A stretch of DNA of 64,000 nt from Sarcocystis neurona (lineage: Eukaryota; Apicomplexa; Conoidasida; Eucoccidiorida; Sarcocystidae): contig KL647332.1 in NCBI GenBank assembly GCA_000727475.1, positions 211,496 through 275,495 of the forward strand, read 5' to 3'. The notes beneath the pieces were generated by a model that saw nothing but the letters and a program-made list of their open reading frames with translations, was not told the origin of the DNA and made no database searches. The position numbers and the translations under genes are program-made. This document shows positions 1 to 64,000 of this stretch, in pieces (within the stretch, counting starts at the first letter, position 1; each line of letters opens with the position of its first letter).

Positions 1-225
1 AACTCTGCAGTCAGGCACCCGCAGCGCATGTCTGTGAAATTACAACTACGTGCATGCTCGCTTTAAGTGTACATGCGCGTGACAACGATTGAGGGTTCAT
101 CGTTATTTATCCTCGTTCGTGAGGTCGAAAGCGTCGTCGGAAATCTGAGGGTTACACTAGTACCTTTACACTCCTGTCCGTCCGTCAGTGTCTGTCGATC
201 TCTTCTACTCAACCTCATGTGCAGC

Positions 226-1170
226 TCAAGCCCCGCCAGAAATGCACAGCGTCGCGCCGTATCCTATATCTTTCTGCCTCTTCATCTGTACCAGAAATGT
301 GCCCAAGGCGACCAGAGTATTTTCCGTCAATATATCAAAATGGTCGAAAAACACGCCAACAACTTGCGCGCGTTCCGCCCACGCGTTGGCTGCAAGGAAT
401 TGTATGGCTGCAAAAAGCAGGAAACCCATCCACCCCGTCACCCTGAAGATTCCGAGCGTGATGCCCATTGCCATAGCAACGGTTTGCTTTAGCCACCAGA
501 AGACACCGAGCGCCTCGTCCTGTCAATGCCAACAGAAAAACAGATTGACTCAATCACTTGGTTTATACTTGGAAGTCAGTGATTAGACGTTTCTGCGTGT
601 ACAGTTTATGGAGTTACGGCAGAGAGTCAGGTCATCAGTCTACTGTTCCCTGGCTTCAGGAACACCTAGTTTCGCGAAGAACCCCTTTCTGCGCATACGC
701 AGATACAAGGTTAGGTCCACACATGTACACTGCGGAGACGTACAGATATGTCACTTCGTCACTTACTGCACACAGCTACTTACACACGCGTGTACAACAC
801 CTACTGCAGCCATGAGCCGGTATACAGCCCTATTCAGATCTACTTTTACCGTGTGGACGCATGCGTCCATCCCTACGTAGTCGCTGTATCGTGGGATAGT
901 GACACAGCGGAGGGCTGACGGGGACGCCTTGTCAGTTAAAGGTCTGAATATCTTTAAAAATTCTACCTTGTGCCACTCGACGTAGTTTCCTGGTGCCAAC
1001 GCCTTCTTTAACAGTGAAACGTCTTCCCCGTCTGCAGTTGGGGTAGCTTGTTGTTTCACAATCTTCCCTCCACGCTGCTTGTTACCACTGTTGCTGCTGC
1101 TGGCGCTGTCGCTCCGGCCCCCACTAGTGCTGATCGGGCTGCTGCTTATGCTGTCGTTGCTGTAACACAT
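226..1170 (-). CDS. RAB5IF/OPTI-like (Rab5ip family) membrane protein, two exons
   Basis: Small endoplasmic-reticulum membrane protein; in animals RAB5IF/OPTI belongs to an accessory complex for insertion of multi-pass membrane proteins (family knowledge). Exon 1 is 1170-967: ATG at 1170, a Ser-rich head, then PGNYVEWHK ending at AAG/GTAGAA. The intron is 520-966. Exon 2 starts at 519 after TTGACAG and reads DEALGVFWWLKQ, then a hydrophobic segment (GITLGIFRVTGWMGFLLF) and a second conserved block (ILTEN..VALGTFLV). The joined order, Trp/Lys then DE..L..V.W..(K/R)Q, two hydrophobic segments and an acidic-polar loop, matches the human protein; the joint is in phase 0. The frame runs to TGA at 226, but a possible donor (CTG/GTACAG) at 291-290 could instead lead to a short last exon in 1-225. 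Reading upstream of 1170 stays open, so the start is not certain. It is divergent from the giant plus-strand gene. Confidence 0.72.
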
Positions 1171-1257
1171 CTTCAAAGCCTCGTTCTTGAATGGGAGCCG
1201 CCTTGCTGCCGCGATGCCTCGTGTGAACAGATCCGTGGGCAGTGCAGCGGAAGCCAC

Positions 1258-3027
1258 CGTGTGCAGGAAGGATGACGGCTATTCGGCTGCTCTTCGAGGA
1301 GATGTCTGCCAGTGCTTTTGCCCTCTTCAGGATATCTGCGAAAGTTGAAATATCTCCCCACAACTTGACCGGCGAAAGGGACTTCCTGGTAAGGCCGCTC
1401 ACACAGTGGATACTTGCATCAACAGCGTGCAAGCAAGCAAAAGTGCTACCATAGCCCTGGCATGCGTGCCACCTGCAGATGCGGACGCAGCGGCTGTGTG
1501 CGGTGTCGTTCCGACTGCGGTTGTTGCAGTTGCGTCTCAAAGAAAATCCAAAAATCTTGGCGGATATTTATACACCGAGATAATGACCCCCGAGAGCCAC
1601 AGTGCCCCGCCGTGAATGACACACATATACGTGTACGAAAGACTAAGATTAGCTCGCGTCCCCCCACAGGGGGAAACCGCATGCAAAAGATTACTTACTC
1701 AGGATCGGTGGTTCACAGACAATTTCAGACGCCGGCGCACACTGTAACAATTGCAAACATTCTCTTCTGCACAGGTGTTCTGCGTGTGTGTGCTTATGCA
1801 GCCGACTCTGTGTGTGATAATCGCAAACATTTATCGACGCACAAGCAGTCTGCCTGTACAAGCGTCTGCATGGTTTTGCAGTACGCCCCTTTTCCCCCTT
1901 TCCCCAGCGCATTACTTGCGCAAGTAGCCGATGCTAGTAAATCATCTACACATCTGTTCATATATGAAGAGATACGTTTCTCTAGCTCGACCTTTAATAT
2001 ATAGGCGGTTTACAAACACAGGCCTCCGTGTGAAGCGACAGTCGCCGCTGCTGGTGGGGACACGCTTGGGTGTACATATTTTGCCAACTGACACGTGCGT
2101 GTTGCGGGACTGAAGGTCTGCTCTACGTAAATCCTGCCAGCGTTGGGATACGCAAATACGTTTGTAGACGGCGTGCGTGAGCGTACACATGCAAATGCGC
2201 TATGCGAGGGCAGATACGTAGTGCTGTTGCACGTGTGTATCTTCGGCGAACACGAGAAGGAACGCGACTGCGCGTTGGCTACCGCCAAAAACACTGTGGA
2301 CGTAACAATGCAGGGCCCTGCGAGCGGAATCCAGCTCTGAAGTCTACTGAGACGTGCAGCCTCTGTGTGTGTATCTACAAATATGTATCTGTATGGAGGT
2401 ACATTGTTGTCTCTCTGCTGTCAGCGCCGTCGAGCTCGCAGGTCTCGTTGGCATATCTCGTACAACTGGCGCAAGTGTAGCTGTCCACGCCATACACAAC
2501 AGTGGTGCGCAGTCACTGAGGTGGTGCACGGTTGCCGCGAATACACAGGTCTATCCCAGGAATACTGGGTGCGCGAGTGTGGGTACTCAAGGCAGCTTTT
2601 TCAAAAAGGTGCTGCGTGGTGAATGGGCAAATCTTGTAACGCAGCGGCCACCAGAGTTGACAACACCGGAGTTGAGTCTCCTTCTGCTTACTTGGGTACG
2701 CTCCACAGCTGATGTTGACCTTACAGGTCGTGTTAGTCAGAGATTAATGTTTACCATCAACGTGTTCGATTTACCGCTTCTAGCTTAATAATGTCCCATT
2801 TGCTATCTTTCGCCTCCAGGACGCAAGTGGAGCAGCTTACGTTTCATATTGGGGGCTTTAGCAACGAGTCAGGGAGATCCGCGTAGTTTTGATTAGCATT
2901 CAGCGTGTTATACGTTACAATTCTACTGCGTGCTACAGGAGAGACAATATTACATGGGTAGGTGTTTATTTTCCATTTCTTAAGACCACCGTGGCACCAC
3001 GGCGCTCTACAATTTTGCAGCGTCATA
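1258..3027. other. intergenic stretch, no supported gene
   Basis: Several overlapping frames are open (the longest is 1414-2004, plus strand). None shows a recognisable motif, start context or consistent splice pattern, and composition does not differ from intergenic DNA nearby. It contains GT/CA-rich patches around 1780-1800 and 2360-2400. It probably holds the promoter of the minus-strand Rab5ip-family gene at its left edge. Confidence 0.5.
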
Positions 3028-3094
3028 TTATCTATGCTGATCATCTTCGAGCCTGTCTCGGACGTACGAGAGACTTCCCACTGGATAGGAATGT

Positions 3095-3440
3095 CCATTG
3101 ATACCAGTGATAGCTGTAACGAAGAACGCGCTACATTTTCCATCGGTATCCTTCCCTTGAGCGAACCAGAGAACGAACTGCTGCTCCGCGCTGCACGTTT
3201 TCGAAACGCCGATGGCAGCTGTGACGAAGACTGCTCTTAAAAGATTAGCACCCTCCCCTTGTGCGAACCACAGGACGCGAGGCTGTCCGCGGTGCACACA
3301 CATTTTCGAAACGCCGATAGCAGCTGTGGTGGAGAATGGCCTACAAAAATTAACATCATTCCACTGGGCGAACAAGACAGCGCAGCGCGACTCCGCGCCG
3401 CAGGCAGGTGTTGCGCCCATACCACACGTAACTGTACGAC
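3095..3440 (-). repeat. degenerate tandem repeat, three units of about 105 bp, open on the minus strand
   Basis: Three successive copies share the block ttttcgaaacgccgatRgc followed by a GAGCGAACCA-like block (CGAACCAGAG, CGAACCACAG, CGAACAAGAC). On the minus strand the frame 3510-3028 stays open through all three units and repeats a peptide of about 35 residues containing (V/L)LWFAQG and TAAIGVSK. The units are clearly diverged, yet the frame is kept, so this could be a coding repeat, an old retroelement fragment or chance. I do not recognise the family. Confidence 0.6.
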
Positions 3441-3510
3441 AACCTTGCTTCTCCATGGCACGTCCCACGTCGCCAAGCTTTGGCGCTCGAAACCCCCCTT
3501 TTTCGTCCAA

Positions 3511-5257
3511 GTGGCTTTAGCGCTCAGAGGTTTGCGAGCGGACACGAATTAATTCCTGTGGGTGCAAATCTACGGGGACAGAACACTACAGAAGACCTCA
3601 ACACCCTGGGCTACCGGCGCTGTTAACGAGGAAAAGACACAGGAAGTTAACCTGGGTGCGAAGGGCTCAAAGTAAGCATGTGCAGCTTAAAGCACAACGC
3701 ACGTCGCGCTCGTATTAGGCCGTCTTCTTAGAAACGAAAGTACCAGTTCTTTCGGCGGTCACCATACAATATCTACGAATTCTCTCTATGATGAAGCATG
3801 AAACATTTCATCCGGATTGGGGTCTTTTTCTTCTGCAGCATAGTCCTGCCTTGAGTAGCGTATCGGTGCCGCCAGTAGAAAAACAATTGTGACCAAATAC
3901 TTGTCGTAGAATCTTGCTGTGCCTCTTGTTGGACAATACAATTCAATCTCGGATAAGAAGAGGGGAACCAAGGAATGTCTGTTCTGTACTCGTCAGCGGA
4001 CCATATCCAGGTATGTAATTTGTGATGATGAACTCGCGAGAGTGACATCTAAGCTGTCGTGCTAACTGTAGGGAGCGGGTACCTATTTGTGGTGACGTAG
4101 CCGTGCGCCGAAATGTGCTGGGACGAGAGCCATTTTGTGTTCGTGGCCTCACGCCTTATTGTCTTTTTACGATTTAAAAGACGAAGTCCGACTAAGTCAT
4201 GACAGGTTTAAGTGTAGAGTGCTAAGAAACTCCAGACCGGTGGTCTCAGTGTGTCTGTATGTTGAACCACACCACGCACCACACGGGATCCTCACAGTCA
4301 GTGCCTTTGCGTTCGAAGAACGCTTCCGGTGTGCGGCGAGCATGATTATACGGAGTAATCGCAGAATAGAATGCAGACGTACGTCGGACCCGCGTACCGC
4401 TCCCCCAGCCGGCTTTCATGTGGAAAAGTTGATCCGGAGACAGTGCGCACCGTTCGTTCGCTCATAATTTTTACAACGCGACTCTGCCCCAGTGGCGTGT
4501 CGTCCCAGGACCAGCTCGGGTAAGTCGCGTTTACTATTCGCTGTGGCTCCCGAAACGACTAGCCATCTACCACGGCGCCACAGCTGGCAGGAGACGCTTC
4601 CTCCGCGCGAGCAACGCAGGTGCTGCACGTTTTCGGCTTTCGCCTGCAGCGGAAACGGCTGCTGCGGCGTGTCGACCCCCCGGACAGGTAGCCGACAACA
4701 ATCGACACGGCCGCCTTGCGTGCGTGTGTACACACGCGGATAATCAGCTCATGTCACTGTATGGTTGCCGAGGACCCTCTCTCCGTTCGTGTCGCTCGCT
4801 GAAGCCCGTCAAGGTATCCAGTGGCTGCGTTCGGCGCCGAATCCTCTATTCTTTATCCCGTGTTCCATGCTCCGCGGCAACAGACCAGCACCTTGCAGCT
4901 CAACAAGCCTCCGGATTGTGCTGCGTTGGATCTTCGTGGTTGATGCGACATTCGCACTAGACACAATTATCTAGAAGACCATTCTCTTTGAACCATAGAC
5001 ACAATTATTTACACGAGCATTCCCTCTGAACCATTTCTTCTTCCTTGATGGTGTGGACCCTTTAAATATCCGAGAGGTCCCCCGAAACGCACTATTTTCG
5101 CAACTCTGTTCCACGACGAAACGCCCCGCTTGGTCGGTCGCGATTGCTGGGTGACGTAAGTACCAAAATCGCCGAATTCTTTTTCCTCGGCCCCTACACG
5201 TCACCATTAGTGCGGCGTGGCACGTTCAATTTTTTCTTAACTGCATACTTCTCCAAT
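3511..5257. other. intergenic / 5' region of the giant gene
   Basis: No convincing coding exon. A strong donor-like GTAAGT occurs at 5157, and a polypyrimidine tract with TTTCAG ends at 5270. Together they could form a 5'-UTR intron of about 114 bases just before an ATG at 5276. Another GTAAGT lies at 4518. Promoter elements are not recognisable by eye. Confidence 0.4.
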
Positions 5258-5577
5258 ATGAATGTTTCAGTGCGAATGCTGTGGCTCTTCGCCCTGGTCG
5301 CCTTCCTCTACGTGACCGGGTACACTCGCCCACTAATTCACGCTCAGGAACATGAGGATCGCGCAGAACAGCCATCCTTCTTCGGACGACCTTCCCTCAG
5401 CACGAGCCACCAAGAACCAGAGATGGTGGCACCGGATACGCATCAGGGCGACGTTCCCGTGACAAAGGAGGAGGACATCGACGAGGAGGAGTTTGTGGGG
5501 ACAGGAAGGATACACCACACGCGCAGCCGAACAGGAAGCCAAGTGTCGCGTAGAAGCATCACTAAAGAAGACTACGC
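5258..5577 (+). CDS. exon 1: signal peptide and acidic region
   Basis: ATG at 5258 (or in frame at 5276, just after a possible 3' splice site TTTCAG at 5265-5270) starts a hydrophobic signal peptide containing MLWLFALVAFLYVTGY. The region after it is polar and acidic, with a KEEDIDEEE run, then TGSQVSRR. The exon is open to a stop at 5708, but the donor GTACGT at 5578 leaves phase 2, which exactly fits the acceptor at 6050-6051. The layout (signal peptide, acidic stretch, then a TM helix in the next exon) resembles small secreted dense-granule-type proteins of coccidia. That is a resemblance of layout, not of sequence. Confidence 0.65.
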
Positions 5578-8500
5578 GTACGTTCCTAACCAGACAGAGT
5601 CGCCTGATGAAAATGCGCAGCCTGCCACTACACAGGTTGAACCAGGGCTCATGCCATTAAGCATATTAAGTGAAACACTGTACTTTTTGCTGTTGGAGGG
5701 AAAACAATAGTCTTGCCACTTCGTTGACGTGTGCGCGCAGAGTCTGTCATACAGTAGAACGAGTGCACGTGTATGTATTCCGTTAGTCAACACCCGACCA
5801 CATACGTACATATATATCGTCAGAATGCTCAGGATGATCACGCAGCACGGTTGCAGTACGAATCCGTCACACTTGCCTTGCGCCGCCCCCTAGTAGTCGC
5901 TGTGCTGTGCAACCCATGTCAAGCCTCATATCAAGTAGCTTGTCCATCAAAAGAAAGGGGGCAATTGCGTACGTCGCTCAGCGTAACGAGTCAGGGTCTA
6001 ACTGCACCGACTCGCTGCAGTCGCTGCGACTTATGCTGTCTTTTTGCTCAGACGCACCCCGCTGAACGTCGGCAATTATACGGCGATCATACTCGTCGCA
6101 ACTAGCGCACTAGTATCTTGGATCATCCTGACTCGTCTGTTTCGCACGACGTTGCAGACGGCAAAGGAACCCCCTGGTAAACTATTAGCAAAACCCACGC
6201 ACCAAGTACGCGTACCCACTCCTAGCGTTATGAGAGCGAGGCACTTCAGTCGTATGGAACGGGAACGTATCCGTTTCCCCAGCCAATTGTGCCCAGCTGC
6301 GCAAATCTGTTAAAGCTTTACAACTCTGACAGCAAGACCGTTCCATGGTGACTCCACTGATCTGGTGCTCTGGCGCCTCACTTGCCTCTCTACAGTAGTC
6401 CCCGAGTTTTCCTTATTTCTGCGAGTAGTTCTTTCGCCGGTGAGCTCAGCGATGCACCCCGATCAGAGAAAATATCAGCCTGCGTGAACTCTCACCCACG
6501 CGATGTCAACAATTTCATGTTCGCAAGAGTTTGGCTTTCTACCGTGGGATGTTGCAACGCTCCTATGTGTACAGCGCCGGCTTTGTTTCAAATTTTACAG
6601 GGGAAGCAGAGTAAGCTATCTTCGAGCGCCGGTCAGGCATACGAATGGATGGTGTGACTCAATCTGCAGTGTACTGGCTAAGCTGCAAGGGAATTGAACG
6701 TGCGCCTCAAAAGCGCTCCTACATTCGTTGTGGAAAGGCACAAACAAATTCACTTGCTGTTTGTTTCCTCTCTCATTCGCACTTACAGGTTGGCAGTAAG
6801 CCTCCAAGATCTCTTTAATCTTCCGTCACACACTCGGTGTGTATTACGAGATGAAGAGTCCTGTCGGTCAAGCCTGCCGACGGCGAATAGCGCAGCACAC
6901 GTTTTCGAATCACGACTCAAATCCATCTGAATAATTCACAGAAATTGTCTACGTAGAAACCTACATCTGGTTGCGGTGAGTGCGACTTTGCCACGGCATC
7001 TCCTCATGAAACCTGAAATCCCAAGGAAGTCGAAACAAGCATTTTGCGGAGCTACGCCTTGTTTTCACTGTGAGGCGCGTTGCCCTCTTCCTTTCTCGAA
7101 CAACCCTATGGATGTTGTGTCTGCGCTCAACGTATATCTAGCTAGAGCCCCTTCGTGCGGGACACGCATGCCTTTGAGTCGTTTACGCTTGAGGGTTTCA
7201 CCGTTGGCAAGCAGAGGGTGGTTCCGGATAACACTGTACCGCAGCCTGAGTTGATGCGCAGGTAGTACTGTTGTAGAACAAGTAGTTCTCCTTCCGGTGG
7301 CGGCTGTATCGACACGTGGACGGGCTGGTAGAACTAAGCGCCCGGGAGTGAAGACGGTACACCTCCGTGTTTCTAGCGTTGGGCATGCGAGTCGCACGGA
7401 CTTTGTGCACACAAGAGGGTAGAACAATGCAGACGTGTGTAGAGGACAGGACGGTACAGACGAAAGAAACTTCAGACAACGAGTGTTCCGGCTGCCCTCC
7501 CTGCCCGCCTGCATAGACGTTTAAGCCAAAGCGTGCAAGAGGCCGACAAATACACTCACCTGCGGCTACAGATGACGCCTTTAAAAGTTCGAGCCTACAG
7601 CTCCACGTCCCCGCTCATGTCGACGAGTCTGGTATATGTGATTTAGCTCAGCACTGCGGCCTGAATTCAAAAACGCATGCAGCGACTGCCACCGTCTCCA
7701 CCTTAAGAGGCCGTCGCAGCTTGTGGACGTCGCTTGATGGTTGCGCAGCAATATGGTGAGTAGAGACACTAGAACTTCAACAATGCAAAGGTGATAATAC
7801 TATCTCCAAGCACGAACGTGTGCTGGACTTTTTGTTTTGCTGTCCGCAGGAAGGGCAAGAAGTCCCTGCAGTGAGTTAAGCGCCGTTCAGCTCCAGTGCG
7901 GGTGTAACGCGACAACATTTAGGAGGCAGACTCTGCTTTCTTCAATATATCAGTGTGCACAGCTGCAAACGTTCTTAACAGGTCATGTTTCTAAAGAAAC
8001 CAGCATACTGAGTAATAATCTTGTAACTACGTGGCCGACGCAGAAGTGCAGTCTCCGTTCCAGTAGCCTCCGTGCAGCAACCTCAGTCAATTCAAGCAAC
8101 GCACACGTAGTGCACAAGTTCAAAGTTTATGCTTCGACCTATAGTACGTGACCTAACTGGTAAATGCGGAAGATGGCGTGAATTCTGCCAATTATTTCCA
8201 AACCTGCCTTTAACAGAGCGTGTCCTTCTTAGCTTCAGCTCTACCCTGCAATAATACTCGCTTCTGTACTTTTCTACGAACGTGTAGGAAACGTACTTCT
8301 CTGCAGGTAGCATCCTCAGTTTCCCATTTCCATCCGCAAATTCTGCAGTGATTCATTCTACAGTAAAATTTGGTCGTCGTTCCGTTCCCTGCAACAGCTA
8401 CTTCGGAGACGGCACTAGAGGATGAGGCAGCGTCTTCTGCCATCAATTGGATCCGAGTGCCTATGAGTCGCTTCTCTCCTCAGAGTTGTATGATATGCAA

Positions 8501-11500
8501 TAGACATTCGCTGTTTGCTTCCAACGCGCTAAGAAAGAACCCCTACAACATTGTGCCTCTCAGATTCGAAAGGGAGCAGCGAAATACTTGACTCGGAACG
8601 AGGGGGACACGACAGCAAGTCTAGGACAATAATTTTATGCAGAAGCACGTCTCCAGGCACCATCGAGACCGGTGACGCATACGGAAGGACAACAAACGAA
8701 GAAGACGATGCACTTCAGTTGTTGTCACGGTGCTCTCTGTCTGTGGCTCACTTGATTTTCGAAAACACCAGCAAGCGATTTGACCAGCCAAATAGCGTGT
8801 GTGCCTCCGGCCGCTATACTACAAGACGACTCAACGTATACTGACGTACGGGAGCTTAGAGAGCAGCATGTGGCTGAGTCGTCCGTTTGCTCGCATATTC
8901 CTCCTATATGAGGAGTCTGGGAACGGGCGCAGTTCAGCCGTTCCTGTCATCAGTCGGGGAAATCGCGAAGGCCTTGCTGATAGTACTACATGATGATGGA
9001 GACGCACAACACACTGAACATGTGTGTCTAATATCAAAGATCAGTGACCTGCCGAAAACTCCACTTCTCAGGCACTTGTGCTGGTGAACATTATGTGCGC
9101 CTGTCTTGTTTTTTGAATTATACGCAGGCCATTATTGTAAGTGCTCCAGGGGGTCCGAAATAAAGCGCGTTACACTGCATTTTCTTCCTTTCACCGAGCC
9201 TCCGTGGCACAATTCTGGGAAACTGTTGACTAGAACTGCAGAGGAAAAGATCTTTTGCTTCCAAAAACACTAAAGCCTGAGGCTGTAAGACACTCGAGCG
9301 CCTTTAAAAGAGAGTGCCGATTCCGGGACTTCTTCGCATCCACCGCTACTGTCTGACGTGGCCTACTGAGAACCGCTGTGTTCAGTTGCAGAGCAAAAGA
9401 CGTACCGCGTACAAAAATGTCACACCCAGAGACGCCAAGTACTTCGGTCGGTGCTGAAAGGCAGTGCCGCTGTCCCACCGTTTCCATTTGCATCGCGGCT
9501 CCACACCACAGCCTTGCGAGAACTGTTGTCTTGAACTCGAGGAAGATTTACTGCTTTAATAAATATTAAAGCCGTTGACTGTAAGTACCTTGATGGGTTT
9601 TGAAAAGTAGCGCCGCATCCCGCCGAGTCTCAACTACAGCGCGGCTGCATGCCACATTTTCTGAAAGCTGCTGTTCTGAGCTGCGACGAGTACCTGCTGT
9701 CCACCAAAACGGTAAAGCCGGAGGTTGTGAGTTTTTTGCATTGTTCTGGAAGAGAGCACAGCGTCGTGAACGACTCCGGTTACACCGCGGCTGCACGGCG
9801 CAGTTTGTCAAAAAATGAAGTGTTCTCAGACCGCAGAAACGTGGCTGTACTTCACCCTACTAATGTTTGTGAAACAAGCTCTGTGTGCGCTAGGGAACGA
9901 TGACAACGTGTGTCCACGCTTAGTACTTCCGTCTTATCTAGGCTTCCTGTGGCCACCGGTCACGTTTGGATGGCATAAGGACGGCCCTGATGCAATTGTT
10001 TACGCCAGTCCGATGGGTTGTCTTAAGCGCCGTGTACTACACGCTAGAGTATCTTCTGGTGCGCCTATCAAAGGCGGGGGGCGCCGCTAATTGAGAAAAT
10101 ACTAGGAAAACAGGATCTTCAGCGTCTGCGTACATATTTCAAGAAAAACATTGCGGACACGGATCCTGTTGTGGGCGGGTGTCGCGGAAGTGGCTGACAG
10201 CAAAACTGGAGCAGGGGCGTCTGCACACGTAGCAGTGCCGGAAAAGCCGCTCAAACACCTTCGTTCTTCCTAGAGAGTTCCTTCTTCCCTGGAAAGGAGT
10301 CCTTCTCTGCGCCGCTGTCCGAGCGTAGCGACGTCTGATAGCTTTCTGTCCAAGAGTTCTGATGTCTTACCGCTGCTACCTATTTAGTATAGGGACGACA
10401 CGTTTGTGCAGTGACACATTAAAACTTCCACCGGACTCGTGTGTGCCACCACAACGCCTTATCGTCCATCCGGAGATGATGCTATCATGCGTGAAACTGT
10501 TATTAGCTGGCGGTAGATACCTCGTAGGGAAACCCGACTCATGAGAGACATGGCTGCCACTGTAGGGGAAGGGATGATGCACTGCGGTAATGCTCGCACC
10601 ACTGTCGAAAGGGTCACCACGAAGAGTCCCTCAGCCCAAGAGAATGGGGGAAAAGTGCTTCTTTGTACACTACGTCTGGGTCTGTGCACAACGTCAGTTG
10701 GAATATATATTTCTGAGTGCTGCTCGTGAAATTCTTTCCTCGTTTCGAAGAACACAGTGCAGAGTAGTGCAGTCGCACCTCTGTGTCAGGCACAAGTGAA
10801 CTGGGAGGTCCCACGTGGTGAAGAGGACAACAATTGACGACAGCCGCAGACGTTCTTCCCGGTACCTCGCCCGAGACACGTCTGTTTCTACAAGCCGGCC
10901 GGGAGACATTGAGAGATTTACTGATCACGTGCACTGTAGTGGATGTTACTTCGCAGCGCACGCACGACTGCACCTTGACAATCATTCTTAACGCTTGCCA
11001 GAGCGCGCACTGCGTTTTTAAGGGGTGGGCCCGTCGACGCTGACACAAACATGGCAAGCCAAAACGGCACATTTGGACTCTGTCGCCGGGGACTCAGGAG
11101 GTGAGTTGTGCCTGATTTTTTCCAAATCTGTGAGTCGCTTCACTGGATCCGGGTATACGTATTCCACTAGTGCCGGTCGGGAGAAGAAGCAGAGCGCAAC
11201 TTACTACCTGGGGCTGTCACTCTGCTGAACAGCTGTGGGTGAACGTGCCAGTTGTCGCTCGGCTTGCTGTGGTCGACACTCTGTGGAGATAGGAAACGAC
11301 CAGAAAGAGGTCATCAAGTAACACCCAAGAACAATTTGCTGGTAGAGATAATTGCACGTGATGCTTGAGGGTGTACCGAACCCACGCGTGGCTTCGAAAC
11401 AATGCGTACAGAATACACAGTGTGAGCAGTCGTCCACCTGTAGCGCGCAATCAATGGTAGCGTTCCATCTTGCGTACACGACGTCTACTGCTGGAGATTA

Positions 11501-14500
11501 CGGGTTTTAGTTTGCGACCACCTGTAGCGTGTGAACTCGGACGCGAGCCGGTTCGCAGACAGTGAGTGAAGCGTCGGACTGCTATGTGCCACTATTATTG
11601 TCACCCTCGCGACAAGCGTAAAAACGCAGTTGAGACAAAAGTGTTGTCTGACCATCGTAGCGTGTGAGACCGGAGGCGAGCCGGTTTGCAGACAGTGAGT
11701 GAATCGTCGGACTGCAATGTTGCACTACTATTGTCACCCAGGTGACAAGTGTAAAAACGCAGTTGAGGCAAAACTGTTGTCCGCGCGTGAGGCTCTGGAA
11801 GAGTAGAGTTTCTCTAGCTGCTCTAGGATTTTGTAGTGTCTTCACGCATTTGGCCGCCGATCTACACGTCACGGAAGTCGTGACCGCGTTTTTGCTGTTC
11901 AGTGCCGTTTTCTGTTCATTTACAACTTGGGAGAACGAGAAGCAGAAGCACCTGGTGGCGAGACACCTTTAGTTGCAAGCAGTCTGGAGCTTGCCTTCTC
12001 TTGTCCAAGGAGCCACACGGTCACCTGTTCCCTGGCGCCACACCTAACAAAGGCAAGAACAGGCAGCCGTCCTTTTACGTGTCCACAGCTTGTAGACTAA
12101 TTACACCCAACGTATTGAACTACAATTGTGGCGACCCTAAGCACAGTTTTGCCCCTGTGTACTTACAATGCTGCGCGTACCCCGTGCCCTTGTGCGCCTA
12201 CAATGCCGCACGTTCTCCAGCATCCTGACATGATGAACGACTTATTGTTTTCTCTGCCAGGGTGCATTTTCATCCGCTTCCCAGGGCGTAAGTTGTGGAC
12301 GACGCAGACAGACAGTGTTCCTGCTCCCTCCACTCAGTTGACGATAGCAATATCAGGGGGACGGGAAAAACCTGAAACTATTGTTTTCGTAGTCACTGCA
12401 AAGCTCGCACGGCAACGCAAGGTAACTTAATCGTGATGACGAGGACAAGAAAAGCTAGGAACATTGATCAAACTGTATTCTTGGGCAATGAAGTGTCAAA
12501 GCGCTGCACTTCGTGTATGTCGGGGACTGTCGGAGTTGTTGTTTTCTTTGCACAGACAGGACGTGCATCTGGGTAACCGAGAGGTTGATAGACACCGACC
12601 CAACCATGTGAAAAGTACTTTCCGGGATATCCTACTACGATGCCCACGTTACCATTCGTACTTAGAGGATTGACAGCGCTTTCTTGTACAAGCTGCGTTG
12701 GTATCAAGGCAACCACTGTCACTACGCCATTTCCGTTGTCAGTCACACTGCCTTGGGGCAGCCTGCGTCTAAATGCTTCGAGTGAGTGGCCACTTTGCCA
12801 GGTGATTGTTTGATTGCGTACACATGCATGTCTATGCAAGTGCACATACGTGTATATATATATATATATATATATACACGTACATACATACATACATACA
12901 TGCGTTACCTGAATGTTTATAAATGTGTAATGATAATATATGTGTACACATATGTATATGCAAACAGATACACATACACCCATACATATGTGCTGTGCTG
13001 TATGAGTTCTCGAGAGTATTTTTCTCAAGCAGAACCATGTGCAGGTGACGTCCGTACATACTCGTGGTCTACCACCAGCTTCTATGGTGAATTGGGCGTG
13101 AGATTTGAGAATAGATATTTGAGAATGTGAAAATGTCCTGCCGAAGCAAGCGGAGCAAGTAGGAAATCTCAACCAAAGCTTGAGCATAGTTTCACACCGA
13201 GTGACAGGGCAAGAATATAGACGACACGAAAGGACAAGCGTCGGCCTGTACTGACTGCGTGGTTTTCTCTTACAAAGGCAGTCAGAGAAAGCAGAGAGCA
13301 CGTCAGAAGGAGAATTTGAGGTGCACTAGCTCGGTGGCCACCGAAGATGGTCACACTTGATCAAGATACGGAAAGACTGACACAAAATAAGCAGATGTGG
13401 CTAGCTGCCTGCGTTTCTGCGGAGCCACGCTCCGCAAGGTGCACCGCCGGAAAGTGTCATGGACAGAGGCTTCCAACTGAAGTCAGGTATTGTACGCAAC
13501 CTAGAGCACGTTCGACGAAGTGCTAAAGCAGGTGATCGAACAATGACGTCCGTTGGCCGGCGCATTAATTCGCTACTCGGTTTCTTTCTTTGTAGGTCTC
13601 CCATAGACACCAAGGAGGTAGCCTGGAGGACGTTCCGCTGGTAGGCCGTGAGTGACATTTGCTAGTCGTATTCTGGAGGACGGCTGACCACGTTGGTTCT
13701 CTAGTTACTACAGGGTGGTTCGGCTGTGTTGACGTGTAAGAGAGCCAGGATGAACACATCTTTAAGGATGCTTGCAACGCCAACGGATGGTTCTCTGTCA
13801 TTCTCGTGTATTCACTGTAAGTTCACACGCGTTGTGGCGTGAATCGTCGAGGGCTTACAAAGGAGTGAGATATAAGGATCCTGCACTCTCATGTGGCATA
13901 CACAGGGGGCGAAAGAGAAAGTAAGCGTACCTCGCCGCCTACTTCGTGCTGTTCATCCTTATGTTAAGCTGGCCCTTCGTGCGGCTGTTGCTCCTTGCAC
14001 TGTCCAAAGGCGGCGGTGCTGGGTGGAGAGCGCATTCGAGGAAAAGTGCTGACGGAGTGGCTGCTCAAGCTCATCTGACGAAACCTGTCAACTCGAGTAT
14101 GTTACTCAAGAAAGCGAAAAGCGGCGACTGAAGAAGAATCTCAAGAGAAAGTTTGCTTCACTTTCATTGCTCACTGCCGTCCCTTAATGCAGACAGCCTT
14201 GTATGTGGCAGTACGCGGACCGGGAACTGACAAAACCTATTCGGCAATTACCACGTCCCGAAAATAATAGCCTTCGGTGTTTTCCGCGTAGTCTCAACCA
14301 TTAGCTAGGGGCCAGCAAGGATAACAAACCTGTTGCTGCTTTAGGGGACGACTTCAGGGCCTGCTTACAGTTGTAATACTGCTTATTAAGAACGAGTTAT
14401 GCGTGCAGCGTCGTGAATTTTGAAGATGCCGAAATACGACGCTCAAAGACACCCGCACCCACTACCAGACGTTCGTGCCTGCACCTGGGGGAACAGTCAC

Positions 14501-17500
14501 CTCTCCTTGTCACTGATGTCAGATCCTTGACCGGTGTCGTATTACTTGGGCAACGACGGTCCAGTGAATCACAATGAGTCTTCCACGGATATCGAGTGCC
14601 ACGCACTCTGCAGCAACACGAAAACATAAGAAAAAGCAGACGGTACCGTAGAAAAGTTTCCAGATCATGCCTGTAGTCGTCGTGCTACTGCTCTCACGCG
14701 TGGTCATGTGTCGCAGGTGACACAACGCCACACTACGCAGGTGTAGGCTGTTTACCAGTGATAAGCTATTGCAAGCTGTAGATCAACAATGATAGTCGCA
14801 CGGAACTGCGAAGCTGCATAAGAGTCCTGCTGAGAGACAGTAACTCTGACAGCAGTGACCATTCCGTGGTGGACAGATCTGGCTGGTACACGTCAGACCA
14901 CATCAACCGTTTTTTTGCCAAACAGTTGAAGGGAAAACTCCCAAAATGCTCTTCTTGAGTTTTCCTCCACGTTGCTTGCTTGTCGTGTCCTCTACCGGTA
15001 CAGCTGATAGTCTACAGCTGAAGAGCCGCGTGGCACACCCGTTTTTAACACAGTCTTCAACAAAATAAAGAAGGCAGCGTTGCACTACTCGAGGCACTCT
15101 CCACATGAAAAAGCCGCTCTTGTAGGATCATTTCTAAACGGGCTTCTAAGTGAAAAAACAAAGTTGTTCACTAAGGGTGAGACCCCCTAGAGTTAACGTA
15201 TTGCACGCCAGGCAGACCAAGGTCGAGAATACACAGTAAGTGCATACGTGTGAACTCTATTCACACTTCGGCATCGCTCTCTCTCTCTCTATATATATAC
15301 GTATACACATATCTATATATATACATATATATATATATATATGCATATGAAACCCCTTACGCCGGAGCGTGAATTAGGGTAATCGCTTGCGTTCTGCTAG
15401 TCCCTCAAGTGCTGAAACAGTCATATGGCGCCGCCGCCTTTTTTTACTCCACACCTGCACGAGATTCCTGACTTTGTGAGTGATTCGACGCATTCATCGC
15501 CTTTCATATTCACAGGTGCTGGGCTCTCCCGGCTCTGCCATTGACTATACATTGGTTTGTGTGATTGTGAATTTTTTACAGATTAATACCTTAATGGTGA
15601 GTAGCTAGCGTATGAGCTGTTCCAGAAAGAAAGTTCCTCAGCTGTGGGCTCAACAGACCTGAGACTGCAGCTTGCGAGCACGTGTAGTCGCCAGCAGAGA
15701 ATCTTGTTTGCCGTGCACCGGGCGCAAGATTCCAAAGGTTCTGAGTTGACCCACGGGGGCAGGTCCGCGAATTCTCTCATGTCTCCAAGAGATCTTGTTT
15801 ACATCGTGACGCAGTCCCAGGCGGTAAGCGTGACACTACATCAGGAAAGAACACTAGGACTCCACGCCGACATTTGACAGGAAGCAACACGCAAGGAAAG
15901 AGTGCTACATTGCTGAAAAAAGCTTACGCGATGAGCGGAGGCAGGCGGCTGTCACAGGGAAGGCATCTCGCTTTGAATTGCATGGATCTGAATGTAAGCT
16001 TGGTGCCCACCTGCGAGCCCTTTTGCTGGTGAGGGCTGCCAGCGAAGCTCAGTCCTTCACACATTTCTGCATGACTACCTTCAGGGCAAAGCTGTCGGCA
16101 GCACGGCAGCTTGACACGGGTGTCTGCTTTTGTTATCAGCTCAGCTACCAGGGCGCTTTCCCTTCTTCTTTGCTCGCCGGGACACAGTTGTGATGCTGTC
16201 GAGTAGAATTACCCCACAGACACGTCGTGCTAGTGACAGGGCGTGAAACATCGAAGCGCGAAGTCATTGTAGCTACTACCGAAGTCCAGCGTGGCAGTTT
16301 CACGTCAGAGATGTGCGTGAAGGCTGTTTTCGTGCGCCGATATTGAGTTGTGCCGTTTTGTTGGTTTTTCGAGCACTGCAGAGGTCCACTTCAGCTGCAC
16401 GTGGCCGTCTTGACGCTTCAGGCTGTAAGAACTGCTTTTAAAGCCGAACACGTTCTCCGCCACGTTTCCCGCGTGGCGTTGTCTTTGGCGAAATACGCCA
16501 GAAATGTTCGGGTGCCTCGCGAGCCCGGACCCCGTTCAGCAAAGGACTGACTAGACACAGAGGATATGTACGCGAGAAGTCGTGCGCACAGGCCCGCGGC
16601 TCACCTACCAGCTTGCACTGTCCGATATGTCAAGACGACAGCACGTATATTATGCCATTGCCTCTGCCGATCCGGCGTGTGCAAATACTTCCTTGACACG
16701 GTGCACACGCGCGCCAATATATTCGGTGGTCAAAGAACAACATTTAACGTCTATGTCAACGCTCGTGATTTCCGCGTGTTAAGTATGTGCCGTCTCTGCA
16801 TTTGCAGCATCGGGGACTGCTTGGGCGCAGATGTGGCCTTGGGAAAATTTCTGCCGCATTTCCACTTCTGGGGGTGGTGTGTACTGCACACGTAGTGGTC
16901 CTGATCGCTCACATGCCCCGCACCTCCACAAGTAAATACTCAAGTGCCTCCTGCGAAATACAACTAGCCTGTTCGCTCGCTTATGACGTGTAGCTGAACA
17001 TGTGGGCGCTCTACGTGAAAGCACAAGCAAAACGACTCTGGTCTTCAGCTTGTATGTTTCACCGCCACAGTACAGCGCGTGTAAAGACGTAGAGACCTGC
17101 TCATTTCGGTACTTGAGGGTCACCCATTTTTCGAGCCACGCCCTTATTTCCAGTGCCACCAGCACCGAGACACGTGTGGAACCTCCGCATGCACTCTCAT
17201 TCGACAAGCCACAAACGTGTTGATTTCGAACACACACACCAAGTTGGTAGGTTTCCAGACACGAAAGAAACAGTGCTAGGTTTTCCGTTCGGCGGCCTCC
17301 TTGCTGTGCCAGAGGACATGCCCAATTGAAAGCGCATGTTTTGTACTAACGTACAAAAGAGAGGATCGCGATTGTAGAAGCGTTAAGTGAACTACTGGGT
17401 AAGAATCGTGTAGAAAAAGCAGACACGTACGAACTTAGCGTCTTTTTAGAAACGGAACGTTGTGTGGTCCGTTTTGATTGGGCAAGCGCAAGAAAGCTCC

Positions 17501-20500
17501 TGCGGCACTAAGCCTTATGCTTTGTGGTACACTGGAGTGGCTTCTGCGGTCTAGAACGTGGTAGTTGGAAGAAAGGTATGCGCGTGGCGCTGGAACATTG
17601 CGATTGCTTGTGAGGAAGACGAAGTCCGTGGTCCATGCAGAATAGGGGAGCACTCGCGTCAAGCTGTCCGCGGGAGATTCAGATAATAACGACACTGAGT
17701 ATCAGGTGGTTTGTTGTTCTGAAACTGGGTCATTCATAAGTATCTTTTTGAGAGCCTTATCTGCTAGTTGGACTACTGATATAGAGAACTGTACGCTCCC
17801 CTTGTTTTTGTCATTGCGCTAGTGGATTGATCCTTGACCCCGTACCTCCTCATGTACATTTGCGAGGACTGGCGTGGCACCCTGACTTATCCGTCCTCGT
17901 GCCCGATCTGGTACATCGATGTTCTTTTCTGACCCCTGTAAACAACGACCTACGGAACCTATAGCGACTCGATTCGTACTGCTCGGAACCACAAGATGTC
18001 CCTCCTCTGAGGCTGGGCGTACATGAAGTTCGATTGTGGTGAACGTGAAAGATTGTAAGTCACGGGCGTACTGTGCCAGTCGAGTACAGCCGCAGTAGTG
18101 TAGGCCTCCTGTGGCAGAGGTAAGGCGTGACAAGCATCCAAGGTAAGACACAGTGTACGTACATGTATATATATATATATGGCTGTGGCCTCTGGAAAAA
18201 CTTGTATTATCTACATCTCGCCTTGTTCATTTGGCATTGTATCTGGCGGCAGTGCGTTGATGACATGGGCACTTACAAGCTCAGCACCTGCGAGGGCCCT
18301 GCAGACACAATCCTCTGCAGAGGCGTGTCAGGAGGCACACGAGTTGGAGCGACGTAGTGGCTTACGTCGGCACTGTTTTACAGGTTCGTGTACAACCGCA
18401 ACAAACTATGAAGGCCAGCGGGAATGCACCTATTAGCTGTGTTCATCTACCGGCTGTGGAACCGCACCGAAGTATCCTACATTCACGTGGTGTAGCAGTC
18501 GGTTTTGTGTTGCAAAGGAGTACTCAAAGCCGCGCCAATCCTCAACGACTTTCAGGTGGTAGGCGCAGACACGTGGCTGCGACTCGTCGAAGGCAAGGAC
18601 AGCCTTCACCTTCTCGCAGAGAAGCCTTGCACGGTCCTCATACACCAGGCAAGATCGAGTGAATTCGGTCGTTTCTCTCAGCATACAATCACGGTAGTTG
18701 TTTTGGACATCCATTTGTACAGTCGGTAAGCCGCCTGTCCTGGGCTTGTCGCGCCACTCAGCCAGTTGCCGTGCCGTCAGCCAGATTGGTCATTTAGTAT
18801 TGCAGCCCGCCCTAGTGTGCAAGGAATGGCGACTGGTCACAGGCTTCTAACCCGCGCACTGAAGAAAACTGTTTTCACGCAGAACGAGTGATAGGTAAAC
18901 ATATCGCCCCCGGCTGCGACAAAAAAACATGTTTCACTGCGTCTCCGCACCTTGTACTTTGCAAAGGCGAACACTGTTATTAACGCCATGCATTTTTCGT
19001 TAGCTGGCAAAGCGGTGCAATTCACCTTCTGGGGAAGCGAGATTTGCTAGAGGTCAGAGACGCAAACAGAACGCGTCGCAAGAAAATCGTTCGTGTGATT
19101 TAGCAGAGAGTTTTTAGACAGCATGAAACACTCCGCCAGAGACGTGTAGTATCAAAGGTGGAGCTACGACCGTTTCACTTTGTGTCGTATCCGTAGACTT
19201 CATCTTCAATCCTATACTACGTATCTCAGAGCTGCGTTAGTGCGCCTGGAGGGGTGGCAAAAGAATGAGCGCAGAGCTCCTTTCGATCTTAGGTTTATGC
19301 CGTTGCCGAATTGATACTACTGGCTAGTCCTTGATAGATGCCATTGTGCGAGCTTCATCGACGCTTGCGTTTTGTTTTTCAGCCAGTACGTAGTCGTTGT
19401 TTCCCGTCTTGCCCCTGCCGTCACAAGAAGAATGCTTTGCGTTGTGTCGTCAGACGTCTGCGCTAAGTGACATATCATTTCTCCTCAGGTGGAGACACGA
19501 AATATTGCAACGAACTGCTACGGGGCGTGAAGTCAGAGAGATCTTCAAATATGGAATACTGCCAACCTTCTCGTTGCACATCAGGACTGTGGGTGCCGGA
19601 AACGCGGTAAAGTGACACCTGAGAAGGACGGAGGCGTTCGAAGGCGCTTTTGCAGGCCCGTGCACGTGTTCTTCCACAGGCGACACCGATCAGGCCTCTG
19701 TATTTAGGCAGAAAGAGACGCTAGTGGAACTAAAGCCTGTGTCAGTCGTCTGCACTGGGTCGAAATTGTAAGGTATACTATTCTTCCAGAAAAATAAGGG
19801 TCGACACGCCTACCCTTCGAAAAAAGCTTGTAGGTGTCTGCGAAGACTTGAAGTGTTTGCTCTGCGGGGAGCGCGGAAATAGGGATCTCTGAAGTTACAC
19901 AGTCACACTGCTCTAACACCAGTTGCATCTCGAAGTACGGATTTGACGAACGGTATAATGCAGTTAGTGAGAAAGACTTGCCTTGCTGCTACCTGATGGC
20001 AGGCGTCCATCAGCGCAGCAAGCAAAAAAGCAGACAAGAGACGCTTGACGCACTTCAATGCGATTGTACACAGCAAACAAGACGTGAGAGTGTACATCAT
20101 CTTCCGGACCACGACCAGCACCACCAGACGTCACGCTTTTGCCTTTGTTATCCGGAAGTCGCAGATGCTTAACAAGTTGCTGAATCTATCCTTTATCACG
20201 GCTGCAGGTCGATCCGAAAGTAAGACCATAAGATATCTCATTGACTCGGCAGGGGCTTAGTGCTCTTTTTTAGAGGCGTAGCTTTTTGTCTGCTACCGAC
20301 ATCCAGCACGTACGTTCTCACAGCAGTGGTCGCTTTGCGTGTGACTGCTTCAAGCGAGTAAGTGGCAGCTTCAGCGTTTGGGGCAGCACTTCTCCACGTC
20401 GTGGCGTTTTCACTGCGCCCCGGCTTTTCACGTTAAGCCTCAGAAGTACTTGCTGCAGGCTACGAGCCACTTAACGGCTTTTGACGTTAAGTCTCAGAAA

Positions 20501-23500
20501 TACTTACTGCACGCTATGGGCCACTGTTTCATCAAGCATGTGTTCCTCTGCGGCTGTGGCGAACTTTCAAAAGTGGTGCGAGATAAATGCTACCATTTCA
20601 GCGTATATGTTTCACCGTTCAGTAACGCCTAGTGCAATACCTTTGGGTGAGTGCACGTCTGCATCTCGTGCCCGCATCAGAAACATCAAACAATCAACAA
20701 CTTTCACAGAGGTCCATTCCTCGGATGCAGGCGGCTCGCGTGCCTCACGTGCATCAGTCCGTGAGTAGCGACATAGTGCGCATGGATGTGTAGGAGGGAA
20801 GTAACGGAGACAGCTGAGTTTCTTTCTTAGAGACGCATCATGTAAGCATCCACGCGTTTTGTTAGCTGATCCAGCATCGTTCGAACGGAGGCTCGGAAGA
20901 CGTTTCCGCCCGCGCGCCGCAAGGGGCGAGCTGGTGGCAGCGCTCCAAACAGCGGACGGGAATGTTTCGCTTATGGTCAGGCCCAACACCTATAGAAAGC
21001 TTTGTGTGTTCCTCCTAACTTTCAGGCGGAGCTGCTGAAAACGGTAAGTCAAAAGACCCCGCTCAGCGTGCCTGTGGCAGTCGGCGTCTTCCAGCAATAA
21101 AGACTCTGCACAGTAGCCGAGTTGTATGCTTCTCAAAGCTGACAGGCGCTAGCAAAATGCATCCAGTCTTACTTCCCTATCAAAGTGCATTCAGCCTTGC
21201 TTCCCTGTACCAGAAACGGAGTACAGGTTGCCGAAGTGATGTCGTGTTTTTGCAATGGAGACTGAGTAGAGGTAGCCGTTTCTTTGTCGTCGCTTCTGTC
21301 CTAAAGCTCGTACGTTATCCTAAGCGGCGTTCCGCTGGCAACGGTCCGAGGTCTTCGGCGAACTTGCTCGCGCGGGCGTGATATTAATGCTTCTACAGAA
21401 ACGTTTTTGTTCGACTGATTTAGGGAGACGTCGTAAGCGAAATTCTTCTACATTGTGCTTGTTAGGCGCAGACGGGACTCACTACCTGCGGCGCGTGTAG
21501 CCGATGGGGGGTGAAATACAACCCTATGAAGTAGTGGCCCCCTTCGGCTTTGTGTTGTACCCCTCACTGCGGCTATTGTGGCATTTCAGACTAATGCCTG
21601 GTCAGTCGGCGTGCGCACGTCAACGATGAGCCAACAGGTGGTACGTGCATCTTTTTTTGGACCTTGCTCCGGTGATCTTACTTTTGTAGCGGATCCAAGC
21701 TGAAGGGTGTGGTGGTGACGTGCTACGAAGACAGGCTTCTTCTAATACGAGTCACTTCTAACGATTAAGACCTTGTGCAGAACCAAAAACACCCATTGAG
21801 CCGTGTACCACTCTCGGACCGTTCACAAAAGGCGACATGTTTGCGATTACATTGTTCATATTAGGCCAACTACGTAAGTCTTCCTGATAGCCATGTTCGA
21901 TTGTGTGTGAGAATGTTCTGATATAGGGACGTCCTTAATCGTGCACACAGCGGAGTCGACAGTACATCCCTGCTTTCGTATATGGGTGCATACACAAACG
22001 TCTGTACAGGTTGCCTTGACTTGCTGTCATATGCAGTAGCGACGTTCCCGTTCTCGCATACCGCTTAGTCTTGTTGCTACAGCGTTCAAGTTGGGCTTGG
22101 CACACTGCGGGCAGGGGAAAGCAGAAATTTCTTAAGTATATCAGACTGCTTCAATTCAAAGCCTGTAAGCGTAGCCGTGGAGCCGAAGAAAAGCTTTTTT
22201 TTTCAGTATCTGAAGGCAGAAGTAGACGGCAGCAGACGTGCAAGAGGACTCTGTCACAAAGATCTGGGGAGAACACACCTCTCGCGCTATAGGTGCGCTT
22301 GTAAGGACAACGAATTCTTGACTTGCCCTTTTGCTGCACACCGGAGACATCAACGAGGAACTCACTCCCCGCATGCATGCAAGAAGGGTCAAAAAGCGGC
22401 TGTAGGCTGAGAGGCATCGTGACAGCTTCATGCCCATCAAGGGGTGGACTACATCATCACAGTTACAGCATATTCCACGAGTTTATCCGGGTTAAAGCCG
22501 CTTGGGTGCCGACGGGGTACAATGAAATCTGTTACGCATTTGTTTTCTTCTCGCCCGTAAAGTGTCTGGAAGACAACAAATCGACGGCGTGAGTGCTCGG
22601 CGGTCGTGCCCGTACAACAACTTTTCTCTCTGCGGTGTGCGACTGAAAGAAACCTGTGTCTGCGGCGGGGAGTTAGTTGACTGGATCAGACCGGAATGAC
22701 TAGAAGCATTTTTCCAACACAGCTGCAGGCTGTAAGAGTTGCTGTAACGTGTCCCACATCTGTGCTTCGGAAGATGTGTGCGAATTTGAGCAGCTCCCGC
22801 AAGGGAATACTTAAGCCCGCAGTGCATTTCCACTTTGACAGCGGTGCCGTGAAGCACTCTTTTCAGTGCTGCAGACACCTGGTGTAGGGGAACCGTGTGG
22901 CTCCTTGGCATCAACAGGCCGTACGTGCGCACCAGGGCGACTTGCGTGGAGGTTTGTAGGCAGCAACGTTCCTCGAGTGCAGCTACGAAGGACAAACTGT
23001 ATTGAACGGTCCACAACGCAGCAGCTTTTCACAGTATTCTGCCTACGTCAGCGTTCGTTTGTCAAGCTCGTGAGTGACAACAGTGGCACTCGTAACGTTT
23101 GGCACAGAAAGCTTACGGCTACCCGTTGGCTTTTATAGAAATTTGTTTCGCGGACTGACTATACAACTCACAAGCTACGTGTCGTCAATCTCAGGCGGTA
23201 GGAGGAGGAGCTTCACTCCATACGATACGAGGTTGACATTTTGAAAAGCATCTTCGGCGCAGCGCAGTGTTCGTTCATTTTGGCCTCTTCACACACTGGG
23301 GCAGGATATCATTTTTTTGAGTTCTCAGCGATGCGCGCACGTAACTACGGAGTGGAGACAACTGACAGTCCGTAGGTCCCGCTGTCTAACGGGCGCACTT
23401 GCACGCGTCAGAATGCGAGGTTACAGCGCTTTCGAATAGTTTAAGCCGACACAGCCATCGAGGCTGCGGAAGAAGGCGCTGAGAGAAACATGTCGGGTTA

Positions 23501-26500
23501 TCAAGAACCCTGAACGCATTCAGAATTGGAGAAATTTCGTCACTGTAGCGGTTTCTTGCTGTTTTGAATGCGCGAGCAGGCAGCCTTCTCATAAAAACGG
23601 AACGACGCCGACACTATCGTCGATTTGCAGTTTCCGTATGCACCGTACCACGCAACTCGACACAGCTAGTGAGTTCATTTCTGCAAGGATGGCCCCTACG
23701 TTAAAATATGGCTCCCTACAAAGTCAAACGGCGCCCCGCTGTCGACGCATCAAAATACCATAAACGCATATGTGCTGTAGGGAGTGAGCGTCAGCCCCGC
23801 GTACTCTTCGCCAGAGTAGGGGTTTCGCACAACGTGTGCATTTACGTATTAGGTGGAAACGTGCTCAGGACGCTTGCGTGTGCAGCAGATACGGTTTGCA
23901 GATACCCTGTGAGCAGGACCTACTTGACTTGGACTTGAGACGGGCTGCTCATCACTACGTCTTCCACAAGTGAGGAGAAAGTTATGCTAAACAGCGGTGT
24001 TGCCACGCCCTCGAGTAGAGAGCTCCTCCTCAGGGCCGAAGGCATGTGAAAGCAAAATAGCACTAGTCGGACACTGAGCTACTCAGCTGAAGGCGCCCGA
24101 GAGATGAATTGGAGGCCTGTTTTTGCGCCTACCTGCCGATCCGAGTGCGCGTTCATCATGCGTCTTCACGGATGTCCGAAGACGGCGTCTGACATCTTCG
24201 CCCGTCAGTACCCGTTTGCGGGGTGGCGTGTAACTTGACACAGATAGTGAGTTGATTCTCCGAGCTTGACATCTACACGAAGCAGTAGCTGTCCGTAAAT
24301 CAACGGAGCGCGCCGCGCCTCAACGCAGTGAAAACCAATTATTGTCTTAATTAAGTATTTAACTAATAATTAATCAATAATTAGTTAACTAATTATTATT
24401 CATTCACGACCTAGGTCGTAGGTGCCATTCGTACGAACTGTTCTAACGGGTGTGGAGTATGCGTAGGCTGCGCATAAGTAGAGACAGTGGAAACTTACTG
24501 AGGCTGCTTACGTGCGCGTGCTTCTTAACCTTGAGAGGCCTGAGGGAAGCGAGGTCTGCGATACCGTGGTGGTCATGCACTTCAGCTAAGCGAACGCACT
24601 CGCTGTCAGATGGCCCGTTTACATACGGAGATGAAGAGAAGAGCATGCTTCTTTCGGGGGCGTAGCTGGTAAGGAGCAGACATAAATGTCATTGACTAAC
24701 CCTTTGCACGGGTTGCAGTGTTGGTGGCAAGGCACACTCTTCACGGTAGTCTCAAGTGGTTCTAAAACAAGGTTTTTATCAAAGGACTTTGCACCTGGCT
24801 TGCATTTCTCACTTTCTGCTTGATGGCGAAATTATTCAAGAGCAGATTTGACCTATGGTCAAACATCTGCCTGGAATTCTCCGCATTTACAAGTTTCAAG
24901 CTGCGCAGGCAGCAACCTTTGTCATCGTCCCTTTCTTTCAAACAAGAGGCAGCTCGGTGAAATCCCTCGATGCCTCTTCCGGGGCTTGCACTACGCCGCG
25001 ACAACCGGCCTGCGTCCAAGGACTGGGTGTGGATACCATCGGTCGCCTGAGCACAACTGAGAACGCATTGCGGGAAAGGCGCTCCGGATAAGTATTGGTG
25101 CGTGTCCACCGGCACCGTCTAATCCTCCTTAAGATCCAACCTGCTAGTTCTTCTTCCTTAGCTGTACCGTACGAGTCAACGTGTGCTTTGTCCGCACTTG
25201 AGAAGTGTGGCGCAGGCCAGGCTCGATCGTTCCCGCCCGTTCCAGGGGGTACGTGTCACGCAGCTAACGTTTTGTCGAATAGTATTTTTGTCTTCGACAC
25301 AGACACTCGCTTCAGACGACTTCGAGGATGTCGAAATATTTGCTAACGGTAGTTGATGTGGAGGCACCGCACAACGTTGAACATTAAGGAAGTACGCCAA
25401 TAACAAGCGGCGATTCTTGCAAGCTCAGCCAAATCACTGCTTGGGGTCGGATTAGATACACTATTGTGCTAGTCTACAAGTCTCAGCCTTATCGCTGCGT
25501 CGAATCCGATTAGAATCACTGTAGCGCTGGTGTAGAAGTCTGCGTAAATTGTGGTTCGGCAGGGTGGCGGATCCTCTCTGACAGTGCACAGCGTGTGTAG
25601 CTCACTTAGTACTGCCACCAGGCTACGCGTATCCTTGGAAGGCTTAGAAGAAAAGCGAACATAACCTGACAAAGAGGCTGTGACCTACGTCCCTTTCCGC
25701 TACCAGCTCGTGAGCATATGGCCGGAACTCGCTTGTCGTGACAGCTCTGTTTGAACAGCTTGTGGATTCTTTTAAGTCACTGCCAGGGGGTCTGACCGGG
25801 GTGCCGGGCACTACTCGTTCAAATCTGTGCCGCTTCCTCAGGAGTAGAAATTCAGGTACCGCCGTTACTGTGTAAACACTTTGTAGGGTTTACGGAAATG
25901 CGCGCTTCGGAAAACCGTTGCGATTATCACCAGAAATCTGGACAATGAAGTGCTTCGCAAAAACTAGATACGGTTCACGGGTATTTTAAGGAGCGTTCGC
26001 CTGGATGCACGTGTAGCGCTGCGGCAGCGCAATCAACGACGTCTGTAGGCGGTACATGGCGAACCGAGCTTCCTGGTGCCCAGGGAAGAAACTACCCACA
26101 CCATTTCCACACGTTTTCCCCGGTAGCCTTGTTTAACCTGGGTTGCACTGCAATTTAAAATCTCAGTATGTGAGGAAAATCACCTACAGAGGGTTCAAAC
26201 ACGCCATTTGCTGTTCGTGCGGCTTAAACGTAGACTTTACCAGCTAGGGATCCTTAGCGGCTGCCGAAACGCAGCAACGCTCCAAGATGTCGTGGTGAGC
26301 TGAGTCCCGATGTATACGATGTCCAAAGTTCCCTTGCGCGCTTTGTCTTCGTTCCTTGGAGATGGTCAAACACGCGTTCCAAGACTTATCGGAATCCAGA
26401 GTGCTTCTACGAACGCTATTGGAATAGTGCTCATGCCTTTGAACTCACTTACATCTCACTATAGAGCTGTAGGAGATCACTTGAGGTACACGTGTTTCAG

Positions 26501-29500
26501 CCCATTATTGCATGCCGAGAACGCCTTTCCCTGACAGTTTTGCTTACTGATACCTACGCGGTACTGCATGGTGTCCGCATGCACAATCGGTGGATTACAA
26601 GTGGGTACGCCGATCACTCGAAAAAAGGAACTGATGAATCTCGGAAACTTCGCAGGCATAGCTAAGGCATACAGCATGTGTAGTTTGGCAGCGCTCGGAA
26701 ATGAGCTCGTGTAAAATGTTGTCTTCATGGTTTGAAGGGGCCTGAGAATGGACGACCAAAAGCTATGGGGTATGAACGCACCCTTCAGACGGTTGCGAGG
26801 AGTGTTGGATAGTCCTTGGGATAAGAAGAGAGTAAGGATGTGAAGGCGTACGCCGTGTGCATGTGCGGATACACACGCATTTCGGGGTCAAGCGCAGAAG
26901 CCTTGACTCTGCGAAAGCTCCTTTCACAGGTTTGGCCCGCAGTGTATACACGAAAGTGATGTCCTGGCCTTTGTCTATTTGCAAGACACCTAAGGAGGAA
27001 GTGACAATTGGTATTACCTGTGAAGCCGACCGCCGAGCTCTTGAGGAAGGCGCCGCCGTGCGGCTGCCTCAGTGCGCATCGATGCTACAGATCGCCTAAG
27101 ATTAAAACGGCCAGGACTTCCGTATATGACGAATGTGTGTTAGTAAATGCAGAATCTAAGGCTTCGACAGCCAATAGCAAAGCCGCTGTGCAACGCAGCA
27201 AAGGTGAAGACTCCACCGCCATCGCCTTGCGGCTTGCACATATCTCACACGTAGACCTCATCGTGCACTGGCGCGTACTTCCTGAAGTCAACGACCATCT
27301 CGAGACTGCGACCTGCGCCGACACAACGTATGGCAAAGCTCGCTGAACGTCTCCGTGGTCGACACAGGAAGTGTGGTGAGGTTGCTGTATTACAGTGCAG
27401 AAAAGTGCGTTTCTTGCGGATCGCCGCGTTTCCCAAATTCGCACTCTCCGCAGTGTGCGTGACACGTGCGGGATGCGAAAAGTTCATTACTCAAAAGAAA
27501 ATGAAGCAAGTACGTCTGTACAACGGCTGGTGCGTGTCCTTGCGTTGCTTCTTCTCGGTAGCAAGTGAAAAAAGTAGAATGCCACAATCGTTGAAGATCA
27601 GATCAGCCCTGCTGTGCTGCTGTGTCTCTCTCTTCCACAGACCGAAGTACGGTACCGTCAAGTGGCAAATAAGAGAACTGCTCTGAAAGTATGTACTCGC
27701 AGGCTTTGTGCAGTGGAAAGGAATCCCTGTGGAATGTGCTCATAGAGACCAGACGTAAATAGAGTGGCAGTGACGCCTGTGTCTCACGAATCGAAGCGTT
27801 CGCCTGTAGAGGCGAATCTCATTCAGACTAAGCAAGACACAACCGACGTGTGCGTATCATCTACCACCAGCGCGGCAACACCTCGAGCAATGACGAAGAT
27901 CGGGCACTACGTTTCAAACGTATAGGGGAACCGGAAGGGATTAGCAAGACCACGCAAAAAGTTACCAGTGCGCAGGAACGGAGTGCAGGGGGTGTTGATG
28001 TTGCCTGTCTGCTCCATATTTGACGTCAGACACATGTCGTCTACACTACCTGGACAACCTCGGTTGCGATCTCTAGTGCATCGCACGTAACACGTGACGA
28101 CCCTCCGTGTCGAAACTCACGGGGTCGTACCATCCTGTGCACGTATCGAGCAAAAATGTGTTTAGCGCTGTTTAACGCACTTTTCCTCCAGCAATCTAGT
28201 GTCGAAGAAGCAAAACTAAAAAACCGATTCTTGATTCGAAGTTCGAGCATGTCTTCCTATTTGGATGAGACACTAGTTGCCGTGGCCCCCTCTGTAGCTG
28301 GCGAATGGGAGAGAAAAAGGATACTGCGCGGTACGCATTAGATACCCCGTCCTCTGTGTGCAATCGTAGCGGTAGACGAGCTAGCTAAAACAACCTTCGG
28401 TACGGACGATCTAGTGAGACGTTGTTTCGCGTGAGAAGAGTCGATGAGGGTACAGCTTCCCTAGAGGACTACTCAAGATAGTGCGAAAAATTGAGAAGTC
28501 CGCGAACAAGAGTTAAGCTCGAGGTTTTGACTCGTGTCAGCGGACAGTGGTGGCCGGTGGTGCAGGGTCCATTCAGACTTTATGTGCTTGAAGTCCGCGT
28601 CAGAACCCTCTGGCCAGTTTAGGAAACGTACGCATTCGGATGTGTTTTTGACAACTGGTCCAAGCCCGTACGTCTGATTACCGCACACCTCTTATCAAGG
28701 CCCGATGCTGCACGCGAGTTACAATGGTGCTCGGATGCTGTCAGCCTAGAAACGCTCGTAGTGCAACTGGACAACCCGTATACGCCCACTGTGTCGTGTC
28801 CTTCCACTAGCAACTGATGCCTGTGCACTGCACGTTTTGTTTAATTGATGGTGTTCAAGGCTCGAACCATCCATATTTCCCCGGCAATGGTAGTTTGGCG
28901 AGTAACGGCGATCGCAAGACGCTGCATGGCAAATAAACAAGAGGCAACCACGCAGTCGGTAGCTATCTGGAGGTGTGCCAGGTGATCGTGATGTCTGAAA
29001 ACAGGAAAGGTACTTTGAAGGTCACTCCATCCGCTGGTGTCGCCGACGTCGAGTCATGTAGACTCAGCAGAAGACATGCGGCGCGTTGTCGCAGCTTTGC
29101 TGTGCTGTTCCCACTGCAAAAGATATCTCCGAGAATGGATAACCTCGCGGCTTTTTCTGGAACCTCTGCTAGATTCGTGCCGAGCAGTGAGGGACACGCG
29201 AATGCCTGACGAAACAGGAGGTCAGTAAACGCAAATTTGTCCATCCGGTCACTTGCCCGCGCCACGCTGAGGAAGGCGCACTTTTCAGACATTACTCGCG
29301 GAGGCAGCACGTCTCTTGGTGACTGCTGCGTGTCAGTCCCATCCGTTCCGTTCTGGATTGTCGTAACCCACTAGCTGGTGCCACGGGCGGCCTCGCTTTT
29401 CAAGTTTGCACGGCTTTGGGGCCGTGTTCGCCGTCCACGTTCCTGTAGTCTCTCTAGCTCAATATTACTCTTAGGCAAGCCAACGCTGCGGATAAGAGGT

Positions 29501-29698
29501 AGAGCAGGAGTCTCTCGTATCTCGCCTGCATACTTTGGTTGCACAGTTTTTTCCGAGTCCCCAGCTTCGCTGCAAGTAATACACCTGTCAAGATGTTGCT
29601 GGCATTTGTGGTGTAGCTCGCCGCAACATGAAGCGTACAGCATCGCCACGAGCACCTCTTCATGAGCCTTCATAGAATCACTGATGTTGCACCTTTTG

Positions 29699-29739
<41 letters not shown>

Positions 29740-30381
29740 NNNNNNNNNNNNNNNNNNNNNNNNNNNNNNNNNNNNNNNNNNNNNNNNNNNNNNNNNNNNN
29801 NNNNNNNNNNNNNNNNNNNNNNNNNNNNNNNNNNNNNNNNNNNNNNNNNNNNNNNNNNNNNNNNNNNNNNNNNNNNNNNNNNNNNNNNNNNNNNNNNNNN
29901 NNNNNNNNNNNNNNNNNNNNNNNNNNNNNNNNNNNNNNNNNNNNNNNNNNNNNNNNNNNNNNNNNNNNNNNNNNNNNNNNNNNNNNNNNNNNNNNNNNNN
30001 NNNNNNNNNNNNNNNNNNNNNNNNNNNNNNNNNNNNNNNNNNNNNNNNNNNNNNNNNNNNNNNNNNNNNNNNNNNNNNNNNNNNNNNNNNNNNNNNNNNN
30101 NNNNNNNNNNNNNNNNNNNNNNNNNNNNNNNNNNNNNNNNNNNNNNNNNNNNNNNNNNNNNNNNNNNNNNNNNNNNNNNNNNNNNNNNNNNNNNNNNNNN
30201 NNNNNNNNNNNNNNNNNNNNNNNNNNNNNNNNNNNNNNNNNNNNNNNNNNNNNNNNNNNNNNNNNNNNNNNNNNNNNNNNNNNNNNNNNNNNNNNNNNNN
30301 NNNNNNNNNNNNNNNNNNNNNNNNNNNNNNNNNNNNNNNNNNNNNNNNNNNNNNNNNNNNNNNNNNNNNNNNNNNNNNNNN

Positions 30382-30421
<40 letters not shown>

Positions 30422-33400
30422 ATTGGTCTTGTCGGATGTGGTGCAAGGCCGCTACTCTGTCTGCATTTCAAGCAGCACGAGATGGTAAGATGAGCAAACC
30501 AGTATAGTAACGCCGCGACAGTGACTCACTTCTGCGTGAAAGAGACACAAAAGTCCAATGTAGACTGGCGGCCTCCACGCGCACGCGAAGATGCTGTACA
30601 GCCTCTGGTGAGAACTTCGGCTCGTTGCGTGTAGACGGTCTCAGTGGAACCATGTTCGGACAATGCTCACGTACTCAGGACGTGAGCTACCGTTGTGCTG
30701 GGCCGTAGTTGCACCACGGCGGTTGCAGGGAAACCCGCATAATGTTATTTTTTCGCTCACTCTGAACTGAGCAGGGGGTCGCACGCTTGCTTTGTAAGTA
30801 CTGGACGCAACAAGCCGCAGTTGTAGTTGCATTTGCTGGAAAACAGGGGCACGAGCATTGACAGCTGACCCACGCAGGTTATATGCGGAGAGAATCTACC
30901 AGTCTCTGTGCTTCGATCTCGGCAGATAACCTTAAGGCTTTTCGCGTGGAGGGTGTAACGGACACAAACGTCAAAGTCCATCCGACCAGACATATTTGTA
31001 TTCTGTTGATTTGTGTTACAAACGTCAAAGAAATGTACTGGACTGTGCTTCAGTGGGTACGAATAATCTACTGCGGTAGTCGCCTCTCCGTAGACAGACA
31101 CTAAACTTGAGATGCGACGCAGACAGGTGACTGCATAAAGTGACCCTGATTCCCCAGGCCCTCAATGTGTTCTGAAATGGCATTTCGCAGGTGGTACGCT
31201 TAACTTGAGCAACTGCTGCAGTTGTGTCAACGCTACAGAAACAAATCACAGATTTACGTCCATGCTTCACATCGGCAGCTTCCATGATCTGTATCTGTTC
31301 ACGCGTTTGCGGTGGATTTTCATCAGTCGGTGAGCAGTTCAACTAAGGCTACCTATGTGGCGACCCTAGATCGTTGCAGAACAGTTTATAACTAACTTCC
31401 ACCTCAGTGTGGATGTGACAAGTAGATCGGCTGTCCGATTTGCGTGGGCAACCTCACGTATTTGGCGGAAGCACCAACCAATTGTTCAACGCCCTGGTTT
31501 CAGACGGTAGGGAAACAGGAGCGTGTACGCTGTTTGCTTGACAGTCAAAAAAACGTGTTTCTCTCGTATCCAAAGCTGTTCTGGAACGGTTGACGTTCTT
31601 ACGTAAAATCTACTCACCCCTCAGCTAGGTAGGCGCGAGTTTGAGTAAATAAAACTGCGTTTCTTTTGAAGGCTGTAGGCCCGCAACGCGACGCATGCAC
31701 TGTTTCTGCTAATAAACGTGTTTATTCTTCTTTGCGGGGCATCTAGTAGCTATCCGAGAGTGTAAGTAACGCCATCTACGTTTGCGGTGCCGGTGTGGCT
31801 CAACAGGAGGTAAGTAACCAGAAGCAACACACGTGTAGAGATTCGTAACAGTGGGTATCTTGCGCAGACGTGCTTCACCTGCGGTCGCCTTGGACCTGTT
31901 ATACCGTTGCGGGTGGCGTCGACTTTTCGTCAACCTGAGGTATTCGTCACCCCTACTGCTTTCGCGTGTACCACGAGCGACGACCGTCCTATTGCAGATT
32001 GTAAGTCGTAATTGCAAGTGTAATTGTACCTTACACATCTGGTCTTCTCTCTTGCTTGCTGTACCCTCTCGTCAGGTTCTCCGTACTGTCTTTGTACAGT
32101 TCGTAAGAGTGGTCTACCTTTGTGGACATACCAGGCACAGAGAACAGCCTTGGTGGAGTGAGGAAGCAGGTTCCATTCAACAGTGTCACAAGTGATCGAC
32201 CCGCACCACTCCCACGCACCAAGCAGTACTTTCACGTCAGAGGCGAAGAGCCAGACGCGTAATTAGATTGTTTATCGAAAGCCTTGTTTCGGTGGCAGGT
32301 GGTACGTATTTATCGTAGCCTTCAACGAGCGCACCTTGTGGTGACCGTGGCTCGTCCTCAACATTCTGGAGGCAATACAGCCAGAATCTTTAGAACGGCC
32401 GAACTCCTTTGAGTTCCTTGGGAGCTCGCGTTTCTATAGTTTATTCGTTGCTCTCCATTTTCCGTGTCTGCGCCAGCATGTACGTAACAACTCGAAGCTG
32501 CACACAAGATAGGTGTGTGCTACATGTCCTCGCAGGTGAGTATCACCCTGGATGCGGGAATCAATTCTTCACACTTTGCAACTTCCCATTCCTTCAACTA
32601 GCACACCGTAAGCGGCTCCGCAAAGATTCAGATGCCGATTTTAGCGGCAACAGTCACGGGCAGACTGCGAAGAGAGTCGTATGCACGACATAGCGTAACG
32701 CAGTTCGACGTGAAAGCGAAAGAGGCGTGTCCCCACCCTAATCCGCAGCGCGGTGGGGAACCAGCGTGGACTTCTTCGTCAGTTTCTGATTTGATGGCGC
32801 AGTTGCCTCCTTTCCTTTCGATGTGAGGGTTGTTTGTCGTCTGAACAGGCAGTACGTTGCAGCTCAAAAGCGAAATCGTGTGTTTCACGCTGTTCGAGGC
32901 TGATGCGCAGGACGCGAGGTGTACAAAGGCGAGCACATCTCCGTGAGACTTACGTGATGAAACTTTGATTAATCTGTTGTGCAGCCGGTACGTACTCCTT
33001 GAACAAGTAGACGAAAAGAAGCAGAGTAGCAGGCCAGCTGGGACTCGAAGCGGTAGCAACGACCAGGCGTCAGCGGTGCTTGGCGACACTTAAAGAAGAA
33101 CTAGAGGCACGGAATATGAACACGAAGCAGAAAGACACTCTAATCTTTCTAGAGAGTCTTCAAGCAGAACCACTACCAGCTTCGTCTTCGCTGGCTGATC
33201 TTATTGCCTGGAGCATCGAAACTTTTGAGGTGCATGTTCCACCGCCGACGCAGCCCCTTTCTTCTTCGAACCTACACGACTGCACCGCGCGCAAGATTTT
33301 GCATTTGGTGTAGAAGAGCTACTGACAGTACGCCTCCTCACCCTCTGTTCCCCTGTCGCTTCACGATGAGCTGCGCTACTGCGTTTGGAGTCAACACGGT

Positions 33401-36400
33401 CGTTTAACTTGTGCACACCCTGTGGAGTAGGCAACACAGTACTCAAGTGCACTGGTGTGTGTCTCTGGAATAGACGCAGATACTGAACTGTACACTCGTG
33501 TGCTCCCAACCACCCGAAAGACTGACGATATGACGCCAGCTGACCGACTGCACGAAATTCTTTTCTGAGCTGGACGCCATCCACCCAGCAGCGCCTACAG
33601 GCTTCTACCTCAGAAATTAGTCAACAGGTCTCACCGGGACACTTTGCGGCACCCTCCACATTAGCCCTTTGAATGCGTCGGATTAGAGACTTCGGCACAA
33701 CAAATCTAGTTCAGGTGATTGTCAACTGTAGAAATCCTCGTGTCGCTCAAAAGTGTCGAACTTATTTGTAGCGTTTTCCAGATTTATACACTCCACGAAG
33801 GCGAACGAGACTCTAATCTGTGAAACAATGTAAAACTAAGGGAAAGCGGACGTTCAGAACCATTTTCCGTGGTTTAGGAAACAGTTCAGAACAACAAGGC
33901 GTCTCAATAGTAAGGGATTTAAATGCATGCTGTGTTCTTTCCCAACAATTTGTTCTCAGCAAGACGTAAGTGGGCGAAACTCGCAATCGCGAGGATTGAA
34001 GAAGATAGAATTGAAGCAACTAGTGCATTGCCAGCAGTTCTGTCTCTCTAGGAAAGATCTGCTGAGACGCAAGTGGAGAACGAGTGACGATACGTTGTTT
34101 GGCATCGCGTGAATGACCTCCTGTTTTTGAATAACTAAGCTGTGCCACACTGCCTGGATAATCCCTGTATGGTGTGTCACTTTAGCGGGCGGTAAGACGA
34201 AACACGGTGCTCTGTCGTCAGCTGAAGATGCAAATTCTTCTGCGAGCGTCAACCATGACTGTGCAAACGACCAGTTTTGGTCTCACGAAGTCTATCGTAT
34301 GCATCAAATACTGTTTTAAGGGGAACATACACAAATGTTATTTTCATTTTCCTCGCTAATTTACCTTACTCACTGCGCGCCGACCAGCGGTTTACGCGTG
34401 CCTTGTCAGAATGTGAGCGATTCCCATGCTAACTCAACGCTGCGGATGCTCAGACAGGGATTCCTCAGTGGCCACTGCCTTGGAGAAGTCCTAGCGTGTA
34501 TACTTCACACGGGAGGTGATCGTTGTCTTCAGTTGGTAAGCTCTGAACAGATACTCAGACATCTATCCGGGACAATGTCGATCCGTGCCGAACATCGCTG
34601 CAAGAGGCGGAATCCTTTCCCGCAAGCAGAGTGCTGACTTCAGCAGCAGCCCCGTCCTTCTACTGAGCCCCGTTGAGCTGCTTTGAAAGAGCTGCGGCCA
34701 CCCACCGTGTACCAGAAAGTGCGTCGAGACGGCATCCCGAAAGAGCGCTCTCGCGTCAATTTGAATTTTGCTTGCAAGCGAGGGCGCCTACGAGCTTGAA
34801 AATGGACAGAAGATAATCCCGACAAACAGCGAGGGTGGCCCTCGCTGTTTGCACTGGTGACAACTTCTTGCAGCGTTCAATCAGACCATCGGACTTCAGG
34901 CTGTTTAGACGCACTGTTGATACTTTCACCGCAGGTCACGTCTCGTGGCACGTCGACAGATGGATGTGTGAAAAACCAAATAGGTCGACACAGCAGCGTA
35001 AGCGCACTTTCGGAAAAGGCTTTTTTTTTAATCCCTGACACAGGCGCAGGCCTGTCATGAGTATCGTGCTCGTTTGTGTCTTCGTCTGCAAAATGCATAC
35101 AGATGGTGAGGTTCTTAACACATTTTAGAGTTTTGGGGGGTACTGCATAGGAAACAAGCAGCATCTGGCTACCAATCCATACGAGCTACGTTACACCGTG
35201 TAAAGCGCCACGTTCTGCAGTTCACGCGACTAAACGGTCTTTAGAGAGTAAGACGCTTCCGCGGGATCGACTTAGGCCCACTCTTTTCCCAACGCTACTG
35301 CAAGTTCGAGAAAAAACGTCGCTTGGAAGGTCCAACTGGTGTCGGGATTATCTTCTGTCCATTTTCAAGCTCGTAGGCGCGCGCTCGGCTGTCTGAATAC
35401 TCGAAAAGAGGCGGCTACGCCGCGTGTCGTACTTCGTGGGTACTAATATAAAATGTCCCTATTGCGAGCTCCTCGCTTGCTGCCGGAAGCGCTGAATTAC
35501 AACGAGAAAGAAGACGTCAGAAAGGTGAATATCAAAGGGAGTAAGCAGGCACCCATTACACCTGCCGCTTGAAACCAACAACCCGCAAAAACTTCAACGA
35601 TTTGTTATGTGGTGGTTTGTCCGACGCTCAACTGTATCTCTTATTTACTACCAGCAAGTAGGAATCTCCTTACGTTCAGCTGAAAACAGCTGAGCATTTA
35701 CTAGAAGCAATAACCGTTTCGATGTGTGGCTGTCGCAGACAAGTTCTGAAGTACAGGATTTTGGTGTGCACGGTACGACTCGAAGGCGGTGAGCACCTCT
35801 TACTCTGGAGACTAGGCAAAAGCTTTGGCCGTGCGATGCAGGCCTAGCGAAAGAAGGGTTGAGAACGGCAGCGTTATAACTGATACTGCACGGACTTCAT
35901 TTGTTAGCAAACGCCACTGTAGCGAAGAACCCGTTTCGATCAGATCATGGGGCATACGATGGGTCCCGAGTAATACTGCCAGCTCGTAAGAGGACGCACG
36001 TAACACCCAGGCAAGCAGGCGCCCGTGCGGTGTCTCCTACGGGGACACCCCTCATTGGCAGTAGCGTTTCATGCCCAAGGGCAAACGTCTGCTTGGAAAA
36101 CATGAAGGTATAAAGCTCCTGTAGAGGCATAAGGCCTAAGCAAGCGAATACGCTGTTCATATCGGTGGTCTATGTTCTGTACCTCTACCGCTACCTCTTC
36201 GCAACTGCGTAACGTAGATAGTGTCTTCTTCGCGGTCAGCAAGTAAGCCCTGCGATTAACTTGAAAAGTGCGTCTTCTTCCTGCTTTCAGTTCACTATCA
36301 AGAGAAGTGTGTCTGTGGTTCACGGACACCACAGGCTATGCCAGATCAACTGCAGATGTGAAGGAATCGACGCCACCTGCGCAAACTAGCGGTTCGCTTC

Positions 36401-39400
36401 GGGTTAGTACTTCCTTTGTAATGCGCCGCACTACGGTGAAACTTGTGTACAGCTAACTGAAGCCGATTTCAAACTGCCACGCGCACGTCCTTTTGACGAG
36501 CAGCTGGTAAGGAAAAACGCTGCTGATTCTTCATTCAAGGCCCAGCCACCTGTGAACAAAACCAGGATGGAGCGGCAGAAGCGGATTTTCTCGCCTAGGG
36601 AACCCTTCTTGATAAAAGGATCCGTCACACATCACTAACTGCATCTCCCACAGATCTGAGTCAACTCAGCCCCACGGGCGCCAAAGGACGTGGTCCGGCG
36701 TCTTGGACCTCCATCTGGAGGATCAACTACGAACTGTCATCACACTGTATAGTGTGCAACTACGTGCCGCAGATAGTAGGCCACGCGAATGCTATAGTCA
36801 AAGATGTCTTATGTGACAAGGAGGACGAATCCCTGCCTTGTGTACTGGAAATCATCACATGCAGGTCTCCGTAACCGCCTTTTACCGTCTGGGGATATTT
36901 TATACTTCTTCTTCCAGGCAGTACGTCCCGCACGCCTTCTTTGCATTTCCAGGCACCACTAGGCATGTAGTAACTGTGACTATTGTTGAATGCATACGGT
37001 GCTCTTACTTCCGTTTTAAGTGGAATGAAAACATTTTTATGCTGAAAGGGAGTAAGCATCACGTCGGGTTTCCGTGAAGAAGAAAAAAACCGCGTTTACC
37101 AATCACGAGAAAGTAGGTGGACACGGCTGAGGTTGTAAAACGACTCTCTGAACCGTTGAACTTCCAGGCGGTACGCAAAAAATGCAACCTGGTGTTGTGT
37201 GTTATCGTTGCTGCTTGCTCTGGGAAAGCCTCATTATTACCTTATCAAAGTCCTACCTAAGCTGACGCATGCGCTTCAGGACTACCGTGTGAGTGGCAAC
37301 TAGATGCTTTGAAAGGAGAGGCACTAGAGAAGAGTTGTGTGGAATGCTAAAGCAGACATGATACAAACGAGACGAAAACAGGAGGTACGTTTTACTAGCT
37401 AAAAACGCACAGAGCGCCCCGAGCGTAATTTGTCAGCAGGTCAGTTGGACATGTACTCATCCAGTCCTGGATGACTGTTTCTCAGGAGCAGGTAAGCTTT
37501 CTCCGAGACCACAATAGGAACGTCGCCATGAACGCGCCCTTTGTCTACAAAGATAGCTGGCCACTCGCAGCCTCAGTCTTCATTCCCCTGACCCCCCGAC
37601 TTTGTCGTCGCGTGAGTTTGTACCGATGCTTTACTGACAGCTTGAAAACTTAGACCCATGCGTCACGTCACAGCTAAATAAAGAGTCGATTCTTTCGCAC
37701 GTGCTAAGGTTGACTAGGTTGACCCACGGTTGGCCCACCTACCTAATACAGGCTCAGCAAGTACGTCCCCACGGCCTGCAGGGCACGCTCAGCAGGTTGC
37801 GGCCACTGCACAGCGAAGTCCGTTAAAACAACCGTCGAGTCCATTGGACATGATAGTGTGACGGAAGTGTCCAAAAGGGTGAAGTGTCTCAGTGGTGAAA
37901 GCAAGGGCAGGTGCGTCCCATAACGCACGCAGCAGCGTGGTTTTAACAATAAAGCCCTTTTGAAATGTCTTGTCTTCTAGAGGTGAACAGAGATACAACG
38001 ACGACCACACACTGCAGATAGCCGTCGCTGTTGAAACGTGTGTTTGGGGTCAGTAGATTATTGCTGGTGCGACCTTAACTTGAACGTTTCTCTGACGAAC
38101 GGGGAATGCATTGCTTTTCTGAGGGCGCCGGTCAGCTCGCAGCAGCTTGTCTGAGCCTCCACGTAAGCGTCGACGGTGTCACACATGCGAGGCGCACAAC
38201 TGCATGGAAGCGTGTGCAATCTCTGTGACAGAGCGGAACGCTATACGCGACAGCGTACTATATGGAGAAGAAGGAAGGGTCAGGAGAAAGCTGTACTCAA
38301 GAGCGCACCATTACTAGGTGAAAGGGCGCACTGAGGAAAACGATTACCAACTGACAAACCATCAACGGCTGTAGGGGGTACGTTATTTTACAGTGTTACA
38401 CAGCGACACAAGAGTGAGCTTCAAATGTCGAGCAACCTAGCTGAAAGACGCTGTTGGGTTAAAGCTCATCGTCAAGGCCAGATCCGCTCTACTTGGGCGC
38501 TTTACGTGACTCAAGCGCTCAGTCTGATTGGACCATTCGCCCCCTCTAAAGTTGGTATGGAACAATGCGCAGAATAATACACAAGGAGGAGACCAGCGCT
38601 AGAAAGGTCCTGACAAGTCAAGTATAACTTTTTCGATGTAGGGCCACTCTTTTTTTTTCCACTTGGGTCGAGTTTCGAGCACCGACGTCCGTAGTAGAGT
38701 GTTTCGAACAAATGCTGATCACGCGCGGGCTAGTCCCACGGTAGATCGGGGCTTAGCGTATTATCGCTGGCGCGCCAGCTCACCTACGCGTCAACAGCCA
38801 CAAGTCCACTTTCCTCGAGAGCGGCCAATTTGCTGTGAATCCTACAAGAGTCGCTTCAGGACTTTGATTTAAAATAGGTATCACCTCTCTCGGTCGAGGG
38901 TGGTACCCAGCGCACGTGTGGATTTGCAAGAAAGGAAGCTGGATGATCCTCGTCTGCTTTAGAGGCTTGTTCTGCGATATCATCTTTAGTACATCTAACT
39001 CGCCCAGTTTCACGCACTGCAGGCGTAAAGCCGAAGAACTTGAAGACACGTGGTTCAACGTGAAACACGTGCTTACGTGTAACCTGCAGACTGGTGATAC
39101 TGAATAGTCTGCATTCTCGTGGACTGTAGATACACTGATGTGACAGTATACGGGGATACATCTAGGGCAAAGCGGCACGTGTGAAGGCGTCCGTTTTCAA
39201 GGGCATGAGCTGCTTCGTTTCCCAGTGCCTGGCATGCCTACTGATGAGACGACGGCGCTCACACTGGACACCGCAGACCCATTACGGAGTGCTTGTGACC
39301 GCAAACGAGAAGGCCCGGGGTCATACGGCCAATTTGCCAGCCGGTACGTTTATCACTGGTTGTCTGTCTTAACGTTGTAGCATACTTGGTCCAGTAAACA

Positions 39401-42400
39401 TGTGAACACCGTCTCACTATTTTCGCCTTTCAGTGGGGCACCTGCAGCTCACCGCTATTATATGATTGCGGCGACATCCTTCAGCCTTATGTCTGCGACT
39501 TCAAGTTACCTTCCAAGTCAGCCGCGCAGCTCTAGGCTTTGGTGGTGAGGAACACTTGTGTTCTGCTAAGCGATATTGCGTCTTCCGTTACGTGAGGACG
39601 GTGCAGGCATTAGTGGTAGCAAAAACGTTCCAATAAATAAATGTTTTCTGACCAGCCCTGAAAAGACGACGGGCCGTACACTAATCTCAGGAGGTATGCT
39701 GGTGCTCTCCTGTTGGATTCCGCGCCGATGCAAAAAAGCGTTGCAGTGCAGTATAGAGACTTAAGTTCAACTGGATGCCCAGCAGAACAACACTGCGAAG
39801 AAAAAGGCAGATTCTCATTCAGTAAGTAGAAGAGCATACGCGTTTGGGTCGACCTGGAGCCGTCTCCGACCTTCAGGTGGAAAACCACCTCGTGTTGAGC
39901 GTGACAGCGGCGTGAGCGCAGAAGCTGCCTTCAGGTGATGCAACAATTCAGAGCGTACGTTTGCACGCTGAGTGTTTCAAGTGCACGAGTGGAGTCTTCG
40001 AGCTGGTTTTAACTCACTACAAATGCCATTGGCGTGCGTGAGCTGCTGCGGTCGGACACGCACATCTAACAAGCTTCTTTCTACCTATCGCGCAGCTCCT
40101 GCATGTAAGTTGCAAAGGGCCGCAGTAATGCATTCTCGTTTCAGAAACACGAATTATATAGGTCCAAACACAGAGGCATATCCTTTTTCTATGTTCAGGT
40201 CATCAGGACGTCAAGCTGCTGAACAACTGCAGCCCTATTCGACCGACTGCGTATGTTCCTCGTACGTACTACCACCCTTTGGTAGTACGCTGTTACACGA
40301 TACGTCAGGTGGTGAGAATTACCACACGAGCGGGCTTGTCTTTGTTTGGTGTTGACCACCGGGCAAAGGAGCACGCGGCTGCACTCAGCGCGTACAATAT
40401 CAACAAACGAAGGTGTAACAGTGTTAAAGCGGCGCCGAGCACAATGCGCTGTGTAGAGCTCAACGGCTGTAGCGCTTGGCGCATTGAGCTGGCAGTCTCA
40501 GGGTGGCCGTGGCCCGGCATGTGAGCTGGTTTGAGCTTGTTTTTATCGTTTTTCACGATGCAAGCTTTACCCTGCTGCGGACCGCAGCATGTGAGTTATC
40601 AGCCCAGAATTGATAGACCGAGTATACCTCGTGCGAGATCCGTTACAGTTGTGTAGAAAGACGACATTCTCAGAACTGCCGCATTGCCAACTGCTCGGAA
40701 ACTGAACAGTCCGCGTGGAGATGCCCACACAAAGAGGCGACGTCACTTACACTGCCATATAATGAATTTTGTCAGTAACGCTGGAGCATGCCTACAGAAA
40801 GAGGCGACGTCGCTTACACTGCCATATCATGACTTTTGTCGGTAACGCTGAAGCATGCTTTTCTCCGATATACAGCTGAAAACGCGCAGCTGAAAAGGAT
40901 CGCGGAGCGACAGGCTGCAGTTTCAGCTTCTTTATCTGAACTTTTCCACAATGTGGACCTGTGCGATAATTTTCAGCCGCTGCAAGTACGCAAAAGGTTG
41001 CCTGCGCACTCTACGGACTACCTCACAAAGCCTGTTTCGCCAAGTCAGCCATTTGCACATCAGAGCCCAGAAGACAGCTCTAGGGATAATACCGGGAGAA
41101 AAATTGGTCTGCATCTTCCTTGTGAGACCTTGGAAATTTTCTCGTCCCCCTCCCTGTAACGTGCAGGTTGCAGAAAGCCGGTGACACTCATTCACAGAAG
41201 AGGAAGGGCTTTCTGCAGCGTTGTGTTCTTTAGAGAGTCACCTGTGTATGTACGTAAGCTTGTAAGCACTACCTGGCTCGAACCACACTCAGTGCACTAC
41301 GAGAAAAATAATCAACTGAAATCGAATATAAGGACGAAGCTGCGGCGGCGCTGCACTAGGCACGCCGTCTTCTCTCTACGAGGGCAGCAGTCTTTGCTTC
41401 AGCGCGTCGATTTGAGAAAAAATCATGGAGGGTGGCCGGCTGCTTATAACGTTGGATAACGTTTCAAGCGAGTAAGCTACTTGACGTGGCGTGATCGCTT
41501 CGGCTGCCACGAATGACAGCACGACTGCCTTGGCACCTTTGATGCAGGTCGAGATGGTGTACGTCTGGGCCGCGACGAACGAATATCAATAAAATTCGGA
41601 CGCCCACTCCGTACCCTCTAGGACGTAAGTGCATATTCGCGATCTGCGTACACGAGTATTACCTCTGCGTACGAGAGGACTGCAGAGAGGATTTGGCCCC
41701 TGCTTAAGGCTAGTAACTCGATTTACAATTACGCCGCTAACGAGCCGGTGCTTGCGCACAGGTTCCATTCACTCCTTCCGTTACAACGGTTTCTACCACA
41801 TCGTGTACCGCTGATTTGTTGCGTTGCTCTCCTGCCGCCCGCAGTCGGATTTCCTACTCACAAGTATAGCCGATTTTGGGGTCGCCGTCAAGTTTGTAAG
41901 GCATGCTAATCGGCACGTCGATCCACCGGGGAATGAGAGGGAGGTTTTAACAAACGCAGGCAGTAGACGTATCCCGTTTTCCAAGGGTCTCTCTTAACGC
42001 TAGAGCTGTCTGCTTTTGCGTACTAGCGGGTGAGATACGACTGCATATAACCATAACTGACTACAGAAACCGCATCCGGTGCGACTCGAGCCACCAGGAA
42101 CCATGTGAGGTAGAGGCATTGCGTAGCCGTAATTGCCGACGCGCTTCTGCCTCTGAGGAGAAGAGAAAAAGTGCCGTCAACTCTTCATATATAAGATTGT
42201 GAGTCGCCGTGCAGGAAACGTCGTCTGGAGTTCTCCTGCACAATCTCAGCAGAAAAAGTGTTGTCTTAGTTCTCCTATCAAACAGTAACCACTGCCCGCA
42301 CCGTTTGAAAGCTGTGGCCAACAAATACTCTCAGTGTTCACGGGATGCTTCTGAAGACGAAGATGTGGTGCGGTTTGTTGCGTCGAACGTAAGGGCGTAA

Positions 42401-45400
42401 GGAACCAATAGTGGCCTGAAGGGAAAAAATCGCTGGCACTTTTTGCCAGCTTTCTTGAGCGGAGTGAAAAAGGTAGTTGCCGATGCTGCCACCCGGAGGA
42501 AACACTGCCGAAGATGCAGCCTAGAACTTAGGCGTCCGTACGCACGGCTGACGACTTGGCTCGTGGTTTCACACAGAAGCAGAAGCAATGTACTTAAGTA
42601 CGTTGTAAAGTTCGATTTTCCAGGAACTTCTGTTTCACCGCAAAAAGCCACAACGTGCAAAAAATGCCGTAAACGCCTTTTTGTACACACCGACTACACA
42701 GTCTGTAAGAAAACAAAACCGCGCTTTTTATCAGCGTTCACTTCGGACCGCGGCGACTACTGAAAGATTCCTCGAGACTGTTATTTACTTTCGAACTTGT
42801 ATAAACTCCTGTTTCCACAAAACAGTATGTACGACCAACGCAGCCGCGGCCTTTGCGCTTGTCCGGGCCAAACTTGACCGAAAAGCAAAGTGGATAGACT
42901 GCAGCCTTCTACAAACCCGGTCCCACTGTTGCCCCGGCATACGCTCTCGTCGACCTCATCGGAGCCTCTGGTGCGTGGCTTCTCATATCGTTCTATGAAC
43001 GTGTATGCCTTCGTCTGCCCTTGCAGGCCGTACGTCCGATGTCCTATTACTGTTCTGCTATCACCCTCTCTCTTAGGCGTGTACATGCATATGTAATTGC
43101 ATACATATTGAAATATGTACGTGTGTAATCCCACGCCTCTGTGGGCTGATAATATTTCGTGAGAAAGAGGAAAAGACTGGGAGGTCCGAAATTTGTGCCA
43201 CTCTTGGTGGGAACGAGTGGGAAGAGTCGCCTCTGCCGCGTACGTTTCCCTAGCTATTAGTTCCGTCCAGCTGACCCGGCGTACCGGTAGACTGTAAGAT
43301 CAGATGAAGTCTGCCTCAAGCGAGCGTCGTCGAACTTTTCCGAAGAGAGAGTGCACTTACCTTTTGGTACACAGCTGACTGAATGTTGCTGCTGCTTCTC
43401 TGAATAGATGGGTCGTGTTAGGATGTGTATTCGACGACCCTACGTGTGCAGGCTGTATGCACCCACACGCAGAATTGCAGCTTATATGTGCATCGGCGTG
43501 CTACTGCGTAGACAGACAGGCACGTGAAAACAGGCAGCCTTCCCTCACAACTCACGAAACCTACACCGATACTGTATGTTGTGTGACCGCGGGCTCTGCT
43601 GGTGGCAGCTGGTGAGTCGTCACACCAATTTTGTACTAGTTACAGATACTTTTTAGCCCGCATCAAAACAAGACCAATTCTGTAGTTTTTCGAACAGAGC
43701 GCCTTCACTGGTCAGTTTTTCACCGACTCGTGATGATCACGTAGTGGGTAAGGAGATTCTGCCGAGGCCGAAGAGCTGAATTACTGATACTGGTATGATA
43801 CCTTTTTGATCCGTGACCACATACGCTGTCGTGTCTGCATCTTCTCCCGCCTCTTCGCCTTTTTGGCAGATGGTGAGGTTTCAAGGACGCTGCAGAAGCA
43901 TAAACGAACGTGAGGCAGAAGCCGGTAGCGGCCGAACTACGCTTTTACGACGCACATCGTTTCGTTCCGCCATGCTTTGAAAACCTGTGTGAACTTCATC
44001 ACAGGCGGTACGACAGCAGCACGTGAAAGGCAACTAAGGGCGCTGCTTCCTTTAGTGCATAATATCTGGAACCTAATTATGCAGTACAACACATATGGCC
44101 CAACGAGCCTATTTCAGAGCCCCGAAGGTCAAGTGAGAGAAGCAGAGACTCGAGAGCACCTCTTCCAACTTTAACATTGCAGGCTGTAGGTTTCACGAAA
44201 AAAGAGGCGTTGGAGAGGCTGTGTATTGCGCGGTCCTTACCGCCACGTCTTGCGTAACAGCGCCTACTTACACTTTGTTTGCACCTGCGCTGTCGTTGGA
44301 TGCATCTTAGGCTGTAAGGAAACAAGCGCTGCAGAGAGAGTGACAGAAAACGCCTTTGCTTCCTGAACCAATAGTCTGAATTGAACGTGTGGCGGCAACG
44401 TGGGGCTTTACGTTGAAATACTTCTTAGGCAGTGAGCGAGGACACACTGCATACAACAGCCACTCTAAGTCACTTGGTCCTTGTGCACGACCGACGAGTC
44501 TGTACAATGCTGGTTCCAGCACACCGCATCTGCTCCCCCTGACTCCTTTCTACTGGACAGAGAGTACGTCTGCTGCGTCGCCGTCGGAGGACGACGGGCA
44601 GAAGTCAACCGCTTTGAATTTTTCGGTATATTTCTACTCGCTCTGTCTCAACCGTAGGGATTTATTCAATCGTAAAAAATCCTTCAATCGTAAGATAAGA
44701 TGTGTGCATTGTACGAGCTACTTTAGGTCGTAAGTGTCCGCTATACAATGACACACATATGGTAAGGCGTGATGCATCCCCATATCTGGCTTGCCAAGGG
44801 TGCAATGTATACATGTGAAAAAACCTACGCCATTTGTCAATATAGGGAGTGAGTACAACCACTAGCCTCGGCGAGCAGCAGAAGCCGACCTCAGCGAAGC
44901 AGGTGTATTTCACTCTCACGTGCGAGCCTTTGTGTGGACGGTACGGCTCAAGGCACCATATGACAGCAGCCACATTCGCGCATCTGCGTGTAAGACACGG
45001 TCGTTCAGAGAGTAAGCGCTGGACGTTGGGAAAGTACGGAAAAGTCGCAAGTTTCGTCATAGGTCTGTGATTCTGAAGATTCAGGGATGTAGCCGGAACT
45101 GCAGTTGTTAATGAACGCAGTCTGCGTTACCAGCGCAACGAGACGATGAGCACCATGTAATATATGTGCACCGAGGCGGACGTATATGCAAGCAGGTTAG
45201 GTATTTATTTTCACGTGACGGTGGGTTTAGGATGACCACCAGCAGCTTTTCGGCAAACAACATATTGTCACCAGGCACCTAATCCTGCCTGTTAACGAGT
45301 CATTAAATCAGATCGTGAGTGTCAAATGCACAACGCTTTTTTTTTTATGAAAGCGTTCAAATCTGCATTACGACTTGTGTGTTGTTCACTGCAGCGGCTG

Positions 45401-48400
45401 GCGGTGAAATAATGTCGTTTGTCAACGTCATATTTCATGGTAAACAGCGTCTGCGCATCCACGTAGAAATGTCGGTGCAATGGATACAGACTCACGCTCT
45501 TCTACGGAGTGGAGGTGTGCATCACAATTTTCCTTTCGCCTCAGTCGCTTACGGTAAGGCCTTAAATGGAGTTTGGTCGTGAACGGACAAGGTTGCCGAC
45601 ACACAGGCAGTCTGACGCCACAAGCCATAAGCCTGGAGCCCTCTGTTCCAGGATCTGCTAAACAGTGTACATATGAAAGCCCGTAGATCATCGGCAACTG
45701 CAACACCTCGAGCGCATTCATAGGCGGGCAAATACTGGTCGAGCCAGCGCACATTTGTATACTGTAGAGGAAACGGACTTCGTGAGCTCATTTCAGCGTA
45801 GAAAACGAGTTTCTTGTTTACAGGTCACCTTGAGGGTCTTTACCCAGCCTCTTCCGCAGCCACTCATTCGGCCTCCTTTCTGTTTTTCGAGAACTAGCCG
45901 CATTCTGACGTAGGATTCTGCCCTCCTCTCTCGGCGCCAGACCACCAATGTATGCGGGCTTTGCATTTCTTCCAGGCTTTATGAATTTCTGGTTTTCTCC
46001 ACCCCTTTTGCGGCGCAAGGGAATATCTGAGCAAGCGTGCACAACGGGTCACAAGCGCAGATCGGACCTTACAAAAAACACGCAGTGTCGATTTCCACAG
46101 ACAGGAAAGCTACTTCCTATATTCTCTTCGCCGTGTTCTTAAGCATGTAAGTGTGATGTGCGTTCCGGCTGTTCTGTTCGTAAAGGTTTCGTATTCCCCA
46201 TACTCTGACGTGCAGATCCCCCCTGCAGTTTTTTTGATCACACAGGAAGGTATTAATGCAAAACTTGCGGGTAGCTATGCAAGTCTCAATGACATGAGCA
46301 GCTCGTCCGCAGCTGCACTACCAGGCACTGCAGTTTCCTTATGTCATCGCTCGAGGTTATCGTTTGTACGTATGTGGTCGAAGGAGGACGTAAGAACAAA
46401 CAGACGGCGCCGCTCCTCGGAGAGTGAACGGATTGAACACCGCGAGAGGGTGAAAAGGAAAGTCCTGCCACACCTTTGTCTAGAGTCTCTTGATTCAGAG
46501 GCTATCCATCTGGCGAAGTTTAATTTTCATCAAGCGCGTAAGTGGGGTTGCACCCTGCGGTGGTAGTCTGCGTACGTGATTAGCCACTGCAGCATAATAT
46601 ATCAAGTGCAAAGCATAAAAAATTCGATGTGGCTACACCCAGAACGTGAGTCGCCAGTAGAAAATAGGGAGCAGCGATTCACCCCCTCTAACAGCTTTTA
46701 CGCCGATACGTGCACAACTGAGAATAACGCAGCGTCAGTCGTTTCTGCGTGTACCAACCATGACGTAACAGCTTCCTTTACGTAGTGTGACATCTTGAGT
46801 GGACTCAGAAAACAGCTGGCTCCGCTTCCGAACAATCAGCTAGTGAGTGACTGCGTGACCCGTCCCTCACGCAGACGCTCTGTTGTGTAGAGAGGGTCTG
46901 CAGGTGATCGACGACCCAAGCTGCTGCTTTTTCGATGTGAGCTGAGTGTGCGCTTCACACCTCTGTAACAAAGCAGCACACACTGACCGGAAAGAGCCTC
47001 CAGTGCTCCTCCCGATAGTTCGTTGTGCTCCTTCAAAGCTTCCGACACGCGGGCAGACATATCGTCTATGCGGTGACAGCAGGTGAGAAGGGTGGCGTGA
47101 ATATTTTATGTACAGCGGCGGATTTGCCTTTCCTTGCTTCGGCCTTTGCAGCCCCCTAGGTTTGCGCCTGCATTTTTGCGAGCTCAACACATGCAGATTC
47201 ACCGATTCTCTTCGTTTTATCTCCACCATCAAAATTTCCAAGAACAACTAGGGCGCCAAATGGTGTACGCGAGTGCGGTTCACGTCGTCTATGCTTTTTC
47301 AGCGGGTAAGTCGTGATTTTCGTGTCGGTTCTGTACCGCGGACCGTCCGGTACGCGTGACAGACAACTAAGAAACGGGTGCAGAAGTAGGTCTTCAAAAC
47401 CGTTTTCATCCGCTGTGGAGCAACGACAGGAGATGGTAAGGTACTAGGTCGTAGTCTGCGTCACAGTTTGAAGCTTCCTAGTGCACTCGCACTAGTTCGG
47501 GGAGATACACGTGACATAAACACCGATGTACAGGCCTCTTCTGCAAAAAAAGTAAAGACCTGCATCACTCCTGTATCCCAGCCGAGTTTACAAGATTTAG
47601 ATACCCGTGAACCTCCGGGTAAGGCTGTTAACGCACCCGACCGACGGCGTCTCTGAGTTTGGAAACCGTTTTCGTGTAGCGAGTATGAAATACATTCTAA
47701 ATTTGAAACTTCATTGTCTATACTTATAGATAAAGGACTGGCATCGCCCTGTTTGCGCTAGCTGGTCAGTAGTTTGTAAAACAGTCGAGATTGTACAGAT
47801 TTCTAAACCAACAGGGGGGGGCACGCGTAGGTACCCCTCTTAGCAGTTTTGCGTTCGTCTCTCGGCTCTTCCAAGAAGTGCAAAATCTATTCGCTAGCAA
47901 CGCACCACAGGGTAGACGGAAAGCTGCGTTTAGGCACAAAGACGTTTGCTTTCGTCTGAGCTGCACCATTGAGATCAGAGTGCCGACGTAAATGGTAGAG
48001 AGTAAGTGCCGCAGTCTTTTTTCAGCATTGTAAGTCCAAATTCGTTGGCGCGAAAAGGGCTTACGAACACCTGTCGTGCCGTTTTCTCTGTGGGCAGGCA
48101 GTAAGCGCAGGTGTGCACATATCAGTAGTGGTCTATGAAAACTCTGAAGGCTTGATATTTTCACGTCATCTGGAGCTGCGACTGAATGACGTCGGCTCTC
48201 TTCTACAGTTGGTGAGCCTTACTTAGTGAAGTTTTCGATGTGAATAGATATTTCAGAGATACTAGATTCGAAGTGACACTCTCCTCCTACTGCAGCAGTG
48301 GACTGGTCGTGCACCTACAGCTGCCACCGGCAATCAGGAGGTAAGTCGCATCACGCGTGTCACACGCGTCAACTGCCTGTAGGCTTCTCCGGTGCTTTGG

Positions 48401-51400
48401 AGTGTAAGTGTGTGTCAAGCTCCATCCTATCCCTAGGCACGGCAACTTGTGCGCGTTCAGCATTAATCTACACGGGCATATACAATTTTGGGCGCAGTTG
48501 TGCTCGCATGCACAAAGGTTTCGGTGTGCGTGGATGCACCCGCGGCTGTGAAGTTTACTAAAGAAGTCAAATTTATTTCAGAAAAACTTTTAACGGATGC
48601 GCGTGGCGTAAACGTGCTGTCCTAATAAAGCTGGTAAGGGGTCGCCGGCAAAGAACGTACACCAGTCACACCATACACCGCCCATCGACTAGTTTTAGAA
48701 AGTTGTTCTTTGCAGGCCACCGTACAGCCAAAGGTCGTGACAGGGGAATGCGTCTGATGGTGAATGATGGCAGAGTGTAAGACAAATCTGACGCGGCGCA
48801 GCACGCGTGTAGCCGGCTGCGATGAACCATAACATAGCTGTATAGTGAGCACACAATTCGTGTCACCTCTCACCCATGCTTAGGAATGTAGGAAGTTGCG
48901 AACTTCCGCGCCTCTTCGTTTTTCATGCGGGCTTTCAACAGGACGTGAGCCTTGCTATCTGCTAATGCTTTACTTAGGTGGTTTGTTAATTAAGTGTGTG
49001 CAGGCCAGCCCAGCTTCAGCAAGGTGCTGTTCAATGCTTCAGATTGCGTCAACCGGTTTTTGCTCACCGACGGGCCAGTGGATGCAACTGTGCCGCTAGA
49101 ATTTGTTAGAGCTATGACGGGTGTGTGTGGCAATGCTGCATTCGAACGAACCAGAGGCCACCTAACCATATCAAGGTGGCTGTAAGCGACGTCTACTGCT
49201 GCTTTGCCAGGCAGTAAGTTTCTTCGGTGGCCCTGGGTACTGGGTGAGTTCGAGAGCGCTGCAGGTTCAGGATGTGCCACGGCTGTGCACCTAAGAGGTT
49301 CTGGGGAGACTACGCAGCGTGTCGGGATTATATCGCCTGATGGTGGGTGTCACTGTGAGCCCGTGGTAACGGATATGTGCCGATGATTTTGCTCCCAAGA
49401 AAGGTAACGAGTGTGGGGAGACTAGTGCTATTCCAACCTCGAGCACCTCCTCATGTCGTTTTCAGTGACACGTCGGCCGACCTTACACGCGAGTGTGTTT
49501 GCGATAATAAAAGCTGGTGAGCATACGAGAACGCCCAACGCAGTTCATCTGTGCAAGCGAACGGCAGTATTTGGGGGCCTCCAACTAAAAGGTAATAGTG
49601 CGCCAATTTAGTGCAGAAGGATCGGTGGGTCTCACGCATTGCAGCGTGTAAGAGTAATCTCCTTACTGCTACCACTTTCACAAATTAATTCTCCTATACA
49701 GGAGGCTGTGTAGTAGACATGTTGTCACCTAAACACACAAAGCGGCAACACCCTTTCGGTGTGGTTTTACACTGCTGCTGGGATCCGTGTCGCGTTTGTG
49801 GATAAAAGAAATACATGCATCTGTGTTGCTTCTCTACACGTTCCAGCAGTTATCGATGTATTGTTTAATTTATTACTAAGCGAGTAAGCCTGATGCTCGT
49901 TGCTGTTAAACCGTGCTTTACCATGACAGTGGCAGATACGCGAAGAAACACAACTTGGAGTAATTGCTGTGTCTCGTATATTCTGCACAGTTTACTGTAC
50001 ACAGGTGACGCCTCGTTTTGACTTGACTCAGTTTCGTCTCGTTTGTACTCTTCAAAGCTTGTACGTCTTTCTGCGCTACTCCTTCGCAGTAAATGCCGAA
50101 CGTGTGCAGGTTGGGTGCTGTTGCTGACACAAACGTCTGCGGCACCAAGCGAGGGTCCCTCAGGTAAGCTACGGGCCATCATACATGGCGTGTTTTCTAC
50201 GTCTTCGGGGACATTCCGAAATCAGTCAGTAGGCACGATGGCGCATAATGAGGCCTTCCGTCCATTCGGTGCACTGTTTAGCGGATCCACTCTCAGAGCA
50301 CGCGAAACACTTCCTCTCTCTTTGCTACACGTCCTTTTTCTGTTTCGGCTCTAAATAATTCAGTTCGTAAGGATCAAAACACTAGTTTTTCACCGGGCGC
50401 CTCTGGCAGCTTCCTGGACGATCCAGTCGTGCACCCGGCGTTTCCGTGAAGCCGTGCCTGTAGAATGCTCACTGTTGCATTCTTTCAGGTGGTACGTCGC
50501 AGTGGCCTGATAAAGCCTGGACTTATTAGACCGAGTTTGGAGCTTTGTACCTCGCGAGAGCTTCGATTCAACGTTTTTCGATACACGTCTACTTTTTCCG
50601 TCGAAACAAAGATTTAGAGAACGGAAAAACCTGTGCGCACATCGGAATGACGCGGACGTGCGAGCAGCTAGTAAATAATTATATTAGCACAGTCAGCGGT
50701 CTTTCGCTCCAACTCCAACAAAACTGCAGTCACCCGTAAGGTGGAGGTCACTCGTGGATGTCCTCCTCCACTGGTTCTTCTGTACGAGCTTATGCAACAG
50801 TCGCACCGTTAGGCAGTGCTGCTGCTACATCTTGTTTTGAAATCTCCGATGAGAAAAAGAGCGCAGCTAGCTTGCCACGTCATTGTGGGTCAGAGGGCAG
50901 CATTTCAGAGTAAACGTGCCATTGAGCGCTGGCTCGTTGTCTTTGCTGGCATTATTCGAAAGCGGCTAGAAGAATTTTGTTGTTGTGCGTCTAACGCTTC
51001 TCAGGTTGCGGGTTCGGTATGCCCACAGTAAAGTCGTTTGCGCCGCGGAAGAACAGGCTGCTTCTATGGAGAATGACTCCGTTACAGCTCGCCTTCAAAT
51101 ACAATTATGCGCTTGCAGGGCTCCTTCGACGACGATTTTTCAGTGTTGCGGAATGTCCACTACCGGGGGCACCTTCTTGTTTTTGCCAATACAGCAAGTG
51201 AGAGCGCTTTTCTTCGAACAAACAGACAAGGTGCTTCACTACTGTGAGGCAAGGAGATCTGTTGGCGATGAATTCTACGAGGCGGCCGCCGCCTTCTGTA
51301 GAGTATTTTACATTCTTCTTCGGTGTGCAGTCGGTGTGCTGTCGGGTTCTGTAAGCGACATAGCACATCTGATGATTAACGTGAAGCCTGCGTGGTGTCT

Positions 51401-54400
51401 CTGTCTATGGGGACCTACGCACGCGCTAGGTACGCTAGTTCTCGGTCGACTCTTCATGGAGTACTTCTTCGCCATCCGCGTCTGCCATTCAGCTTGTAGG
51501 TGAAGCAGAGCTGCGGTCTACCTTGGAATTACACGCTAGGCGACGCATTCATGTGCCTGTGTTAAGAATAGGCGACGCCGGCACGGGTGGTCTAAACGTT
51601 CGCATCTGCGGGCTTCTTCGTAGCAATCCATTAGGTGTCTGTATCCACGCAAACCCGCCGTTCTCCTGAGTACGCGCACGGTATGGTCATGTGTTGATAC
51701 CTTTCTAGCTCCTCGCTTTAAGTAAACATCTTCGATGAGCCACCCCAAACTTGTTCAGGACGTAAGCTTTGTCCAAAAAGCGGCCACCGTCAGCACTGCC
51801 AGTCACTCCGACAAACTACGCGTGATGTTACTGCCTGTCATTCCGAATACTCCCTATGACTCAACAGCGATGACTTTTCGTGTTATTCTTGCGACGAAAG
51901 CTCGTACGCTGACTAAAGGAACAGTGTGTTGCACTGAGAAAAACGATGCACTCGGACGTGCGGCAACGCTGGTACATATGAACGGAAAAACTTCATGGCT
52001 TCTTCCCCAACGCAGACTGTACGTGACAAACGGCCATAACGTATGACAAGTTAGGCAGCTCGTACTTAGTGTGAACTCTCGCACCTGTATTTAGCAGACA
52101 TCAACAAGGAGACGCGTCAGTTTCATACACATCACGGCGGAAAAGCTAGAGAAACCCGTTGCGGCCGTTCAGGAACATTATGACACGTGGCCTGCCGTCG
52201 TTTTCGTAGTGGCATTCCGCTTCTTTTTATATTCCGTCTATACCTGCGCTAAGGTCCTCAGTCATTGTCCTTGTGTCAAATAGGTGGTAAGAATAGAACA
52301 AATCACCTTCCTTCGCTGCAAATGTAATGAAGCTGTCCCGCATTCAGCAGTGAACCCCCCGTGGAAGACTTCTGCTCTTAAGGTGTACTCGTAAGAGGCA
52401 ATATCGTCGTAATGCGAGATGCCACCTGCACCTGTTATCTTAAAAATGCCACCCTCAAGACGTGAGCAGTAGGCGTGTAATCCTAATTTTTCCTCCAATT
52501 CTTACTAACAAAACAGCCGGTAAGGTCGCTCATTATTTACGATCAACGTGCCGTTAACAGTCACACCCCCGTCTTTCCATAAACAGAGTCGAAGAACGAT
52601 ACATGCGGTTCAGCAGATGCGCAGCAGCCACACGCACTAACTCGACAGAGCGGGCGAGGCCACCACAGGATACGTAACAGCTAGAACGGTCTACACCGAA
52701 ATTCCGCACGTCACACAGAGACTACGCTGGGAGGCAAAGGCTCCGCCGGGCGCGTGCAGCGCAGGCAACTGCATCTCACGTAATTGTTAAAATATGTTTT
52801 CATCGTGTGCTCCGCCAGTGGCGGATGCGTAAAGCAGCGCTTTCAGCGTCGTATTTAGTACACTATCTGTACCCCTGAACGGCCTGCTAGATGCCTGTAT
52901 AACTCCATCCAGGTCTTTACAGGAGTCCCTTTTTTGAGAATGACTTTTTGAGAAAGTCACCACAATGCGCAAAGCTCTGTACAACTGCGATGCAGCCGGT
53001 AGGTGTGTGCATTGCTGCTGGTTCACACACACTGAGTTGGGTAAGTGCGTCTACAAGCATCGCACCTGAAGTAGCGGGCATATTGCGTGGGCCCTTGCAG
53101 CACAACTGGTAGTGACGAAGCGTCTTTGATGCAGTGCATTCGCCGTCAACTACTGCTTAGTATGTAAGTGCTCCAGTGTCGTTTAACGTAGGCTTCCTTC
53201 TGGCTTTACCACAAGGGCGTCCCGTTGCAGCAATCTAGATGCTACGGCGCTGAATCTGAAAAAAACTCGTACCCCTGCAGGCAACGCCAGTGTGACGGGG
53301 AGTGCCATGCAGCGCTGTACCAAATCCGACGACACACAGACCAGGACTTCCTCACTCTTTGTCTTCTGTCTTATGCTGGTTTTCGGCTTAAATCGAGCAG
53401 AAAGTGCGTGCGTCAGCTCTAAGCTGCCGGGAACGGACAACGTAAGAAAAGAGACCGGAAGTGATTGTCTGTGGTTCTGACCGCTTGACCGAAGTAGCAT
53501 CGTAAAGTGCGCTTCTCTAACAAAACACAGCTCGTAAGACGTTTGGCCTCAAAACAAAGGAGTATACCACTATTCCTTGTGAAGTTGGTGCCTGGATTGC
53601 GCTGGAGTTCAGTGTTTCCTGAGGACATTCAGGTCACATTTTTGGTGAATGCTCTGGAGGACGCCATATCTGCCAGAACGTAGGTGCATTAGGACACTGT
53701 CCTTCCTACGACTCAGGAACTATTACACCAAAATACTCATGCGTAAGAATGGTAAGCCGGAGAGCAAGGACGTCTGCTTCGACGTTTGGCTCGGTGAAAG
53801 TGACTAAATTATACAAATCACTCAGTGGGTACGTCCAACGTATTGGATTGGATTTGGCAAGTTTTGTCCGGTACAAAACTAATTAGCCAACTAAAAGTCT
53901 GTTCATCTTGCCGTCGGCCAGGTCGTCGGCGATGGCGTTGACGTCTGCCGCTCCACAGGAGACGGCTTTCCTATTGACTGACTTGCTCTGATCTCAAGTT
54001 CCAGCCACCAGTATGTCGATTTCCGACCAGCGAGGAGTAGGTCTTACAAAAGTGCACTGTGTTGGTCAAACAGTTGTTTCGGACGTCTAAATACAAGATC
54101 ACGCATAACAGTCGACCTTTGACTGTGCGTTTTTGCAGTGGAAACTGTAGATGACCGTTCTCCGGCACCAGCAAGTAAGCGCGCAAACCTCTAAGTATGA
54201 ATACGAAGACACTCAGGCGTGCGGAGCACGAGTCAATTCACTGAACCATTCTTGGTACCTCTTGTGCTTCCGCAGCGCACTGGTAGCCCTTTGTATTAGT
54301 GCCTGCTGGAAGTCGTCTTGGCTCGGACCTTTTCCCGCACCTGAAGCCTTAATCCCGATCAATCCGACGTGCAGCTGGTAAGGCTCGTTGTTGTTTCGAT

Positions 54401-57400
54401 ATTGAGACATGGAATGTTCAAGAGGATGTAACCGGAAGCGATTCAAAATAAGCTCGTTCCCTAATAAATAGTTTTCATTGAAGAACGGCATCTACGCGAG
54501 TGTACCTGGAAAATGCACAGGTGGTATGCGTCCCCCGCAGAAACCGTCAGGAGTTTTTTTTGCGGTGGTACTTCCTGAAACTGTTGACAACTCCAGCTGA
54601 CACTGATGAAGTGTGGTAGCTTGTGTCGGGCTGCGGTTTTCCGCCGACAACGTGCAGCTGGTGAGCAGACAACGGTGCCTTCCCCACCTGGTGCAAATGA
54701 GGTCACCAATCTGCATTATTTTTCCTTCAGCGCAGCTTCGCACGTTGCCGTTGTTAGTCGAATTGTGAAATTTCACGAGAGCCGGAAGGCGGCGGGTGCC
54801 GTAGTACCCGTGTAGCAGGAAGCATTGGGGCACCGACGCCGACGAGTAGTTGACTTTGTATTGCATTACTTTTTGCTGCGAGCTGTTCGTTTTCGGACAT
54901 AAGTGGGACACGGCTCACAAGAGGAAATGCGTGTCAGCCGGTGAGTCTCTCCCACGGTCAATGGTAGATAACTTGTAGTTCGTGAGTGCCATCACCATGC
55001 GTCTCTCTGACTGTCAACGAATCCCTTCCAATGATGCTGTTGCAAAAGCGAGTGAGCTGAATGCCCAGCGGGTGCTTGGAGTTGAAAGAAAGGGCCGCGT
55101 TCCGACGACCGACCACCTGTGTCCACTATCAGCAATATCTTTGAGGCCTGAATGACTTCCTGTCACCCCTGTCACCATAGATCGTGAGCAAATTTACATG
55201 ATACGATCTATTTCAGTATGCACGCAGGCGCAGACGGTCACATTCTCTGGTGGAACTCTGTCCACCACACTTTTTTTGTGAGGCAACGCGGCTGCTGATG
55301 GTGAAGCTGTGCCTCGCTTGCTTATCTGAGACTCAGCTGTCGAAGATTTCTGTCATCACATTTCTACAACTGTTGCAGTCTCGTCTGTGCCCTGCGTCAG
55401 TTGAAGTGCAGCATCGACCTCACTCAGGTGGGAGAAAACGAAATCCCGCCTTTGGCATACATTTCATGGTAACGAGCAGTTGCCGTCTGGAGTCAGCCGA
55501 TTGTGTGAGCATCGTCAGGATCAATGGGACAGCAACAGAACGCCGTCGACATTATTGCCGAAAACCCCTTTTCCTAAAGAAGGTGAGGTACCAGCAGTAT
55601 TAAGGTCAGCAAACAAGACTGCGCAGGGCTGTTCACGCCAGCATAACTTTTTTCCAAGCGCAGTTCGATGGAAACAGCTGCGTTCGACCAAGCAGTAGTA
55701 TTAGCCTGCTGAGACAGAGGGGGCTGATAACCAGATGCAGGATCTGTAAAATATACTTCCGTAAGGCTCAGAAAAAAGCGGTAAAGGAGTCTCAGAGCGG
55801 AGAATATGTATCGTGGACACGTCCTCCTGTCATTTTTAAAATAGATAGCGCTCCACTGATGTTACTGGCGTAACTCACCACAGGTTTCAGGATGACATGT
55901 ATGTAGTCCATTACTCGTGACAGAATCGCACGCAACCTGGGTACAAATAACGTTTTGGTTTCGTGCTTCAGCCTTGCTGTAACTCACGGATTTCTTCGTC
56001 ATCCATTTGCAAGAACGTCGCGACTTCCCTCTGAAAATACACAGGTCAAGTCCGGAAGCACATCCCAGAGACACACGAAGTGCATGATGAAGACGGGAAT
56101 GAAGAAGGAATGGAATTTGATAATATTACGTCTCCGGGAAACAGTGAGCAGTTGCACCCGTTGTAGCGTACGCAGAAGTGTTTACTGCCGCGTACAAAGG
56201 GGCTAAAATGTAGCGCTATGTGTCATGCTGAGCAGCAGCCTTTCTAACACTTTAGATAGGACCCCGGAATTGTCCAACAGTAGTAGACAGTACACGTGTG
56301 GTTCAAGCTGTGTTCGCGGTACACCAGTGTTTTGCAAACTGCAGTGAGCCTCGATAATAAGACGTCGACTTCTCTTGGACCCCCGGGCTAAAACAATCTT
56401 GAGTGTGTCATTCGAAAATCATAGGGAATAAAGGGGAGGAGGTGGACCGTACGGTGAAGCTGTCAACAGCTGATAATTTCTACCTTCTTGAGCTCACGGG
56501 TGTCGTTGCGTTTGGTGTTCAGGGCTACAACCCATCCCATTTAAAGCTCCTCGTATTGCTTAGCTTCACCAACACAGGAAATACAAGTAAAGCCACATTA
56601 CTGGTGCAGGAGGTTCCTCCACGTGGGTGTATTGGACGGCAGCGGCACCAGCGCTTCTTAAGGATCGTGTGCAGATCGCTTTATCCGCGAACATCTACAA
56701 ACAAACCACTAGAGTCAAGTTGTCTGCTTTGAAGCCATCCCCGTGTTGTGACCTCTCTCGTCGATATGTATAACTACCGCTTGCTCGTGTATGAGTTGCA
56801 CCTGTAGAAGGTAAGCGATGTTGCGCATTCCTACTACACGTACGTGCACAAACGATTGTGGGGTGCCACTGCGTGTCTGCATAAGTCGCTTGCTCTTCCG
56901 CTGCTGCCCGACGACTCGCAAGCAAGTGAGAATCCTGCTGTGCATTCGCGTCACTTTTACCTGCCTTCAAGCATCTTGAAATCTGTGTGCATCGCATAGG
57001 GAAAAAAAGAAACCAGTTTATATGCAGCTGAGGGGGCAAAAAGAAAGACCTCTTCCACTTTAGGCATACGTTGTCCCTGAAGCTCAGCCGGGAAATCGTG
57101 CTGCCTCCCTCTGCCAAGGATGTGAGTTTATTTAGAACTATACCCGGGGTTCGCCGGGGTCTTCCGCAGAGTACCGAGTGCTTTGTGCGCCAGTAGCAAA
57201 CCAAGTTCAGAATTAATGTAGTCTCCGCATAGAGTAGGAGTTCAGCGTTATTGCAGTGTTACTTTACTCCACCGTTCTACGTCACTTCTTAGACGGAAAG
57301 TCGCCTTCCAGACGAATGACTGTAGATTAGAACAACTCCGTGCTGCTGCCAGTGCTAACCGTTTTGCATGGTTGGATTCTGGACTCGCGGCTGCTCGTCT

Positions 57401-60400
57401 TCGGGGATGATTACAATGCATCGAGCCTTCTAGCCAGAAACGCTTCAACCTCAGCTTGTGAGTTCGCGGGGAACAAATACCGCGCGCACGCGGGGCTCCA
57501 GTTCCAACGAAATGCTACGCAGCTTGTCACGTTCTTTTATGTGCACCCGTACACATCTCGGACAGGTACGTTTTGCGTGTGACACAGACTGTAAGAGATA
57601 ACGTTGTCTGAAGGGAAGCTTGCCACTGAGGAAACGAGCCATTGATGACGGTACTGCGGGTTCACGGAAAGTCGCACACGGTACCATTTTGTGTCTGCGA
57701 AGGACGTAAGACGTCAACCGGTCTCAACACGTAGCCGCCTACCAGGAGAAAAAAAACCTGGATTGGTCCTACTGACGTTTCGTGTCTGTGTCCTTATAAC
57801 GTCCACATCGTACACGTGTCAATATAGGCATTCCTGAAAACAAAAACTAAAGTGAATAGCTGACTGTCTCTCCACTCTTCTTCAACAAAAGCGGTTACAC
57901 TGGAAGTCACAGCGGACGCATCCGTGTACCAGCTTGTAAGTACTGAGTCAAGGAAAATGCCCGTGGACTTCACAGCGGCGCCCGTTTAGACACGCACAGT
58001 GCTAGTCGCCACATGTGTAGGGCACCCGGCGAAGAGCTACGCGTTCAGCGTTTTTGTATACTTGTAAGCCGTGAAGGGGGCGTGGACAGCAATGAGGTAA
58101 ATACAGCTTGTGGGCTGGACTGTCAGCTTGGTGCACGCAAATTCGTAAAAAGCACCTGTATTACCTGCATAATTCCAGATTGTAAATCCACTCCCCGCTG
58201 CATCACATTTTCGTCACCGTAAACGGTGCACCGCAAGATGACGCATTTATTCAGACTTGGCCGGATGGATATACTCGATTATCTTCTGCTCGTCACATCG
58301 CACTTGAGGAGGTTCACGGTCCACCAGAAGGACACCTCTTGTTCATCGCGTAACCTGTGAATGACAACGTACACTATAGTGTATATCAAAAAACACAAAC
58401 TTGTGGCGCGCATTACAGACAGGTCATTAAATAGCGGCTCGGCTGCTGCTGCCGTCCGACGAACAATACTTACACAAGAATGTGAGGCGACCAGACTACC
58501 GGATGAGAAATAATGCTGCGATCTGGGGTACCGTACCGTGACGCTGACGCTTGACAACGTACCCTGGACACGCACAAATCTTTGTAATGCTACGTCTAGC
58601 TAGTGAGTGGTGGACAGCCAGTTACCCAACATATGAAGCTGGCTGTGCTGCTCATAGCTGTGACTGTGACAGTGAATAATCGGAGCTTACCTGACTGCGT
58701 ATGCACTGTTGAATCTGCTGCGTGAAAAGACTGTAAGAACGACCTTGGAAAGTCCTCTGCTTCGCGCGTCGACAATCCTGGTCACTCGCATCCACTCTTT
58801 TCCTGAGAGCTTAAAAAAAGAGGTAGTGCCTTCTGTGGTAGACGTGGCGGTGTCTGGTTGTCAAAAGATGTATCCGTCACCAACTTCAGAGCTGACGAGG
58901 TGGCTCCCGTGGGACTTGCAGCAGAGCAGAAACTGTGGCGTCTTCAAACTCAGTCCGTAAGACCAGCACGCATTTACACAGGAGTTTCACTGGAAAGGTG
59001 CAACATGACGATATTTGAGTTGAACAGGTGCACCATTAACGGTCGTGCAAAAGATATTCCGGTCACCTTGAATACAATGTCTTAAAAATTCATCAGGAGG
59101 TAGCTAGACAGGAATAGTAGAGCACTGTGGCGCACATTCTAGAGGGCCACACAGCCTTACACATATTTCCATCGGTAGATGCGAGCATCACGGAAAAATC
59201 GGAACGGTGGTCCTTGAATGCTTTGGAAAAGTGGAGTTGTGGTGCACCACAGCAAATTAACAGTGACGTGCTTGGCTTTTAGCTGTACCGAGCGAGCGCG
59301 TTTCGTTCAAGGCCGGAGAATTTTTTCAAAGTGCACGACGCTTATCGTATCAATAATTACCACCAGAGAGTAAGCGAACGCCCCCGCTAAAATATGGCTA
59401 GCCTCAAAATTATGAAGCCCTGGGTGGATACTTTGCACAACGTGATGCATGGATCGCGGCTTCTTACCACCCCTGTGTTGACTCAGATTGTACGTATAGA
59501 CGGAAATCCGCCATGTCTCCACTGCAGTCAACTTCACCTGTCGTAACTCTAACTGAAACACTTTGCTGGTCAATGCTCGTCGCTGACGTTCTTTTATTAA
59601 TGGACAGTATGTAAGCTCCTTTAGCCGAGAATACCGGAAGCCGCTAGGCGAAGAAAGTCTTTTTTTCGCATTCTTGCCGACCGGACTTCCCGCGAGTGGT
59701 GCCTCTGACAAAGTTAAACAGAGGTAACATCAGAAGTCTCAGGAGTGCTGCAAAATTGAACTACCCACCACAGCATTTCCAGCGCACTGCCCGGCGGGGC
59801 GTCGTTGATACCTCCAACACTAATCGCAAAGATGGTAAGAGAAGAAGCAGGTTTTTCCCCACGTCTGTTGCGTCACACGCTTGCACACAGTTTGTATCAT
59901 CTCGCGTATTCCGATGTGTGTTCAAATTCACATGTGATACCTCGTATGATGCTCCCGTCGAAGAATGGGATAGTCAACCGGGAGGAATGTCTGACGTCTG
60001 CGGGCTTAGGGAACGCCAGCTTATGGAAGCGACGCGTCAAATTCTGCCAGTCTTTCTTCGTTAAATTCAGATGGTAAAAAAAGATTCTAAACCTCCACTG
60101 CAGTTCCACCAGAAGTACTTAACTACAGTCATGATGTAAAAAAAAAAGTGTCTGCACCCGTCGCACGTCTATCTACCGCAGATCAGCGACACTGCACCTG
60201 TACACCAGTGAATACTTTAGATATAATACGGTAGTCGGTGCACTATAGATCAGGACATGTTTTACGTCTGCCAATTCAGCTCTCATTTTTCTCCGCGACG
60301 CTTTGTGTCTGAATGTCCCAGCTACCGGAGTGAGTATATAATTGGCTTCGTCATTCCCTTGCACAGAAGCAGTAGGGTCCACATAGCTGCCATACAACTA

Positions 60401-60644
60401 GCTGCCGTCATCCACTTTGAGGAGAAGCGTCGCGCATTTCTTTCTTGTAAAAGACTGCCACCGCCTGTGAGGTGATGAGAGGATGTCACCGAGCTGCCTC
60501 GACATGGCAGGGACTACAGAAGACGTACGCGTACTTGAGCAGCGGACGGACTGAGGCTGGAGGATGTGCTCGTCTGTCAGTGCAGATATAAACGCCCCTG
60601 GGAACGCGAAATGCTTCAGCGGTTGCAGTTGGGGCCTTCTCTGA
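5258..60644 (+). CDS. giant micro-exon gene; predicted secretory/membrane protein with TrhO (UPF0176)-like core
   Basis: Overall gene call; the exons are listed in the segment entries. Two normal exons encode a signal peptide and a transmembrane helix. More than 140 exons of 3-36 nt and one of 120 nt follow. The usual unit is (C/T/A)AG + one codon + GTAAG/GTGAG/GTACG. Most exons are symmetric (multiple of 3, phase 0). Exceptions come in sets that restore phase: 10+7+7 nt at 6601-7755, and 8+13 nt at 60322-60466. Introns are mostly 80-1000 nt. No triplet is a stop. The core V-G-R-I-RLA-H-EGINAKLAGS matches the TrhO/YceA family (tRNA U34 hydroxylase, rhodanese-related). I could not identify the rhodanese active-site loop downstream, so catalytic function is not claimed. 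It might be more than one gene: I see no internal stop plus new start, but some exons are surely missed, and the gap 29740-30381 interrupts it. Confidence 0.62.
6052..6205 (+). CDS. exon 2: transmembrane helix
   Basis: Starts after CTTTTTGCTCAG (AG 6050-6051) in phase 2 and encodes RTPLNVGN, then a hydrophobic helix (TAIILVATSALVSWIIL) followed by basic residues. Two endings are possible. With the donor GTACGC at 6206, exons 1+2 total 474 nt (158 codons) and end in phase 0, which suits the 10-nt exon at 6601. Without it, the frame runs to TAA at 6311-6313, giving a separate two-exon gene of 193 residues. I prefer the first because the phase fits and GTACG is a common donor in the downstream array. 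The separate small gene remains a real alternative. Confidence 0.55.
6601..9726 (+). CDS. micro-exon segment A
   Basis: Exons: 6601-6610 (10 nt, after TTTTACAG), 6789-6795 (7 nt, after a long pyrimidine tract) and 7749-7755 (7 nt), which together give GKQSWHNM in frame; 7850-7870 (21 nt, EGQEVPA, acceptor TTTTGCTGTCCGCAG, donor GTGAGT); 8126-8143 (18 nt, FMLRPI, donor GTACGT); 9072-9083 (12 nt, ALVL, weak donor GTGAAC); 9128-9136 (9 nt, AII); 9276-9284, 9572-9580 and 9718-9726 (9 nt each: PEA, PLT, PEV). The 10/7/7 set is individually out of phase but sums to 24 nt. The intron between ALVL and AII would be only 44 nt, so one of that pair may be false. The last three exons lie in copies of one duplicated unit. 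Confidence 0.55.
9222..9830 (+). repeat. tandem duplication carrying a 9-nt micro-exon (three diverged copies)
   Basis: Three diverged copies share the order GAACTGTTG..., a T-rich stretch, then taaagcc, a 9-nt triplet block and GTAAG/GTGAG (at 9271-9290, 9567-9586 and 9713-9732). Each copy carries its own 3' splice site, 9-nt exon and 5' splice site. The duplication therefore added Pro-x-x units to the protein without changing frame. Confidence 0.6.
9727..15463 (+). CDS. micro-exon segment B (weakest part of the model)
   Basis: Candidate exons: 10790-10795 GCACAA (AQ, donor GTGAAC); 11098-11100 GAG (E); 11233-11238 CTGTGG (LW, donor GTGAAC); 11559-11561 ACA (T) and 11692-11694 ACA (T), inside two copies of a 133-bp duplication; 12285-12287 GGC (G); 12677-12700, 24 nt (RFLVQAAL, donor GTATCA); 13645-13647 GCC (A). 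Weaker candidates are 10097-10120 (24 nt), 10509-10514 CTGGCG and 12761-12780 (20 nt, not a multiple of 3). Site density is lower than elsewhere, so exons are probably missing here. An ORF beginning at 9815 with a hydrophobic start exists, but I have no support for it as a separate gene. Confidence 0.4.
11513..11783. repeat. tandem duplication, 133-bp period, two copies
   Basis: Copy 1 (11513-11646) and copy 2 (11647-11783) share gtagcgtgtga, cgagccggtt-gcagacagtgagtgaa-cgtcggactgc and a matching tail ending in cagttgag-caaaa-tgttgtc. Each contains the same CAG-ACA-GTGAGT micro-exon site. The fragment ccacctgtagcgcgc near 11436 may be the remnant of a third copy. Confidence 0.85.
12840..12900. 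repeat. microsatellite (TA)n and (CATA)n
   Basis: An alternating TA run at about 12853-12877 is followed by a CATA/TACA run to 12900. It lies in intronic DNA and explains the Tyr/Ile/Cys-rich false reading frames on both strands here. Confidence 0.9.
15278..15345. repeat. microsatellite (CT)n / (AT)n
   Basis: A CT run of about 12 bases leads into interrupted TA repeats up to about 15343. It is intronic, about 120 bases upstream of the 12-nt exon at 15464. Confidence 0.9.
15464..20357 (+). CDS. micro-exon segment C
   Basis: Exons: 15464-15475, 12 nt (IPDF); 15582-15596, 15 nt (INTLM, after GAATTTTTTACAG); 15821-15823 GCG (A); 15958-15993, 36 nt (GRHLALNCMDLN, acceptor GTCACAG, donor GTAAGC); 16422-16424 GCT (A); 17048-17050 CTT (L, donor GTATG); 17244-17246 TTG (L, GTAGG); 18052-18054 ATT (I, weak acceptor); 18556-18558 GTG (V, GTAGG); 18723-18725 TCG (S); 19383-19385 CCA (P, after TTTGTTTTTCAG, GTACG); 20208-20219, 12 nt (VDPK); 20355-20357 CGA (R). 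All are multiples of 3 and none carries an in-frame stop. A possible extra exon is 18681-18692 (12 nt, donor GTAGTT). I recognise no domain in this stretch. Confidence 0.6.
18161..18180. repeat. short (AT)n microsatellite
   Basis: Alternating AT run within intronic sequence just downstream of the 18052 site. Confidence 0.85.
20421..20528. repeat. tandem duplication, 54-bp period, two copies
   Basis: Two copies of cggcttttNacgttaagNctcagaaRtacttRctgcaNgctaYgRgccac lie head to tail. They are intronic, with no micro-exon site inside. Confidence 0.8.
20758..29739 (+). CDS. micro-exon segment D (up to the assembly gap)
   Basis: Exons: 20758 TCC (S); 21026-21043, 18 nt (AELLKT, after CTAACTTTCAG, donor GTAAGT); 21424-21432, 9 nt (GDV); 21638 GTG (V, GTACG); 21865-21873, 9 nt (ANY); 22162 CCT (P); 22729 GCT (A; or 9 nt from 22723, LQA); 23052-23069, 18 nt (RSFVKL); 23195 GCG (A); 23369 TCC (S); 23666 CTA (L); 24244 ATA (I); 24666 CTG (L); 25246 GGG (G, GTACG); 25707 CTC (L); 26049 GCG (A, GTACAT); 26167 TAT (Y, GTGAG); 27507 CAA (Q, poor acceptor). 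Single coordinates mark the first base of a 3-nt exon. From 27.5 kb to the gap I see almost no sites, so either exons are missed or the intron is long. Confidence 0.58.
24345..24402. repeat. AT-rich imperfect palindrome
   Basis: A block of almost pure A/T in otherwise balanced DNA. The arms ttaactaataatta and aataattagttaa (about 24359-24388) are near-perfect inverted repeats around a short loop. It lies in intronic sequence between the sites at 24244 and 24666. Confidence 0.75.
29700..30416. repeat. (CA)n microsatellite interrupted by a 642-base assembly gap
   Basis: CA repeats run into N at 29740 and resume at 30382, continuing to about 30416. The N run is 29740-30381. The reading frames across it are artefacts of repeat plus N. 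The true array length is unknown, and any micro-exon inside the gap is lost. Confidence 0.97.
30482..40104 (+). CDS. micro-exon segment E (dense single-codon exons)
   Basis: Exons (first base, codon): 30482 ATG (weak), 30602 CCTCTG, 31054 TGG, 31191 GTG, 31327 TCG, 31504 ACG, 31672 GCT, 31807 GAG, 31998 ATT, 32100 TTC, 32299 GTG, 32602 CACACC, 32849 GCA, 32985 CCG, 33960 CAAGAC, 34186 CGGGCG, 34533 TTG, 35103 ATG, 35245 AGA, 35538 GGA, 35655 CAA, 35786 GCG, 35983 CTC, 36240 CAA, 36504 CTG, 36918 GCA, 37049 GGA, 37168 GCG, 37382 GAG, 37486 GAGCAG, 37758 CAA, 38375 GGG, 39341 CCG, 39536 GCTTTGGTG, 39691 GAG, 39807 (15 nt, poor acceptor), 39952 AGC, 40096 CTCCTGCAT. All are phase 0 and stop-free. 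31759 AGT is a rival of 31807, because an intron between them would be 45 nt. 32536 and 37492 are zero-length AG/GT junctions, as in ratchet sites. The joined peptide is Ala/Gln/Leu-rich, with no recognised domain. Confidence 0.65.
40309..46537 (+). CDS. micro-exon segment F encoding the TrhO/UPF0176-like core
   Basis: Exons (first base, codon): 40309 GTG, 40588 CAT, 40977 CCGCTGCAA, 41469 CGA, 41622 GAC, 41893 TTT, 42027 CGG, 42196 ATT, 42702 TCT, 42826 TAT, 43027 GCC, 43291 ACT, 43452 GCT, 43609 CTG, 43745 TGG, 43870 ATG, 44005 GCG, 44183 GCT, 44311 GCT, 44429 GCA, 44561 AGA, 44727 GTC, 44846 GGA, 45009 AGA, 45312 ATC, 45395-45403 CGGCTGGCG (donor GTGAAA), 46144 CAT, 46246-46365 (120 nt), 46535 CGC. 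Read in order, the end gives V-G-R-I-R-L-A-H, then EGINAKLAGS and 30 further residues to the donor GTACGT at 46366. In the TrhO/YceA family, G-R-(I/V)-x-(L/I)-(A/S)-x-EGIN is the hallmark of the N-terminal domain; E. coli has GRVYLAHEGINA. The triplets were picked by splice pattern alone, before homology was considered. The upstream residues, ISY-A-T-A-L-W-M, also suit the helix before GRI. Confidence 0.75.
40731..40858. repeat. tandem duplication, 67-bp period, two copies
   Basis: Two copies of aaagaggcgacgtcNcttac followed by actgccatatNatgaNttttgtcRgtaacgctgRagcatgc. They are intronic and carry no micro-exon. Confidence 0.85.
46643..53679 (+). CDS. micro-exon segment G
   Basis: Exons (first base, codon): 46643 AAC, 46840 CTA, 47090 CAG, 47303 CGG, 47430 GAGATG, 47601-47618 (18 nt, IPVNLR), 47999 AGA, 48098 GCA, 48209 TTG, 48338 GAG, 48383-48403 (21 nt, ASPVLWS), 48631 CTG, 48774 AGT, 48941 GAC, 49176 GTGGCT or 49211 GCA, 49514 CTG, 49645 CGT, 49881 CGA, 50058 CTT, 50364 TTC, 50489 GTG, 50730 TCACCC, 51005-51016 (12 nt, VAGS), 51195 CAA, 51493 CTT, 51759 GAC, 51901 CTC, 52016 ACT, 52284 GTG, 52517 CCG, 52996 CCG, 53161 TAT, 53424-53441 (18 nt, LPGTDN), 53531 CTC, 53677 AAC. 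A-L-E-ASPVLWS-L-S-D recalls the helix that follows the EGIN motif in TrhO proteins (weak). The GAG 48338 to 48383 intron would be only 42 nt. Candidates of 20 nt (51331) and 26 nt (53716) exist that would change phase. Confidence 0.58.
53826..60073 (+). CDS. micro-exon segment H
   Basis: Exons (first base, codon): 53826 TGG, 54005 CCACCA, 54172 CAA, 54375 CTG, 54522 GTG (GTATG), 54658 CTG, 54938 CCG or 54979 TTC, 55049 CGA, 55181 ATC, 55580 AAG, 56808 AAG, 56923 CAA, 57119 GAT, 57455 CTT, 57588 ACT, 57703 GAC, 57933 CTT, 58049-58063 (15 nt, RFCIL), 58179 ATT (GTAAAT), 58600 CTA, 58730 ACT, 58954 TCC, 59097 GAG (GTAGC), 59367 AGA, 59487 ATT, 59608 TAT, 59832 ATG, 60071 ATG (GTAAAA). All are stop-free in phase 0. 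Between 55583 and 56807 I find no good 3-nt site, only a 20-nt (55741-55760) and a 1-nt (56168) candidate, so exons may be missing there. I could not see a rhodanese CxxxxR loop in the joined peptide. Confidence 0.58.
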
Positions 60645-60796
60645 CGAAGGACAAGCCGTACGTTTGGCCGGTTGTGTCCTCAGGTAGAAAGAAGAACTTA
60701 TCTGCGGTGCCGTGCGGACTCTTCGTTGTGGGGATGAAGGTAGTCTGTGGATTTTTGCCTTGGTGCCGTCAAGAGTCCAACAGAGTGCTTCAATAA
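60322..60796 (+). CDS. 3' end of the micro-exon gene (terminal exons, uncertain)
   Basis: 60322-60329 (8 nt, after TGTCCCAG, donor GTGAGT) and 60454-60466 (13 nt, after TTTCTTGTAAAAG, donor GTGAGG) sum to 21 nt and read LPELPPP in frame. A 14-nt candidate follows at 60511-60524 (donor GTACGC). The terminal exon probably starts at 60581 after CGTCTGTCAG. If the 14-nt exon is used, the frame stops at TGA 60642-60644. If it is skipped, the frame begins CRYKRPWERE and runs to TAA 60794-60796. The longer option looks more protein-like, but the sequence alone does not decide. No clear polyadenylation signal was identified. Confidence 0.42.
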
Positions 60797-61654
60797 CAAC
60801 TTCATAGATACGTGCATCATGAACACGATGCGGAATACAGAACGGTCAATGCGCGACGCCGTAAATTCCAATAGATGGAAGGTCAACGATACAACAGAGC
60901 TAGTGTCCAAAGTTCGAAGCGTCTTGACTGTTTTGAAAGGCAGTGAAAAACAGTGAAGACTGAAGAATGATTTCCTCACTGCATCCACGCCGTACCGCAT
61001 GCGTGCGTACACGCGTATAAAATCTGCATTTTCGACGACATGTACACCCTACACGACGCGCTGAAAACCCGCGCATGAAACGGTGTTTGCGTGGCATACT
61101 TTTGGATGGCGGGGTGCCCCTGGTTGCACACAGAATTGTCTGCTAGTGAGACAGTGCCGGAAAAAAGGGTCCGCTATACAACCGCGCTCCTCACTGTATC
61201 AAGAAACCATATTTTAGCGAAGCTACATACGTATCGACCAGTGCCACCATCAACCTGCATATATTTATTACATTACACGAGTACCACATTCAGGTCCTTT
61301 AATTGGTGCACCTGTCGTGCGCCAAACACGCAGGTCCCTTTATAATCCATTGCAACCAAGTCGTCTCCCAGGGTGCACAGATAAAGGCTGGCCTACGAGA
61401 GGACGCGTAAGCAATGTCTCGCTGTAACACCACGAAAGAATCACAGTTTCACGTCGCGAAGTCTGCTTCTTCACAACGTGTAGCCATTGGTCGATGCCGA
61501 ACCACAAGCACACCACAGCTGAAATAACACATGTTACTACGAGTGCGCACCCTCAGTGTAGAGACTACAGTGCTTTTTAAAATCTGCCTGCTCAGAGACA
61601 TTGAGGTACTGCTGCGGCACATCGCAGTACGTCGTGCGGACGCAGGCAGCTCTG
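60797..61654. other. short convergent intergenic region
   Basis: Lies between the end of the giant plus-strand gene and the stop codon of the minus-strand HBS1-like gene. I see no supported coding exon, RNA gene or repeat. It should contain both 3' untranslated regions. Confidence 0.5.
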
Positions 61655-64000
61655 TCAAACACCTACGTTGCCTACCACAACCCCTGCGGCCGCGGTCCCC
61701 GTTGGATCTCTCAATATGATACGCGAAAGAACAGAAGTTTGTTCATGCGGTTCTCTCTTTTCTCGCACACACACTTTTCCTGGAGAGATATCCACTTCCA
61801 CGATGCCCGCCATGCCAAAGACAAGCGCGCACCGCCTGGCCTGCTGGTGCTTCACTACTTCTCCAGTTTTTTTATCTAGAGTTGCCAGGACTCTGCGCAC
61901 ACTGCACTGACACGTCATAGTGTGAATGTATGCGACAAGCTGGCGTCCAGGCATCAGCGGCAGTTCTCGTGAAAAAACTACTACCTTGCAGAGGAAAGTG
62001 GAAACCACACGCAGCAGCCCCATGGAGGAGCACAAGACAGTACCCACTCCTACTGCTTCGATGCCTGCCGAAGGTGTGCACTTATCGATAGCAGGTGCGG
62101 AGTGCGCGTAGGAGAAAATCCCTTTTTCCACAAAATCCCCGGACGCGCAGCTGTTCGTTGCCACGCCGTATGAGGAAAGGGCCTTGCAGACGAGCACCAC
62201 ATTTGCAGGAAGTGCGCCCACTTTGTCGCCGACGCTCAGAGCGCCTGATGCTACTTTAAAAGAGAGATTCAGCTCTTCCAAGGTCGAAGATAAAGACCAA
62301 ATATCAGCCACACAGGCTGAGAAGGGCTCGTTGGTGAGCTGCCGCTGGGTGGCGAGCGTATTAATCTGCGTGGGGGACAAGATACACAAAAGCTGCACCT
62401 GACTGTTGGTCTTGAAAAAGCGCACCATACAAACACGAAAAATCAGGACCTTGGATGAAAAGGATAAACTGCCGAGCTCTCTCGGAGATCCCGTGAAAGA
62501 CGGCACGGCAAAAATTGGAGCCAGTGTTACGAGCAGGAACACGACGTGGGCGCACGCTCACGAAAACAATTGTAAATACTCCATCGTTCCGTTTGAACTG
62601 ATCCATGTAATACTGCATAATAAGCAGAACATCACCGCAATCGAAACAGACCACAAAATCAGAAAAATGGAGCCGGTGGCTAATGTGTGGAGTTCCCGAC
62701 TCAGAGGATCTGCATCGCTACCAGAAAGAAGCCATATCGTGACAAAACGTCAGGCTGACTACAATGCGTGTCCCCCGTGGCTTTGTAGACCCGTTTTCAT
62801 ACGCACCTGCTTCAACTTCATTTTAGTTACCTGAATATTTTCCAAAAGGTCTAACAACGATGGGCCTGTCCACCACGAACGAAGTAACTTCGTTTGTGCC
62901 TCCAGCTGTTCCGTATTCCACACGGATTCTCTCTTTTTCTGTCCATCTGTACTGCTAGTCTGTCTACCTCCGGAGCACTTGCGCGACTGAAGTCGTTCGC
63001 ACGTCTCCTCGCTGGCAACGTTGACACCAACGATGGCAGAGACAGGGACAAAATAGATCTGATTCACAGGGCATGCGATTTCCGGTCCGGTCAAGAAAGC
63101 TTGTAAGCGCTCCACAATGTCATTGTAGGCCTTCTCGGACCAATCAACCGCGTCCAGCTTGTTCACGGCAACTACGAAATGCTGAATGTTCAGTGACCGA
63201 GCAATTAGAAGATGTTCTTTCGTCTGCCCTCCAAATCCAGCGTCGAACTTGACCGCGTCCACCACGAGCAAGGCCGCATCCGCCAGAACTGCTCCTACGC
63301 ACACAGGTACAACGCAGTCGGTTATTCAACTTCAGATGCATGGTCATCCGACAAGTACAACGTAGTCAAGCGTCTGCCGAGCGAACCTTCGATGCAGCAT
63401 GCTTTCAGCTGTGCCGCAGGACGCCATCCAAACCAAGCCGAGCGCTCTCCTGTGTCAAAAACCTCTTCCCTTTGTTGTAATAATCTGCCGTCGAACAGCG
63501 ACGTTGTATCCACACTTGAGACGTTAGCGTCCCATTCGTCCACGTGCACCTGATGAAAGCCAACGCGTCTCGTCGTCCCCTCTTATTACATCCCTCTCTT
63601 AGCGTTAGCCGTTCCTCAGTGCGATACGATATTCGCCACGTCACACACACGTGCATACGTACACCACGGCCGCACACACGTTGTTCTGCTGCATATGTTG
63701 GCGAGCGGGTGGAAAGGCCGAATTGCTTTTACCCCAGTTTACCTGGCTGGAGCCTTTTTTGGTCCCCCGACGCACCAGTGGAGACAGACAACTATGAAAG
63801 TTATGGATGATACCTCTTTGTCCGATATGCTACTGGTGGACTCCTCCCAAGCGCACGGACGACCCGCACTCGTTGGATGCCGGACAGAAGTGAAATCAAA
63901 CTTTCCTTTTTTAGACTGGCCAACTACCAAGCTTCTTCCTTCGCTTTTTCTTTACCTCCAAGCATATTGCTGACGAGCTCGCGGTGTCCAGGAGCATCAA
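61655..64000 (-). CDS. HBS1: HBS1-like translational GTPase, C-terminal three exons (5' end beyond window)
   Basis: Ribosome-rescue GTPase of the eRF3/EF1A family, partner of Dom34/Pelota in no-go and non-stop mRNA decay. Exon a, 64000-63956 (partial at the window edge), encodes DAPGHRELVSNMLG, the G3 box, and ends in phase 1 at GGAG/GTAAAG. Exon b, 63294-62831, starts after GTGCGTAG and completes Gly, then reads AVLADAALLVVDA, GGQTKEHLLIARSL and the G4 box AVNKLD. It continues through VPVSA (G5) to LLENIQ at CAG/GTAACT. Exon c, 62365-61655, starts after CCCACGCAG and holds beta-barrel domains II and III: NEPFSACVADIW, SGALSVGDKV, CKVVVF, LDKKTGEV and GTAAAGVVVGN, then TGA. GGQT.EH..L.RSL and the K(K/S)TGEV motif favour HBS1 over eRF3 and EF1A. 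Introns are 661 and 465 nt. These exons have ordinary lengths, so micro-exons are not a feature of every gene here. Confidence 0.88.

Follow-up and report, generated by a model that had tools for sequence, protein, structure and literature searches.

Can the coding sequence of one gene be cut into exons of a single codon along most of its length? The question is raised by the window (the whole 64,000-nt stretch of DNA analysed), in which an examination by eye had pointed to a gene made mostly of 3-nt exons, each set between an acceptor AG and a donor GT. The distance between the two signals is given below as k, in nucleotides.

Acceptor-donor pairs three nucleotides apart

The motif (C/T/A)AG-Nk-GT(A/G)(A/G)G was counted throughout the window. 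On the plus strand 122 sites were found at k=3, as compared to 9, 8, 11, 13, 6, 12, 8 and 13 at k=0, 1, 2, 4, 5, 6, 7 and 8, respectively; the minus strand yielded 12 sites at k=3. A sharp plus-strand peak relative to k=2 and k=4, unmatched by an equal excess on the minus strand, is what the original prediction had foreseen. The stricter motif (C/T)AG-N3-GT(A/G)AG gave 78 sites, vs 1 at k=2 and 3 at k=4, and 6 on the minus strand. When a fuller donor set was used, 167 k=3 sites were counted in the window, 164 of them between 11,098 and 59,832, where about 140 had been estimated by hand (11 to 60 kb). Strict k=3 sites numbered 153 in a 44-kb stretch, with the dense run extending from 15,821 to 59,834; six sites at 11-14 kb, three of them inside one tandem repeat, were all left out of the array. 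The dense array of about 15.8 to 59.83 kb (44 kb) falls short of the gene of ~55 kb, beginning at 6601, that had been proposed.

To describe the donors, all GTNNN pentamers were counted at 30.6-60.1 kb. At k=3 these included GTAAG 49 times, GTGAG 32, GTACG 23, GTAGG 10 and GTATG 5, vs means at other k of 3.0, 2.1, 1.7, 0.9 and 0.8, respectively; the k=3 excess is clear for the first four and small for GTATG. Outside these five classes no clear k=3 excess was seen in the same region. GTTGC (6 vs 1.8) was as strong as GTATG and was taken for chance because it does not have the donor consensus, and among other GT or GC donors a single case, at 34716, looked convincing. Positional profiles of the sites displayed HAG with C preferred, a weak upstream pyrimidine bias, GT, a purine at +3, G at +5 (not an independent feature, as it belonged to the motif by which the sites were chosen) and a preference for T at +6, and information was largely confined to the splice positions.

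In genuine 3' splice sites AG is depleted between the branch point and the acceptor. Upstream of the 153 acceptors the density of AG was 0.008 at -13..-4 and 0.024 at -23..-13, as compared to 0.074 and 0.068 at control HAG trinucleotides of the same region; over -23..-4, 48 AG were observed vs 205+-13 in random control sets. AG does occur within the last 17 nt at 18 of the 153 sites, which counts against the reading as a gene, and no branch-point motif stood out. When AG was disallowed in these last 17 nt, 135 of the 153 k=3 sites were kept and 7 were found on the minus strand; the same filter left 11 sites at k=6, 11 at k=9 and 6 at k=12, vs 1-4 at k=0, 1, 2, 4, 5, 7 and 8. Sites at k=6 and k=9, for which peaks had also been predicted, are in excess besides those at k=3, and perhaps those at k=12 as well.

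Only 3 of the 152 introns between consecutive sites were below 96 nt, the commonest lengths being 120-139 nt. Intron lengths were spread over the residue classes modulo 3 as 57/48/47, with no preference; it is the length of the exon that is a multiple of three, and not, as had been stated, the spacing of the sites. The claim that the introns are unrelated in sequence held up, with only 2 pairs similar at E<0.01.

The array is local. In the whole 123-Mb genome, both strands included, YAG-Nk-GTRAG gave no k=3 excess (13,488 sites at k=2, 10,765 at k=3 and 11,482 at k=4); these are bulk totals, with which a few further genes of this kind would be compatible. Twenty 10-kb pieces of the same contig (three of them wholly N and others partly N) gave no k=3 excess either.

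The triplets were also read as codons. In phase 0 none of 158 triplets was a stop, and the shifted frames of the joined string held 9 and 6. Column-shuffled triplets of the 153 strict sites contained a mean of 4.0 stops, and none in 1.0% of trials (P=0.010). Codon-usage scores did not separate the frames (means of 0.075, 0.050 and 0.105 for frames 0, 1 and 2) and give the reading as a gene no help.

Comparison with a second copy

When 4 kb of the array was used as a query, a collinear stretch with 85% identity was found on another contig, C44, and the comparison was extended to C44:224001-269000 (window 15130-61370 against C44:224007-269000). Of the 153 sites 152 could be aligned, and 136 were present in register. 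Retention was lower in the controls: on the minus strand 6 of 15 sites at k=3 and 50 of 126 at other k (0-12) were kept, and on the plus strand 45% of those at k=0-20 except 3, 6, 9 and 12. Identity reached 0.96-0.98 at donor +1, +2 and +5 and at acceptor -2 and -1, and it dropped to 0.86 in the five bases past the donor, as compared to 0.97 in the donor's own five. AG densities upstream of the acceptors of the copy (0.011 and 0.026) were like those of the window.

The 136 retained triplets, picked by splice motifs alone, differed between the copies at codon positions 1/2/3 in 9/4/18 cases, where 20 would be expected at each if neutral (P of 0.005, 9e-6 and 0.72, respectively; neutral rate of 0.149, from the 14.9% difference in the surrounding sequence). 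Fifteen of the 27 changed codons were synonymous vs 29% expected (P=0.003), and no stop was found among the 152 aligned codons of the copy. Since third codon positions, which lie beside the donor, are conserved no more than the introns, splicing constraint alone is insufficient for the 9/4/18 pattern.

These data bear on several other explanations. A repeat family, or an array of a DNA-binding motif that mimics splice sites, could account for a recurrent short motif with a strand bias; we give it practically no credence in view of the almost unrelated introns (the 2 pairs above), the confinement of information to splice positions, the AG exclusion, the codon-like substitution and the lack of a genome-wide k=3 excess.

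An additional scenario is that the splice sites are genuine and that a single long intron is removed recursively (as by a ratchet), with the triplets as stepping stones that do not stay in the mRNA. Recursive points are typically of the zero-nucleotide AG|GT form, a zero-length exon of which no codon is retained. An acceptor 3 nt before a donor resembles such a point with a minimal exon, and conserved splice signals alone do not prove that a triplet is retained. Against this, the 9/4/18 pattern, the synonymous bias and the absence of stops would be unexplained if the triplets were discarded, zero-nucleotide AG|GT sites are not enriched here (3 sites at k=0, the background level), and about 150 stepping stones in 44 kb would, in our judgement, far exceed the need. 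Described cases share with the array a donor right behind the acceptor and stepwise removal, and concern introns of tens to hundreds of kilobases, a range that includes the present 44 kb (PMC13149111). We regard this scenario as very unlikely.

The exons might also be a relic that was functional in the ancestor of the two copies and has begun to decay in one of them or in each. Over the span compared, 18 of the window's sites are missing from the C44 copy (about a dozen of the 18 appear genuine), and only 2 sites are private to it; this imbalance suggests that the copy (C44:229001-269000) may be shedding one-codon exons or decaying. As an account of the window's array itself, a relic is quite improbable: neither the 158 window triplets nor the 152 aligned codons of the copy hold an in-phase stop, and neutral decay since the split predicts a retention near 40%, as in the minus-strand controls, and not 136 of 152.

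Taken together, the AG exclusion, the lack of in-phase stops, the retained sites, the codon-like substitution and the purely local k=3 excess uphold the proposal of a gene made mostly of 3-nt exons. It is very probable, judging by these signatures in the DNA, that 15.8-59.8 kb is one plus-strand spliceosomal gene with a coding sequence cut at almost every codon, with about 145 one-codon exons and some 20 of two to four codons, and with a protein of about 230 residues. We infer that the triplets are joined in one mRNA.

The homology between C44 and C45 extends past the array, 9 kb of the right flank matching C44 (83% in the longest piece). The two contigs are of almost equal size (445,001 and 443,200) and are 77-88% identical in the pieces compared, including that from C44:291783 on. 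A 3-kb sample of C1 showed no second copy apart from short repeat matches. The C44/C45 pair may represent a paralogous segment, a second species or a divergent haplotype.

Predicted exon chain and protein

A chain of exons was reconstructed by scoring splice signals, AG exclusion and two-copy conservation, with only phase 0 allowed and introns under 85 nt disallowed. A first chain, in which any phase was permitted, held false longer exons and was superseded by the phase-0 chains. The predicted chain comprises 171 exons with 693 coding nt in 44,020 nt: 147 exons of 3 nt, 9 of 6, 10 of 9, 3 of 12, one of 18 and one of 54, with a median intron of 192.5 nt. In the C44 copy, acceptor and donor are both intact at 153 of the 171 exons; the codon-position pattern of the chain (12/6/29) is not independent evidence, because codon conservation was part of the chain score. 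The predicted features are given below by exon start; exons without a length in brackets are of 3 nt.

15779..15823, plus strand: candidate for the first coding exon, MSPRDLVYIVTQSQA, followed by donor GTAAGC; the ATG-initiated frame and the donor are kept in C44 (MSPRNLIYILTQSQA)
15815-15823, plus strand: alternative to the candidate first exon, an internal 9-nt exon reading SQA
15815..21043, plus strand: array block 1, predicted exons 15815(9 nt) 16422 17049 17244 17785(6, weak) 18052 18556 18723 19383 19827 19964 20208(12) 20355 20758 21026(18)
21307..28667, plus strand: array block 2, predicted exons 21307 21424(9) 21638 21865(9) 22162 22723(9) 22918 23067 23195 23369 23666 23781 24244 24415 24666 25246 25389 25707 26167 26602 26829 27507 27641(6) 28665; not retained in the C44 copy: 21307 21424 21638 23666 28665
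29740..30381, no strand: assembly gap of 642 N within the array, between (CA)n runs; it could hide an exon
30476..40985, plus strand: array block 3, predicted exons 30476(9) 30679 31054 31191 31327 31504 31672 31807 31998 32100 32299 32477 32602(6) 32849 32985 33960(6) 34186(6) 34410 34533 35103 35245 35370 35538 35655 35786 35983 36240 36453(54, uncertain) 36773 36918 37049 37168 37280(9) 37382 37486(6) 37752(9) 38375(weak) 38552 39341 39691 39952 40096(9) 40309 40588 40977(9); alternatives: the 3-nt site 36504 instead of 36453(54), and a longer exon that starts at 40854 or 40890 and ends with 40977(9); not retained in the C44 copy: 31054 32299 37280 38375
34716..34718, plus strand: possible extra 3-nt exon (AAA) before a rare donor, GTGCG; the C44 copy has the same acceptor AG, codon and donor
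41259..46146, plus strand: array block 4, the cleanest run, predicted exons 41259 41469 41622 41893 42027 42196 42394 42702 42826 43027 43291 43452 43609 43745 43870 44005 44183 44311 44429 44561 44727 44846 45009 45312 45545(9) 46144
46384..50735, plus strand: array block 5, predicted exons 46384(6) 46535 46643 46840 47080 47303 47680(weak) 47815(12) 47999 48098 48209 48338 48631 48774 48942 49211 49514 49645 49881 50058 50226 50364 50489 50730(6); not retained in the C44 copy: 47680 48631 (gap in the copy) 48774 50364
51005..55582, plus strand: array block 6, predicted exons 51005(12, weak) 51195 51493 51759 51901 52016 52284 52517 52996 53161 53531 53677 53826 54031(6, weak) 54172 54375 54521 54658 54938 55049 55181 55580; not retained in the C44 copy: 51005 54375
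56808..59834, plus strand: array block 7, predicted exons 56808 56923 57119 57455 57588 57703 57933 58479 58600 58730 58954 59367 59487 59608 59832; not retained in the C44 copy: 56923
59832..60077, plus strand: candidate last coding exon, an 81-residue frame that opens with the ATG triplet of 59832 and closes with TAA

Block 4, with 24 predicted 3-nt sites consecutively at 41259-45312, would read LRDFRIGSYATALWMAAAARVGRI-SLT-H, one residue per exon except for SLT; the residues are identical in the C44 copy, where the donor of 44429 is altered. The first coding exon is probably 15779-15823; its differences from the copy (3/0/0 by codon position) leave its coding status not proven. The frame at 59832-60077 is open in both copies, with a different stop and with differences of 6/5/9 by codon position.

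The predicted protein has 231 residues, is leucine-rich and runs from SQAALLRTIVSPLLVDPKRSAELLKTLGDVVANYP... to ...DLTDLNLTSRIYM. Neither a signal peptide nor a surface-protein feature was recognised in this protein, and by eye no signal peptide was obvious in the candidate first exon. Protein searches with two composite peptides gave no match at E<=10 (both queries held exons later judged false, and the candidates were limited in length), sequence searches against the PDB gave chance-level matches or none, and with the 171-exon chain no Pfam family exceeded its cut-off.

Three family assignments were considered and rejected. A composite that contained the longer exon proposed at 46246-46365 and the 9-nt SLT exon matched UPF0176/TrhO (PF17773, UPF0176_N, with its EGIN motif) at E=2.3e-4, with 21.9 bits vs a cut-off of 26.2, and a hand-trimmed composite reached 28 bits (2.8e-6), above the cut-off; a weaker match was obtained with 3 of 6 shuffled-triplet composites (best E=0.018). 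This assignment was dropped because the two-copy test indicated that exon 46246-46365 is non-coding: it differs by 6/2/0 at codon positions 1/2/3, the copy reads KSINGKLARG, and the PF17773 match is gone without it. In all, 26 composite peptides were queried (the six shuffled ones not counted), and single Pfam E-values therefore overstate the case. For bL9 (PF01281/PF03948) there was one PDB match at chance level (E=1.2) and a likeness by eye, with no bL9 family among the Pfam matches. CitG appeared at E=0.0035 with one variant and 0.0069 with another, below its cut-off, and was gone in a stricter variant of the same protein. Of the exon model that was originally drawn, the 3-nt exons have stood, and the extent and some of the longer exons have not.

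Elsewhere in the genome, a TrhO/UPF0176-type domain (PF17773) was observed at C17:464405 inside a very long open frame that also has runs of glutamine and of alanine, and a bL9-type gene (PF01281, E=1.1e-12) at C6:2112131 in a 374-residue open frame; by its form, the product of the latter would be an organellar ribosomal protein.

Proposed splicing mechanism, comparable genes and genome context

Splicing of the predicted gene likely proceeds in steps by intron definition, each intron (mostly 110-270 nt) being recognised alone. Recognition would rely on a strong intronic donor (GTAAG, GTGAG, GTACG, GTAGG or GTATG, all with G at +5) and on the first AG past the branch region; once the upstream intron is removed, the three bases would close the exon assembled so far, and splicing would move on to the next donor. 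Three bases offer hardly any room for factors at both exon ends, which makes exon definition very unlikely, and short introns with self-sufficient donors would fit intron definition, one after another. The base that precedes the donor is close to random (G 44, T 35, A 31 and C 26 of 136), which suggests that the exon contributes little to donor pairing; a U1 pairing that rests on intronic bases would explain the G at +5 in all donor classes in excess. To our knowledge, the splicing of some 170 introns around 3-nt exons has no tested precedent, and it would be mechanically demanding.

As every intron would be in phase 0, a skipped 3-nt exon would cost one residue and no frameshift. It is a tentative possibility that ~170 splicing events build the 230-residue protein, for the most part residue by residue, and that each residue is separately removable in frame; exon skipping at the locus could in this way give rise to a very large number of variants with single-residue differences. 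A real micro-exon gene whose exons are subject to alternative skipping, with one locus encoding many proteins a single residue apart, a role put forward for flatworm micro-exon genes, is somewhat more doubtful. Any skip would be in frame, since all chain exons are in phase 0; the reconstruction imposed this phase, and the k=3 excess itself emerged with no such limit. The C44 copy has apparently lost about a dozen exons, one codon each. Regular inclusion, on the other hand, is in line with purifying selection on the codons, and the lack of a recognised signal peptide or surface-protein feature also speaks against such a role. Because the triplets are under purifying selection, their inclusion is taken to be mostly constitutive.

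The predicted gene is an extreme variant of micro-exon genes. In one definition these have at least seven exons, of which at least half are under 70 nt and divisible by three (PMC7653826); the 171 exons predicted here are all <=54 nt and multiples of three, the latter being imposed by the reconstruction and in line with a k=3 excess that was found without that restriction. Flatworm micro-exon genes, among which those of schistosomes had been named as the nearest known case, remain the closest: schistosome and tapeworm genes share with the array consecutive in-frame micro-exons of lengths divisible by three (PMC7653826, PMC10526429). Those of Schistosoma mansoni are described as having 10-20 very short exons, most of 15 bp, with introns of 0.1-5 kb and secreted products, and a minimum exon of 6 bp in the text and 3 in the abstract (PMC10526429). 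This superfamily pattern is not that of the present locus, for which about 170 exons, 147 of them of 3 nt, are predicted in a probably coccidian genome; the intron lengths overlap. Isolated 3-bp micro-exons, in which a single codon likewise serves as an exon, are exemplified by Drosophila homothorax, with one such exon in the gene vs a chain of about 145 here (PMC7392893). Fusarium CYP621A has an ultra-small exon of one nucleotide, with transcriptome support; it is the one such exon in its gene, and its length is not a multiple of three (PMC12940212). In the open-licence papers on micro-exons, including those on coccidia, Toxoplasma, Eimeria and protists, no gene of chained 3-nt exons was found among the matches listed, in keeping with the earlier statement that a chain of single-codon exons is undescribed.

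If the mRNA exists, the spliceosome is able to read a great many 3-nt exons in succession, with next to no room for exon definition or for donor pairing within the exon, which would set a new limit for splicing and provide a natural test bed for sequential intron definition. The gene would represent a class likely to escape standard aligners and gene finders, and with predicted exons taking up 693 of 44,020 nt, comparable genes may be missed in other genomes. It also raises the question of how introns reached nearly all codon borders of one gene without a genome-wide excess.

The SAG-domain family (PF04092) is known from coccidia of the Toxoplasma kind. Twenty matches to it were present in the genome, which is probably coccidian; PF11054 had no match in the genome, a search that shows little. 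An open frame at 5066-5707 on the plus strand, starting MNVSVRMLWLFALVAFLYVTG and signal-peptide-like by eye, is probably a separate upstream gene. On the minus strand, 62762-63325 contains an exon of an EF-Tu-type GTPase (HBS1/eEF1A-like by eye; PF00009, E=8.6e-14); its open frame, next to the predicted micro-exon gene, is long and of the ordinary kind.
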